Virus record (IMG/VR): IMGVR_UViG_3300048443_000082
Span: 1-38,654 of that record
Direction: 5' to 3' (one strand)
DNA length: 38,654 nucleotides
Source of the DNA: a virus
A program made the translations under genes and the position numbers. Position 1 is the stretch's first letter, and each line of letters begins with the position of its first letter. This document shows, piece after piece, positions 1-38,654 of this stretch. The notes under the pieces were generated by a model. It was given only the letters and a program-made list of their open reading frames with translations. It had not been told where the DNA came from and searched no databases.

Positions 1-2
1 AG

Positions 3-386
3 CATGGCTCTATCTACTTTAAAAATTTAATAATAGACTGCAACTATGAAGGGCAAGCGCCTTTAGACATAGATAGTGGTTTTATAGGTTATGCCCAGGG
101 TCCGGTTTCTGTATATTTTAACCAAACTGATTTAATTTTAAATGGACACCCTTTTGCTGTCACATTTGCAGGGTTTAGAGAAGTTCACCTTAATATGGCT
201 TTTGTTAAAGTTGAAACTTTAATATCAAATGATGAAACTAAGCTAATAAGGTCTAAGTCAGATAGCGACCCCGTGATATTCATTAATATGAAAAGTGCTA
301 TTTTTTCTGGCGAAGAAACGGCCATACCCAACCTGATACCTACGGATGTTGAACGTACTAACATCCTTTCCAATGTAAGGATATAA
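3..386 (+). CDS. Tail fibre or spike protein, C-terminal part (partial at window edge)
   Basis: The frame is open from the left edge to a TAA, giving about 127 residues of a longer protein; an internal ATG at 195 is not a convincing start. The residues are rich in Asn, Ile, Phe and Ser with alternating hydrophobic positions, as in beta-structured fibre tips. No family is recognised. Position supports the call: the baseplate and collar genes lie at the other end of the window and the sheath gene follows. The segment is visibly more AT-rich than the virion genes around it, which is common for exchanged receptor-binding modules. The role in host binding is inferred from position. Confidence 0.6.
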   Translation, partial: HGSIYFKNLIIDCNYEGQAPLDIDSGFIGYAQGPVSVYFNQTDLILNGHPFAVTFAGFREVHLNMAFVKVETLISNDETKLIRSKSDSDPVIFINMKSAIFSGEETAIPNLIPTDVERTNILSNVRI

Positions 387-389
387 AAA

Positions 390-851
390 ATGAAATTAAT
401 TAAAAATTTTGAAAGTCCTTATTTGTCTATGTTTAACGCTGATCTAGATGATTTCAAAAGGAACGGATTTTCAAAGTCTGATTTTGATAGTCATTTTATT
501 GATCAGCTTAAAAGCGAAAAGCTAAAGCAGTTTAACGCGGCAGCAGAACGGGAAATCCAGGCATTGATTAGCACCTACCCGCCCAGCGAGGTAACCAGTT
601 TTCACAAACAGGAAAACGAGGCCCGCGCCTGGCTGGCTGATGATACCGCCGCCACCCCGTTGTTGGATTCTCTGGCCACGACACGCGGCATGGATAAAGC
701 CACGCTGGTAAACAAAGTCATTGCCAAAGCCGATGCCTTTGCCCGGACCAGCGGGAAGATTATCGGCAAACGTCAAAAGCTGGAAGATGCCTTAACCGAC
801 CTGGCGGCAAGCAACGCCCCCGAAGATGCCTATCAGGCCCTGACCTGGTAA
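390..851 (+). CDS. Tail-fibre-associated protein (putative fibre assembly protein)
   Basis: A 153-aa protein starting 3 bases after the fibre stop. The C-terminal two thirds (about residues 50-150) resemble the helical tail of many phage fibre assembly proteins: a YPPSEVTSFHKQENEARAWL stretch, then a PLLDSL..TRG.DK segment and a helix. The N-terminal ~45 residues are AT-rich in DNA and unlike the rest, so the gene looks like a mosaic with its junction near 530-545. It probably helps fold or cap the neighbouring fibre. Function is inferred from position and the C-terminal pattern only. Confidence 0.5.
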   Translation: MKLIKNFESPYLSMFNADLDDFKRNGFSKSDFDSHFIDQLKSEKLKQFNAAAEREIQALISTYPPSEVTSFHKQENEARAWLADDTAATPLLDSLATTRGMDKATLVNKVIAKADAFARTSGKIIGKRQKLEDALTDLAASNAPEDAYQALTW

Positions 852-871
852 CCGACAAAATCAACAACCAA

Positions 872-896
872 CCCGGCCAGTGCGCCGGGTTTTTTT
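872..896 (+). terminator. Rho-independent terminator after the fibre genes
   Basis: A CCCGGC / GCCGGG stem with a 6-nt loop is followed directly by a run of seven T. It separates fibre and sheath transcripts. A GTG at 880 lies inside the hairpin and is not a credible start. Confidence 0.8.
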
Positions 897-909
897 ATGG
901 GAAAAAACT

Positions 910-2049
910 ATGTCCGATTATTTACATGGTGTTGAACAGTTCTTACTAGAAAACGCCGAGCGTCCTATTACGGTACTGGCCGCCTCTACCATTGGCCTGG
1001 TCGCCACCGCTGATGATGCCGACGAAACGGTGTTTCCGCTCAATGTGCCCACCCTGTGCAACAGCGAAAAGATGATCGCCAGTGCAGGCACTACCGGCAC
1101 CCTGGGCACGGCCCTGCGTGATATCTACCGCCAGACCGGGGTCGTTGTCGTGGTGGTGCGTGTCGAAGAAGGGATCGACGAGGCCGAAACTGTGGCCAAT
1201 GTCATTGGCGAAGTAGGGGCCGAAGGCGGCCTTTATACGGGCATCAATGCCCTGGTCGCCGCCGAAGCCAAAGTGGGGGTGCGGCCGCGTTTGTTGGTGG
1301 CCCCGGAATTTAGCCACCTAGTGGGCGTGGGTACCGAACTGGAAACCGTGGCCAAAAAGCTTAATGCCATTGCCATTGTGGATGGCACCGAATCGGGCTT
1401 TTCCAATGTCATTGCCGAGGCGGCCAACTTTGACGAAGTGCTGTTTGTTAATGGCGGGATTGAGGTGTACGACCCCGACGCGCAAACCACGGTTACGCGC
1501 AAGGCATCGGCCACGATAGCCGGTCACATTGTCCGGGTCGATAATGAGGAAGGGTACTGGAACTCGCCATCAAACCGCAAGATTTACGGGATCACGGGCA
1601 CCAGTGAGTTGGTGGATCATGCCATTGGTAGCAAAACCAGCATGGCCAACCAATACAACGCCAGCAACGTGTGTACCATCGTTAACCAGCAAGGCGGGTT
1701 TTTCTTTTGGGGTAACCGCCTGGCCAATGGCGGCTTGCTGACGCATCAGCGGGTGCGCTATATCGTGGGCGACTCCATTTTGTATGCACACCAGGAAATG
1801 CTGGACCGCAACGTGACGAAATCCTATGTCGAAGGGGTGAAAAACCGCGTTAACCGCTTGCTACGTCGCTTAATTGCCCGTGAAGTAATTTCAGGCGGTC
1901 AATGCTGGCTGGACCAGGAGTTAAACGTATCGGCTATTGGTACCGGCCAGGTGTACTGGGATTATGACCTGGGGCTGTTTGATGTGGCCGAGCGGATGAC
2001 GTTCCGCCAGTACGTCAATGACTCATATAACGAAGCGGTTTTTAATTAA
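910..2049 (+). CDS. FI: Contractile tail sheath protein (P2 FI family)
   Basis: A 379-aa protein from the ATG at 910 (MSDYLHGVEQF), with a GGGA Shine-Dalgarno a few bases upstream. It has the P2 FI-type layout: an N-terminal 'RPITVLAASTIGLVATADDA' segment, a domain exposing VVVVRVEEG, and a C-terminal domain ending in an R-A-E-R-M-T-F-like segment. FI subunits polymerise around the tube and contract during infection. Length matches P2 FI (about 395 aa). The tube gene follows 12 bases later. This family assignment makes the phage a myovirus. Confidence 0.93.
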   Translation: MSDYLHGVEQFLLENAERPITVLAASTIGLVATADDADETVFPLNVPTLCNSEKMIASAGTTGTLGTALRDIYRQTGVVVVVVRVEEGIDEAETVANVIGEVGAEGGLYTGINALVAAEAKVGVRPRLLVAPEFSHLVGVGTELETVAKKLNAIAIVDGTESGFSNVIAEAANFDEVLFVNGGIEVYDPDAQTTVTRKASATIAGHIVRVDNEEGYWNSPSNRKIYGITGTSELVDHAIGSKTSMANQYNASNVCTIVNQQGGFFFWGNRLANGGLLTHQRVRYIVGDSILYAHQEMLDRNVTKSYVEGVKNRVNRLLRRLIAREVISGGQCWLDQELNVSAIGTGQVYWDYDLGLFDVAERMTFRQYVNDSYNEAVFN

Positions 2050-2061
2050 GGAGAAGTCCCC

Positions 2062-2571
2062 ATGGCTCGATTGCCAAGTGTTTTACAAGATATGAACGCG
2101 TTTTTCCGTGATTCATCCTATGCCGGACAGTGTAACACCGTGACCCTGCCCACGGTGGCGGTGAAGACCGCCGACTTTGTTATGGCCGGGGTGGGCGGTG
2201 ATATGCAAAAAGGCTTAAACAAGCTGGAAGCGATGGAATCCACGGTCACGATCTCAAACTATGCCCCGCGCATCATTGGGCTGTTAGGCTCCAATGATAG
2301 CCGTGATGAGGTAATGACCTTTCGCGGCGCGCTGGATGATGACGGCACCATCCGCACGGTGATTGTGCGCCAGCAAGGCTTATGGAAGCAAATGGAGTTT
2401 AACGAGTGGGCACCAGAGAGTGAAGGCACTAACCAATTTACTATCTCAGTAGAAATGTTTGAGCTGGAAATTGACGGCCAGGAAGTCATCCACGTTGACA
2501 AGATGAACAATGTTTTCCGGGTGAACGGGGTAGACCGTAACGCGGCTATTCGTTCGGCCCTGGCGCAATAA
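2062..2571 (+). CDS. FII: Major tail tube protein (P2 FII family)
   Basis: A 169-aa protein with the P2 FII hallmarks: MARLPSVLQDMNAFF at the N-terminus, a 'GGDMQKGLNKLEAMESTVTISNYAP' region, and a C-terminal EVIHVDKMNNVFRVNGVD segment. It builds the inner tube through which DNA passes. Length matches P2 FII (about 172 aa). A strong AAGGAG lies just before the ATG. Co-transcribed with the sheath gene, then cut off by a terminator. Confidence 0.93.
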   Translation: MARLPSVLQDMNAFFRDSSYAGQCNTVTLPTVAVKTADFVMAGVGGDMQKGLNKLEAMESTVTISNYAPRIIGLLGSNDSRDEVMTFRGALDDDGTIRTVIVRQQGLWKQMEFNEWAPESEGTNQFTISVEMFELEIDGQEVIHVDKMNNVFRVNGVDRNAAIRSALAQ

Positions 2572-2581
2572 CCCCACTGTG

Positions 2582-2609
2582 GCCGCCCCAATAACGGGCG
2601 GCTTTTCTT
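2582..2609 (+). terminator. Terminator after the tail tube gene
   Basis: A GCCGCCC / GGGCGGC stem with a 7-nt loop and a TTTTC tract. It probably keeps the highly expressed sheath and tube message separate from the chaperone and tape measure genes. Confidence 0.8.
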
Positions 2610-2662
2610 TATCTCATTAAATCATCATTTATTTAATTCTTTATAATTAGGAAGGCACACCC

Positions 2663-2911
2663 ATGGTTACATTATCTAAACCAATTAAGCGCGGCGACAA
2701 AGAAATTACCGAAATCAGCTTGCGCGAACCCACCGCCGGAGAGCTTCGCGGCCTGGATAACTTTGATGTCATGCGTATGAACGTAACCGCGCACCGGGCG
2801 TTAATCCCGCGTATCAGCGAATTAACGGCTAATGAATTTGACCAGCTACCGCCCAAAGACCTGATCGCCATCCAAAGCGAGGTGGTCGGTTTTTTCACAG
2901 GGACGGAATAA
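2663..2911 (+). CDS. E: Tail assembly chaperone E (P2 gpE family)
   Basis: An 82-aa protein of the phage tail assembly chaperone family, with the recognisable 'ISLREPTAGELRGLD' and 'ISELTANEFDQLPPKDLIAI' segments. P2 gpE is made alone and as an E+E' frameshift product; both are thought to load the tape measure before tube assembly. A T TTT TTC heptamer lies in the right frame five codons before the stop. Preceded by an AT-rich leader with an AGGAAG Shine-Dalgarno. Confidence 0.88.
   Translation: MVTLSKPIKRGDKEITEISLREPTAGELRGLDNFDVMRMNVTAHRALIPRISELTANEFDQLPPKDLIAIQSEVVGFFTGTE
2890..2896 (+). other. Slippery heptamer T TTT TTC for -1 frameshift
   Basis: The zero-frame codons read GGT TTT TTC, so the heptamer fits X XXY YYZ exactly. 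Both tRNAs can re-pair on TTT TTT after slipping back one base. P2 uses a related T6G site at the same point in E. Confidence 0.8.
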
Positions 2912-3075
2912 GCGTTCCGCGTGATGTAATGGAAGCGGAGGCGGACATTTACCTGGTGTTTACCGGGTTTAACGCCGACACTACCGCCCCAATGCGCCTT
3001 GATGAGTTGATGAAGTGGCACGCCATCGCCGTTAAACGCCACCAACAAGGCCAAGAAAATAACCACGCCGGGTAG
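2896..3075 (+). CDS. E': E' extension, made as E+E' by -1 ribosomal frameshifting
   Basis: After a -1 slip at 2890-2896, translation continues for 59 codons to TAG at 3073, giving a 137-aa E+E' product (P2 E+E' is about 142 aa). The extension has the GpE' pattern: 'EAEADIYLVFTGFNADTTAP' followed by LDELMKWHAIAVKRH. It overlaps the end of E, has no good start of its own, and lies just before the tape measure gene, the same arrangement as P2. Confidence 0.85.
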   Translation, partial: HRDGISVPRDVMEAEADIYLVFTGFNADTTAPMRLDELMKWHAIAVKRHQQGQENNHAG

Positions 3076-3097
3076 CCGATAAGGCCCCGGCTTTTTT
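3067..3097 (+). terminator. Terminator overlapping the end of E'
   Basis: A GCCGGG / CCCGGC stem followed by six T. The stem starts inside the last E' codons and lies 12 bases upstream of the tape measure start, so it may attenuate rather than fully stop read-through. Confidence 0.65.
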
Positions 3098-3108
3098 GTG
3101 GGGGCCGC

Positions 3109-5949
3109 ATGGCTGATAAAAACCTACGCTTAAATATGATCATGTCCATGGTGGATAAGCTGACCACCCCGGCGCAAAAAGTCACCAAACAGACCGACGC
3201 CATGGCCACGAAAATAAAGGCCACTCAGCAGGAGTTAACCCGGTTAGGGGCCACCAATAAAGACATTGAACATTTTCGGGAATTGAAAAAACACGCGTCG
3301 GCCACCGAACAGGCCCTGGATACAGCCAAAAAGCAGACCGCCGCGCTGGGCGTCCAGCTAAAAAATACCGCCAATCCGACCCGCAAAATGACGCGGGAGT
3401 TTGAAAAGGCCACCGCCGAGGTGCGCCGGTTGGAATCGGTTCAGCAAAAAGAGCGCCAGGAACTGCAGGCGATGCGCACGACCCTGGACAAAGCCGGGGT
3501 GTCTACGCGTAACCTGAGCAAAGCGACCCGAGATATTCAAACCCAAAGCACCCGGTATACTCAGCAGCTAACGAAGCAGCGCAACGAACTGGAAGCGGTG
3601 ACCGCGCGCCAGGCCAAGTTAAATAAAATCACCGACCGTAACAAAAATATCCGCTCTAATGCCATGGGGGACGCCATCGGGGTGGGGGCGGCGCTGTATG
3701 CCGCCGAGCGATTAACCGCCGCGTATGGGGATGTCGCCAACGCCCAGGGCGAAATCGGCTCACTGGGGGTAAGCAGTAAAGGCATTGACGCCATTACCAA
3801 GTCGGCCCGTGATTTTTCCAATCAATGGGCCGGGACCACCCAGGCGGATTTTATCCGCGCCTCTTATGATATTAAGTCGGGGATCTCGACCCTGGGCGAT
3901 GAAGCCGTGGGCGAGTTTACCCGGATTGCGGCGCTGACCGCCGGGGCCACAAAGTCGGCCACCGGAGAAATGACCAGCCTGTTTGCCTCTGGTTACGGGA
4001 TTTACCGCAAGCAGTTTGACCAATTTGCCGCCGGTACCATAGAGGGCTGGAACCAGCTATCTGCAGAAGAAAGAGACATTAAATTTGGTGAGTATTTCAG
4101 CGCCGGTATTGCATCGAGCGTAAAGGCATTTAAAACCGACGGCCAGCAAATGAGCGCGGCGATTTCTAATCTGGGCGCGGCGGCAACATCGGCCAATGTC
4201 CCGTTTGCCGAGCAGCTATCTATTTTAGGCCAGTTACAGGCCACCATGGGCGGCAGTGAAGCGGCCACCAAGTACCGGGCGTTTTTGTCCAGCGCGGCCA
4301 AGGCGTCGGACGAATTGGGCCTGTCCTTTACCGATGCTAATAATAATTTGCGTGATATGCCGGATATTTTGGAGCAGCTACGCGACAAATACGGCGACAC
4401 CATCGACGCGGTGGAAGAACAGGAGCTTAAAAAAGCGTTTGGCACCGATGAAGCCATCGGCTTAATCAAATTGTTGTACCCGGAAGTGGACCAGCTACGG
4501 CAAAACATCGACGGGATGAACGGGTCGCTGTCAAAAGGTACGGCGGTGACCGAAGATATGGCCAAGACCATTTTAAAAGGTCCTGGTCAGGCATTGCCGC
4601 TGATGATGCAGCAGATCAGCAATATGACGGTGGCCATCGGCGGGCTATTGGCCCCGGCCATGATGGGGATCGCCGGTTTCGCCGGGGATGCCGCCATGGC
4701 CATATCCAGTTTTACCGAGCAATTCCCTTTGCTGTCCAAAATGCTGGGCTTTGCGGTGGTGGGGCTGGTAGGGCTAAAAGCGGCCAGCGTGGTATCCAGG
4801 GTGGCTTTTTCGCTGTTTTCTGATGCCATGGTCTTTGGCAGTAAAGTAACGGCGCTGTTTAATCTGACCACCTTAAAAAGCAACGCCCTGTTAGCGGTAA
4901 GCCGTGTACGCGCCCTGGCGGTGACATCGGGCATTGTGGCGATGGCAGCAGCCCAAAAGGCGGTGGCCGCCAGTACCGCCGTGATGACGGCCGCCCAATG
5001 GGCCTTTAATGTGGCCTTGTCGGCCAATCCTATTGGTCTGGTGATTGTGGCTATCATGGGCCTGGTGGCGGCGGCGGCCCTGGTGATCAAACACTGGGAC
5101 AGCGTAAAAGGCTTTTTTGCCGGGCTGTGGGATTCAGTGACCAATATCTTTAGCCAGGCATGGGGGAACTTTAAAGAGATCCTTTCTTACACCCCATTAG
5201 GGTGGCTGATGTCGGGCTGGTCGGGGGTAACCGATTTTTTCACCGGGATTTGGCAAAGCGTAAAAAGCACCGTAACCGGCTTTTTTACCTGGGTAGAGGG
5301 CATCATCGGCTTTAATCCGCTTAGTGCGTTTACAGAAGCCTGGTCGGGAGTGACCGATTTTTTTGCCGGTATCTGGCAAAGCGTAAAAAGCACCGTAACC
5401 GGCTTTTTTGCCTGGGTAGAGGACATCATCGGCTTTAATCCGCTGACAGTGATCACCGAAGCCTGGTCAGGAATTTTTGACTTTTTCGGCGGCCTGTTTG
5501 GCGGCATAAAATCCAGCTTAGGCGGGGTGACTAAGTGGCTAACCGACACGTTGCTAAACCCAATCAGCGCCATCAAAGACACCCTGGGCGGCGTCTGGGA
5601 TAGCCTGTTTGGGGAAGATAAAGACGTAACGGTTAATAGCCAGGTTAAAGCGGTGACCGCTCCGGCGGTGGCGGCGGTGCCTTCGCTGACCAATCCCCAG
5701 GCCCCGGCCCCGGCCACCGGTGACGATATGGCGGCCCCCGCGTCGGTCCCAGGACCCCGCGCAGCGGCCACCGGTTTGGTGACGCCGGGCGGGCAATCAT
5801 CGGTGCAATACACCTACACCTATGGCGATATTGTGGTGCAAGCCCAGCCGGGCGACAGCGCCCAGGATATTGCCGAAGAAGTGCGCCGCCAACTGCAAAG
5901 CCGGGAACGGGCGACCCAGCAGCGCACCCGTGGCCGCTTAGGCGATTAA
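3109..5949 (+). CDS. T: Tail tape measure protein (P2 gpT family)
   Basis: A 946-aa protein, the longest in the window. Residues 1-180 are charged, Gln/Lys-rich coiled coil. A TP901/T-type domain follows (about 190-480; 'GSLGVSSKGIDAITKSARDF' and 'ISNLGAAATSANVPFAEQLS'). Hydrophobic stretches of transmembrane character lie around 500-650. A 41-residue tandem repeat then occurs, and the C-terminus is Pro/Ala-rich, ending in a short basic helix. It sets tail length and is ejected with the DNA. Position after E/E' matches P2. Confidence 0.9.
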   Translation: MADKNLRLNMIMSMVDKLTTPAQKVTKQTDAMATKIKATQQELTRLGATNKDIEHFRELKKHASATEQALDTAKKQTAALGVQLKNTANPTRKMTREFEKATAEVRRLESVQQKERQELQAMRTTLDKAGVSTRNLSKATRDIQTQSTRYTQQLTKQRNELEAVTARQAKLNKITDRNKNIRSNAMGDAIGVGAALYAAERLTAAYGDVANAQGEIGSLGVSSKGIDAITKSARDFSNQWAGTTQADFIRASYDIKSGISTLGDEAVGEFTRIAALTAGATKSATGEMTSLFASGYGIYRKQFDQFAAGTIEGWNQLSAEERDIKFGEYFSAGIASSVKAFKTDGQQMSAAISNLGAAATSANVPFAEQLSILGQLQATMGGSEAATKYRAFLSSAAKASDELGLSFTDANNNLRDMPDILEQLRDKYGDTIDAVEEQELKKAFGTDEAIGLIKLLYPEVDQLRQNIDGMNGSLSKGTAVTEDMAKTILKGPGQALPLMMQQISNMTVAIGGLLAPAMMGIAGFAGDAAMAISSFTEQFPLLSKMLGFAVVGLVGLKAASVVSRVAFSLFSDAMVFGSKVTALFNLTTLKSNALLAVSRVRALAVTSGIVAMAAAQKAVAASTAVMTAAQWAFNVALSANPIGLVIVAIMGLVAAAALVIKHWDSVKGFFAGLWDSVTNIFSQAWGNFKEILSYTPLGWLMSGWSGVTDFFTGIWQSVKSTVTGFFTWVEGIIGFNPLSAFTEAWSGVTDFFAGIWQSVKSTVTGFFAWVEDIIGFNPLTVITEAWSGIFDFFGGLFGGIKSSLGGVTKWLTDTLLNPISAIKDTLGGVWDSLFGEDKDVTVNSQVKAVTAPAVAAVPSLTNPQAPAPATGDDMAAPASVPGPRAAATGLVTPGGQSSVQYTYTYGDIVVQAQPGDSAQDIAEEVRRQLQSRERATQQRTRGRLGD
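5215..5460 (+). repeat. 123-bp tandem repeat inside the tape measure gene
   Basis: Two nearly identical 41-codon units, at 5215-5337 and 5338-5460, each with SGVTDFF.GIWQSVKSTVTGFF.WVE.IIGFNPL, followed by a partial third unit (AWSGIFDFF). Copy changes would lengthen or shorten the ruler by whole units. Confidence 0.85.
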
Positions 5950-5963
5950 AAAAGGAAGACACT

Positions 5964-6389
5964 ATGGCTACCATTATGATGTCGTTGGGCGGGTTTAAAT
6001 TTGGTTTATCTACTGTGCAATATCAGGAGTTAACCACAAACCTGGCCTGGCGCTGGCAGAAAAAAGACCGTTACAACCGCGCCCCGGCCCTGCAGTACCA
6101 GGGCCGGGATGCCCGGACCCATACCTTTAAAATAACCGTGTTTCCTGACAAGGCCGCCGATTTAACCCGGTTTAGCCAGTTGGAAGACCTGGCCAGCAAG
6201 GGCCGCCCGGTGCGCCTGGTGTCGGGCGGGTCGGTGTCGGTCGATGGGGCGTTGATGCCATCCGGTACCGACCTGGGCCGGTATGCCATTACGTCGCTCA
6301 GTGTTGGGAAAAGCCAATTTATGGCCGATGGCGTGGCCCTGCAGCAAACCGCCACGTTAACCATTACCGAATACGGCGAGGATGTATGA
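5964..6389 (+). CDS. U: Tail protein U (P2 gpU family)
   Basis: A 141-aa protein with the gpU opening 'MMSLGGFKFGLSTVQYQELT' followed by a W-rich strand and the TFKITVFPDKAADL segment. P2 gpU is needed for tail assembly and precedes X and D, as here. A GGAAG Shine-Dalgarno precedes the ATG. Its end overlaps the X start by 4 bases (ATGA), which suggests translational coupling. Confidence 0.9.
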   Translation: MATIMMSLGGFKFGLSTVQYQELTTNLAWRWQKKDRYNRAPALQYQGRDARTHTFKITVFPDKAADLTRFSQLEDLASKGRPVRLVSGGSVSVDGALMPSGTDLGRYAITSLSVGKSQFMADGVALQQTATLTITEYGEDV

Positions 6390-6601
6390 ACGACCAAGTA
6401 ACCTACACCACCAAAACCGGGGATATGCTGGATAAGGTATGTTGGGACTATTACGGCGCGCGCGCCGGAGCGTATGAAAAGGTGCTGGCCGCTAACCCGA
6501 CTCTGGCCCGGCGCGGCCCGGTCCTGCCCGCCGGTTTGGTGCTGGTTATGCCGGATATCCCGGCCCAGGAACAAGCCGGGACCATATCGCTATGGGATTA
6601 A
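6386..6601 (+). CDS. X: Tail protein X, LysM-like (P2 gpX family)
   Basis: A 71-aa protein with the LysM-type fold pattern: TKTGDMLDKVCWDYYG, then YEKVLAANPTLA, then LPAGLVLVMPDI. P2 gpX is a small tail protein essential for assembly. It starts within the U stop codon and ends 4 bases before D. Confidence 0.88.
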   Translation: MNDQVTYTTKTGDMLDKVCWDYYGARAGAYEKVLAANPTLARRGPVLPAGLVLVMPDIPAQEQAGTISLWD

Positions 6602-6604
6602 GTT

Positions 6605-7579
6605 ATGTTGGAAGCTGATTATAAAGTTTTGGCAGATGGCCAGGATATTACCGCGAAAATCCGCGACCGCTTGTTAAGCTTGACGGTCCACGATGCCAGC
6701 GGGCTAGAGTCGGACACCCTGACCCTGGTGCTGGATAACCGGGACCTGGCCATTGCGTTTCCGGCCACCGGGGCCGCGTTGCAAGTGTGGATAGGCTACA
6801 AACAACAGCCGTTAACGTTTAAAGGTGTGTATCAGGTCGATGAACTGGAAGACACATTGGACACGGACGAGTTAACTATCCATGCCAAAGCGGCGCGCAT
6901 GAAAGGCAGTTTAAAGGCCCCTAAAGACGCCAGCTATGATGATATTAGTTTTGGTGATTTGGTGGCGCAGATAGCGGGCGAGCATGGGTATGACTCCGCT
7001 ATTAATGACGAACTGGCCCCGGTCATGTTTACCCATATTGACCAAAAGGGCGAAAGCGACCTGAATCTGTTAAGCCGGTTGGCCAAGGAGCATAACGCTA
7101 TCGCCAAGCCGGTTAACGATAAACTGGTGGTCATTCCCAAAAGCCTGGCCAAAAGCGTTAGTGGGCAGCCCTTACCGGCGCTGACTATCTCTGACCGGGC
7201 AAACAGCAGCGGCCGGGTGTCTATCCATGAGCGGACCGATTACCAGGCGGTGACCGCCTACTGGTTTGATGAAGCCAACCAACAGCGTGTGGCGGTGACC
7301 CAGGGAGAGGGGCAGCCGGTGTATGTCATGCGGGACAATTTCACGGACAAAGACAAAGCAAGCAGCGCGGCAAAAGGCAAGCTAGAAGACCTTCGCCGTG
7401 GTAAATCGAGCCTGACCCTGACGCGGCCGCTGACCCCGGCCATGATGCCCGAAGGGGTGATCACCTTGACAAAGCACAAGCCCAGCGCCAATGGTGCCTG
7501 GATTGTCGAAGAAGTGGATCACGTTATCGGGGGCGGGGGCGTGTCGTCTACGTCGGCCCGGTGTGTCACTAAAGAATAA
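6605..7579 (+). CDS. D: Tail protein D, baseplate hub (P2 gpD family)
   Basis: A 324-aa protein of the phage late-control D / gp27-like hub family: 'DASGLESDTLTLVLDNRD' near residue 35, 'LQVWIGYKQQPLTFKGVYQV' and a C-terminal VDHVIGGGGVSSTSARC segment. Length and position match P2 gpD, which forms the hub holding the gpV spike. It is the last virion gene before the divergent regulatory block. Confidence 0.9.
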   Translation: MLEADYKVLADGQDITAKIRDRLLSLTVHDASGLESDTLTLVLDNRDLAIAFPATGAALQVWIGYKQQPLTFKGVYQVDELEDTLDTDELTIHAKAARMKGSLKAPKDASYDDISFGDLVAQIAGEHGYDSAINDELAPVMFTHIDQKGESDLNLLSRLAKEHNAIAKPVNDKLVVIPKSLAKSVSGQPLPALTISDRANSSGRVSIHERTDYQAVTAYWFDEANQQRVAVTQGEGQPVYVMRDNFTDKDKASSAAKGKLEDLRRGKSSLTLTRPLTPAMMPEGVITLTKHKPSANGAWIVEEVDHVIGGGGVSSTSARCVTKE

Positions 7580-7656
7580 ATGATATTCGCTATTTTCGGC
7601 GTTACTCTTTATAACCTGTAGGGTAAACATAAGATTAATTGCAAGGAATTATAAAT

Positions 7657-7803
7657 ATGAAAAAACTAACCATCGCCCTTATTATGTCGTTGTCTGCTAT
7701 CTCATTTGGCGCGTATGCCGGGCCGGATGAAAAAGAAGAAAAAGCCGAGCCGATAATTATCTGGCCGCTGTCCTTTCCTAAGCCTGGGCCAATCCGGGTA
7801 TAA
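7657..7803 (+). CDS. Small exported peptide (48 aa)
   Basis: MKKLTIALIMSLSAISFGAYA is a good Sec signal peptide (two Lys, hydrophobic core, AYA cleavage motif). About 27 mature residues follow: acidic/basic (DEKEEKAE), then a Pro- and Trp-containing tail. An AAGGAA Shine-Dalgarno lies 8 bases upstream and a perfect stem-loop follows the stop. No known family. It could be a periplasmic lysogenic-conversion peptide; that is a guess from position. Confidence 0.6.
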   Translation: MKKLTIALIMSLSAISFGAYAGPDEKEEKAEPIIIWPLSFPKPGPIRV

Positions 7804-7813
7804 CAGACAACCA

Positions 7814-7835
7814 GCAAGGCCGATAGCGGCCTTGC
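7814..7835. terminator. Bidirectional stem-loop between convergent genes
   Basis: GCAAGGCC / GGCCTTGC, a perfect 8-bp stem with a 6-nt loop, separates the plus-strand exported peptide from the end of the minus-strand membrane protein. T-richness is weak on both sides. Confidence 0.6.
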
Positions 7836-8612
7836 TTATTCCCCGCGCCGCCTTTCGGCTATCAAAAATCCCACCACCGCTATCATAAACAGCACGGCCA
7901 TGCCTTGCTGCAGACCATCCCACACGATAAAAAAATCAAAATGATCATGCTCTACGATATAAGGCCAGATGGCCCCGTCAAAGGGGATACCATTTACCGC
8001 CGCGTATACATCCCCCCATATCGCAAAAAACGCATCCACAATGATGGAAGCAGAGGCAAACGAGCAGCAGAATAAAACGAAATTGGTGGTTTTCATGGTC
8101 ATCATAACGCGGGCCATGCGTTGTTGTAGCGCCCCATTTTCCCGAAAAAACACCAGGCTTTTTTCAATGGCATTAAAGGCCGCAGCGGGCAGCAGACCGT
8201 TTTGATGCAATCGCCTGCAGGGCGAGCCAATCAGGTTTAGGTATTTGTCTTGTATGTAGCAGTGCGGCCCGACCCATTCGACAAATTTTACCGTTAACCA
8301 GGTCCGGCCATAACAGTAGAGAATAACCGGCAGGCTGGCGATAACGTCAGACCACAACGCCAGGTAAGGGCTGATCCCCGCCAGATTCGGGAACAGCACC
8401 AGGTAAAATAAGGCATAGTAAAGCAGCATCAGCATGGTGTATTCCAGCACCATGCGTTTGTTGTTTCGGTCTTTAAAGTACAGCCCGCCCACACACAGCG
8501 TCATTACAAAAGAAAAGCTAACGACTTCATAAACGGTGTTTAACCCGCCGCCCCCGGTTAAGTTAAATACGCCTAATTTAAACAGGCTAAAGCCTATCAA
8601 TCCCAGCGCCAA
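7836..8612 (-). CDS. Polytopic membrane protein, possibly frameshifted at its start
   Basis: About 258 aa from a TTG at 8612. Around six hydrophobic spans are visible: residues ~1-20, 27-47, 54-78, 80-102, 175-205 and 228-253. A soluble, basic loop lies between spans 4 and 5. The last residues are Arg-rich. No family is recognised. The gene follows the XRE regulator on the same strand and is probably co-transcribed with it. The only nearby ATG (8658) is out of frame by one; deleting one 7-bp repeat unit at 8631-8651 would restore it, giving an N-terminus MTPSHITRLTVKPLALG. It could be a membrane sensor for the regulator or a superinfection-exclusion protein; neither is shown. Confidence 0.6.
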   Translation of the reverse strand: MALGLIGFSLFKLGVFNLTGGGGLNTVYEVVSFSFVMTLCVGGLYFKDRNNKRMVLEYTMLMLLYYALFYLVLFPNLAGISPYLALWSDVIASLPVILYCYGRTWLTVKFVEWVGPHCYIQDKYLNLIGSPCRRLHQNGLLPAAAFNAIEKSLVFFRENGALQQRMARVMMTMKTTNFVLFCCSFASASIIVDAFFAIWGDVYAAVNGIPFDGAIWPYIVEHDHFDFFIVWDGLQQGMAVLFMIAVVGFLIAERRRGE

Positions 8613-8630
8613 CGGTTTGACCGTCAGCCG

Positions 8631-8651
8631 TGTAATGTGTAATGTGTGATG
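8631..8651. repeat. 7-bp tandem repeat at the membrane-protein start
   Basis: Plus strand: TGTAATG at 8631-8637 and 8638-8644, then the variant TGTGATG at 8645-8651. Because 7 is not a multiple of 3, gain or loss of one unit changes the frame joining the ATG at 8658 to the membrane protein. Confidence 0.8.
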
Positions 8652-8668
8652 GGGTCATAATTGCACTT

Positions 8669-8971
8669 TTATTTTAAGTATTTTGCAAGTGATGAAAAGA
8701 TGCGCTGAATGGCTGACTCTGACGGGCTGTTTTGACCGTTGAGCATGTAGCCATTCACCAGGACATTTTGCAGCGCCAGCCACTTTTCCAACGGTATCGA
8801 GCGTTCGCCGCTTTCGTACCGTTGCAACGTCCTGGGCGAAATGTTCGCGTTATGCGCTGCTTCTTCCTGGCTGATGCCTAACCGCTCCCTGGTTTCTTTT
8901 AAATCAGTTGCAATACTTGCCCGGCTGATACCTTGCCAGGCGATGGGCTTTTTATTGCCGGATGTAAACAT
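8669..8971 (-). CDS. XRE-family transcriptional regulator
   Basis: A 100-aa protein with a classical helix-turn-helix at about residues 24-64: LKETRERLGISQEEAAHNANISPRTLQRYESGERSIP. The C-terminal ~35 residues are a helical extension with no obvious ligand domain. It is divergent from the 61-aa gene at 9296. The 10-mer TGGATATATA lies 3 bases before its ATG and again, in the other orientation, upstream of the divergent gene, which suggests autoregulation. Its promoter also carries a CI-type operator. It resembles the regulator half of regulator plus small-protein induction modules. Confidence 0.8.
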   Translation of the reverse strand: MFTSGNKKPIAWQGISRASIATDLKETRERLGISQEEAAHNANISPRTLQRYESGERSIPLEKWLALQNVLVNGYMLNGQNSPSESAIQRIFSSLAKYLK

Positions 8972-8974
8972 TGA

Positions 8975-8984
8975 TATATATCCA
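8975..8984 (-). promoter_or_regulatory. TGGATATATA box at the regulator start
   Basis: The minus strand reads TGGATATATA ending 3 bases before the XRE ATG, preceded by CTGTATA, so it also looks like half a LexA box. The same 10-mer is at 9248-9257 on the plus strand. Either XRE or LexA could bind. Confidence 0.4.
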
Positions 8985-9004
8985 TATACAGCATGGGGGC
9001 AGGA

Positions 9005-9032
9005 TTTTTACACCAGTGGTGTAAGAGATCAA
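9005..9032 (-). promoter_or_regulatory. Promoter of the XRE-membrane protein operon with embedded operator
   Basis: Minus strand: -35 TTGATC (9027-9032), 16-bp spacer, -10 TAAAAA (9005-9010). A perfect 17-bp palindrome TTACACCAGTGGTGTAA (9008-9024) fills the spacer and fits the ACAC-N5-GTGT operator family found near the repressor, rep and parA. Confidence 0.5.
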
Positions 9033-9057
9033 TAAAAATACGATTCAGTTATAAAAG

Positions 9058-9084
9058 GGTATACGCATTGTTCTATCGCATACC
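9058..9084. promoter_or_regulatory. Imperfect dyad in the divergent intergenic region
   Basis: GGTATACGC and CGCATACC are arranged as near inverted repeats around 10 bases. Together with the LexA-like box these are the only organised elements I see in the 324-base gap between 8972 and 9295. Confidence 0.3.
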
Positions 9085-9244
9085 TATTAAGCGGCGCAAA
9101 TCAGGGGGATACGACCGTTTGGACGTTCCGCCCGCCGCCGCGCTCTGGCTAAATAGCGGGGGTGTTCAGGGGGGCTGAACCCGAGGCAAAAAACATTTAA
9201 TAAAACGCTGGCAATTAGCAAATCAATCATTAAGATTATTTTCA

Positions 9245-9260
9245 CTGTGGATATATACAG
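9245..9260. promoter_or_regulatory. LexA (SOS) box
   Basis: CTGTGGATATATACAG matches the gammaproteobacterial LexA consensus CTGT-N8-ACAG with an AT-rich centre. It lies 36 bases upstream of the 61-aa gene, next to a -35-like TTTTCA at 9239-9244, where bound LexA would block transcription. DNA damage should then switch this gene on. Confidence 0.65.
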
Positions 9261-9295
9261 TTAATTAGATTGGTTTTTTTGGGGAGTAAATAAAT

Positions 9296-9481
9296 TTGAC
9301 CGACAGCAGCATGATCATACATGATAATCCTGAAGACGGGATCGACAGCATGATAGAAGGATGTGAGCTTTTATTGTCTATCGAAGGCCCGGCGGCGCTA
9401 GATGGCGGCCTGCTATTGCTTTTGCGTGTTATGCGCGAGCAAGGCGTAAGCATTCGTAACACCCTGGCGGCGAAAAAGTAG
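9296..9481 (+). CDS. 61-aa acidic protein under a LexA box; candidate antirepressor
   Basis: TTG start with GGGGAG 9 bases upstream (an ATG at 9311 is an alternative). The protein is acidic at its N-terminus (MTDSS..DNPEDGIDSMIEG) and amphipathic or hydrophobic in the middle (GGLLLLLRVMREQGVSI); no domain is recognised. It is the first gene behind the LexA box and is divergent from the XRE regulator. Because the phage's CI cannot self-cleave, a small SOS-induced protein that inactivates CI is expected somewhere, and this gene has the right size, control and place. Phage 186 Tum and VP882 Qtip are functional analogies, not detected homologues. Confidence 0.55.
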   Translation: MTDSSMIIHDNPEDGIDSMIEGCELLLSIEGPAALDGGLLLLLRVMREQGVSIRNTLAAKK

Positions 9482-9503
9482 AGCGAAAAAAACAAGAAAA
9501 GTT

Positions 9504-9532
9504 TTGAGGTTATTACACGTTTAGTGTTAAAT
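9504..9532 (+). promoter_or_regulatory. rep promoter with CI-type operator in its spacer
   Basis: -35 TTGAGG (9504-9509), 17-bp spacer, -10 TTAAAT (9527-9532). The operator ACACGTTTAGTGT (9515-9527) lies in the spacer. It faces the rep gene across a leader of about 290 bases. Confidence 0.55.
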
Positions 9533-9545
9533 TAGAATCACTAAG

Positions 9546-9562
9546 ACGGCAACCGCCGTTTT
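9546..9562 (+). terminator. Short hairpin in the rep leader (possible attenuator)
   Basis: ACGGC / GCCGT stem with a 4-nt loop, followed by TTTT, just downstream of the rep promoter. It is too short for a confident full terminator. Confidence 0.35.
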
Positions 9563-9572
9563 GAAGGAACAA

Positions 9573-9597
9573 TAATACCAGGCAAGTAATACCAGGC
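9573..9597 (+). repeat. Direct repeat TAATACCAGGC (two copies; third at 14743)
   Basis: TAATACCAGGC occurs at 9573-9583 and 9587-9597, spaced 14 bases, and again at 14743-14753 beside the terminator of the parA-side operon. It could be a protein-binding or recombination site; nothing decides between these. Confidence 0.4.
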
Positions 9598-9604
9598 GTC
9601 AGAA

Positions 9605-9731
9605 AGAAAAAAACCCCAAGGTGACAGCCTTGAGGTTCTTTAAATCGGAAATTGAAAAGCAAATCTTAATTTACTAATAATCCCCAGCAAAAGTGATTGT
9701 TAGTCTACATTAGCTTTATCCGGTTTCGCAA
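9605..9731 (-). ncRNA. Candidate countertranscript RNA in the rep leader
   Basis: On the minus strand a stem (AACCTCAAGG / CCTTGGGGTT, plus positions 9612-9637, one mismatch) is followed by a long T tract (A tract at 9605-9613 on plus), so a minus-strand terminator lies inside the rep leader with no minus-strand protein gene to serve. A minus-strand promoter-like pair TTGCGA (9726-9731) and TAGACT (9702-9707), spacer 18, would give an RNA of about 90 nt complementary to the leader. Antisense RNAs in this place control rep translation in many plasmids. Not tested. Confidence 0.4.
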
Positions 9732-9828
9732 GGGTTTTGCCTAAAAAATCGGATTACAATATGACTAATAATTTTTTGCCTGGCACAATGCCGGGTTACG
9801 CGCCCCATACACTAACCGGGGGTGTGCT

Positions 9829-10566
9829 TTGATTACTCGCATCCCGGCCCACAAACGCGGCCTGCAGGACAAAATCTTTGTCCATGAGTCTGCCACCCGT
9901 GAATTTACCCCGACAGCGGGGCTTATCTTTGGTTTCCTGGCGTTTTCTATCTGCAAGCATGGTAAGGCCACGCATTCTAAATCGACCCTGGCCCGGCGCA
10001 TTCACTGCGAACGGCGCACGGTTCAGCGTAACATCAAAAAGTTGGTGGATGCGGGCTGGCTGCAAGAGCAGGAAGGCAGCACCCCCAGTAAGAATGTTTT
10101 CATCTTTGGCGAGCAGTGCCCCGAGCAAGTGATCCGCTCCTACCGGGCCATTATCCAGCGAAAAGGCAAGCAACGCGACGACGGCTTTTTAATTGGCGTT
10201 GAGATTGCCGGATATGACCAGATAGACAAAGACGACATCAACCGCAAAAAAGCAGCACAGTGGCGCACCCTGGCGTATGTCAAAGCGTTGCTGGCCTACC
10301 GTAGCGCCTCCCATGCTTTACGTAATAATAAGCAAGCCCGTGCCAAGTACAAAAACCTGACCCACTTAGCCAATCATTTAAACGTGTGCCTGAAAACGGC
10401 CGCCCGTTACCTGCGCATCTTAAAAAGCGCGGGCCAGCTTAAAGGTGTGGTGTACGATAGGGGCCTGTGTATCGACCCTGACGGGGCTTTGTTTAACCAG
10501 GTGCTGGCTATCTATAACAGACTGCAAAAGCTGCAGTATGTAGAGCAGTACGACCCGGTTTATTAA
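9829..10566 (+). CDS. Putative replication initiator with two winged-helix domains
   Basis: A 245-aa protein from a TTG start preceded by GGGGGTG. Residues ~25-90 form an HTH_36-type winged helix (KSTLARRIHCERRTVQRNIKKLVDAGWL). Residues ~165-215 form a second HTH (THLANHLNVCLKTAARYLRILKSAGQL). Two related DNA-binding domains and an adjacent downstream origin with iteron-like repeats and a DnaA box are typical of iteron plasmid initiators, though I cannot assign a specific Rep family. The long regulated leader also fits rep control. It could instead be a phage replication regulator. Confidence 0.6.
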   Translation: MITRIPAHKRGLQDKIFVHESATREFTPTAGLIFGFLAFSICKHGKATHSKSTLARRIHCERRTVQRNIKKLVDAGWLQEQEGSTPSKNVFIFGEQCPEQVIRSYRAIIQRKGKQRDDGFLIGVEIAGYDQIDKDDINRKKAAQWRTLAYVKALLAYRSASHALRNNKQARAKYKNLTHLANHLNVCLKTAARYLRILKSAGQLKGVVYDRGLCIDPDGALFNQVLAIYNRLQKLQYVEQYDPVY

Positions 10567-10726
10567 CCTACCTTCCACTTTCATTTTATTACTGGGCATG
10601 ACCCAGACTTTGGCGTGCCTAAAATTCGTAAAGCACTGTTTTAAGTGGTAAAATAGCAAAATTCGGCCCGCTTTCCCCTCTAGTTTTCCACCCATCTTTC
10701 TATATAAAACGCATTTTTCACCATCC

Positions 10727-10736
10727 TTGTGGATAA
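10727..10736 (-). promoter_or_regulatory. DnaA box
   Basis: TTGTGGATAA; the minus strand reads TTATCCACAA, which contains the consensus DnaA 9-mer TTATCCACA without mismatch. Confidence 0.7.
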
Positions 10737-10769
10737 ACTCCGGCCCCTCTTAGTAAAGATGAGAATTTA

Positions 10770-10831
10770 TGACGCACCCCACCCAATATATTGACGCACC
10801 TTTACCCTATCAGTGAGATATTTTGACGCAC
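10770..10831 (+). repeat. Iteron-like direct repeats TGACGCAC(C)
   Basis: TGACGCACC at 10770-10778 and 10792-10800 (22 bases apart, about two helical turns) and TGACGCAC at 10824-10831 (32 bases further, about three turns). Each is preceded by an AT-rich TTAT, TATT or TTTT stretch. Spacing by whole turns puts them on one face of the helix, as for Rep-binding iterons. Confidence 0.65.
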
Positions 10832-10878
10832 ATAAAGAGTCTTAGCAGAAAAGAGTAAATAATATATAGGTGTACCAC

Positions 10879-10982
10879 GGCCTGCGGCCATAAATGCCTT
10901 GCCCCTTATGACGGCCCTAAAGGGCCTGGGGCAAGAACAATGAAAAGAGGCGTCGCCAAGGGCCGCCTAAGCGGCCTGCGAC
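10879..10982 (+). other. Cluster of three strong stem-loops
   Basis: Hairpin 1: GGCC/GGCC at 10879-10889. Hairpin 2: CTTGCCCC (10898-10905) with GGGGCAAG (10928-10935) around an inner GGCCC/GGGCC. Hairpin 3: GTCGC and GGCCGC (10952-10966) with GCGGCC and GCGAC (10971-10982). With the terminator at 11167 they suggest a structured RNA next to the origin: a primer, a regulatory leader or an antisense-type RNA. Confidence 0.5.
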
Positions 10983-11162
10983 CAATCCGCGTAACCTAAC
11001 CTTACCCAATATGCATAAACGCCATAGAAACAAGCCACGTTCCTTTAAGAGCGGTTTAGCAGGGCGCGGATGAGCAACTTTCGTACCTGGTACACCATAT
11101 CGCCTTTGAGCGTATCAAATTCTATGACATCGCAGGTTTATCATGCGCTTACTCGCGCATAA
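10940..11162 (+). other. Three consecutive very short ORFs in the structured transcript
   Basis: 10940-10999 (19 aa, begins MKRGVAKGRL), 11011-11073 (20 aa, very basic, begins MHKRHRNKPRSF) and 11070-11162 (30 aa, begins MSNFRTWYTISPL). The last two overlap by ATGA and end just before the terminator. They may be leader peptides whose translation sets RNA folding. Shine-Dalgarno sites are poor, so expression is doubtful. Confidence 0.3.
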
Positions 11163-11166
11163 CTGT

Positions 11167-11186
11167 GGGCCTTCGGCCCGTTTTTT
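11167..11186 (+). terminator. Strong terminator after the structured region
   Basis: GGGCC-TTC-GGCCC followed by GTTTTTTATTTTTT. A further stem ATGCGC/GCGCAT lies just before it at 11143-11160. It ends a plus-strand transcript that has no long coding gene. Confidence 0.8.
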
Positions 11187-11237
11187 ATTTTTTAAAAGCA
11201 CCGGCTACAATGCCGGTACGATATAACGAGAACTTAC

Positions 11238-11351
11238 ATGGCATGTTTTAACCAGGGCAATGTTAGCCAGGAAGGGATAAAGGCCCTTACCACTAACACC
11301 GGTTATGTTAACTGGCAGCGCCTGGCCAGGGGCCGGTATGTCGCGCTTTAA
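11238..11351 (+). CDS. Small ORF overlapping the Rmf-like gene (37 aa)
   Basis: ATG to TAA, beginning MACFNQGNVSQEGIKALTTN. It overlaps the next gene's start by 14 bases, which would permit coupled translation. The Shine-Dalgarno (ACGAG) is weak and no family is recognised. Confidence 0.3.
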   Translation: MACFNQGNVSQEGIKALTTNTGYVNWQRLARGRYVAL

Positions 11352-11583
11352 TCAGTCCGCCCCCTATCGCAAAGGCTACGCCGCCGCCGAGCAGGGCCGC
11401 AGCCTGGATGCTTGCCGGTTCCGTGTGACGGCCAGGCGGATAGAATGGGTCCGGGGATATCACCAGGCAAAAGCGGATATGGACTTGACCCTGGCCCGGC
11501 ACCGAATAGAACGCCCGCCCGATGATCTGGCCCGCCAGGTCATAGCCCTGGATAAATTACGTAAAGTGATTACCGGTAATTAA
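11338..11583 (+). CDS. Ribosome modulation factor-like small protein
   Basis: An 81-aa protein. Residues 7-50 follow the Rmf family pattern (basic start, GY.A...GRS...C.........W..G...A..D): here APYRKGYAAAEQGRSLDACRF then RRIEWVRGYHQAKAD. Rmf dimerises 70S ribosomes in stationary phase; the related CrpP family has also been linked to other activities. The C-terminal 30 residues are extra. A phage copy could act on host ribosomes or RNA; function here is inferred from the pattern only. Confidence 0.55.
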   Translation: MSRFNQSAPYRKGYAAAEQGRSLDACRFRVTARRIEWVRGYHQAKADMDLTLARHRIERPPDDLARQVIALDKLRKVITGN

Positions 11584-11585
11584 AT

Positions 11586-11608
11586 ATTTATTTCATTATT
11601 TCTTTATC
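11586..11608. repeat. 23-bp AT-rich repeat, copy 1
   Basis: Identical over 23 bases to 16703-16725. It contains TTATTTCTTTAT, the complement of the dispersed 12-mer ATAAAGAAATAA. It lies just upstream of the promoter at 11615. Confidence 0.7.
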
Positions 11609-11614
11609 TAAGGG

Positions 11615-11643
11615 TTGACGGGTAGGCTCAATGAGCCTATTAT
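11615..11643 (+). promoter_or_regulatory. Promoter with 17-bp palindromic operator, copy 1
   Basis: -35 TTGACG (11615-11620), exact 17-bp spacer, -10 TATTAT (11638-11643). The perfect palindrome TAGGCTCAATGAGCCTA (11623-11639) sits between the boxes. An identical palindrome and -10 with the same geometry are at 13280-13308. Confidence 0.75.
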
Positions 11644-11694
11644 CATCATCAACGGCCGGGCACACCGCCAGGGCCATAAACCGGAAGCTATCCT

Positions 11695-12096
11695 ATGTAT
11701 ACCACTGTTAGAAAAAACGCCCACAAAAAAATCGCCGCGCTACTGAATGACGCAAAAGCCATTATCCTTACTACGTCGAAATCCCGCGTGGATGACAGTT
11801 ACGACAGCAGCCACCGTTATGCTGACGCCCAGGAGGTTATGGCCTGGTTAAGCGATGACTATAATTACCCTGACGCCAAACTGTATATAGATGACAAAGG
11901 CACCTTTCATGTGGGCGGCCCGTATTCTTTTTGTGATCAGTTCAAAGCGGTTATGACAGATGACGAACTGGCCGAGCATCAAACCTGGTACAACTTGCCG
12001 CCCCTGGGTAATGCCCAGGAGCCTGCAGCCCCGGCCGAACCATTACCGGCCAATGTGGTTAGCCTATGTGATTATCGCAATCAGAAAGCCAGCTAA
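11695..12096 (+). CDS. Hypothetical protein (133 aa)
   Basis: Not recognised. Basic N-terminus (MYTTVRKNAHKKIAALL), a middle with many Asp and Tyr (YADAQEVMAWLSDDYNYPDAKLY), a Pro/Ala linker and a C-terminal NVVSLCDYRN motif. Short VVSL.DYR tails of this kind occur at the ends of some phage proteins. It is the only gene between the palindromic promoter and a strong terminator, so it forms a single-gene unit. Confidence 0.6.
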   Translation: MYTTVRKNAHKKIAALLNDAKAIILTTSKSRVDDSYDSSHRYADAQEVMAWLSDDYNYPDAKLYIDDKGTFHVGGPYSFCDQFKAVMTDDELAEHQTWYNLPPLGNAQEPAAPAEPLPANVVSLCDYRNQKAS

Positions 12097-12114
12097 CCCG
12101 CCACCCTAAACCGT

Positions 12115-12141
12115 AGCCCGCCAGAGTGCGGGCTTTTTTTT
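12115..12141 (+). terminator. Terminator after the 133-aa gene
   Basis: AGCCCGC / GCGGGCT stem with a 6-nt loop and eight T. Almost the same hairpin recurs at 33066-33089. Confidence 0.9.
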
Positions 12142-12172
12142 GCCTGGAACTAAAATAAAGATTGTTAATTAA

Positions 12173-12204
12173 TTAATTAATTAGTAAATTAACTAATTAA
12201 TTAA
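12173..12204. promoter_or_regulatory. AT-only inverted repeat upstream of the KfrA-like gene
   Basis: TTAATTAATTAGT (12173-12185) and ACTAATTAATTAA (12192-12204) form a perfect 13-bp inverted repeat around AAATTA, ending 18 bases before the ATG. KfrA proteins repress their own promoters through AT-rich repeats, so this is the likely operator. Confidence 0.55.
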
Positions 12205-12222
12205 CTAATGAAAGGGTAAGTA

Positions 12223-13251
12223 ATGGAACAGCCAGCAAAAGTAGGTCGCAAAGGTATTGACGAAAGCCTGTATAGCGAACAAATCACAAAATGGTTAAAC
12301 GACGGGTTAAGCCTGGATGATATCAGCGCCACATCATTACAAAAGGCGGTGGGCGGTCAATATAAAAAAGCCGTTTCGGCCCTGGACCGCTTCAAAGAAG
12401 CCTACGAAGCCAAAGCCCTGGCCGATGTCCCGCCCATCCCCCAGGCGGTGACCGAGGAATTAACCGCGTATGCGGCCAAGCTGTGGCGGGAAGTGAACCA
12501 GGCGACCCACGATAAAATCGCAGAAGTTCAAGCCGCCGCCCAGGCAGAGGTGGACGCCGCGACCGCTCGCCATGCTGAAAGCCTGAATATGATTGAGTCT
12601 TTAGAAACTGACCTGGAAAAAGCCGAAGAAAACAACGCGGATCTGGTCCAGAGTATGAAGGCAACAGAAAGCCGTTTAGTGGCCAAGTCCGAAAGCGCGG
12701 CGGCCCTGCAGTCAGATAAACACCACCTGGCCCAGCAGCTAGATAGCTTGCGTAATGAGTTGGAGCAGGCGCGCACGGAAAACAAGGCCATTGAAACCGC
12801 CCGTCAGTCATTGTCTGAACAACTGGGTATCGAGCGCGCCAGTACGCAATCCTTAACCGAGCAAGTCAAAGAAGCCCGGCAACGTATTGAATCCTTAACC
12901 GGTGACCTGGCGCAGTGTCGCCAGGATAGTGAGGCCACAAAAGCCCGACTGGATCAGGAAGCGGCAAACAGTCGCGAACTGGCCGAGCGCCTGCAGGCGG
13001 CACAAAGTGAATTAGCGCAGGAACGGGCCGACCACCGCCGCGCGAAATCGGATTACACCACTTGCCTGGCGGCCGCGTCTAAAAATGCCGAACAGGTGAC
13101 ATCATTAACAGAGCAATGCGCGACGCTTAAAGCGGATATGGGCAGCCTGGCCGCAACGAATGAGCAATACAAAGAGCGCTATCAGGCAGCGGAGAAAACC
13201 GCCGCCGGGCTGCAAAAAGACTTATTAGCCCTGGCCAAAAAACAAAAATAA
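12223..13251 (+). CDS. KfrA-like DNA-binding coiled-coil protein
   Basis: A 342-aa protein. Residues ~8-75 match the KfrA N-terminal DNA-binding domain (GRKGIDESLYSEQITKWLNDG, then SLQKAVGGQYKKAVSALDRF). Residues ~85-335 are continuous heptad-rich coiled coil, rich in Ala, Glu, Gln and Arg. KfrA is a plasmid protein known from IncP plasmids that forms filament-like assemblies and aids stable inheritance. Its presence supports extrachromosomal maintenance. GGGTAAG lies upstream of the ATG. Start chosen to include the full DNA-binding domain. Confidence 0.82.
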   Translation: MEQPAKVGRKGIDESLYSEQITKWLNDGLSLDDISATSLQKAVGGQYKKAVSALDRFKEAYEAKALADVPPIPQAVTEELTAYAAKLWREVNQATHDKIAEVQAAAQAEVDAATARHAESLNMIESLETDLEKAEENNADLVQSMKATESRLVAKSESAAALQSDKHHLAQQLDSLRNELEQARTENKAIETARQSLSEQLGIERASTQSLTEQVKEARQRIESLTGDLAQCRQDSEATKARLDQEAANSRELAERLQAAQSELAQERADHRRAKSDYTTCLAAASKNAEQVTSLTEQCATLKADMGSLAATNEQYKERYQAAEKTAAGLQKDLLALAKKQK

Positions 13252-13254
13252 AAA

Positions 13255-13271
13255 TAGGCACAAAAAGCCTA
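13255..13271. promoter_or_regulatory. Degenerate copy of the 17-bp operator
   Basis: TAGGCACAAAAAGCCTA keeps the TAGGC...GCCTA ends and the 17-bp length of the palindrome at 13288-13304. Its centre is 33 bases upstream, three helical turns, as for a second site bound cooperatively. Confidence 0.45.
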
Positions 13272-13279
13272 ATTAATGC

Positions 13280-13308
13280 TTGCTTAATAGGCTCAATGAG
13301 CCTATTAT
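13280..13308 (+). promoter_or_regulatory. Promoter with 17-bp palindromic operator, copy 2
   Basis: -35 TTGCTT (13280-13285), 17-bp spacer, -10 TATTAT (13303-13308), with the palindrome TAGGCTCAATGAGCCTA at 13288-13304 identical to the copy at 11623. It drives the small-gene operon that starts at 13378. The leader contains a CCGGAAGC shared with the other leader and a CCCCTGGAGGGG hairpin. Confidence 0.75.
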
Positions 13309-13377
13309 ATATTTGTGGTCGGCACCGGAAGCCCGCCACCCCTGGAGGGGCAGAGTCGCCGCCACGGAGATTCCAGG

Positions 13378-13674
13378 ATGGAATTAACGCTCTTTAACAT
13401 TGCGACAGTAAAAACGAACTTTCCCGAAGCCGATTTCTGGCTGGTACGGAAAGGAAGTTTTAAAGAGGTTGGCAGGCCAACCAAAGAATACCACCCCGAG
13501 CGGATAGGTATTCAGGTTAGCCAGCCGCAAATAGCCCTTTCGGATTATTTGTATTACGTCTTAATGGCCCTGCACGGAGTTGGTTACTTTGAGCGCAGAG
13601 CCAAGGGAACATTAAGCCTTCAACATATTACTGTCAAAGATGTTGAGCAAATTAAATTGGAGGTGGGGCGCTAG
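13378..13674 (+). CDS. Small protein resembling part of a type I specificity domain
   Basis: A 98-aa protein from ATG 13378, with GGAG 8 bases upstream; a GTG at 13315 would include leader structure and is less likely. The pattern DFWLVRKGS...VG.PT.EY......QIALSDYLYYVLMALH..GYF...AKGT.S.QHITVKDVEQIKL recalls the end of a target-recognition domain of type I HsdS proteins. No methyltransferase or nuclease partner is in the window. It could be a DNA-binding regulator or an anti-restriction mimic. The resemblance is by eye and weak. Confidence 0.45.
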   Translation: MELTLFNIATVKTNFPEADFWLVRKGSFKEVGRPTKEYHPERIGIQVSQPQIALSDYLYYVLMALHGVGYFERRAKGTLSLQHITVKDVEQIKLEVGR

Positions 13675-13709
13675 TAGCCCCCCTTTTTTTAAGCAAGCAG
13701 GTACCAAAA

Positions 13710-14153
13710 ATGGAAATTCAGTTCGACGGTGAAAAACCCGTGTTACCAGGATTAAATGATCAGGCTAAGTTTGTGGCCCTGGCCCGCGCTAAAGAGATAT
13801 ACCAGGCAATCGAGGCCCTTTGCCAGAAGCCCAGCATTGATTTGCCTTTGCTGCTTAATGGGGAGCCGGTCAACGAAAGCGACTACCCCACCGCCCATTT
13901 GCTGGCTAAAGATAAAGGCTACGAGCCGCCCCACCCCGATCTGGTAAAAGCGTACTTTGACCAGTTAAAGGCGTATGACAGCCAATACACGGAGGCCGGG
14001 ATCGCCAAATTACTGGGCCTGTCCAACGGCCGTGCCATCCGGGGATTTAAATCTGGTGATCGTCCGGTACCGTTTGCGGTGTGGCGTCGGTTCCTGGTCG
14101 CGACCGGGCGCGCGCCGATAGATATGCCTGATATGGTCGGCTTTTTTAAATAG
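13710..14153 (+). CDS. Hypothetical protein with C-terminal HTH-like segment
   Basis: A 147-aa protein. Residues ~92-135 (TEAGIAKLLGLSNGRAIRGFKSGDRPVPFAVWRRFL) look like a Cro/XRE-type helix-turn-helix. The first 90 residues are helical and acidic, with no known domain. It follows the HsdS-like small gene in the operon behind the palindromic promoter, so it is a candidate for the protein that binds TAGGCTCAATGAGCCTA. That link is inference. Confidence 0.55.
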   Translation: MEIQFDGEKPVLPGLNDQAKFVALARAKEIYQAIEALCQKPSIDLPLLLNGEPVNESDYPTAHLLAKDKGYEPPHPDLVKAYFDQLKAYDSQYTEAGIAKLLGLSNGRAIRGFKSGDRPVPFAVWRRFLVATGRAPIDMPDMVGFFK

Positions 14154-14167
14154 CGTGACCGTCACAC
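14153..14167. promoter_or_regulatory. Near-palindrome GCGTGACCGTCACAC directly after a stop codon
   Basis: One base shorter and slightly degenerate relative to the perfect GTGTGACCGGTCACAC palindromes at 24654 and 25313. As there, it begins on the last base of a stop codon. Confidence 0.5.
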
Positions 14168-14188
14168 ATTGTTAAAGGAGATTGATAG

Positions 14189-14515
14189 ATGGCTTACGAA
14201 TGCAAACACGGTTTGATTTTGTACGGCACTTGTATGGAATGCGAAAAAGAAAGAGTATCAAACCTGAGAAATAGCCCTTATTACACCAGGGGCCAGCGGG
14301 CCGGGAAGATAAGCGAAGGCAAGCGCCTGGAAAATCCCTACCTGGCATCAGCCGGGGAAGCTTGGCAACTGGGGTTTGATGAAGCAAGCCGCGATAAAAC
14401 GCCCGCCAAAACCCAAAGCTACTACAAATTTTGTGTGGTGTGTGGCCAGGAAGAAGGGTTTCCAGAGTATGAAGGGCACGATCCGACGGATCACACCTGC
14501 TTTGTATGTAAATGA
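14189..14515 (+). CDS. Zinc-ribbon protein with Rmf-like centre (108 aa)
   Basis: Three parts: an N-terminal CKHG...GTCMEC pair (residues 5-18), a central segment RGQRAGKISEGKRLENPYLASAGEAWQLGFDEA style (residues 34-66) that follows the Rmf-like pattern, and a C-terminal CVVCG...HTCFVC pair (residues 82-107). The four Cys/His pairs suggest one or two zinc sites. AAGGAG precedes the ATG. Start of the same type (CKHN..CHEC) as the 22043 protein. Function unknown; RNA or ribosome binding is plausible. Confidence 0.55.
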   Translation: MAYECKHGLILYGTCMECEKERVSNLRNSPYYTRGQRAGKISEGKRLENPYLASAGEAWQLGFDEASRDKTPAKTQSYYKFCVVCGQEEGFPEYEGHDPTDHTCFVCK

Positions 14516-14608
14516 AGCTGAGAAGCCACTATTTAACATAATAGGGATTTCGCGCATAACCTTTTTCTGCTTTTTGGCCCTTCACAGAAAAACACCATCC
14601 TACCGTTT

Positions 14609-14645
14609 AAAAAAGCCTGTTTTCTCTTTAGAAAGCGGGCTTTTT
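14609..14645 (+). terminator. Terminator after the small-gene operon
   Basis: A long stem in which A-rich GCCTG pairs with CGGGC and TTTTCT pairs with AGAAAG, loop CTTT, followed by TTTTT. Apart from this and the minus-strand terminator at 14755 I see nothing in 14516-14797. Confidence 0.75.
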
Positions 14646-14754
14646 GCTATTGGTTAATATCACCACTTTATCGCAATAATGCCCGGCGTTTGCTTAGGGT
14701 TATAAAATTGGCTCAAGTGGTCAAAAGTTCATGTTATCCATTTAATACCAGGCA

Positions 14755-14779
14755 ATAAAAAAGGCCCTGAATAGGGCCT
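14755..14779 (-). terminator. Terminator of the minus-strand parA-side operon
   Basis: AGGCCCT / AGGGCCT stem, loop GAAT, with a run of A on the plus strand at 14755-14761 (T on the minus transcript). It ends the chain of small minus-strand genes. Confidence 0.8.
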
Positions 14780-14797
14780 GTCTGGTGCTTGTGTTTA

Positions 14798-15031
14798 TTA
14801 TCCGTAAGCCAGCATTCCTTGCTGCTCAATGTATTGTAACCGAGCTTCTATCGGGTCAAAGTTGGTATGGTACCGGGTGTTGTATTCTTCCACGGCATCT
14901 TCCAGGAACTGGTCCCATTTTTTAATGTCCACCCCGAACCCATGCGCTTTGGTAAATGTGGCATCGGCCCGGCGCGCCACTTCAATGGCGCGGGTGTAAT
15001 CGGTGGCTGGTTTGATAAAGTGGTTTTGCAT
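14798..15031 (-). CDS. Hypothetical protein (77 aa)
   Basis: Not recognised. Begins MQNHFIKPATDYTRAIEVARR; helical and charged, with a Tyr-rich middle (EEYNTRYHTNFDPIEARLQYIEQQ). Its ATG overlaps the stop of the upstream gene (ATGC/TAA shared at 15031), so it is translated as part of the minus-strand operon. Last gene before the terminator. Confidence 0.55.
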   Translation of the reverse strand: MQNHFIKPATDYTRAIEVARRADATFTKAHGFGVDIKKWDQFLEDAVEEYNTRYHTNFDPIEARLQYIEQQGMLAYG

Positions 15032-15213
15032 TATGCTTTCCCTGTCATGGTTAACTGTTTCAGGCCGTAGCGCACTTTATCCAGTGCGCTGTGGGTTTGT
15101 TGTATATCCTGGTCTGTTAGTCCCTTTTGTTTAAGGGTGTCTTCTTCGACGCTTTCATAAAGCTTATTCAGACTGGTCATTTCATCCTGGGTAAGAAAAA
15201 GAAGTTCAACCAA
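15031..15213 (-). CDS. Hypothetical protein (60 aa)
   Basis: Not recognised. Acidic helical protein (MVELLFLTQDEMTSLNKLYESVEEDTL..). Overlaps the genes on both sides by a few bases, a sign of a tightly coupled operon running from parA towards the terminator at 14755. Confidence 0.5.
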   Translation of the reverse strand: MVELLFLTQDEMTSLNKLYESVEEDTLKQKGLTDQDIQQTHSALDKVRYGLKQLTMTGKA

Positions 15214-15460
15214 CGGCCTGCACTCCTTCTGTACTTTTTACGGTCAGGTATTTACAGCCAAAGTCCGCCACTTTTACCCGGCATTCAATGGTATAAATCC
15301 CTTCCATTGGGCGGGGGTGATCGGGCAGGGCGTCCAGCCAGGCATCCGCCCCAAAGCGCTCTATATCCAGCGAAACCGCGTCGTATTCATCGTTTATCAG
15401 GGAGATAACACACACGCCATACAGGCCCACGCAAAGACTGACCGTGACATCCATGATCAT
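15206..15460 (-). CDS. Hypothetical protein (84 aa)
   Basis: Not recognised. Starts MIMDVTVSLCVGLYGVCVISLIND, which may be a beta-strand-rich or weakly hydrophobic N-terminus, followed by DAWLDALPDHPRPMEGIYTIECRV. The ATG overlaps the previous stop as TAATG, so translation is probably coupled to the 53-aa gene upstream. Confidence 0.5.
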   Translation of the reverse strand: MIMDVTVSLCVGLYGVCVISLINDEYDAVSLDIERFGADAWLDALPDHPRPMEGIYTIECRVKVADFGCKYLTVKSTEGVQAVG

Positions 15461-15621
15461 TAGGCCGCTCCTTTTATGTAATTGCTCAGCGCCACTTGCA
15501 CAAACCGCGAAGACATATTAATAAAGGCGGTTTGTTTCTCTTTGCTTAAATGAATAAAGTTAATTAGAGGACTGCTATAAATTTCGTTATACTCATGCTG
15601 TGACATAATTTTGCTACCCAT
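15460..15621 (-). CDS. Hypothetical protein (53 aa)
   Basis: Short gene, start MGSKIMSQHEYNEIYSSPLI, end ..FVQVALSNYIKGAA. A second in-frame ATG (residue 6) is possible. It links the RHH gene to the 84-aa gene: its stop shares a base with the next start (TAATG). A large hairpin ends 15 bases before the ATG. No family recognised. Confidence 0.45.
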   Translation of the reverse strand: MGSKIMSQHEYNEIYSSPLINFIHLSKEKQTAFINMSSRFVQVALSNYIKGAA

Positions 15622-15636
15622 AGTTAAATTGTGTTG

Positions 15637-15666
15637 GGCGGCCGAAAGGTGAGAGAGTCGGCCGCC
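15637..15666 (-). other. Large stem-loop between the RHH gene and the 53-aa gene
   Basis: GGCGGCCGA and TCGGCCGCC form a perfect 9-bp stem with a 12-nt loop. No T tract follows, so it is not a normal terminator. It could protect the 3' end of the par message, control the next gene's translation, or be a protein-binding site. Confidence 0.5.
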
Positions 15667-15681
15667 GTCCTTCTTGTTGTA

Positions 15682-15924
15682 TCAGCCGCCTTTATGCTGG
15701 CGATACAAATCAAACGATTCTTTTAAAATATCCGTCATGCTGACATCATTCATTGCCGCCAGTGTGCGGTATTGTTTCCTAAACTCTGCGCTAACCTTAA
15801 AATTCATTGGCACCAGTTCGCTGGGTTCTGGCTTCTCCAGGTTGCCACCACTGGCGCTGGATTCTTCCGCCGTCGGTGGGCCAGGTAGTGTTTTTTTCTT
15901 AGCGGGCTTTCGAATATCAACCAT
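15682..15924 (-). CDS. Ribbon-helix-helix partition partner (ParB/ParG-like)
   Basis: An 80-aa protein with a flexible, Lys/Pro-rich N-terminus (residues 1-38) and a ribbon-helix-helix at 40-78 (MNFKVSAEFRKQYRTLAAMNDVSMTDILKESFDLY). This is the layout of small centromere-binding proteins of type Ib partition systems such as ParG, where the tail stimulates the ParA ATPase. It lies 33 bases downstream of parA on the same strand. Probably binds the centromere and represses the par promoter. Confidence 0.7.
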   Translation of the reverse strand: MVDIRKPAKKKTLPGPPTAEESSASGGNLEKPEPSELVPMNFKVSAEFRKQYRTLAAMNDVSMTDILKESFDLYRQHKGG

Positions 15925-15957
15925 GGTTACACCTTCTTTAAATCGTTAATTAAGTAA

Positions 15958-16605
15958 TTATTTATCTGTAATTGCGCCCAGGCGATCTACAATGGACTGG
16001 ACGTACACCCCGGCTTTTTCTCTAACTGACTTGTGCGCCGCTTCACAAATAGATTTCCCCTGGTTGTGGGCATCCGCATAACTTTGCTTTTCTTCGACGG
16101 AGCCATCCAGGATATAAAAACCCGTTTTCCCCAGGTAATCGTGGGCGGCATCAAATGCGGCCTTGCTGTTACTGGCCCGACACAAACCAAACGCGATTTT
16201 GTCCATGGCCACGCCGTGTTTGTTAACCAGGTTATGGGCCATTAATACGGCGGGGGTTAAATCATCCAGGGTTAACCCGGTGGGGATAATAAACAGATCG
16301 GATGCCTGGGCAATTTCGACCGTTTTCTGGCTGGCTTTTGCGCCGCCATCTAAAATAAGTAAATCAGTGTGAGGAACGGCTTTTAATGCCTGGTCTACGG
16401 TGCCGAACGGCTCCACCGCTACCACGGGGGTAACGCCATTGGTTAAGCGCAATTGTTGCCATTTCACACAAGTTAATTGCTCTAAATCCATATCACCGAT
16501 TTTTACATCCCAACCGGCGCGCGCGTATTCTGTGGCCAGCGCCCGGCATGTGGTAGATTTGCCGACACCGCCTTTTTGCTGGCCAACGCCAATGATATAA
16601 CCCAT
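15958..16605 (-). CDS. parA: ParA-family partition ATPase (type Ib)
   Basis: A 215-aa protein. It has the deviant Walker A KGGVGKST at residues 11-18 with the signature Lys11, a DMD Walker A' segment at 38-40, and DLLILDGG (Walker B region) at 81-88. Small size without an N-terminal HTH puts it with type Ib ParA/ParF, which pair with RHH proteins, and one is adjacent. It positions plasmid copies before division. Its promoter carries a CI-type operator. Strong evidence that the prophage is maintained as a plasmid. Confidence 0.88.
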   Translation of the reverse strand: MGYIIGVGQQKGGVGKSTTCRALATEYARAGWDVKIGDMDLEQLTCVKWQQLRLTNGVTPVVAVEPFGTVDQALKAVPHTDLLILDGGAKASQKTVEIAQASDLFIIPTGLTLDDLTPAVLMAHNLVNKHGVAMDKIAFGLCRASNSKAAFDAAHDYLGKTGFYILDGSVEEKQSYADAHNQGKSICEAAHKSVREKAGVYVQSIVDRLGAITDK

Positions 16606-16607
16606 TT

Positions 16608-16640
16608 AATAACCCTTATTGTAGTGGTGAGAGGGTTATT
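16608..16640. promoter_or_regulatory. 9-bp inverted repeat in front of parA
   Basis: AATAACCCT (16608-16616) and AGGGTTATT (16632-16640) flank 15 bases between the parA promoter and its ATG. This is a candidate operator or centromere for the RHH partner. The AAGGG of the left arm may also serve as the parA Shine-Dalgarno on the minus strand. Confidence 0.5.
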
Positions 16641-16669
16641 ATTGTATTAACACTTTTAGTGGAAAACAA
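16641..16669 (-). promoter_or_regulatory. parA promoter with CI-type operator in the spacer
   Basis: Minus strand: -35 TTGTTT (16664-16669), 17-bp spacer, -10 TACAAT (16641-16646). The operator ACACTTTTAGTGG (16650-16662) fills the spacer. Confidence 0.65.
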
Positions 16670-16676
16670 GAAAATA

Positions 16677-16725
16677 ATAAAGAAATAACGAAAAAGTTAA
16701 TTATTTATTTCATTATTTCTTTATC
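16677..16725. repeat. AT-rich inverted repeat and 23-bp repeat, copy 2
   Basis: ATAAAGAAATAA (16677-16688) and TTATTTCTTTAT (16713-16724) are perfect 12-bp inverted copies. The 23 bases 16703-16725 are identical to 11586-11608. The element lies between the LuxR-type gene's end and the parA promoter. Confidence 0.7.
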
Positions 16726-16730
16726 GGTAT

Positions 16731-17123
16731 TTAAGCGTAGTTGCGGCCGCCTGCGCGCTGGCTTTTTACCAGGCGAGTGGTTTGGGGTCGGTGATTGGTG
16801 CGGTTGGGGCGTCGTAAGCGCATGAAGTCATCCCCGCCCGATTGAATGCAGGAAAGGACGCACAAAAACAAACAAAGTAAACGCGGAGCCAGGACGCCGA
16901 GCAAAAACGCCCGGCTGATCGCATGGGTTTTGTTTTTGGCGTTCAGCTTCTGATTTATCCGGGTTTCGACAAAGCGTATCTGGTCGCGGTGAATCCCGGC
17001 CGCCGTGGCAATATCCCCGGCGGTTTGTCCGTCTGCCAGCCCTACCAGTACCGTTAGTTCCTGGGTGTTTAACTGGTGCCCTGGGTGGGCGATAACATCT
17101 TTTCCCTTGATGTCTAATTGCAT
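16731..17123 (-). CDS. LuxR/GerE-type HTH protein with hydrophobic segment (130 aa)
   Basis: Residues ~18-75 fit a GerE-type HTH (LNTQELTVLVGLADGQTAGDIATAAGIHRDQIRFVETRINQKL pattern, starting with an L..qE..vl...a.G.t..eIA). A hydrophobic stretch (~78-95, Leu/Cys-rich) follows, and then a basic tail rich in Arg and Asn. No autoinducer domain is present. A small DNA-binding protein, possibly membrane-tethered, in the immunity operon. Co-directional with the 90-aa gene, 1 base apart. Confidence 0.6.
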   Translation of the reverse strand: MQLDIKGKDVIAHPGHQLNTQELTVLVGLADGQTAGDIATAAGIHRDQIRFVETRINQKLNAKNKTHAISRAFLLGVLAPRLLCLFLCVLSCIQSGGDDFMRLRRPNRTNHRPQTTRLVKSQRAGGRNYA

Positions 17124-17124
17124 G

Positions 17125-17397
17125 TTACTGGCCCTGGTCGTTTAATTCGGCTATCAAAAAGGATAGCTGGCCCAGGTGGCCTTTTATCTGTGTGGCCAGG
17201 TTGGCCAGGCTGTGTAAATCTTCCGGGTCGATATCGCCGTCAGTTATCGCCTTTTCAGCAATAGCCTGCAGCCCCACGGCCTGGGCTTTTATCATGCTTA
17301 CATTGTCATACAGCATCGTTTGACGAGATTCGGGGACCACAATTAACTGTTGTTGGGTGGCGATTTCGACAATATGAGAAAGTTGGGTATTACACAT
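17125..17397 (-). CDS. Hypothetical protein in the immunity region (90 aa)
   Basis: Not recognised. Helical, with ESRQTMLYDNVSMIKAQAVGLQAIAEKA then an acidic DGDIDPEDLHSL segment and ATQIKGHLGQLSFLIAELND. First gene of a minus-strand pair with the LuxR-type gene. Its upstream region carries three CI-type operators, so it should be controlled by the repressor. Similar short helical proteins with an E..I..AL layout occur beside phage repressors, but no function is assigned. Confidence 0.55.
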   Translation of the reverse strand: MCNTQLSHIVEIATQQQLIVVPESRQTMLYDNVSMIKAQAVGLQAIAEKAITDGDIDPEDLHSLANLATQIKGHLGQLSFLIAELNDQGQ

Positions 17398-17426
17398 AAT
17401 AGGGTAGGCCTTTATTAATATCTATT

Positions 17427-17479
17427 ACACTATAAGTGGAAACTACCACTAATCGTGTAATATTTACAACTATTAGTGT
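17427..17479. promoter_or_regulatory. Three CI-type operators upstream of the 90-aa gene
   Basis: ACACTATAAGTGG (17427-17439), CCACTAATCGTGT (17446-17458) and the half-site CAACTATTAGTGT (17467-17479). Spacings are 19 and 21 bases, close to two turns, as in lambda-like operator triplets. Confidence 0.7.
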
Positions 17480-17535
17480 AAAAAAAACCGACAAAAAAAC
17501 CGCTTTCGCGGCTTTAATGGGGTGAATCGGTTGGC

Positions 17536-18174
17536 TTACAGGCTCCGGCTGACCCTGATAACCCGCCCGATAATAATAATATCGTCTAGGCTGACTTTGG
17601 TATCTGGCTGAATATCCTTGTTATTGGCCTGCAGTGTAAACGTACTGTCTGGCTCTGGCCGTATTCTGCGTAACCAGATGCTACCGCGCACCATAATGGC
17701 AAAAATATTGGTATACAGTGGGGTGGTTTCCCCGCGATTAATCAAGACTTCATCGCCTTTTTCAATGTCGCCGGTCATTGCATCGTCCGGGGCGTAAATA
17801 TTCATCAGCACATTGTGATCAAGGCGGGCACGTTCCAGGTAATCTTTGCTTAGTGCGGTATCCAGGCACGGGTCCCGAACATCCACCAAACTGCCCCTAA
17901 CTTCGATGGTCATTTTGCCAGGGCAGATAAAGTCCTGGCCATTAAGTAATTTAAAATCACGGTCGGACCAGCCCACGATATATTCGGGCGTCACGCCAAA
18001 GACCCTGGCGGCGCTTTCCACTTCGGGATAGCGCGGGATTCTTATGCCCTGTTCCCAATTTCCATAGGTGGACGGGGTAACCCCGATTTGCTCCGCCGCT
18101 TCCCGGATTTTCAGTTCTTTTTCGTCGCGTAATTTTCTTAGGCGGCGCTTGATGATGTCCTTAGTGTTTCTCAT
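17536..18174 (-). CDS. CI-like repressor with degenerate S24 peptidase domain
   Basis: A 212-aa protein. N-terminal HTH at ~20-65 (LKIREAAEQIGVTPSTYGNWEQGIRIP). The C-terminal domain is LexA/S24-like: DDAMTGDIEKGDEVLINRG aligns with the family's 'SM..i..GD.v.v', and FAIMVRGSIWLRRI aligns with the 'Kr' motif. The catalytic Ser is Ala132 and the catalytic Lys is Arg169, so RecA-stimulated self-cleavage should not work. The domain probably only dimerises. It presumably keeps lysogeny by binding ACAC-N5-GTGT sites around it. Divergent from the Cro-like gene, as expected. Confidence 0.88.
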   Translation of the reverse strand: MRNTKDIIKRRLRKLRDEKELKIREAAEQIGVTPSTYGNWEQGIRIPRYPEVESAARVFGVTPEYIVGWSDRDFKLLNGQDFICPGKMTIEVRGSLVDVRDPCLDTALSKDYLERARLDHNVLMNIYAPDDAMTGDIEKGDEVLINRGETTPLYTNIFAIMVRGSIWLRRIRPEPDSTFTLQANNKDIQPDTKVSLDDIIIIGRVIRVSRSL

Positions 18175-18314
18175 GGTTACAAGTCCTTTTGCATTGCCGT
18201 GCTGGCTGGGTTAACCGAGTCATACATAAATACCTTATCCGGGGGGCGCAAAAAGGGCCGCCCCATGTTTGCGTCCCAGAGTAAATAATAAACCGTAAAT
18301 TATATTATCTTTAA

Positions 18315-18343
18315 TGATTACACTTTAAGTGGATGTTTATCAA
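18315..18343 (-). promoter_or_regulatory. Repressor promoter with operator
   Basis: Minus strand: -35 TTGATA (18338-18343), 17-bp spacer, -10 TAATCA (18315-18320). Operator ACACTTTAAGTGG (18320-18332) overlaps the spacer. It would transcribe the CI-like gene with a leader of about 135 bases. Confidence 0.55.
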
Positions 18344-18402
18344 TCTAAAACAACTTTAAAGTAAAAAAAATATACAAAAGACTATGTTTATACTTTCAAA
18401 TA

Positions 18403-18435
18403 ACACTAAAAGTGTTAAATTAACACTACAGGTGT
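18403..18435. promoter_or_regulatory. Two operators in front of the Cro-like gene
   Basis: ACACTAAAAGTGT (18403-18415, perfect) and ACACTACAGGTGT (18423-18435), 20 bases apart, 17 bases before the cro ATG. A TTAAAT at 18415-18420 may be the -10 of the rightward promoter; I could not settle a -35. Confidence 0.75.
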
Positions 18436-18451
18436 TTAAGTTTGGTTTTGT

Positions 18452-18664
18452 ATGGATTTTAAAGATTGGGTAAAGGGTGTGGGCGGCGTGAATAACGCAG
18501 CGCAAATATTAGGCGAAAAGCCGCGCACCGTGCGTTCCTGGTTCTACTCTGAAAAACCCCCCCGCTTTGAGGCGGCGGTTAAAATTGTATCGCGCACACC
18601 ACTGGATTTTAACGCCCTTTACAACCCCTTTATGACAATGAAAACAACAGGTAAGAGCGAATGA
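18452..18664 (+). CDS. Cro-like regulator
   Basis: A 70-aa protein with a compact HTH: WVKGVGGVNNAAQILGEKPRTVRSWFYSEKPPRFEAAVKIV. Size, divergent position opposite the CI-like gene and the operators between them make it the lytic partner of the switch. It heads the rightward early operon; the stop overlaps the next gene by 4 bases. Confidence 0.75.
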   Translation: MDFKDWVKGVGGVNNAAQILGEKPRTVRSWFYSEKPPRFEAAVKIVSRTPLDFNALYNPFMTMKTTGKSE

Positions 18665-19068
18665 TTATTATCGGTGTGGTAGGGAATAACGCAAAGCGCA
18701 ATGCGTCAGTATTTGAGCATATCAAAAAGGATGTGGGCGAAGATGTCCAGGTCGTGGAGGTTGGGCGCTGGCTGGGTAATCCAGAACTGTGTAAAGCCAA
18801 GTATTTTCGCGATCAGCTTGCCCGGTTGAAACAAGAGGGTTTTAACGGTGTGGTGGTGTTTACCCGTGTGCTTTTCCATGAAGAATTTGCCGCGCTGGCC
18901 GCAAAGGGTGGGGTTATGTGGCATATGGTGACTGGGGTGTCTGATTGCATCCCCATTCGCCTGGGGGTCGATAAATTGGTGTCTATTTTTTACCTGGCGA
19001 ACCGCCCGCATTACCTGACCCCCGGCCTGGCCCTGGACGAAACCCTGGCGCAAGGTATCCGCCGGTGA
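18661..19068 (+). CDS. Hypothetical protein, faintly like phage dNMP kinases
   Basis: A 135-aa protein beginning MIIIGVVGNNAKRNASVFEHI, a beta-loop-helix start like a nucleotide-binding fold but without the GK(S/T) of a P-loop. The segment VVVFTRVLFHEEFAALAAKGGVMWHMV resembles the 'NEA..i...GG..w.v' part of deoxynucleotide monophosphate kinase-like proteins. If related, the ATP site is lost. Part of the early operon; overlaps its neighbours by 4 bases on each side. Confidence 0.4.
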   Translation: MIIIGVVGNNAKRNASVFEHIKKDVGEDVQVVEVGRWLGNPELCKAKYFRDQLARLKQEGFNGVVVFTRVLFHEEFAALAAKGGVMWHMVTGVSDCIPIRLGVDKLVSIFYLANRPHYLTPGLALDETLAQGIRR

Positions 19069-19283
19069 GTTTAGCCAAAGGGGCGGGCATGTTGTGTAAC
19101 AACCCCGCTTTTCGGGCGTTTTTGTCCCAGGAATTAAACCAGTGTGTCGATACTCCGGCCAAAGCGGCCGAGGTGGTGCGCTGTATCTGCCAGGTGAAAA
19201 GCCGGACGCAGCTAAATACAAACCTTGAGGCCGCCAATGTGTGGCGGTCCCTGGTCGCTGAATTTAATCGGTCAAAAGGGTAA
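19065..19283 (+). CDS. Hypothetical protein (72 aa)
   Basis: GTG start overlapping the previous stop (GTGA). Two Cys near each end and a C-terminal 'VVRCICQVKSRTQLNTNLEAANVW' stretch. Helical small protein of the early region; family not recognised. Confidence 0.5.
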   Translation: MSLAKGAGMLCNNPAFRAFLSQELNQCVDTPAKAAEVVRCICQVKSRTQLNTNLEAANVWRSLVAEFNRSKG

Positions 19284-19288
19284 GCGTT

Positions 19289-19717
19289 ATGGCCCGCCGT
19301 CGCACGGAACTGGATACGTTACTGGATGCCTGGGCGGTATGGCTGGCCAGCGGTGGCGACTTTATTAATGGCGGCCAAACCATGCTGGCCAAAATGATAG
19401 ACAACCACGGCCATTTAACGTTTGGCAGCGGCCCCAGCGGTCCCACCGACGGAATAGAAAGCCAGATAGAGGCATCGGTCAGCGCGCTGGCTGTAGGCAA
19501 TGTCCTGGCGGCGGATATTCTGCGCCTGGAGTATGACGCCGGGTTTTCCTGGGTGTTAAAGCGCCGAGGCTTACGCCGCTATGACCCGCGCTATGTCACC
19601 CAGGCCGACAAAGCCCGCTTATTAAAGGTATCCCACCGCACCTACCTGCGCCATTTAAAAACGGCCCGGCAACAGGTGTCGGATGATTTGCAGCAACAAA
19701 GGCAGCGTTATGTTTAA
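19289..19717 (+). CDS. Q-like antitermination or late regulator
   Basis: A 142-aa protein. The N-terminus MARRRTELDTLLDAWAVW and the C-terminal HTH-like segment DKARLLKVSHRTYLRHLKTARQQV fit small phage proteins of the Q/RinA/ArpU type, which act on late promoters, often through a sigma-region-4-like helix pair. Position downstream of cro and upstream of the lysis and virion genes supports this. The likely target is the late region at 25.3-25.6 kb. Assignment is by pattern. Confidence 0.5.
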   Translation: MARRRTELDTLLDAWAVWLASGGDFINGGQTMLAKMIDNHGHLTFGSGPSGPTDGIESQIEASVSALAVGNVLAADILRLEYDAGFSWVLKRRGLRRYDPRYVTQADKARLLKVSHRTYLRHLKTARQQVSDDLQQQRQRYV

Positions 19718-19979
19718 AAAAATCCTATCCCGTTTTGCAAAGCGTCCCCAAACGCCCCCCGGCGAACCCGTCGGACCTTACCTGGTGCTGTCCTGGGAGG
19801 CGGTTAATAACTCGCTAGGCAAAACCCAGCTGGCCACACTAGAAACCCTGATCACCCAGGTGGTAGAAAACGCGCCCCAGGACGCCCACCAAAATTTGGT
19901 GGTAATGAAAATGCCCGCCGAGACATCGCGCCAGCTTATTGACCTGGCCACCGCCCCGGCCCCCTTAGTCCGCCATTAA
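19710..19979 (+). CDS. Hypothetical protein (89 aa)
   Basis: ATG at 19710 overlaps the end of the Q-like gene by 8 bases; an earlier in-frame start would lie deeper inside it. Basic N-terminus (MFKKILSRFAKRPQTPP), then a helical region TQLATLETLITQVVENAPQ. Not recognised. Confidence 0.5.
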   Translation: MFKKILSRFAKRPQTPPGEPVGPYLVLSWEAVNNSLGKTQLATLETLITQVVENAPQDAHQNLVVMKMPAETSRQLIDLATAPAPLVRH

Positions 19980-19987
19980 GGAAACGT

Positions 19988-20215
19988 ATGTTTATTGTGT
20001 GTCAGTTGTTGATCGCCGCCCTGATTGTTTTTTGTGTGATGTCCTTGCCCGTCAAAGCCCGCCGCCGGGTCATCCTTGCCGCTGTGATAGGGGCCAGTGT
20101 GCTGGTCCTGGCACTGGGGGCAACCCGTCCGCTAAATGTGGTGCTGTTTGTGATGATTACCGGCGTGGTGGGCCACTGGGTGGCCCCGTTTTTAATCAAC
20201 CGAGTGAAACTGTAA
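19988..20215 (+). CDS. Small membrane protein (75 aa)
   Basis: Two to three hydrophobic spans: FIVCQLLIAALIVFCVMSL, VILAAVIGASVLVLALGA and VVLFVMITGVVGHWVAPFLI, separated by a basic KARRR loop. AAGGAAACG precedes the ATG. Its TAA shares a base with the next ATG (TAATG), so it is co-translated with the Acb2-like gene. It could be an early membrane accessory; no family recognised. Confidence 0.55.
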   Translation: MFIVCQLLIAALIVFCVMSLPVKARRRVILAAVIGASVLVLALGATRPLNVVLFVMITGVVGHWVAPFLINRVKL

Positions 20216-20583
20216 TGAAAAAGGATATGCCCGTTAAAGGGTACCAGGTGGGCGACCTGCCCAGCGTCGAAGTGTTCGCAGATGGCCCAACCGGCCCCGG
20301 CGGTGTGCGCCATACCTATGTCTATGGCCACCATGAAAATGACTACACCTTCAATGTGGCCGGTAAGCTTTGTTTTCAGCAAGGCCACCCCGCCAAACAC
20401 GGTATCAACGGCTTAACCCTGGAATCGCTCCTGGCGGTATGCCAGCACCGCTTAACCGGCTTTCAAAAAGGGCCGTATCCGTCCGATTTTAACGCCGATG
20501 CCCTTATGCATATCGAGCGCGCCATCGAGGCGTTAAAAGACCGTCAGCGCGAAATTCAGGGCGTTACCCAGCCGGTCCCGTAA
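20215..20583 (+). CDS. Acb2/Tad1-like protein, candidate cyclic-nucleotide sponge
   Basis: A 122-aa protein; ATG overlaps the previous stop. Residues ~52-112 follow the Acb2/Tad1 hairpin-domain pattern FQ.G......GiNGlT.E.LLa....RL.gFQ.G.....N..AL.hie.Ai..L..R: here LCFQQGHPAKHGINGLTLE, then LLAVCQHRLTGFQKGPYPS and NADALMHIERAIEALKDR. Members of this family bind cyclic di- and trinucleotides or cADPR-type signals and block CBASS or Thoeris defence. Residues 1-50 are an extra, strand-rich part (PSVEVFADGPTGPGGVRHTY). Ligand choice cannot be read from sequence. Confidence 0.65.
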   Translation: MKKDMPVKGYQVGDLPSVEVFADGPTGPGGVRHTYVYGHHENDYTFNVAGKLCFQQGHPAKHGINGLTLESLLAVCQHRLTGFQKGPYPSDFNADALMHIERAIEALKDRQREIQGVTQPVP

Positions 20584-20629
20584 CGCCGGTAAGTAAATCA
20601 TTAATTCATCATTTAAAGATAGGGGCGTT

Positions 20630-20947
20630 ATGCCAATTCAGCCAGAAACAGTACGACGAGATAGCCGGGGATATTGGACCCACTCACAGCACCCACCGTG
20701 GGGGGAGTCGGTCACCGCCCTGGAGATTATGACCTGGTGCGAGCAAAACAACGTCACTCTGGCGTATTCCTGGTTTGAGCATGAAGCGCCCGCAATGGCC
20801 CAGCATAATTATTACGAACTGGGTCACGATACGTGCCTGGGCTGGGACCCGGAGCCGCCCACCAAAGATGCGTTTTGTTTGTCTATCCATGACACCGAAG
20901 ACGGCCCGGTGGCGGTGTATCTGGCCCCGATAAAGTCAGGTAATTAA
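20630..20947 (+). CDS. Conserved phage hypothetical protein (105 aa)
   Basis: Opens MPIQPETVRRDSRGYWTH and ends IHDTEDGPVAVYLAP, a pattern I associate with a widespread small phage/prophage protein (VRRD..GYWTHP ... DTEDGP). Function unknown. It follows the Acb2-like gene after a 46-base gap with its own AT-rich leader, and may belong to the same accessory set. Confidence 0.55.
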   Translation: MPIQPETVRRDSRGYWTHSQHPPWGESVTALEIMTWCEQNNVTLAYSWFEHEAPAMAQHNYYELGHDTCLGWDPEPPTKDAFCLSIHDTEDGPVAVYLAPIKSGN

Positions 20948-20951
20948 GTAA

Positions 20952-20963
20952 ATAAAGAAATAA
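20952..20963 (+). repeat. Dispersed 12-mer ATAAAGAAATAA
   Basis: One of at least five exact copies (16677, 16713 reversed, 11596 reversed, 22203), plus a near copy at 24672. Here it lies in the leader of the 78-aa gene. Confidence 0.55.
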
Positions 20964-20985
20964 GTAAATAAGGAAAATCGGAAAA

Positions 20986-21222
20986 ATGAGCAAGTTATCT
21001 CAATTAAATACCCATTTGTTTTCGCAGTTAGATCGTTTAAATAACCCGGAATTGTCCGGCGAAGCGCTAAAAGAAGAAACCGAGCGGGGCAAAACCATCG
21101 CGTCGATAAGCAAAGAAGTGATCAACAATGCCCGCCTGGCCTTTGATGTGGCCAAAGGCTACGACGAATTAAGCTTAAACGCGAAAAAGCACGTTGACGA
21201 TAACCTGTTAGAGCAAAAATAA
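20986..21222 (+). CDS. Small phage protein (78 aa)
   Basis: Helical, charged protein beginning MSKLSQLNTHLFSQLDRLNN and continuing 'EETERGKTIASISKEVINNARLAFD'. Similar short proteins are common in temperate phages of Enterobacteria, without known function. Ends 1 base before the HNH gene. Confidence 0.55.
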   Translation: MSKLSQLNTHLFSQLDRLNNPELSGEALKEETERGKTIASISKEVINNARLAFDVAKGYDELSLNAKKHVDDNLLEQK

Positions 21223-21223
21223 C

Positions 21224-22033
21224 ATGGCGTTTCGTTACACCGAGGCCATGAAAGCCTTTTTAAAAACGGGCTTCCTAACTCTGGATTATCAGCTTTTAAC
21301 CCAGGCATTTAACGCAGAATTTGGCCTGGATAAAACCCCCGGCCAGATTAACTCTGCGCTAAAAAACTATGGGTACCGCTCCGGGCCAGAAAAAGTTCGG
21401 CCGTGTCGGGCGACATATTCCAATGAACAATTAGCCTGGTTACGTGAGCATTACCCGCTAATGCCCGTATCCCAGCTAACCCCCGCGTTTAATGCCGCGT
21501 TTGCTACTGACAAAACCCCGGTGCAGATTTATGGCTGTGTAAAGCGCAACAAAATCAAATCGGGCCATCCGGGCCACTTTCAAAAAGGGAACCGGCCGTG
21601 GAATGCCGGGCTAAAAGGCTGGCAGGCCCCTGGTAAATCCCATGAAACCCGCTTTAAAAAAGGCGCAAGCCCTAAAAACCTTAACCCCATTGGCCATGAA
21701 TATGTGGGTAAGGATGATGGCTATGTGTATATCAAAACCGACCAGACCAACCCCTATACCGGCGCGCGTGGCTGGTACCGCCAAAAACAGCTAGTCACCT
21801 GGGAGCAGCACCAGGGGCCGGTCCCTAAAGGCCATTGTGTGTTGATTAAGGACGGCAATAAACGCAACTGCAGCGACATTAATAATTTAATGCTGGTCAC
21901 CCGTCGCCAGTTGGCCCAGTTAAACAAAACCGGTCTGATTGCCGCCCCGGCCGAACTGAAAGAAGCCGCCGTGGCCACCGTTGAATTAACCAGCCAGTTG
22001 CGCCGCATCGAGCGCCAACAAAAGCAGGACTAG
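21224..22033 (+). CDS. HNH endonuclease-like protein
   Basis: A 269-aa protein. The N-terminus has two repeated DNA-binding units (LTQAFNAEFGLDKTPGQINSALKN and LTPAFNAAFATDKTPVQIYGCVKR). A GN.PWN.G.KGW linker follows. Then comes an HNH_3-type core at ~150-230 (YRQKQLVTWEQHQGPVPKGHCVLIKDGNKRNCSDINNL pattern: W..H.G.vP.gh...Hkd.n..N..i.NL). The expected first His of HNH is present in EQHQGP; the last is replaced by Lys in IKDGN, so activity is uncertain. It may be a homing-type nuclease. Confidence 0.75.
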   Translation: MAFRYTEAMKAFLKTGFLTLDYQLLTQAFNAEFGLDKTPGQINSALKNYGYRSGPEKVRPCRATYSNEQLAWLREHYPLMPVSQLTPAFNAAFATDKTPVQIYGCVKRNKIKSGHPGHFQKGNRPWNAGLKGWQAPGKSHETRFKKGASPKNLNPIGHEYVGKDDGYVYIKTDQTNPYTGARGWYRQKQLVTWEQHQGPVPKGHCVLIKDGNKRNCSDINNLMLVTRRQLAQLNKTGLIAAPAELKEAAVATVELTSQLRRIERQQKQD

Positions 22034-22042
22034 CGTGTGCTG

Positions 22043-22267
22043 ATGTGCAAACACAATGTGCCCTGGTATGAATACGAACTGTGCCACGAGTGCGCCCAGG
22101 AAGAATTTGAAGACCGTCGCTTATTTGAAGCCCGGCGGGCCTGTTATCGCCCGGTTGGGGCTAAGCGCATCTACCAGAAAGATTGTGTATTACTGCGCAC
22201 CAATAAAGAAATAACTAATTCGTTACCGGCGGCCGTGTCGCCCCGGTCTTCTGATACGGAGCAGTAA
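22043..22267 (+). CDS. Small Cys/His protein (about 74-76 aa)
   Basis: ATG 22043 or GTG 22037 (two codons earlier). CKHN and CHEC near the N-terminus could bind zinc; the same CKH...C.EC start is present in the 14189 protein. The C-terminal half (TNKEITNSLPAAVSPRSSDTEQ) is low-complexity and carries the dispersed ATAAAGAAATAA 12-mer. It lies 7 bases before the integrase gene. Confidence 0.5.
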   Translation: MCKHNVPWYEYELCHECAQEEFEDRRLFEARRACYRPVGAKRIYQKDCVLLRTNKEITNSLPAAVSPRSSDTEQ

Positions 22268-22274
22268 CCCCAGC

Positions 22275-23534
22275 ATGAAAACCAAAACGGTTAAGTTGTC
22301 GGACAGTCAAATTAAACAGCACGGCCCGACACAGATTAAACAATTGATAGACGAGCGCACCGGCTTGCGCTTTCGCTATTTCACCAACCGGGCAAAAGGG
22401 GCCTTTCACTTACGCCATTACACCCAGGGTAAAGAGGTCTGGCGTAAGGTGGCGAACTGGCCCGACACCCCCGCCCATACCGTCATCGAGCGCCTTAATG
22501 ATGTGCGCATCAGGTTGTGTGCCGATATCCGCGCCGCGCGTTTGCAGGTCCAGGGCTGGCAGCAGGTGAGCGAGTTATTAACCTGGTATATGACCCGCGT
22601 TCAGCGCGCCCGTAACCTAAGTGAGCAACGCAAGGCCAGTGTAAAAAGCGCCATCTATGCCCAGTTACTGCCCCGCATCGGTCAGTTACCGGTGACCGCG
22701 TTAACCAAAGCCCAGTTAGATGATGAACTGATTTGGCCGCTGCAGGAAGAATATTGCCTGGCCTATGTGCAAAGCATTTATAAGGTACTCAAAGCCGCGT
22801 ACAAGCAAGCCTATAAGCTAGAGCGCATCGAGCAAAACCCGTTAGCCCATTGGGTCTTTTCTGATTTCATCGCCGCCCAGGTCAAGCCCAAACCCGGCGC
22901 GCTGCAACAAAAACACACCCCGGCATTAATGGCGCAGTTATCAGGCGAGTTAACCGCCCCGCGCATGTTATGTGTCTGGATGGCCTTACACGCCACACGG
23001 ATAGCCGAAACACGGTCCATGCGCTGGGCCTGGATAGATTGGGATAACCGGCGCTTTACTATCCCCGGCCAGTACACCAAAAACAAATTGCCCCATACGT
23101 TACCGCTGACCCCCTTAGCCGAACTGGTATTAAGGGTTTACAAGGTCAGTCAGCAGGCCATGAACAAAAGCCAGGTGTTTTTGTTTCCCGGCAATAACCG
23201 TAAAGCCATCAGTCACAGTAAAGCCAATGAGTGGGTGCAAAGTATCAGTAATAACGACTGGACCGCCCACGATTTACGCAAGCTGGCCCGCAGTATTTGG
23301 ACCAACCAGGGGACAGAACACTGGCTAGGGGAGCGCCTAATTAACCACGCCCAAAAGGGCCTGGATGCCGTCTATAACCAGGCACAAATCCAAGCGCGCA
23401 TGGAAAACACCTTGATCACCTATCACGGCCTTTTTTGTGCCCAGGATTTCTATGTCAGCGCACCGGGACAGTGCCGAGATCAAATAAAAACAACCCTAAG
23501 CGCCAAGCCACGCCAGATAAGGCCCACCGCTTAA
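22275..23534 (+). CDS. int: Tyrosine recombinase, P4-type integrase
   Basis: A 419-aa protein. An N-terminal arm-binding DUF4102-like part (~1-90), a SAM-like core-binding domain (~95-195) and a catalytic domain (~210-385). Visible catalytic residues: Arg242 (HATRIAE), Lys269 or 271, His332 and Arg335 (HDLR), His358 and Tyr367 (INHAQKGLDAVYN). The set is complete. Length and motifs fit P4-type integrases rather than the longer protelomerases of linear plasmid phages. It could integrate the phage or resolve plasmid dimers. Confidence 0.88.
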   Translation: MKTKTVKLSDSQIKQHGPTQIKQLIDERTGLRFRYFTNRAKGAFHLRHYTQGKEVWRKVANWPDTPAHTVIERLNDVRIRLCADIRAARLQVQGWQQVSELLTWYMTRVQRARNLSEQRKASVKSAIYAQLLPRIGQLPVTALTKAQLDDELIWPLQEEYCLAYVQSIYKVLKAAYKQAYKLERIEQNPLAHWVFSDFIAAQVKPKPGALQQKHTPALMAQLSGELTAPRMLCVWMALHATRIAETRSMRWAWIDWDNRRFTIPGQYTKNKLPHTLPLTPLAELVLRVYKVSQQAMNKSQVFLFPGNNRKAISHSKANEWVQSISNNDWTAHDLRKLARSIWTNQGTEHWLGERLINHAQKGLDAVYNQAQIQARMENTLITYHGLFCAQDFYVSAPGQCRDQIKTTLSAKPRQIRPTA

Positions 23535-23567
23535 AACCCATGATCCACCACAAAGGAGTAAACACAA

Positions 23568-23720
23568 ATGAAGCATGTGCATAAATCACTGACGAATCCC
23601 ACGCCCACACCGACTCGCCAGCAACAAGCCGATAGCGTGAAGCGTGGCGCAACGTTCAAAGGCCCACCGGGCGGGCGTGTCAGCTTGCTGGCCCTTGCCA
23701 TCCAACACGCGATGTCCTGA
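23568..23720 (+). CDS. Small basic protein after the integrase (50 aa)
   Basis: A perfect AAGGAG at 23553-23558 lies 9 bases before the ATG. Protein begins MKHVHKSLTNPTPTPTRQQQ and is basic with a short hydrophobic end (VSLLALAIQHAMS). It could be an excisionase-like or structural small protein; no motif decides. Confidence 0.5.
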   Translation: MKHVHKSLTNPTPTPTRQQQADSVKRGATFKGPPGGRVSLLALAIQHAMS

Positions 23721-23876
23721 CGAAAACCGCCGGGGACCCTGACGTTTTATTTCGTCACCACGGGCAGCAGGCTCGCGGGATTTGAGAATTTTTCGGATTC
23801 CCCATGGCTCCCCACCAGTCTAGGCAGGTACCTGACGAAATCCGCGTGTTTCGTGGCCTGGACGGCGGGGAATCCC
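23718..23876. repeat. Repeat-rich region next to int (candidate attP)
   Basis: TGACGAAA at 23718-23725 and 23833-23840 (both within CCTGACGAAA) and the reverse TTTCGTCA at 23750-23757. GGATTCCCC (23795-23803) and GGGGAATCC (23868-23876) are perfect inverted copies. A non-coding, repeat-dense stretch beside int is where P4-type phages carry attP arm sites. No tRNA-like core was seen. Confidence 0.4.
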
Positions 23877-23903
23877 CACCTTTTGATTGATTGAGGTAAA
23901 AAA

Positions 23904-24077
23904 ATGGACCTACGTTATTTAAACATTTCGCAAATGGCCGCCATGTTTGCGCTATCGCGGGACACGGTGCGCGCCCGGCTTCGCCGCGCCGGGGTGACGC
24001 CTGCCCGAACCACCGCCAAAGCCCCGCTATACGATATGGTGCAAGCTGGCCCGGCGCTGTTTGCCGCCGCCTTTTAA
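23904..24077 (+). CDS. Short HTH protein, paralogue of the terminase small subunit N-terminus
   Basis: A 57-aa protein beginning MDLRYLNISQMAAMFALSRDTVRARLRRAGVTP and ending YDMVQAGPALFAAAF. It matches the first ~65 residues of the 27042 protein (NISRLSEAFCLDRKTVRKRL ... VYALADVGPALF) in order and spacing. It is a free-standing DNA-binding domain that could compete for, or regulate at, the packaging site. GAGG lies upstream. Confidence 0.65.
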   Translation: MDLRYLNISQMAAMFALSRDTVRARLRRAGVTPARTTAKAPLYDMVQAGPALFAAAF

Positions 24078-24088
24078 GGAGTAACCCC

Positions 24089-24328
24089 ATGGAACAGTTA
24101 ATGGATTGTGTGAAAAAGCGCGCCTATCGCCAGGCGCTATCCGTGGCCCTGGCCGGAGCCTATCGGCAAAGCAAAGCGTTAGTGAATTTGTTGTGTTTGG
24201 CCTACCTGGCAGGCTTTGGTTTTTACTTTGGAGCTACCGCCGCCCTGGCGTTTGACCAGGCCGTGTTTGATGTATCCAACCTGGTACGCGTGATCCATAT
24301 CAGCGGGGGCCATGATGCCAACCAATGA
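24089..24328 (+). CDS. Small membrane protein (79 aa)
   Basis: Hydrophobic centre ALVNLLCLAYLAGFGFYFGATAALAF gives one or two membrane spans after a basic N-terminus. AAGGAG 6 bases before the ATG. Overlaps the next gene by 17 bases. Not recognised. Confidence 0.55.
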   Translation: MEQLMDCVKKRAYRQALSVALAGAYRQSKALVNLLCLAYLAGFGFYFGATAALAFDQAVFDVSNLVRVIHISGGHDANQ

Positions 24329-24659
24329 CAAACGCGAAGCGGCGCGCCTGCGAAAGCAAAAAAGCCGTGCCCGGCGCAAACAGTTTGATATGAAAGTGAT
24401 AGAGGTGCCGTTATCCGCTACCCAGCGCAAAACCCTGCAGCACACCTGTACGGTGCGCGGCGGTATCACCGGGCCGTACACCCATGGCGAATACATCGCG
24501 GCGCTGATTGAGGCGGACGCGAAACGCCTGGCCGATGAACTGGCCGCCTTAGCGCCGTGTGATAAATGCAAATCCCCGTTGCCCGAAGGGTGCGGCGGGT
24601 TATTAAAAGGCCAGACAGAATGCTTTCACCATACCCGTGCCCGCAGCCTGATGGTGTGA
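24312..24659 (+). CDS. Hypothetical protein with C-terminal Cys/His motif (115 aa)
   Basis: Very basic N-terminus (KREAARLRKQKSRARRKQF), a middle like a ribbon-helix-helix end (MKVIEVPLSATQRKTLQ ... HGEYIAALIEADAKR) and a C-terminal CDKC...C..C.H cluster that could bind zinc. Starts at ATG 24312 or 24315. The TGA stop is embedded in the 16-bp palindrome that follows. DNA or RNA binding is likely; role unknown. Confidence 0.5.
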   Translation: MMPTNDKREAARLRKQKSRARRKQFDMKVIEVPLSATQRKTLQHTCTVRGGITGPYTHGEYIAALIEADAKRLADELAALAPCDKCKSPLPEGCGGLLKGQTECFHHTRARSLMV

Positions 24660-24669
24660 CCGGTCACAC
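24654..24669. promoter_or_regulatory. 16-bp perfect palindrome, copy 1
   Basis: GTGTGACCGGTCACAC, containing TGTGA-N4-TCACA. It sits over a stop codon upstream of the methyltransferase gene. No T tract follows, so it is not a standard terminator. The same 16 bases flank the other side of the gene. Confidence 0.7.
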
Positions 24670-24713
24670 TATTAAAGAAATAACGAAATAAATAATTAAG
24701 TAAGGGTAAGCCA

Positions 24714-25313
24714 ATGTCACACCAACACGTTAACCAGTCCAGCTACGGGGTGGAGTTTTACACCCTGGCCGATATTATCGAACCGGCCCGCCAGGTCTTA
24801 GGGGCCATTGATTTAGATCCGGCCAGCAGCGAAATCGCCAATCAAACGGTACGCGCGGCGCGCATCTACACCGAAGCCGACGACGGGCTGGCCCAGCCCT
24901 GGGCCGGGCGCGTGTGGATGAATCACCCGTGGGGGGCAAAGGAAAATGCGTGTGCGAAAAACTGCAAAAAGAAACGCTGTGAAAAGCGCGGCGGGCATTT
25001 AACCAAAGCCTTTGCAGGCAATGCCGCCTGGGTAGACAAATTACACCAAAGCTATGTTAGCGGTCAGGTCAGCGCGGCGCTGTGTATCACGTACGCCAGT
25101 ACGTCCGAAGCCTGGTATAAAACCTTAAAGGCGCATTACCCGGCGTGTTACTTGGACGGGCGCACCGGCTTTCGACACCCGGATGGCACCGTGGCGGACC
25201 AAAATACCAAAGGCTGTGTGGTGCATTACCTGGGGCCGGAGGTGGCCCGGTTTAACCAGGCGTTTGCGCCCCTGGGCGATGTGTTGGTGCCCTATCGGCG
25301 CGCGGTGGCCTAG
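24714..25313 (+). CDS. DNA N6-adenine methyltransferase, phage Dam family
   Basis: A 199-aa protein of the phage DNA N-6-adenine-methyltransferase family. It has the opening 'YGVEFYTLADIIEPARQVLG' with IDLDPASSE, and the catalytic motif at ~74 reads NHPWG where most methylases have (D/N)PP(Y/W). A Cys-rich insert (CAKNCKKKRC) may bind metal. C-terminal DGRTGFRHPDG and GCVVHYLG segments are family-typical. It may protect phage DNA from host restriction. Flanked on both sides by identical palindromes. Confidence 0.82.
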   Translation: MSHQHVNQSSYGVEFYTLADIIEPARQVLGAIDLDPASSEIANQTVRAARIYTEADDGLAQPWAGRVWMNHPWGAKENACAKNCKKKRCEKRGGHLTKAFAGNAAWVDKLHQSYVSGQVSAALCITYASTSEAWYKTLKAHYPACYLDGRTGFRHPDGTVADQNTKGCVVHYLGPEVARFNQAFAPLGDVLVPYRRAVA

Positions 25314-25328
25314 TGTGACCGGTCACAC
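25313..25328. promoter_or_regulatory. 16-bp perfect palindrome, copy 2
   Basis: GTGTGACCGGTCACAC again, beginning on the last base of the methyltransferase stop codon. Identical to 24654-24669. Confidence 0.7.
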
Positions 25329-25418
25329 GGGATAATCTAACCGGCGGCCCGGTCCGATTTTTAAAAAGTGATCCAGTCTTGCAGGCCGCGCAGTATAAGG
25401 CGCTACGATTTATTTTTA

Positions 25419-25449
25419 ACACTAAAAGTGAGCCTTTTACACAAAGTGT
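25419..25449. promoter_or_regulatory. CI-type operators in the late control region
   Basis: ACACTAAAAGTGA (25419-25431) fits the operator family; ACACAAAGTGT (25439-25449) is a palindrome with a shorter centre. A TATACT at 25473-25478 may be a -10. In the 316-base gap 25329-25644 I see only these, the terminator at 25595 and no gene; it is the likely late control region for lysis and virion genes. Confidence 0.55.
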
Positions 25450-25594
25450 GTTTTTTCTTTGTCACATTTGGGTATACTTCTTTCCAACGTGGCGTTGTTG
25501 GGTTTGTTTTCCGATTTTCCTTTCAATGCCGCGTGTTCCCTACCCGCACTTTATAAGAGTAAGCGCGGAAAAATAGCGTATTGATTTTATTTAG

Positions 25595-25620
25595 CCCAGG
25601 CCCCGTGCCTGGGTTTTTTT
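25595..25620 (+). terminator. Terminator before the holin gene
   Basis: CCCAGGC / GCCTGGG stem with a 5-nt loop, then seven T. It lies between the late control region and the holin, the right place for a Q-type antitermination target. Confidence 0.8.
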
Positions 25621-25644
25621 ATGCCTGCAGTTTGGAGAAGTGGT

Positions 25645-25920
25645 ATGTCCTGGGACAGTGGAAGGGCCGTGGCGTATTTAGGCGGTAGCGCGGTGAGTTT
25701 ATCCGGCGTAGCCGACAAAGCAAAAGCGGCCACCCAGCCGGTCAAAGAAGCGGCCGACCAGACTATCAGCTTACTGCAATTTCCCGTATCGCTGGCCCAG
25801 GTCGATGTCACCGTGGGCGATATGACCACGTTACTGGGGGCCGTCGTCGTGGTGGTGCGCCTGGCGTGGGACATTTACAAAGAAGTGAAAAAGCTTAAAT
25901 CGGCGGCGGTGGATGAATGA
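25645..25920 (+). CDS. Putative holin
   Basis: A 91-aa protein from ATG 25645 with GGAGAAG upstream. One strong membrane span (MTTLLGAVVVVVRLAWDIY, ~64-82) and a basic cytoplasmic end (KEVKKLKSAA). The N-terminal half is amphipathic. It is directly upstream of the endolysin, overlapping it by 4 bases, which is the basis for the call. A single-span holin or pinholin is possible. Confidence 0.6.
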   Translation: MSWDSGRAVAYLGGSAVSLSGVADKAKAATQPVKEAADQTISLLQFPVSLAQVDVTVGDMTTLLGAVVVVVRLAWDIYKEVKKLKSAAVDE

Positions 25921-26450
25921 AATATTTTTCCATTGCCCTGGCCGATGTGCTGGCCCATGAGGGCGGCTATGTAGATAGCGCCGCCGACAACGGCGGGGCC
26001 ACCCATTACGGCATTAGCTTGCGCTTTTTGCGCACCTTGCCCGCCCTGGCCGGTGACATCAATAACGATGGCCATGTGAGCGCCGAGGATATCCAGGCCC
26101 TGACCCCGGCCACGGCGGCCGACTTTTACCGGCGTTATTTTTGGGACCATTACCGGCTGGGGGAGATTCAGGATCTGGATGTCGCCACCAAGCTGTTTAA
26201 TTTTTTTGTCAACATGCGCGGCAAAACGGCGGCGCTGATTGCCCAGCGGGCGGTCAATGATTTAGGCCATAACCTGTATTTAGATGGTATTGCCGGGTCC
26301 AAAACCCTGGCCGCGCTCAACGCGTGTTGCCCCAACGAATTATTGCCCTGTATTAAATGGCGCGCCTGGGAAGTGTACCGGGAGATTGTCGCCACCACGC
26401 CCAGCCAGGCGGTGTTTGCCAATGGCTGGCGAAAACGCGCATTTGCGTAA
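25917..26450 (+). CDS. Endolysin, GH108 family
   Basis: A 177-aa protein with the GH108 signature ADVLAHEGGYVDSAADNGGATHYGIS; Glu15 is the likely catalytic residue. C-terminal part resembles the PG-binding domain usually following GH108 (DGIAGSKTLAAL). Unusual: residues 47-59 (DINNDGHVSAEDI) form a calcium-binding EF-hand/dockerin-like loop inside the catalytic domain. No signal peptide, so it needs the holin. Degrades peptidoglycan for release. Confidence 0.9.
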   Translation: MKYFSIALADVLAHEGGYVDSAADNGGATHYGISLRFLRTLPALAGDINNDGHVSAEDIQALTPATAADFYRRYFWDHYRLGEIQDLDVATKLFNFFVNMRGKTAALIAQRAVNDLGHNLYLDGIAGSKTLAALNACCPNELLPCIKWRAWEVYREIVATTPSQAVFANGWRKRAFA

Positions 26451-26510
26451 ACCGATTGACCCAATCATTGGCGGCCCCGGCCGCCCTTGTTCATTTAAAA
26501 GGATATTCTC

Positions 26511-27026
26511 ATGGAACCGATGACCATTGCCCTGGGCCTGGCGCAACTGTTAGGCCCGAAAATCGCCGGGTATTTTGGCGGCGAGAACGGCGAAGCGGTC
26601 GCCAATGAGGTGATCACCGTGGCCAAAAAAGTCACCGGCCATGAGGATGCTATCGACGCCACCGAAGCGATTCACCAGTCGCCGTCCCTGGCGCTGGAAT
26701 TTAAGCGCGAAGTCTTGCGCAAAGAACACGAATTAAAAGCGCTGGCGTTTGCGGATAAAGCCGACGCCCGCGCCATGTATCGCGACCGCTGCAAAATGGC
26801 GGATGTGATCGCCTCGCGCGTGATGACCTGGAACCTGCCAGCGCTGTTATTACTGGCCGGGGCGAACATTCCGATTGCCATGTATGTGGACGATGCCGGG
26901 GCCGCCCAGTTACTGGGTAATTTACTGGGGGCCGCCTGCCAGCATTTATGGCAAGAGCGGCGTACCATTGTAGAGTTTTTCTTCGGGGCCGGATTGGGCA
27001 GCGACCAGACCGACCCGGCCAAGTAA
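26511..27026 (+). CDS. Membrane protein of the lysis region
   Basis: A 171-aa protein. Residues ~1-25 are weakly hydrophobic (MTIALGLAQLLGPKIAGYFGG). A long amphipathic helical part follows, with AVANEVITVAKKVTGHEDA and EFKREVLRKEHELKALAFADK. One or two membrane spans then occur (WNLPALLLLAGANIPIAMYV and LLGNLLGAACQHLW). The A..vi.iAk.vTG pattern is common in phage proteins next to lysins, some annotated as holins. AAGGAT upstream. Confidence 0.55.
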   Translation: MEPMTIALGLAQLLGPKIAGYFGGENGEAVANEVITVAKKVTGHEDAIDATEAIHQSPSLALEFKREVLRKEHELKALAFADKADARAMYRDRCKMADVIASRVMTWNLPALLLLAGANIPIAMYVDDAGAAQLLGNLLGAACQHLWQERRTIVEFFFGAGLGSDQTDPAK

Positions 27027-27041
27027 TACAAGGGGGGTTAA

Positions 27042-27536
27042 ATGGCTGACATTACCCCAATCCAGGAAGCTTACGCGTACAACATATCCCGGTTATCCGA
27101 GGCATTTTGTTTGGACCGTAAAACCGTGCGAAAGCGGTTAAACCAGGCCATGGTCCGGCCGGTCAGTAAACGCAATGGCCAGCCGGTATATGCCCTGGCC
27201 GATGTTGGCCCGGCGCTGTTTGGGGCCGAGTCGAAGCCCAAAAGCGATACCACCAACCCGGATAAGCTGGAACCCAAAGAGCGTAAAGAATGGTTTCAGT
27301 CGGAAAACGAGCGGCTTAAATTTCAAAAAGAAACCGGCGAGCTTATCCGCGAACCGGATTATCGGGATGATTTAGCTTTCAGCTATAAGCTGGTTGTGTC
27401 GTTCTTTGAATCGTTACCCGACAAAATGGAGCAGCGCCGGGTGTTTACGCCCGCGCAGCTAGGCGAGCTGGAAAATGTCACCGACGCGATGCGCCAGCAG
27501 CTTTACGAAATGATGCTGGGGGCCAGTGATGACTAA
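27042..27536 (+). CDS. Terminase small subunit-like DNA-binding protein (DUF1441 type)
   Basis: A 164-aa protein. N-terminal HTH (NISRLSEAFCLDRKTVRKRLNQAMVRP, ~13-40) with a wing ending VYALADVGPALF; then a helical Lys/Glu-rich linker and an oligomerisation region (DDLAFSYKLVVSFFESLPDKMEQ). This DUF1441 layout is found just before GpA-type terminases and does the job of lambda Nu1: recognising cos/pac DNA. Overlaps the large subunit start by 8 bases. Confidence 0.8.
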   Translation: MADITPIQEAYAYNISRLSEAFCLDRKTVRKRLNQAMVRPVSKRNGQPVYALADVGPALFGAESKPKSDTTNPDKLEPKERKEWFQSENERLKFQKETGELIREPDYRDDLAFSYKLVVSFFESLPDKMEQRRVFTPAQLGELENVTDAMRQQLYEMMLGASDD

Positions 27537-29592
27537 TTATGCTAATCCGGCGCGCACCCGGCGTGATGTGGCAGGCTTATTAAAGCCGCCTAACCGTGAG
27601 CCGGTGAGCCAGTCGGCGCGCCGACTACTGTATGTCGAGCAATCCGGGGCCATGGTGCCCTGGGATGGCGATTTGGTGCCCTACATGCATCAGCCGATGG
27701 ACTGTTTAAAGTCGCGTTTGTATGACGCGGTGGTGTTTGCCGGGCCTGCCCGGACCGCCAAAACGGTAAGTCTGATTGATGCCTGGGTGTGTGACACCAT
27801 CGTTAACGACCCGGCCGATTTTCTGCTTGTGCAGATATCCCAGGATAAGGCCGCCGAGTTTAGCAAAAAACGGTTGTCCCGCTCTTTTGCGGCCAGCCCG
27901 GATATTCGCGCCGCGATGAGTCCGCGCGCGCACGATAACAACGTGCATGACAAGGTGTTTAAGTCAGGCAACTTTTTAAAAGTCGGCTGGCCATCGAAAA
28001 ACATTTTCGCGTCATCGGACTGGAAGCGCGTGGCCATTACCGATTTGGATCGGATGCCGCTGAACATTGACGGCGAAGGCTCCGCGTTCTTCCTTGCCGG
28101 GAAACGGACCCAAACCTTTATGTCGTCGGGCATGGTGCTGGCTGAATCTTCCCCCGGTTTTCCGGTGGAGGATGTTACCTGGCGACCCAAAACCCCGCAC
28201 GAAGCGCCGCCCACACGCGGCATTTTGTCGCTGTATAACCAGGGTGATAGGCGGTTATATCACTGGCAGTGCCCGGCGTGTCGTGACTGGTACGAGCCGG
28301 ACTTTGATTTACTGCAATACGATGACACCGAAGCCGACCCGGCACGGGCCAGTAAGGATGTCGTTATCGCTTGCCCGCATTGCGGGACCTGTCACCGTGA
28401 ATACGACCGCCTGGACGATGGGCGGGCGTTTAAGCTGTCTTGTAATCAGCGCGGGGTATGGGTACCCGAAGGGTGCGAGGTGTCCGACACCGGCGCGCTG
28501 CAAGGCGAGGCCCGCGAAACGCGGATCGCCAGCTTTTGGCAAAAAGGCCCGACAGCGGCTTTTCAGACCTGGGCGCAACTGGTTTACAAATATGTGGCCG
28601 CCCTGGGCGAATATGAAAGCACCGGCAGCGAAGAAGATTTAAAAACCACGGTGAACACCGACCAGGGCAAAGCCTATATGCCACCGCGCGCCAGCGATTC
28701 CACCGCCCAGGCGTTTTTGGACCGGCGCGAAGATTTGGGCGTGAAGATGGTGCCCGAGTGGGTGCGCTTTTTAACCGCGTCGGTGGATGTCCAGGCAGGC
28801 AGCAAAACCGCCCGCTTTGATGTCATCGTGCTGGGCTGGGGCCGTGATTTGGAGTCGGTCATTATTGACCGGTACAGCATAGAAAAATCCCGGCGCGAAA
28901 GTGACCCCGGCAGCGAGTTTGTGCGGGTAAACCCGGCCGCCTATTTAGAAGACTGGGACCTTATCACCGACAAAGTGATTAAGCGCAGTTACCCGCTGGA
29001 CAATAACACGGGCAAGTTTATGCCCATTATGCTGACCGCCTGTGACTCTGGCGGTGAGGATGGGGTTACCGATAACGCGTATGCCTATTACCGGGCGTTA
29101 CGTGAGGCCGGGTTACAGCGGCGCTTTATGCTGATAAAGGGCCGGGGAACGGGTCCCCCCATTTATAAAAGCTACCCGGACAACTCCAAACGCAGCGACC
29201 GCAAGGCCAAAGCGCGGGGCGATGTCCCGATTTTTCTGCTCAATACCGACAAACTCAAGGATACGGTGTGGCACGCGCTGGGGCGCGATACGCCCGGACG
29301 GCGTTATGTGCATATTCCCACCTGGATCCCTGAGCGCTTTATCGAAGAATTGGTGGCCGAAGAACGGGGCCTGGATGGGAAATGGAAAAAGCGTTCACGG
29401 GGGATTCGTAACGAATCCTTTGATTTATTTGTGTATTGCTGGGCGTGTCTGTATGAGCGCGGCGCGGATACGCTGGACTGGGATAATCCCCCACCCTGGG
29501 CGGTGCCCGCTGCAGAGAGCGGCGAGCTATTGAGCCAGGAAGGGGAAACCGTCAAGCCGCCGCCCCGTCGTCGTCGCCGTTCCAGTATGTAA
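27529..29592 (+). CDS. Terminase large subunit (lambda gpA family)
   Basis: A 687-aa protein from ATG 27529 (a GTG one codon earlier is possible). GpA-type ATPase with a divergent Walker A, GPARTAKT (~72-79), and a Walker B/catalytic region around VAITDLDRMPLNIDGEGSA. A zinc-ribbon-like CPAC...CPHC pair (~245-285) is present. The C-terminal nuclease part has SVDVQAGSKTARFDVIVLGWG and LTACDSGGEDG with acidic catalytic residues. Length matches lambda gpA (641 aa). Packages DNA; lambda-like enzymes cut cos ends. Confidence 0.93.
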   Translation: MTNYANPARTRRDVAGLLKPPNREPVSQSARRLLYVEQSGAMVPWDGDLVPYMHQPMDCLKSRLYDAVVFAGPARTAKTVSLIDAWVCDTIVNDPADFLLVQISQDKAAEFSKKRLSRSFAASPDIRAAMSPRAHDNNVHDKVFKSGNFLKVGWPSKNIFASSDWKRVAITDLDRMPLNIDGEGSAFFLAGKRTQTFMSSGMVLAESSPGFPVEDVTWRPKTPHEAPPTRGILSLYNQGDRRLYHWQCPACRDWYEPDFDLLQYDDTEADPARASKDVVIACPHCGTCHREYDRLDDGRAFKLSCNQRGVWVPEGCEVSDTGALQGEARETRIASFWQKGPTAAFQTWAQLVYKYVAALGEYESTGSEEDLKTTVNTDQGKAYMPPRASDSTAQAFLDRREDLGVKMVPEWVRFLTASVDVQAGSKTARFDVIVLGWGRDLESVIIDRYSIEKSRRESDPGSEFVRVNPAAYLEDWDLITDKVIKRSYPLDNNTGKFMPIMLTACDSGGEDGVTDNAYAYYRALREAGLQRRFMLIKGRGTGPPIYKSYPDNSKRSDRKAKARGDVPIFLLNTDKLKDTVWHALGRDTPGRRYVHIPTWIPERFIEELVAEERGLDGKWKKRSRGIRNESFDLFVYCWACLYERGADTLDWDNPPPWAVPAAESGELLSQEGETVKPPPRRRRRSSM

Positions 29593-29601
29593 GGGGAAGG
29601 T

Positions 29602-29814
29602 ATGGCGTTTACACAGCGTGACATTGATGAATTAGACGAAGCCATTGCCGCCGGAGAAAAAACCGTGAAGGTCAACGGCCGCGAGGTGGAATACCGCAGT
29701 ATCGACGAAATGCTTAAAGCGCGGCGTCATATCGCGGGCCTGGTGGCCAGGGGCAAGGGGCGGCGTAAAAGCCCGTTGTCCGGCATCCGCACGGTACTGG
29801 ATAGGGGGCTGTAA
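29602..29814 (+). CDS. W: Head-tail joining protein gpW
   Basis: A 70-aa protein with the gpW pattern: FTQRDIDELDEAIAAGEKTVKVNGREVEYRSIDEMLKA.RHI. It fits lambda gpW, which plugs the portal. GGGGAAGG precedes the ATG; its stop overlaps the portal start (TAATG). Confidence 0.9.
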   Translation: MAFTQRDIDELDEAIAAGEKTVKVNGREVEYRSIDEMLKARRHIAGLVARGKGRRKSPLSGIRTVLDRGL

Positions 29815-31301
29815 TGAGCGCCATTGTCGATATGCAGGGTAACCCGTACCCCAGCACAAACAAAGCCTATGAAGGGGCGACCCGCTCCGCCCGGACCGCC
29901 AACTGGTCGGCCCCGTCAATGGGACCGAACCAGGCGACCGGCTACAGTGGCCGTAAGTTACGCGACCGCGCCCGTGCGGGCTATCGCAATAGCTTGCTGT
30001 TAAAAAGTGCCATTAACAAAAACACCACCAACGAAGTGGGGCGCGGCTTTACCCTGTTAAGCACCTGCCAGGACAATGACCTGGCAGGTAAGTTAAATAC
30101 GTTGTGGAAACAACTTTCCACCCAGCTTGACCCGTGGGGCGATTTAAACTTTGCCGGATTGTTGCACCTGGCCGTGAAATCGCGCCGGATGTCCGGCGAG
30201 GTCTTTGCCTTGCGTTTGCGACGCCCTGGTCAGCACGGCTTACCCTTTGGGCTGCAAATTGAGTTGTTAGAAGGGGACCATTGCCCGTTCACCCTGAACC
30301 GGCGTTTATCGAAACACCGGCGCATCCGCCAGGGCATTGAGTTTTATAAACGGCAAAAGGTGGCGTACTGGTTTTACGATGTTCACCCGGATGATGATTT
30401 AACCGATATCAAGCTGGCCAAGTTAACCCGCGTTCCGGCCCGTGATGTGATTCATCATTACCGGCCTGACCGCCCCGGCCAGATTCGCGGGGTGCCGGAT
30501 TCATCCGCTGCGCTGTTAAAGGATCGGACCTTTGCCGATTATGACGACGCCGAACTGGTGCGCAAGCGCGAACGTTCCGCCTTTACCGGGTTTTTATACC
30601 GGGAAACAACCGGCGAGGAAGACTGGGAATATGACCCGGCCACGGGCAAAGCCTTACACGCAGATTCGCAGCCGTATGACAGCTCTGAAACCGTGCGCGC
30701 CGGGACCATGTTACGGGGGGTACCGGGGGAAAAGCTGGATTTGTTTTCGGGCGATGATACCGGTACCGGGTATAAAGATTACATGCGCTGGCAGGCCCTG
30801 CAGTTGGCCGCCGGGCAGGACATCCCGTATGCGCTGTTAACCGATGACTGGTCAGGCTTAAATGATCGCCTGGTCCGGGCGTTTTTAAACGAGTACCGGC
30901 GCGGCATTGCCTTTGACCAAACTAATTTATCCGGGTTTCAATTTGGCTTTGGGATTTGGCGCTGGTTTGTGGATGCGGCGGTGTTAACCGGCGCGGTTGA
31001 CGCCCCCGGCTACAGTGAAAACCCCTGGCCGTATTGGGCGCTGGATATTCGTACCGATGCGTTTAAACACCTGCACCCTGAGCAGGAGATAAACGCCCGT
31101 AACAAGGCCATCCGTTACAACCTGTCTAACGCCGAAGCCGAGGCGGCCGACCATGGCCAGGACCTGGATAACAACATGCGCCGCAATGCCCAAGCATTAA
31201 AACGCTGGCAGAAGATTTGCGACGAAGAAGGGGTGGACCATACCACCGGGCTATCCGGGCTGTTCACCCCCGCCGATACAACAGGAGACAGTGACGAATG
31301 A
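29814..31301 (+). CDS. B: Portal protein (lambda gpB family)
   Basis: A 495-aa protein of the lambda portal family: NTTNEVGRGFTLLS, 'SGEVFALRLRRPGQHGLPFG LQIELLEGD' type core, VIHHYRPDRPGQIRGVPDSS, ending in an acidic tail. Forms the dodecameric DNA gate at one head vertex. Length close to lambda gpB (533 aa). Overlaps the protease gene by 4 bases. Confidence 0.93.
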   Translation: MSAIVDMQGNPYPSTNKAYEGATRSARTANWSAPSMGPNQATGYSGRKLRDRARAGYRNSLLLKSAINKNTTNEVGRGFTLLSTCQDNDLAGKLNTLWKQLSTQLDPWGDLNFAGLLHLAVKSRRMSGEVFALRLRRPGQHGLPFGLQIELLEGDHCPFTLNRRLSKHRRIRQGIEFYKRQKVAYWFYDVHPDDDLTDIKLAKLTRVPARDVIHHYRPDRPGQIRGVPDSSAALLKDRTFADYDDAELVRKRERSAFTGFLYRETTGEEDWEYDPATGKALHADSQPYDSSETVRAGTMLRGVPGEKLDLFSGDDTGTGYKDYMRWQALQLAAGQDIPYALLTDDWSGLNDRLVRAFLNEYRRGIAFDQTNLSGFQFGFGIWRWFVDAAVLTGAVDAPGYSENPWPYWALDIRTDAFKHLHPEQEINARNKAIRYNLSNAEAEAADHGQDLDNNMRRNAQALKRWQKICDEEGVDHTTGLSGLFTPADTTGDSDE

Positions 31302-32638
31302 AAACCGCCTTTGCGCTGAATTATTTAACCAGCCACCTGTGGGCCGTATCGCCCCAGGTGCTGGGCAGCATGGCCAACCTGGCCGCCCGTAACATTGAGG
31401 ATATCGACTTAAATGCCCTAACCGCCTTAAAGCCAGAAGCTGTGGCCGGGCGGGCTGGGCAGCCGGTCACCCCGCGCCTGGAAATGCGCGAAGGGGGCGT
31501 GGCGGTGTTGTCGGTGGTGGGGGTGATATCCCGCTATGCGTCGATGTTTGATGATATTTGCGGCGGGGTATCCACCGATGCGCTGGCCAAAGAGTTTAAC
31601 CAGGCATTACACGATCCGACCGTATCGGCCATTGTGCTGACCTTTGACAGCCCCGGCGGGGATGCCAACGGCATTCACGAGTTGGCCGAAATGCTCTACC
31701 AGGCGCGCGGTAAAAAGCCCATTAAAGCGTATATCGGCGGCACCGGAGCCAGCGCCATTTACTGGCTGGCCTCTGCTTGCGATGAAGTGGTGATTGATGC
31801 CACCGCCCGGCTGGGGTCGGTGGGGGTGGTGATGAGCGCCGAGCGTTCCCGCCCCAGCGAGGATGCCCCGGAGCGTTTGGAAATTGTGTCGAGCCAGTCG
31901 CCTAATAAGCGCCTGGATGTGTTTACCGAAGACGGCCAGGCCGCCGCCCAACAGCAAGTGGACCAACTGGCGGATGTGTTTGTGGCGCGGGTCGCCCGCA
32001 ACATGAGCGTATCGCGTGAAACGGTGCTAAGTGATTTTGGCAAAGGCGGCATCCTGATTGGTCAGGCCGCTGTGGATAAGGGCATGGCCCACCGCTTAGG
32101 CAGCTTAGAAACCCTGATCACTGAACTTAACCAAGGAGCTACCCCCATGACAACCAAGACCACCGCCGAGAGCGGCAAAAACAAGACCATTGTACTGGCC
32201 GGTGCCAGTCCTATGCAGGCCGCCGATATTGTGGCCACGCTCAAAGCCGAACGCCCCGACGTTTTAACCTTGTTAAACCCGGAGCCTGAAACGGCACTAT
32301 CGGCCGCCGAAGAAATTGCCACGGCGTGTGCTGAAAAAGGCGTACCGGCCTTATCGGCCAGCCTGCTTAAAGCGGGCATGAGCAAAGCCGATGCCCTGGC
32401 CAAAATTGATTTGGCGTCGGGCCTAAAAGATAAGCTATCGGCCGCCGGGCTAGCCGGGGCGTTTGATAATATCGCCGCCAGTTTGGGCAACCCCCTGGAT
32501 ATGGTGGGTAAGGCCATTTACGCGGCGCAGAGCGAAGCCGACGAAGGCCGGGACATCGAGCGCCAGACGGCCGAGAAGGGCACCCCCGGCGCGGATGTCA
32601 GCCTGTCTACCAAAGACGTTTACAAAAATCGCCGTTAA
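31298..32638 (+). CDS. C: Head maturation protease with scaffold domain (lambda gpC family)
   Basis: A 446-aa S49/SppA-type serine protease. VLTFDSPGGDANG (~113-125), nucleophile Ser152 in GASAIYWLA, and Lys204 in SPNKRLDVF as the probable general base. The N-terminal two thirds are protease, the last ~160 residues are Ala-rich helical scaffold. As in lambda C/Nu3, an internal start in frame would make the scaffold alone. Processes the portal and itself during capsid assembly. Confidence 0.9.
   Translation: MKTAFALNYLTSHLWAVSPQVLGSMANLAARNIEDIDLNALTALKPEAVAGRAGQPVTPRLEMREGGVAVLSVVGVISRYASMFDDICGGVSTDALAKEFNQALHDPTVSAIVLTFDSPGGDANGIHELAEMLYQARGKKPIKAYIGGTGASAIYWLASACDEVVIDATARLGSVGVVMSAERSRPSEDAPERLEIVSSQSPNKRLDVFTEDGQAAAQQQVDQLADVFVARVARNMSVSRETVLSDFGKGGILIGQAAVDKGMAHRLGSLETLITELNQGATPMTTKTTAESGKNKTIVLAGASPMQAADIVATLKAERPDVLTLLNPEPETALSAAEEIATACAEKGVPALSASLLKAGMSKADALAKIDLASGLKDKLSAAGLAGAFDNIAASLGNPLDMVGKAIYAAQSEADEGRDIERQTAEKGTPGADVSLSTKDVYKNRR
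32147..32638 (+). CDS. Nested scaffold protein (lambda Nu3-like internal start)
   Basis: In-frame ATG at residue 284 of the protease gene, preceded by a perfect AAGGAG (32133-32138) with 8-base spacing. The product is 163 aa, Ala/Glu-rich and helical (ADIVATLKAERPDVLTLLN, AADALAKIDLASGL pattern). Gene arrangement is that of lambda C and Nu3. The scaffold shapes the procapsid and is then removed. Confidence 0.75.
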   Translation: MTTKTTAESGKNKTIVLAGASPMQAADIVATLKAERPDVLTLLNPEPETALSAAEEIATACAEKGVPALSASLLKAGMSKADALAKIDLASGLKDKLSAAGLAGAFDNIAASLGNPLDMVGKAIYAAQSEADEGRDIERQTAEKGTPGADVSLSTKDVYKNRR

Positions 32639-32685
32639 GGCGTTTTTTGTGGGCGTGGATTCATTAACCAAAAGGGTTTTTTACC

Positions 32686-33042
32686 ATGCAAAACACCACG
32701 CTGTTACCGCGCCCTGGGGCGCATTTAATTCAGACCGTGCCGAAGCTGTCCCAGGATGATGTTGTATTGTCGGGCGGTCAGTTTGTCCACGGCGAAGTCC
32801 TGGGCGAGATTGACGGGATACACACCAAGCTAAATGCAGACCCCGAGGGGACCACCGCTATCGAGGCCGTGGGCATTTGTTTTTCGCGCGTTGATGCAAC
32901 GGACCAGGACCAGCCCGGTTTGGCCCATACCCGTTTAACGGCGGTGAGCGAATCACACCTGGTGTGGCCAGACGGGGCCACGGAGGCGCAAAAGGCCGCG
33001 TGGCTGGATGAGCTGGCCGCGCGCCATATCATTGCCCGCTAA
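32686..33042 (+). CDS. D: Head decoration protein (lambda gpD family)
   Basis: A 118-aa protein with the gpD layout: VVLSGGQFVHGEVLGEIDG at ~25, a T..A.GI....DAT segment, HTRLTAVSESHLVWPDGATEAQKAAWLDELAARHI at the end. Trimers stabilise the expanded head. Length similar to lambda gpD (110 aa). Unrelated to the P2-type D hub at 6605. Confidence 0.88.
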   Translation: MQNTTLLPRPGAHLIQTVPKLSQDDVVLSGGQFVHGEVLGEIDGIHTKLNADPEGTTAIEAVGICFSRVDATDQDQPGLAHTRLTAVSESHLVWPDGATEAQKAAWLDELAARHIIAR

Positions 33043-33065
33043 CCTGTTTTTTTTGATGTGAAAAG

Positions 33066-33089
33066 GCCCGCCAGAGCGCGGGCTTTTTT
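33066..33089 (+). terminator. Terminator between decoration and capsid genes
   Basis: GCCCGC / GCGGGC stem with a CAGAGC loop and six T, nearly the same as the one at 12115. It may adjust relative amounts of decoration and capsid mRNA. Confidence 0.85.
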
Positions 33090-33126
33090 GTGCCTGTTTT
33101 ACCTTTTTTTGATGAGTGACTAAATC

Positions 33127-34140
33127 ATGGAAATCCAAGACGCCCTGGAATCAGGGAAATTTACGGTTAAATCGTTAACCGCTTCAATCAATAACGCAAC
33201 CGTGGCCAATACCCGCCTGGCTGACCTGGGCTGGTTTCAGGAGCGCGGCATTCGTACCACGCACACCGACATCGAATACAAAGACGGTCAAATTATCCTG
33301 GTGCAAGACAAAGAGCGCGGCGCAGATGGCACCCGCACCAATGACCGTGCCCGTAACGCGGTGACGTTTAAGGCCGTACATTTGCCGCTGGAAGCGTCGA
33401 TTTTAGCCGATGACATTCAAAACGTGCGCGCGTTTGGCAGCGACAACGAACTGGAAGACCTGGACACGCTGATCAATGAAAAGCACGAAGACCACCGCCT
33501 GTGCCTGGATGCCACTATCGAACACCTGCGCATGGGCGCGATTGTGGGCAAAATCATCGGGGCGAGCGGCGATGTCATTGTGGATTTGTTCAAGCAGTTT
33601 GGCATTACCGCGCAGTATGACACAGTGGACTTTACCAAGCCGGATACCTTGCGCACCCAGCTTTTGGGTGTAAAACGCAACTCTGAGAAAAACCAAAAAG
33701 GCATTAAGGCGCGCCGCTATCGGGCGTTGTGTAGTGCGGCCTTTTTTGACCAGCTTTTAGAAAACCCCGGTTTTAAAGAAGCGTTCGACCGGTACAACAA
33801 CGGCGCGGCGCTACGTGATGATGTGCGCGGCGGCGTGTCCTGGAACAATGTTATCTGGGAAGAACTGGACGAAGCCTTTGCCGGAAAAACGTATTTTGAA
33901 GGCCGCGAGGGTGTGGAAGCGGTATTGGTGCCAGAGGATAAGCCAGGCTTATTTATTACCCGCTTTGCCCCTGCCAACTATAACGAAACGGTCAACACGA
34001 TGGGCCTGCCTTACTATTCACGCGCCGAAGCTATGCGCATGGGTAAAGGGGTGGACATTGAATCACAAACCAACGTGATCAACGTGTGTACCAGCCCGCT
34101 GGCCGTGCGTCGTCTGAAAATGACGGTCGCGCCGGGCTGA
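33127..34140 (+). CDS. E: Major capsid protein (lambda gpE family)
   Basis: A 337-aa protein with the E-family pattern: FTVKSLTASINNATVANTRLADLGWFQERGIRTTH, then PLEASILADDIQNVRAFGSD, DLDTLINEKHEDHR, and ending in SQTNVINVCTSPLAVRRLKM. Forms the HK97-fold shell. Length matches lambda gpE (341 aa). Its stop overlaps the next start (TGATG). Confidence 0.94.
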   Translation: MEIQDALESGKFTVKSLTASINNATVANTRLADLGWFQERGIRTTHTDIEYKDGQIILVQDKERGADGTRTNDRARNAVTFKAVHLPLEASILADDIQNVRAFGSDNELEDLDTLINEKHEDHRLCLDATIEHLRMGAIVGKIIGASGDVIVDLFKQFGITAQYDTVDFTKPDTLRTQLLGVKRNSEKNQKGIKARRYRALCSAAFFDQLLENPGFKEAFDRYNNGAALRDDVRGGVSWNNVIWEELDEAFAGKTYFEGREGVEAVLVPEDKPGLFITRFAPANYNETVNTMGLPYYSRAEAMRMGKGVDIESQTNVINVCTSPLAVRRLKMTVAPG

Positions 34141-34511
34141 TGCGCGACCCGTTTAAACGCGCCAGCCGTCGGATAGTCCGGCGGCTTGGCAAGTTTACCC
34201 CCATTGTGACCACGAACGAGGCCGGGGAAGTGATCCCCGACTTTACCGGGATTTATGATAACCCGGAAGAAGAAAGCCTGGTGCGGGGCAAAAGTGGGGG
34301 GCTAACGCTTAAACGACGGGGGCGCACCCTTCGGGTCTTAACCGAGGATGTGCCCACCCTGTCAAAAGCCTGGACGTTTACCATTTTAGGCGGGGTGTAT
34401 TACCCGGCTCACTGGGACGATGACGGCGACGGTTGCACTTTGATTTACCTTAGTGTGAAACCGGCCCCTACGGCAGAGGAAGACAACGAAGATGGCACAG
34501 CCTGGCGTTGA
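34140..34511 (+). CDS. Head-tail attachment protein (lambda FII-like)
   Basis: A 123-aa protein starting at ATG 34140 in the capsid stop. Layout of the phage_attach family: MRDPFKRASRRIVRRLGKFTP, GIYDNPEEESLVRGKSGGLTLKRRGRTLRVLTEDVP pattern, GGVYYPAHWDDDGDGCTLIYL. Lambda FII (117 aa) caps the head and docks the tail; here it meets a contractile tail. Confidence 0.8.
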   Translation: MRDPFKRASRRIVRRLGKFTPIVTTNEAGEVIPDFTGIYDNPEEESLVRGKSGGLTLKRRGRTLRVLTEDVPTLSKAWTFTILGGVYYPAHWDDDGDGCTLIYLSVKPAPTAEEDNEDGTAWR

Positions 34512-35115
34512 TATACAACTGAACTTTGCTAAGGATATTTCGCGGGCCACGGCGCAAATTGCCGCCACGTCCGCCCAACTTGAAAAAGCGGTGCAGCGAG
34601 CCATACGCAAAACCATGCGCTGGCTGCAGACGCGCATTAGCCGAGATGTGGCCAAAGCCCTGGGCGTGTCCCAAAAGGCCATTAAGCACCGGCTGACCCT
34701 AAGCCAGACCGGTAAGGGCACAAAGGGTGTCCATATTTTGTGGTTAGGTACCGCGCCCCTGGCCGCCGAGCAGGCAGGAAAACCGCGCCAAACCAAAGCC
34801 GGGGTAACGGTTGGCAAACACAAATTCCCTGGCGCGTTTTACCGGGACATTTACGGCGATGGGGCCAAGGTGTGGATCAGGGCCAGCCGGGCCAACGCCC
34901 TGGGGCTGGACTTGCCCCAATGGGGCAAAAAGCAGCGCGCCCGTGCCAGTGCCTTAAACCAGGACCAGCGCGGCCGGTTTCCGGTGCGCCGGGTCGGTAT
35001 TGATGTGCAGGCCCCGGCCAACGAGGTGTTTGCCCGGTACCAGAAGCAAGCCGAAGCCCGGTTTAACCAGGTGCTTGACCAGGAACTTAACTTTGCGGTG
35101 AACCATGAACGATAA
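34492..35115 (+). CDS. Z: Minor tail/neck protein (lambda gpZ family)
   Basis: A 207-aa protein of the prophage minor tail protein Z family: AVQRAIRKTMRWLQTRISRDVAKALGVSQKAIKHRL near residue 35 and GPFYRD-like ... FPGAFYRDIYGDG segment. Lambda gpZ (192 aa) is needed for correct DNA positioning in the tail. Overlaps FII by 20 bases and the next gene by 11. Confidence 0.82.
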   Translation: MAQPGVDIQLNFAKDISRATAQIAATSAQLEKAVQRAIRKTMRWLQTRISRDVAKALGVSQKAIKHRLTLSQTGKGTKGVHILWLGTAPLAAEQAGKPRQTKAGVTVGKHKFPGAFYRDIYGDGAKVWIRASRANALGLDLPQWGKKQRARASALNQDQRGRFPVRRVGIDVQAPANEVFARYQKQAEARFNQVLDQELNFAVNHER

Positions 35116-35659
35116 CAGCAGCCCATTAAGCAGCTTTACGGCGTTTCACGACGCCATCGAGGCGGCATTAACCGCCATCCCCAATGTGCGCGAGGTGGCG
35201 CTTTATGATGCCAACGAACTGGACAAGGTGACCACCCCGGCCATTTTAATTGAACTGGGCGAAATGGACCCGGCCGACACCCGCACCGGGGGCCGGTTGG
35301 CGGTGAATATGGATATGCGCTTGCACTGTATTTTGTCGGTCAAAACCCCGCAGGTTCAAATGGAAGTGCGCAACTTTGCGGCCGTGGTAATGAGCGTCAT
35401 ACACCGCAACCGGTTTGGCCTGGCCGGAGCGGCAGAATGGCCGCAGCGCTTATCGGCGTTTCCGGGCATGTTTAAGCCGGACGAAAAGGGGTATGAATCC
35501 TGGGTGGTGAACTGGACCCAAACGGTTCACCTGGGGGCGGTCTGGGAAGATAAGGACTTTTTGCCCACGGACGTTTATTTTAGCGAAGCGCCCAAGATTG
35601 GCGCCGCGCACCAGGAGGATTACCAAGGGGGGCCGGATGGACAGCCAGCTATTACATGA
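35105..35659 (+). CDS. Tail terminator-like protein (lambda gpU position)
   Basis: A 184-aa protein. Features ALTAIPNVREVALYDANELDKVTTPAILIELGEMDPA, then a strand-rich RLAVNMDMRLHCILSVKTPQ and a W-rich SWVVNWTQTVHLGAVW. It fits small tail-completion proteins and sits after Z, as lambda U does. Longer than lambda gpU (131 aa). It should end the tail tube and bind the neck. Confidence 0.6.
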   Translation: MNDNSSPLSSFTAFHDAIEAALTAIPNVREVALYDANELDKVTTPAILIELGEMDPADTRTGGRLAVNMDMRLHCILSVKTPQVQMEVRNFAAVVMSVIHRNRFGLAGAAEWPQRLSAFPGMFKPDEKGYESWVVNWTQTVHLGAVWEDKDFLPTDVYFSEAPKIGAAHQEDYQGGPDGQPAIT

Positions 35660-36269
35660 GGTGCTTTCGCGTTTAGAAACGCTGGAACGGCGCAGCCACC
35701 AAACGGTGGTGCGCGGGACCATTAGCGAAGTGGACCCACAAAAAGCACTGGCGAAGGTCCAGTGGGGGCCAACCCAGTTTACCGGCTGGTTACCCTGGAA
35801 GCCGACCCGCTCCGCCGGGGCCATCGTGTGGTGGTGCCCGGAGGTGGGCGAGGGGGTGACCATCATCAGTGATGGCGATTTGGTACGCGGTGAAATTCTG
35901 CCCGGCAGTTACACCGCCACGCACCCGGCCCCGTCCACGAACCCGGATGTGTTTATGGTGGCCTTTGGCGATGGCGCGAAAATCAGCTACGACCGCAAGG
36001 CGCATAAGCTGGTCGCGATACTGCCAGAGGGCGGGACAACCGAAGTCACCAGCCCCGGCGGCATAACGCTGACCGGCGATACACAAATAAACGGTACCTT
36101 GGCGGTGTCCAAAGACACCACTATTAGAGGGAAAACCCATAGCGTGGGCGCGGTGTCCTGTGAGGCCGATGTATCGGATAAAACCAGCAGTATGCAGGCG
36201 ATGCGGGATGTATATAACAGCCATGACCATGCCAAAAGCGTTAGCCCGCCGGTGAAAAAAATGGAGTAA
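35637..36269 (+). CDS. V: Baseplate spike protein (P2 gpV family)
   Basis: A 210-aa protein from ATG 35637. An OB-fold domain (VVRGTISEVDPQKALAKVQWGPTQFTGWLPW) is followed by VWWCPEVGEGVTIISDGD, a beta-helix-like part (GGITLTGDTQINGTLAVSKDTTI) and a C-terminal YNSHDHAKS with the HxH pattern that binds iron at the tip. P2 gpV punctures the outer membrane. First of the P2-like genes after the lambda-like neck. Confidence 0.92.
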   Translation: MDSQLLHEVLSRLETLERRSHQTVVRGTISEVDPQKALAKVQWGPTQFTGWLPWKPTRSAGAIVWWCPEVGEGVTIISDGDLVRGEILPGSYTATHPAPSTNPDVFMVAFGDGAKISYDRKAHKLVAILPEGGTTEVTSPGGITLTGDTQINGTLAVSKDTTIRGKTHSVGAVSCEADVSDKTSSMQAMRDVYNSHDHAKSVSPPVKKME

Positions 36270-36275
36270 AAGCCC

Positions 36276-36632
36276 ATGAAAAGCGGAATGGACAAAACCA
36301 CCGGTACGCTGATCACCGGGCTGGCGTATCTGCGTCAGCGCTTAGAGGATGTGATCAACACGCCGCTGGGGTCGGTCCCTGGGGCGCGTGGCTTCGGGTC
36401 GCGCCTGTTTGAGTTGGTGGATAGCAATATCGACAGCGACTTTTATATGTCGGCGTATGAACACCTGGCCGATGCGATAAGCGACCCGGCCAACGGGGTG
36501 ACGGATTTTCGGCTATCGGAAATGCTGGTTACCCGCGCCGCCCCTAATCATTATACGTTTCGCATTACCGGTACCATGCTGGTAAATGACGAGCCGGTTA
36601 CTTTGGATGGGATCAATTTACATGGCCAGTAA
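36276..36632 (+). CDS. W: Baseplate wedge protein W (P2 gpW, gp25-like)
   Basis: A 118-aa protein. The gp25-like fold pattern is clear: LRQRLEDVINTPLGSVPGARGFGSRLFELVDSNID, then YEHLADAISDPANGVTDFRLSEMLV. It starts sheath assembly at the wedge. Overlaps J by 11 bases. Not the same as lambda W at 29602. Confidence 0.92.
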   Translation: MKSGMDKTTGTLITGLAYLRQRLEDVINTPLGSVPGARGFGSRLFELVDSNIDSDFYMSAYEHLADAISDPANGVTDFRLSEMLVTRAAPNHYTFRITGTMLVNDEPVTLDGINLHGQ

Positions 36633-37437
36633 TTTACCGGATTTAACCGTGGTATCCCAGGTTGACCACGACGCCTTGACGGCGGCCATTGCCGCCGCTG
36701 CAGGAATTGAGAATTTAAGCGCCTCTGATCCGGCTTACCGGGTCGCCCTGGCGGTGGCCTACCGCGAAAGCCTGGTGCGCCAGGAGGCCAACGAACAGGC
36801 TAGGGGCGTGATGTTAGCGTATGCCCGCGATACCGATTTAGACCATTTGGGCGAAACCTATTACCGGGATGCTAAAGGCCGCCCGGTTACCCGCCTGACG
36901 GGGGAGGATGACGAGGATTACCGCGCCCGGTTGCAACAATCCCCCGAAGGGTTATCGGTTGCCGGGCCGGGGGAGGCGTACCGCTTTCACGCCAAAAGTT
37001 ACAGCAGTGATATTAAGGATGTGGATGTGGTGTCACCGGCTCCGGTATCCCTGGTATTAACACTGCTTCACGCGGCCGGAGATGGCAGCGTGGATGCCCA
37101 AACCTGCCAGGCGGTGTATGACTACCTGCAGCCGTTTCGCCCGCTTACCGACGCGCTGACCGTGCAAAGCGCGCAGATTATTAACTTTGTGGTCACCGCC
37201 GCCCTGACACTGACCCCAGGGGCAGACAGTGCCCTGGTGATGACCCAGGCCCAGGCTTCGCTTGACCGCTACCTGAGCGAGCGGCACCGGCTAGGCGCGC
37301 GCGTGGTGCAATCGGCCATTCATGCCGCGTTAACCGTCGAGGGGGTGGAGGAAGTGACTTTAACCGGCTGGGCTGACATTGATTGTCAGTCCGACCAGGC
37401 CCCGTATTGTACGGGCGTGACGCTGACGGAGGGCTAA
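36622..37437 (+). CDS. J: Baseplate protein J (P2 gpJ family)
   Basis: A 271-aa protein from ATG 36622 (an upstream in-frame ATG at 36586 lies deep in W). Pattern: 'LASDPAYRVALAVAYRESLVRQ'-like YRE..vr...N, LDHLGETYYRDAKGRPV, DDEDYRARLQQSPEGLSVAGPGEAYRFHA, SAIHAALTVEGV. Baseplate wedge/J family. Length slightly under P2 gpJ (302 aa). Confidence 0.9.
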   Translation: MASNLPDLTVVSQVDHDALTAAIAAAAGIENLSASDPAYRVALAVAYRESLVRQEANEQARGVMLAYARDTDLDHLGETYYRDAKGRPVTRLTGEDDEDYRARLQQSPEGLSVAGPGEAYRFHAKSYSSDIKDVDVVSPAPVSLVLTLLHAAGDGSVDAQTCQAVYDYLQPFRPLTDALTVQSAQIINFVVTAALTLTPGADSALVMTQAQASLDRYLSERHRLGARVVQSAIHAALTVEGVEEVTLTGWADIDCQSDQAPYCTGVTLTEG

Positions 37438-37440
37438 CCC

Positions 37441-38067
37441 ATGGCCAGTATTTTACCGGCGCATTTGTCCGACCTGGAACGGGATTTGGACGCGGCCATG
37501 GCCCGTTTAGAAACAATTGATATTCCTATCCAGACACTGTGGAACCCGGCGACCTGCCCGGCGTTTGCATTGCCGTATCTGGCCTGGGCCTTGTCGGTGG
37601 ATATCTGGCGCAGTGAGTGGCCCGAGGCGATTAAACGCCAGGTGATTGGAGCCGCGCCCGAGGTTCACCGCCAAAAAGGCACCCGCCCGGCCCTGGAATT
37701 GGCCCTGGCGGCGCTGGATATTGATGTGCAGTTAACCGAGTGGTGGGAGGCTGCAGAGCAAACCCAGCCAGGCACCTTTGATGTCACCGTGTTTGTTAAC
37801 AACAGCCTGGGCGGGGATTTGCTGGGACCCAAAAACCAGGCTCTGATTTTAGAAACCATTGAAAAGAACAAGCGCGCGACGGCCCATTACACCTTTACGT
37901 TAGGGCTGGCCATTGATGGGCCGCTGCAAATTAGCGGGACCATCGAGCCGATGCGCAGCACCGGCGATATCACGCTATCGCCCAGCTACACCATGGAGTT
38001 GGGGGTAACCGGCGTGTTTGCAGGCGGGTTACACAACACACTAACACTGGATTTAACCATAGGCTGA
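37441..38067 (+). CDS. I: Tail protein I (P2 gpI family)
   Basis: A 208-aa protein: ILPAHLSDLERDLDAAMARLETIDIPIQTLWNPATCPAFALPYLAWALSVDIWRSEWPEAIKRQVI is typical of gpI. The KGTRPALELALAALDI segment follows. Tail fibre attachment at the baseplate. Length similar to P2 gpI (176 aa). Confidence 0.92.
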   Translation: MASILPAHLSDLERDLDAAMARLETIDIPIQTLWNPATCPAFALPYLAWALSVDIWRSEWPEAIKRQVIGAAPEVHRQKGTRPALELALAALDIDVQLTEWWEAAEQTQPGTFDVTVFVNNSLGGDLLGPKNQALILETIEKNKRATAHYTFTLGLAIDGPLQISGTIEPMRSTGDITLSPSYTMELGVTGVFAGGLHNTLTLDLTIG

Positions 38068-38070
38068 TTT

Positions 38071-38646
38071 ATGAGTGATACCCAATTAAACGTGGCGTTT
38101 ACCACGGCCGGCATTAATAAATTATTGGACGCCCAGGACCAGGGCATTAAACAGGCCATTACCCATATCGCCCTGGGTAATCAGGCGTTTGCCCCGTCCA
38201 ACACGTTGCAATCTTTGCCCGGAGAGCGGGCACGCTACCCCATAGCCGATGCCCAAACCGGGGACCTGCTATTGCGCTTAGGGGTGCGGGCGACCACGGA
38301 CAGCGAATTTGCGGTGCGCGGGGTGGCCGGGTTTTTAGATGATGGCACCTTGCTGTTTACCTATTCATCCCCGGAGCCGGATTTTATGCTGACCTATCTA
38401 ACCCCGGCGGTGTCGGGGTTGGATATTCGCTTTTTGTTGAAACTCGACACCATCCCGGCCCAGTCGCTGACGGTGAATGTGAGCGACCAGCAAAGCATGA
38501 TTTTTTCAAATGAGTTTGCAAACTTCGCCCAGGCAAGTGTGGGCGAGGCCCTGCGAGGTGTGCGCCGCGATACGGATTTATCTTCTTTAAAAGAAAAAGT
38601 GCGAATATTAATAAATAGAGTTGAAAGACTAGAGAGGACGCAATGA
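38071..38646 (+). CDS. Tail collar fibre protein, P2 gpH N-terminus-like
   Basis: A 191-aa protein: TQLNVAFTTAGINKLLDAQDQGIKQAITHIALGNQAF resembles the N-terminal attachment domain of P2 gpH-type fibres. Here it is a stand-alone gene: a complete stop occurs, and the last ~22 codons (ending in an ILINRVERLERTQ coiled coil) are AT-rich. The next fibre gene overlaps its stop (ATGA). The fibre is thus split into an adapter and a separate distal protein. Confidence 0.8.
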   Translation: MSDTQLNVAFTTAGINKLLDAQDQGIKQAITHIALGNQAFAPSNTLQSLPGERARYPIADAQTGDLLLRLGVRATTDSEFAVRGVAGFLDDGTLLFTYSSPEPDFMLTYLTPAVSGLDIRFLLKLDTIPAQSLTVNVSDQQSMIFSNEFANFAQASVGEALRGVRRDTDLSSLKEKVRILINRVERLERTQ

Positions 38647-38654
38647 GTTTAGAT
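38643..38654 (+). CDS. Start of the distal tail fibre gene (cut by the window edge)
   Basis: ATG overlapping the previous stop (ATGA), reading M-S-L-D before the window ends. AGAGAGGA lies just upstream. Only four codons are visible; identity as a fibre is inferred from position and from the fibre-like C-terminus at the other window edge. Confidence 0.45.

Follow-up and report, generated by a model that had tools for sequence, protein, structure and literature searches.

A putative LexA-controlled small antirepressor beside the replication gene of a phage-plasmid with a CI-like repressor lacking the catalytic Ser/Lys pair

We analyzed a 38,654-bp stretch of viral DNA (hereafter the window), which is the whole of IMG/VR virus record IMGVR_UViG_3300048443_000082. 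Since genes for a replication initiator-like protein, a KfrA-like protein and ParA lie in it beside tail, terminase, capsid and integrase genes, the window is, judged by gene content, a phage-plasmid, with plasmid replication and partition genes and phage structural genes in one record. The locus considered here is placed between tail gene D and rep, and an XRE-type regulator, a divergent 61-aa open reading frame (the small ORF) and a LexA box were all found where the original prediction, made from the letters of this DNA, had put them (Table 1). The same locus occurs on a 7-kb metagenomic contig, L004, with identities to the window of 79% for the XRE protein, 61% for the TM (258-aa) protein, 59% for the small ORF and 74% for Rep. 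Searches of the window's Rep against plasmids and against phages gave no match, and no Rfam match was obtained between positions 8600 and 12300. An antisense RNA with a role in controlling rep could terminate at the minus-strand hairpin ahead of that gene. The 258-aa protein, whose counterpart in L004 has 270 aa (2771-3583, + strand), matched nothing in Pfam or PHROG and had no relative in genome contigs; it may be a sensor or effector partner of the XRE protein.

Table 1. Features of the window that bear on the small ORF and the CI-like repressor.
Feature	Position	Strand	Remark
258-aa protein, about six hydrophobic segments, 3' of the XRE gene in the same orientation	7836-8612	-	Conserved in L004
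XRE-type regulator, 100 aa, divergent from small ORF	8669-8971	-	HTH_3, E=2.7e-13
Conserved element ATATATCCATATAC[A/T]GCATGGGGGC ahead of XRE gene, candidate XRE autoregulation site	8975-9000		Comparison with L004
LexA (SOS) box CTGTGGATATATACAG, 35 bp ahead of small ORF	9245-9260		Sole exact CTGT-N8-ACAG of the window
61-aa small protein, TTG start, putative antirepressor, predicted helical hairpin	9296-9481	+	Purifying selection; AlphaFold
Candidate CI-type operator TTACACGTTTAGTGTTA, gap between small ORF and rep	9513-9529		Two mismatches to TAACACTNNNAGTGTTA
Intrinsic terminator hairpin ahead of rep, end of possible counter-transcript	9608-9641	-	Same hairpin in L004
Replication-initiator-like protein (Rep), 245 aa, HTH_36	9829-10566	+	
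ParA-like partition protein	15958-16605	-	
Candidate CI-type operator upstream of parA	16648-16664		
Three weaker CI-type sites clustered downstream of CI	17425-17481		Three mismatches each
CI-like repressor, 212 aa, HTH and S24-like domain, without Ser/Lys pair	17536-18174	-	
Two CI-type operators between CI and Cro	18401-18417, 18421-18437		First a perfect palindrome
Cro-like repressor	18452-18664	+	

The repressor encoded elsewhere in the window gives the locus its interest. When its catalytic positions were assigned by alignment to known S24 motifs, DDAM was found instead of GDSM, and WLRRI instead of xVKRL, so that Ala stands for the catalytic Ser and Arg for the catalytic Lys, as had been proposed for this phage. 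This sets the window's CI apart from the self-cleaving S24 class (lambda CI, LexA type). A PDB profile search with CI matched HTH halves or domains only. Among the CI relatives that we examined, the Lys position is Arg in every case and A, L, N or S is found at the Ser position, which indicates that this family lost the dyad long ago and generally, as far as the alignments reach. Phages with such a CI would require a different SOS input, if SOS induces them at all. The family was found in 87 of 50,697 named phage records (INPHARED). The small-protein family described below likewise occurs in 87 records, whose organism and host labels are those of the CI records; that the two sets coincide is read from these labels, and most members are near-identical Vibrio isolates that represent about six independent lineages.

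The LexA box that the original prediction placed ahead of the 61-aa gene is the only exact match to the consensus in 38.6 kb, and among SOS-box-like 20-mers of the window it also scores best (22.6 bits, using a matrix built from E. coli boxes). Its arms are identical between the window and L004, and the core is altered (CTGTGGATATATACAG vs. CTGTACGGCTATACAG). Terminase relatives of the window include the circular, 40.6-kb record of Aliivibrio phage vB_Alvi_H905, Vibrio phage 10N.237.312.C11_PE002A and many metagenomic and isolate records, and the same module was found in Vibrio phages K303, PhiPS02 and VPHZ6, Pseudomonas phage PARCL1pr and a Paraglaciecola MAG contig. An equivalent box precedes the small ORF in 13 other sequences; it stands directly ahead of the gene in H905, PE002A, K303, PhiPS02, PARCL1pr, VPHZ6 and the Paraglaciecola contig, and was also found there in records G004, G005/G009/G010, G006, G011 and G014/G015. 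The H905 gene is H905_00008. In 265 kb of sequence, 14 of the 17 perfect LexA boxes directly precede a small ORF, against about four perfect boxes expected in total by 4^-8. Two exceptions deserve mention. Record G002 has only a weaker box (TACTGAATGTATATCCAGTT), and G016 (L139-L141) encodes a CI of the non-cleavable type, but its stretch from gene D to the rep leader (about 8865-9398) is devoid of both LexA box and small ORF; G016 is predicted not to be SOS-inducible. A second perfect LexA box was observed downstream of repA in H905 (L086 6731-6746) and G006 (L137 2353-2368).

The small ORF itself starts with TTG behind a GGGGAG. Between the window and L004, differences at the three codon positions number 17/9/35 (dN 0.29, dS 2.8), and L004 keeps the TTG and has no ATG at the alternative start. 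This third-position bias and the retained start codon indicate that the ORF is a real gene under selection at the protein level. In the relatives the corresponding ORFs are 67-78 aa long and are flanked by rep on one side and by gene D or another late gene on the other. The small proteins share the pattern NPLIxxN..dTi..L.... As stated in the original prediction, the protein belongs to no known family; the small proteins gave no significant match to Pfam or PHROG, and a homologue search of viral contigs and phages with the single 61-aa sequence returned nothing; the family was recovered solely through the LexA boxes of terminase relatives. An AlphaFold model from 12 sequences predicts a helical hairpin (pLDDT 79), for which Foldseek gave no informative neighbours in the PDB (nothing below E 1). 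Most members of this apparent family are joined by pairwise links, and the window/L004 pair is the most divergent: it reaches the rest by hhalign with a probability of 25% (E 7.5e-4), the window's protein is 35% identical to that of G004 over 51 aa, and the pair separates in all-against-all clustering at E 0.01. Since this similarity is weak, the homology of the window and L004 proteins with the wider family rests partly on position and the LexA box.

A perfect palindrome (TAACACT-AAA-AGTGTTA) lies in the gap between CI and cro, together with a near copy. Sites of this type with at most two mismatches number four in the window, compared with 0.05 expected, and those with at most three number nine, compared with 0.86. 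Of the four, two are those of the CI-cro gap, the third precedes parA and the fourth lies in the gap between the small ORF and rep. In L004, a perfect operator copy occupies the same place in that gap. K303 and PhiPS02 have there an exact ACCAC-N5-GTGGT, a word that recurs near their own CI exactly or with one mismatch; in PE002A the gap holds a weak match to the phage's own CI motif, and in the H905 group only a half-site match. The gap operator thus changes with the CI, each version matching sequence near its own CI gene. From their position, CI would be the protein that binds these operators, with Cro as an alternative. The sites in the gap of the window, L004, K303/PhiPS02 and PE002A indicate that the LexA-controlled small gene lies outside the putative CI site guarding rep. 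A further CI-type site is found at 25417-25433, upstream of the lysis/packaging region; together with the sites before parA and downstream of CI, it suggests a wider CI regulon.

The constant position of the small ORF directly upstream of rep, in the relatives as in the window, raises the question of its target. One reading is that the small protein is an SOS-induced regulator of replication that acts on the adjacent Rep or on a leader or antisense RNA, and so sets copy number instead of inactivating CI; its placement and the possible counter-transcript terminator in the gap would fit such a role. However, the adjacent rep genes come from five or more unrelated families, whereas the CI proteins form one, and reps have been exchanged beside near-identical partners. 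In K303 and PhiPS02, for example, CI is 92% and the small ORF 82% identical, but the reps are not homologous over their length, and between the Paraglaciecola contig and G006 the rep is swapped beside near-identical small ORF and CI. Distances of the small ORF and CI correlate with r=0.91, and still with 0.62 (permutation p=2e-4) once integrase distance is accounted for; the partial correlation of small ORF with integrase given CI is 0.01, and that with rep class given CI is 0.04, all in Mantel-type tests on 11-15 related taxa, which are lenient. The small ORF thus appears to track CI, not Rep, and the unrelated reps and the co-divergence with CI together point to CI as the likely target. Regulation of replication in place of CI inactivation seems unlikely to us.

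A different target altogether would be the host. Phage 186 is annotated in its record with tum/dinI, fil and dhr, and the small family has no function in Pfam or PHROG, so it could be imagined that the protein is an SOS-induced modulator of host takeover, cell division or DNA repair (DinI-, Kil- or Dhr-like) in a phage that is induced by another route. Such a role would leave both the co-occurrence and the co-divergence of the small ORF with a non-cleavable CI unexplained, and we regard it as improbable.

The regulator that diverges from the small ORF bears on the cue rather than the target. The original prediction pointed to the 10-mer TGGATATATA, present in front of both genes, as a candidate site for binding by the XRE protein. 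Its two exact copies lie at 8975-8984 (- strand) and 9248-9257 (+ strand), and the right-hand copy is the core of the LexA box. At one mismatch there are four copies against 1.7 expected, and in L004 the 10-mer is missing on the LexA side. We rejected it as a shared operator; the pair is best seen as coincidental. A perfect palindrome with the geometry of the CI operators, TTACACC-AGT-GGTGTAA, was also observed in the XRE promoter region (9008-9024), and it is not conserved in L004. The window's XRE protein matched nothing in plasmids and gave generic HTH matches only in phages.

Nor is the XRE gene a necessary or general part of the module, as had been supposed. Both LexA box and divergent XRE are found in the window, L004, VPHZ6, PE002A and G015, and PE002A and G015 carry in addition a LuxR-like/PAS regulator upstream. 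In PE002A the XRE gene is unannotated (L087 32364-32687, - strand), diverges from the small ORF with its LexA box and is accompanied by the LuxR-like/PAS gene at 31461-32204. G003 alone (L133 1775-2101) has the small ORF and a divergent XRE gene without a LexA box, the two genes being separated by a long inverted repeat, AAAAATATCCGTAATGGATATTTTT; this version is apparently SOS-independent, which suggests that one small protein can be wired to different cues. SOS-independent transcription factor-small ORF (TF-smORF) switches have been described in Vibrio phages 63 and 72 (PMC10432266). The same logic, with an XRE protein activating the small gene in response to some signal and the LexA box being secondary, could be proposed for the present module, and the divergent XRE genes and the LuxR-like/PAS regulators speak for it. 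Yet H905, G004, G005, G006 and G011 have the LexA box and no divergent XRE; the XRE proteins of VPHZ6, PE002A/G015 and G003 are 38-48% identical to each other, but that of the window is hardly related to them; and the published modules were chosen for an autoproteolytic CI (PMC10432266). An SOS-independent switch as the main wiring of the window is therefore highly improbable in our estimation, and the XRE protein, sometimes with a LuxR-like partner, would be an optional extra input to a LexA-controlled small gene.

Several known systems resemble the proposed LexA-controlled antirepressor. GftA, GfoA, GfhA and FsoA of Gifsy-1/2/3 and Fels-1 are small, LexA-controlled proteins with non-ATG starts that bind and inactivate a repressor which is not inactivated by self-cleavage (PMC3121763). 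The window's gene is like them in LexA control, start codon, size and repressor type; unlike these genes of integrated lambdoid prophages, it lies beside a plasmid rep with a CI-type operator in between. The phage-plasmid N15 has a LexA-regulated antirepressor, AntC (Mardanov and Ravin, 2007, as cited in PMC11652158), and a repressor shown to be non-proteolytic (PMC10432266). N15 CB is remotely related to the window's CI family (E 2.5e-9), but N15 is a linear telomere phage. Tum of phage 186 shares the LexA box and, according to its record, inhibits DNA binding by CI, but it has 146 aa with a DinI-like half, and the CI of 186 showed no match to the window's CI family. Of the two analogies drawn originally, that with Tum stands, and that with VqmA-Qtip fits less well than GftA/GfoA/FsoA, Tum or AntC. 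In VqmA-Qtip and other TF-smORF modules, the small ORF inactivates CI independently of SOS, and the set was selected for autoproteolytic CI (PMC10432266). The window shares with them a regulator divergent from a phage-specific small ORF of roughly 60 aa in a plasmid-like phage, but has a LexA box and a dyad-less CI where no LexA control and an autoproteolytic CI are reported (Silpe et al., 2023), the smORFs being compared by description. As for homology, a profile of the small family (A6) found nothing at E<=10 in the Fels-1, 186 and N15 records and detected 11 of 20 related records, so the likeness to GftA/FsoA, Tum and AntC is one of working, with no relationship found. A search of the open-licence literature returned no described LexA-controlled antirepressor of the small family.

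Taken together, a LexA box directly ahead of the gene and a cognate repressor predicted, by motif alignment, not to cleave itself are features that the small ORF shares with the functional class of LexA-controlled small antirepressors. The idea of an SOS-driven small protein that replaces CI self-cleavage is strongly supported by comparison, through the box, the ORF family, the loss of Lys, the co-occurrence and the co-divergence; the parts of that idea that concerned the XRE protein and the 10-mer are not. We consider it probable that the 61-aa protein is a LexA-controlled antirepressor that inactivates the non-cleavable CI and provides the SOS input of this phage-plasmid, and the conserved module is most likely a family of such antirepressors. 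In a lysogen, host LexA would keep the small gene off, and CI would occupy pR (before cro) as well as the sites ahead of parA and in the gap that separates the small gene from rep. DNA damage would remove LexA and allow the small protein to be made, which would then inactivate CI, most likely by binding it directly in the manner of GftA and Tum. CI would leave pR and the rep-proximal operator, the lytic programme would start, and rep-driven replication would probably be raised at the same time. The divergent XRE protein may act as an additional, optional input or as an autoregulator of the same promoter region. We infer the inactivation of CI, and likewise the effects on rep and XRE, from the arrangement and comparison of these genes. 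More tentatively, the slot beside rep may be a plug-in induction port that accepts LexA alone, LexA with an XRE or LuxR-like regulator, or XRE alone, and in which release of CI frees the operator guarding rep and so ties induction to the change from plasmid replication to the lytic mode; we hold this broader idea to be possible but rather doubtful. If true, SOS-dependent and SOS-independent induction would be linked through a single family of proteins.

When plasmid-like phages were searched for small-protein induction modules in published work, those with non-cleavable repressors were left out of consideration (PMC10432266). The present comparison suggests that a phage family with just such a CI carries a small protein outside Pfam and PHROG that is mostly LexA-controlled and sometimes has extra regulators. 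It yields probable CI operators, one of them ahead of rep, and natural variants (LexA only, LexA with XRE, XRE only) for studying how phages rewire their induction cues, and it offers a concrete proposal, open to testing, for the way in which these marine phage-plasmids may be induced.

Follow-up and report, generated by a model that had tools for sequence, protein, structure and literature searches.

Phage-plasmids need copy number and dormancy to be kept in step, and the locus described here raises the question of whether one immunity repressor could serve both. The original prediction, made from the window (the whole 38,654-nt stretch of viral DNA analysed), held that a dispersed ACAC-N5-GTGT operator family ties lysogeny, rep, parA and an induction module to a single repressor. 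We consider it probable that the palindromes in question are operators of the CI-like repressor of a circular phage-plasmid, and that they couple rep, cro and the late genes to the immunity state.

Putative operators in the window

A 17-bp palindrome, TTACACTNNNAGTGTAA, occurs 10-11 times in the window, always between genes and on a promoter. The promoters concerned are those of cI, cro, the p90/LuxR-like operon, rep, parA and an Xre gene, and two further copies stand in tandem ahead of the late genes. The operators are scattered over 16 kb. All nine sites first listed are present, and the ACAC-N5-GTGT core is clearly above chance, with five exact copies (at 9010, 9515, 18403, 18423 and 25439) compared with a mean of 0.29 and a maximum of 2 in 100 dinucleotide shuffles. 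Variants altered in one half have GTGG at 16650, 17427 and 18320, CCAC at 17446 and GTGA at 25419. The full operator, TWACACTNNNAGTGTWA, is longer than the core as first written, extending to 17 bp.

In the immunity region, a CI-like repressor with HTH_3 and S24 folds (17536..18174, minus strand) is encoded near a cro-like gene (18452..18664, plus strand; phrog_35/409). One operator lies on the cI promoter (TTACACTTTAAGTGGAT, 18318..18334), as indicated by both the matrix described below and a promoter reading, and two with exact cores lie 20 bp apart at cro (TAACACTAAAAGTGTTA, 18401..18417; TAACACTACAGGTGTTT, 18421..18437). Three more lie at the gene for p90, a small conserved 90-aa protein (17125..17397, minus strand), beside the gene for a LuxR-like HTH protein with a hydrophobic C-terminal stretch (16731..17123, minus strand). 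The first of these p90 operators (TTACACTATAAGTGGAA, 17425..17441) is kept across the family, and is accompanied by TACCACTAATCGTGTAA (17444..17460) and TACAACTATTAGTGTAA (17465..17481). The late pair consists of TAACACTAAAAGTGAGC (25417..25433) and, 20 bp away, TTACACAAAGTGTGTTT (25437..25453), which has an exact core; this second late site and the third p90 site had been overlooked in the initial list. A strong plus-strand terminator immediately before the holin gene (25593..25615) ends a late leader, and leader and terminator are conserved in 12/12 genomes aligned. An Rfam match at the late leader was sub-threshold (27.8 versus 49.5 bits) and was taken as chance.

A matrix built from the three cI-cro sites alone returned the remaining operators as the top-scoring sites of the window. 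Compared with shuffles that preserve local composition, zone p-values were 0.0005 for Xre and parA (in each case the lowest value that the test allows), 0.0005 for p90 and 0.001 for rep; the late zone gave 0.0145 for a single site and 0.0005 for the pair. The claim that sites occupy −35/−10 spacers held on manual reading for rep (TTGAGG-17-TTAAAT), parA (TTGTTT-17-TACAAT), cI (TTGATA-17/18) and cro (TTTCAA-16-TAAATT), but not for rep and cro in the automatic promoter scan, where both score under the threshold of 9/12.

Conservation and co-variation among relatives

Twenty-four related phage-plasmid records were used for comparison. The window groups with the Vibrio/Aeromonas circular phage-plasmids H905, PE002A, pVPGX2, HDW18 and pWP8-S18-ESBL-11_1, which have a P2-like tail and a lambda-like head, and shares with them TerL, tail genes and a syntenic cro-CI-p90-LuxR-like-parA-parB module. 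Circular database records exist for several relatives; the window itself, which has neither end repeat nor host sequence, may be circular. Near-identical relatives were absent from the phage collection searched, and two of the relatives are cultured, the Aliivibrio fischeri H905 phage and Vibrio phage PE002A.

Evidence that the operators are shared came from a held-out test, where the operator was defined solely from the cro-proximal palindrome of each genome and then scored at other promoter zones. The rep zone reached p<0.05 in 9/16 genomes (Fisher 2e-8), the p90 zone in 6/17 (Fisher 1e-7) and the holin zone in 6/14 (7e-6), while the combined control (luxR, int, dam, D, TerL and parB zones) gave 0/118 at p<0.01. 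These counts overstate independence, since several genomes are closely related (G014/H905, G005/PE002A, G001/G002); the rep and late tests do not reach significance in every genome, and automatic training did not succeed in some (G003, G012). Promoter-zone scoring was used in place of whole-genome de novo motif scans, which GC-rich and poly-A seeds dominated in some genomes. Operator geometry is fixed in the family, at −23 and −85 relative to cro and about −335 relative to luxR. The predicted layout was recovered in relatives at rep, the p90 operon and the late promoter, but not at parA or Xre.

The operators also co-vary with repressor clade. Genomes of the ACAC type (helix mostly R[YF][SG]NWE) have sites of that same type at cro, p90, rep and the late promoter, and the GRWQNWE clade has AACAAC-type sites at cro and late positions. 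The rep site of the AACAAC clade is the other operator type, seen near cI (TTCCGCANNNTGTGGTA), which leaves room for a second binding specificity. AT-rich promoter regions might be expected to yield some palindromes by chance, but this hardly credible explanation is contradicted by the composition-keeping shuffles, the held-out test and the co-variation, which together refute a chance origin of the cro, cI, p90, rep and late sites.

Sequence cannot separate CI from Cro, or from the two together, as the binder, because Cro co-varies with the same clades. If Cro were the main occupant of the distant sites, it would be during lytic growth, not in the prophage, that the rep, late and p90 promoters are shut or tuned. 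Cro is small, adjoins the same operators and has a recognition region that varies with the clades, and several genomes have unlike sequences at their cI-proximal and cro-proximal sites. Set against this, the Cro proteins of phiKO2 and PY54 bind only one site, close to cI, and none of the repA operators, phiKO2 CB binds every operator, and closure of late promoters by Cro during lytic growth makes little sense; we therefore regard Cro as quite an improbable main binder. With CI as the putative binder, these data strongly support the wiring of one immunity repressor to both replication and late transcription. Since the same site lies on the dormancy switch, the rep promoter and the late promoter, the dormancy repressor probably sets plasmid copy number.

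Replication, partition and a proposed release from repression

The rep operator (TTACACGTTTAGTGTTA, 9513..9529) lies between a −35 element at 9504-9509 and a −10 element at 9527-9532, so that, at the level of sequence, predicted immunity-repressor operators overlap the rep promoter. Rep is a 245-aa winged-helix replication initiator (9829..10566, plus strand), followed by three iteron-like TGACGCAC repeats (10770..10831, plus strand) with a DnaA-box-like site at 10728. In the leader, a leftward terminator hairpin (9608..9641, minus strand) is consistent with an antisense copy-control RNA ending there, and comparable hairpins lie between operator and rep in relatives. Searches of plasmids and viral contigs found no relatives of the window Rep, leaving its promoter with no direct ortholog for comparison. 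Rep operators are nonetheless retained among relatives whose initiators form groups with no detectable homology. The idea that one operator family links lysogeny with rep, the p90/LuxR-like operon and the late promoter is supported by conservation and by co-variation with the repressor clade.

The promoter at the rep operator could instead make another transcript, with rep driven from an operator-free site. The operator is 308 bp from rep, and the automatic scan finds a promoter-like TTGAAA-18-AATAAT (10/12) between them, at 9652-9681. This arrangement is unlikely given the relatives, where the operator is kept 127-308 bp upstream of unrelated rep genes, mostly within a rep-facing promoter and followed by a hairpin leader.

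The sites at parA and Xre appear convincing within the window. The parA operator (TAACACTTTTAGTGGAA, 16648..16664; parA itself at 15958..16605, minus strand) is on the minus-strand promoter and scores 22.0 bits, compared with 21.3-25.0 for the cI-cro sites on which the matrix was trained. The Xre operator (TTACACCAGTGGTGTAA, 9008..9024) is upstream of a gene for a 100-aa HTH_3 regulator (8669..8971, minus strand). Among related loci having both parA and CI, 0/32 had an operator near parA, the held-out parA test was negative overall (Fisher p 0.84), and the Xre-promoter operator had no counterpart among relatives in the held-out test. The proposed tie between repressor and parA is thus seen in one genome, the window, and the claim that the repressor sets partition would be lineage-specific at best, because the parA site is missing from relatives.

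These two sites might belong to a second, overlapping regulon that shares the motif, with CI acting at cI, cro, p90, rep and late promoters, and Xre or another factor acting at 9008 and possibly at parA. The centre of the 9008 site differs (CCAGTGG), its position on the Xre promoter is what autoregulation would call for, and both sites are window-specific; the parA score, within the range of the training sites, argues the other way. We regard two regulons as somewhat unlikely. Such an arrangement is compatible with CI control at every site other than 9008 and parA.

CI in the window is not a RecA-cleavable repressor of the lambda CI type, judging from its lack of the Ser-Lys self-cleavage dyad: the catalytic positions are changed Ser to Ala and Lys to Arg. 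Arg replaces the Lys in 24/24 CI proteins covering the position, and Ser is lost in many. The window's sole strict CTGTN8ACAG, a LexA/SOS box (CACTGTGGATATATACAGTT, 9243..9262), precedes a small ORF (9296..9481, plus strand; 61 aa from TTG, 56 aa from an alternative ATG), a candidate SOS-induced antirepressor. Box and ORF lie immediately upstream of the rep operator, both in the window and in most relatives, and occur in 19/25 genomes; counterparts lie downstream of SOS boxes in 18 other records (from an ORF list filtered for 'NP'), and the window ORF resembles them weakly. The p90 and small ORF families had no convincing match in Pfam, PHROG or NCBIfam. The p90/LuxR-like operon does not suit its earlier label of induction module, since a CI-repressed operon would be unable by itself to trigger induction; the LexA-box small ORF (9243-9481) is a better candidate trigger.

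We propose that CI dimers occupy the palindromes singly or as pairs ~20 bp apart, covering promoter cores, and would thereby block cro (lytic entry), cI itself and the p90/LuxR-like operon as well as the late and rep mRNA promoters. CI on the rep promoter would keep initiator synthesis in the prophage low together with the lytic genes, and the antisense-RNA-type leader would probably trim it further. Removal of CI would free cro, the late promoter and rep at once, tying copy number to the immunity state. Because CI lacks the self-cleavage dyad, removal would most likely depend on the LexA-controlled small ORF as antirepressor. In the window lineage, the same repressor may also have gained sites at parA and Xre. 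The whole scheme is offered tentatively: a non-cleavable repressor as master switch of lysogeny, replication and the late promoter (here also partition and Xre), its operator acquired at unrelated replication modules, and a LexA-controlled antirepressor next to rep releasing everything.

Known systems and implications

P1 C1 is a single repressor with many operators, asymmetric in sequence, around a plasmid prophage genome. The window likewise has dispersed operators for one putative repressor, but these are palindromic and one is on the plasmid rep promoter. Operators on a replication promoter are not new, since N15/phiKO2 CB, also non-cleavable and with no Ser-Lys dyad, occupies both the operators that separate its gene from cro and a pair on the repA promoter; repA is then transcribed less and copy number falls (PMC4997575). 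An immunity repressor that controls replication thus has a precedent, and the window circuit is a variation on it. The two systems share a dyad-less repressor with operators, predicted ones in the window, at cro and on the rep/repA promoter. N15 is linear with a protelomerase, whereas the window has none; its operators are 16 bp, of other sequence and between neighbouring genes, whereas those of the window are 17 bp, dispersed across 16 kb, and found at the late promoter and the p90/LuxR-like operon as well. Protelomerase (PF16684) was found in 0/13 records by a search that was positive in one control genome, ruling out membership of the linear, telomere phage-plasmids.

In Gifsy phages, small LexA-controlled antirepressors (GfoA, GfhA) free a non-cleavable repressor (PMC3121763). 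As sequence features, the window has the same combination of a non-cleavable repressor and a small ORF under a LexA box outside the immunity region; the likeness of this putative antirepressor to GfoA/GfhA is one of arrangement. TF-smORF induction modules of the linear plasmid-like phages VP882, phage 72 and phage 63 similarly encode cI-inactivating small proteins in the neighbourhood of repA or par genes, but these phages carry telN, and those tested have an autoproteolytic cI (PMC10432266); in the window, by contrast, the p90/LuxR-like operon itself carries repressor operators. The replication and parAB genes of a Tritonibacter phage-plasmid increased only in step with copy number after repressor loss, a result that counts against the proposed model.

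What the window adds is a repressor with no Ser-Lys dyad, and a LexA box and small ORF beside the rep operator as a candidate SOS-induced antirepressor. The model predicts that copy number rises immediately upon repressor loss, that a resident replicon can be inhibited by the repressor of a superinfecting phage, and that silencing of the late promoter is direct and not by a cascade alone. Given that the repressor operator is conserved on the rep promoters of unrelated replicons, coupling of replication to immunity may reflect repeated selection rather than a peculiarity of N15.

Operator sites in the window and their recurrence in relatives

The 38,654-bp window, an IMG/VR virus record, combines a lambda-like terminase and head region and P2-like tail genes with rep (9829-10566, plus strand), a kfrA-like gene, parA/parB, a CI-like repressor gene, cro and a tyrosine recombinase gene. 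It contains five exact ACAC-N5-GTGT cores, against 0.29 expected, and the full operator element is a 17-bp palindrome. With a scoring matrix built from the three cI-cro sites only (18318, 18401 and 18421), the next-ranked window sites were those at parA (16648), at the gene for a small conserved protein, p90 (17425-17481), at rep (9513) and at the Xre gene (9008). Promoter-zone tests gave p values of 0.0005-0.001 for these four, and were not significant for the kfrA, dam and integrase upstream regions that served as controls. In the late region, significance rests on a pair of sites 20 bp apart (25417 and 25437; p 0.0005), since a single late site reached only p 0.0145. The operator family originally predicted at the lysogeny, rep, parA and Xre promoters is thus present in the window.

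The comparison set consisted of 19 additional IMG/VR records, taken whole, and five named phage-plasmid relatives: Aeromonas veronii pWP8-S18-ESBL-11_1, Vibrio parahaemolyticus pVPGX2, Vibrio sp. HDW18 p_unnamed2, Aliivibrio phage H905 and Vibrio phage PE002A. Most share a module in which cro diverges from CI, p90 and a LuxR-like gene, with parA and parB beyond. The p90 family (17125-17397) had no database match and in most relatives lies between CI and the LuxR-like gene. The LuxR-type HTH protein (16731-17123), kept beside CI across the family, combines a hydrophobic stretch with a basic tail in its C-terminal half, and is possibly a membrane link or late activator.

For each genome, a single palindrome located 15-61 bp upstream of cro served to define the operator, which was then sought elsewhere. 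In counts that are only partly independent because G014/H905, G005/PE002A and G001/G002 are closely related, this operator recurred at rep (9/16 at p<0.05; Fisher 2e-8), at p90 (6/17; Fisher 1e-7) and before the holin gene (6/14; Fisher 7e-6), and was found at p<0.01 in none of 118 cases at luxR, int, dam, D, TerL and parB. At parA, 2/24 reached p<0.05, namely the window itself and a second, weak case (Fisher 0.84). Across 32 loci holding parA and CI, the ACAC consensus recurred at cro -23 and -85 and at the p90 promoter, about 335 bp ahead of luxR; none of the 32 had a site within 250 bp of parA. The predicted layout therefore extends to relatives at rep, p90 and the late promoter, but not at parA. 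The search turned up no close relative of the rep region in the window, and evidence for the parA and Xre sites of the window thus comes from a single genome. In most ACAC-type genomes, 62-64 bp, or about six helical turns, separate the cro-proximal operator from the cI-proximal one (e.g., L085:32738-32820, L087:1663-1741 and L088:5599-5679).

A second repressor clade has the recognition helix GRWQNWE, where the others mostly have R[YF][SG]NWE. Its members carry AACAAC-N5-GTTGTT at cro and the late promoter, matching at 10-12 of 12 positions, against 7-8 for the ACAC type, and their rep site is of the type found beside their own cI gene, TTCCGCANNNTGTGGTA. Because site type shifts with repressor clade at cro, late and rep promoters, these sequences indicate that the distant sites track immunity specificity. 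Cro varies with the same clades, so that CI and Cro are indistinguishable from sequence as the binder.

The rep and late promoters

The rep operators are found 127-308 bp ahead of the gene, as a rule within a rep-facing promoter; by our reading, partly by eye, the boxes around the operator are TTGAGG-17-TTAAAT in the window, TTGTCT-18-TAAATT in A. veronii and TTGCAG-18-TAAAGT in the related record G003. Downstream comes a leader carrying a leftward, terminator-like hairpin, joined in most cases by extra stem-loops, a layout similar to that of antisense-RNA-controlled replicons. The window leader (9530-9828) has the leftward terminator hairpin and stem-loops, and a TTTGGCG loop in H905-type relatives is reminiscent of IncI/IncL/M antisense copy control. 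The window's initiator is an HTH_36 protein. PE002A has one that matches RepA_IncFII_LM strongly, H905 shows a distant match, and the A. veronii initiator belongs to a separate family, phrog_20951. No relation between initiator groups was detected by profile comparison; the H905 and PE002A types may be remotely related to one another. Downstream of rep, a DnaA-box-like site and three TGACGCAC repeats (10728-10831) likely mark the origin.

Alignment of 12 genomes showed, in all 12, a conserved leader with a CGTGG core downstream of the late operators, ending in a strong terminator that immediately precedes the lysis genes; in the window, the stretch 25437-25621 covers this arrangement, promoter included, with the terminator at 25593-25615, before holin. 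Given this order, late transcription may require both repressor removal and terminator read-through. The arrangement is comparable to lambda pR'-tR', and the late operon looks like it is under antitermination control by a presumed factor.

Induction and relation to known systems

The window CI (17536-18174, minus strand) has Ala and Arg in place of the S24 catalytic Ser and Lys, and the Lys is replaced by Arg in 24/24 family members covering that position, making direct RecA-stimulated self-cleavage unlikely. The sole strict CTGTN8ACAG in the window (9245-9260) precedes a small ORF, with the rep operator about 250 bp further on; this near-consensus LexA box and the ORF together occupy 9243-9481. 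A near-consensus SOS box with a small ORF occurs in 18 other records (ORFs filtered for 'NP'), in the equivalent position wherever rep is annotated; that of the window is one of the most divergent of these ORFs. On the model of Gifsy GfoA (PMC3121763), we infer that the ORF is a candidate SOS-induced antirepressor. The original prediction tied an induction module to the same repressor and listed two sites at the 90-aa gene, p90. The operators are present there, but with these upstream and a terminator-like hairpin between CI and the operon, p90 and the LuxR-like gene more likely form an early lytic operon than a trigger.

The principle of a repressor acting on replication is already known from N15 and phiKO2, where CB binds repA operators and lowers copy number (PMC4997575, PMC4488713), a counterpart to the operators predicted at rep here. 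In a Roseobacter phage-plasmid, repressor loss raised plasmid replication and parAB genes only with copy number (PMC10090143), unlike the wiring proposed here, a caution that such wiring is not universal among phage-plasmids. What is new here is a separate family without protelomerase, with predicted operators that are dispersed, one set lying at a late promoter, and that have been kept at rep despite initiator exchange.
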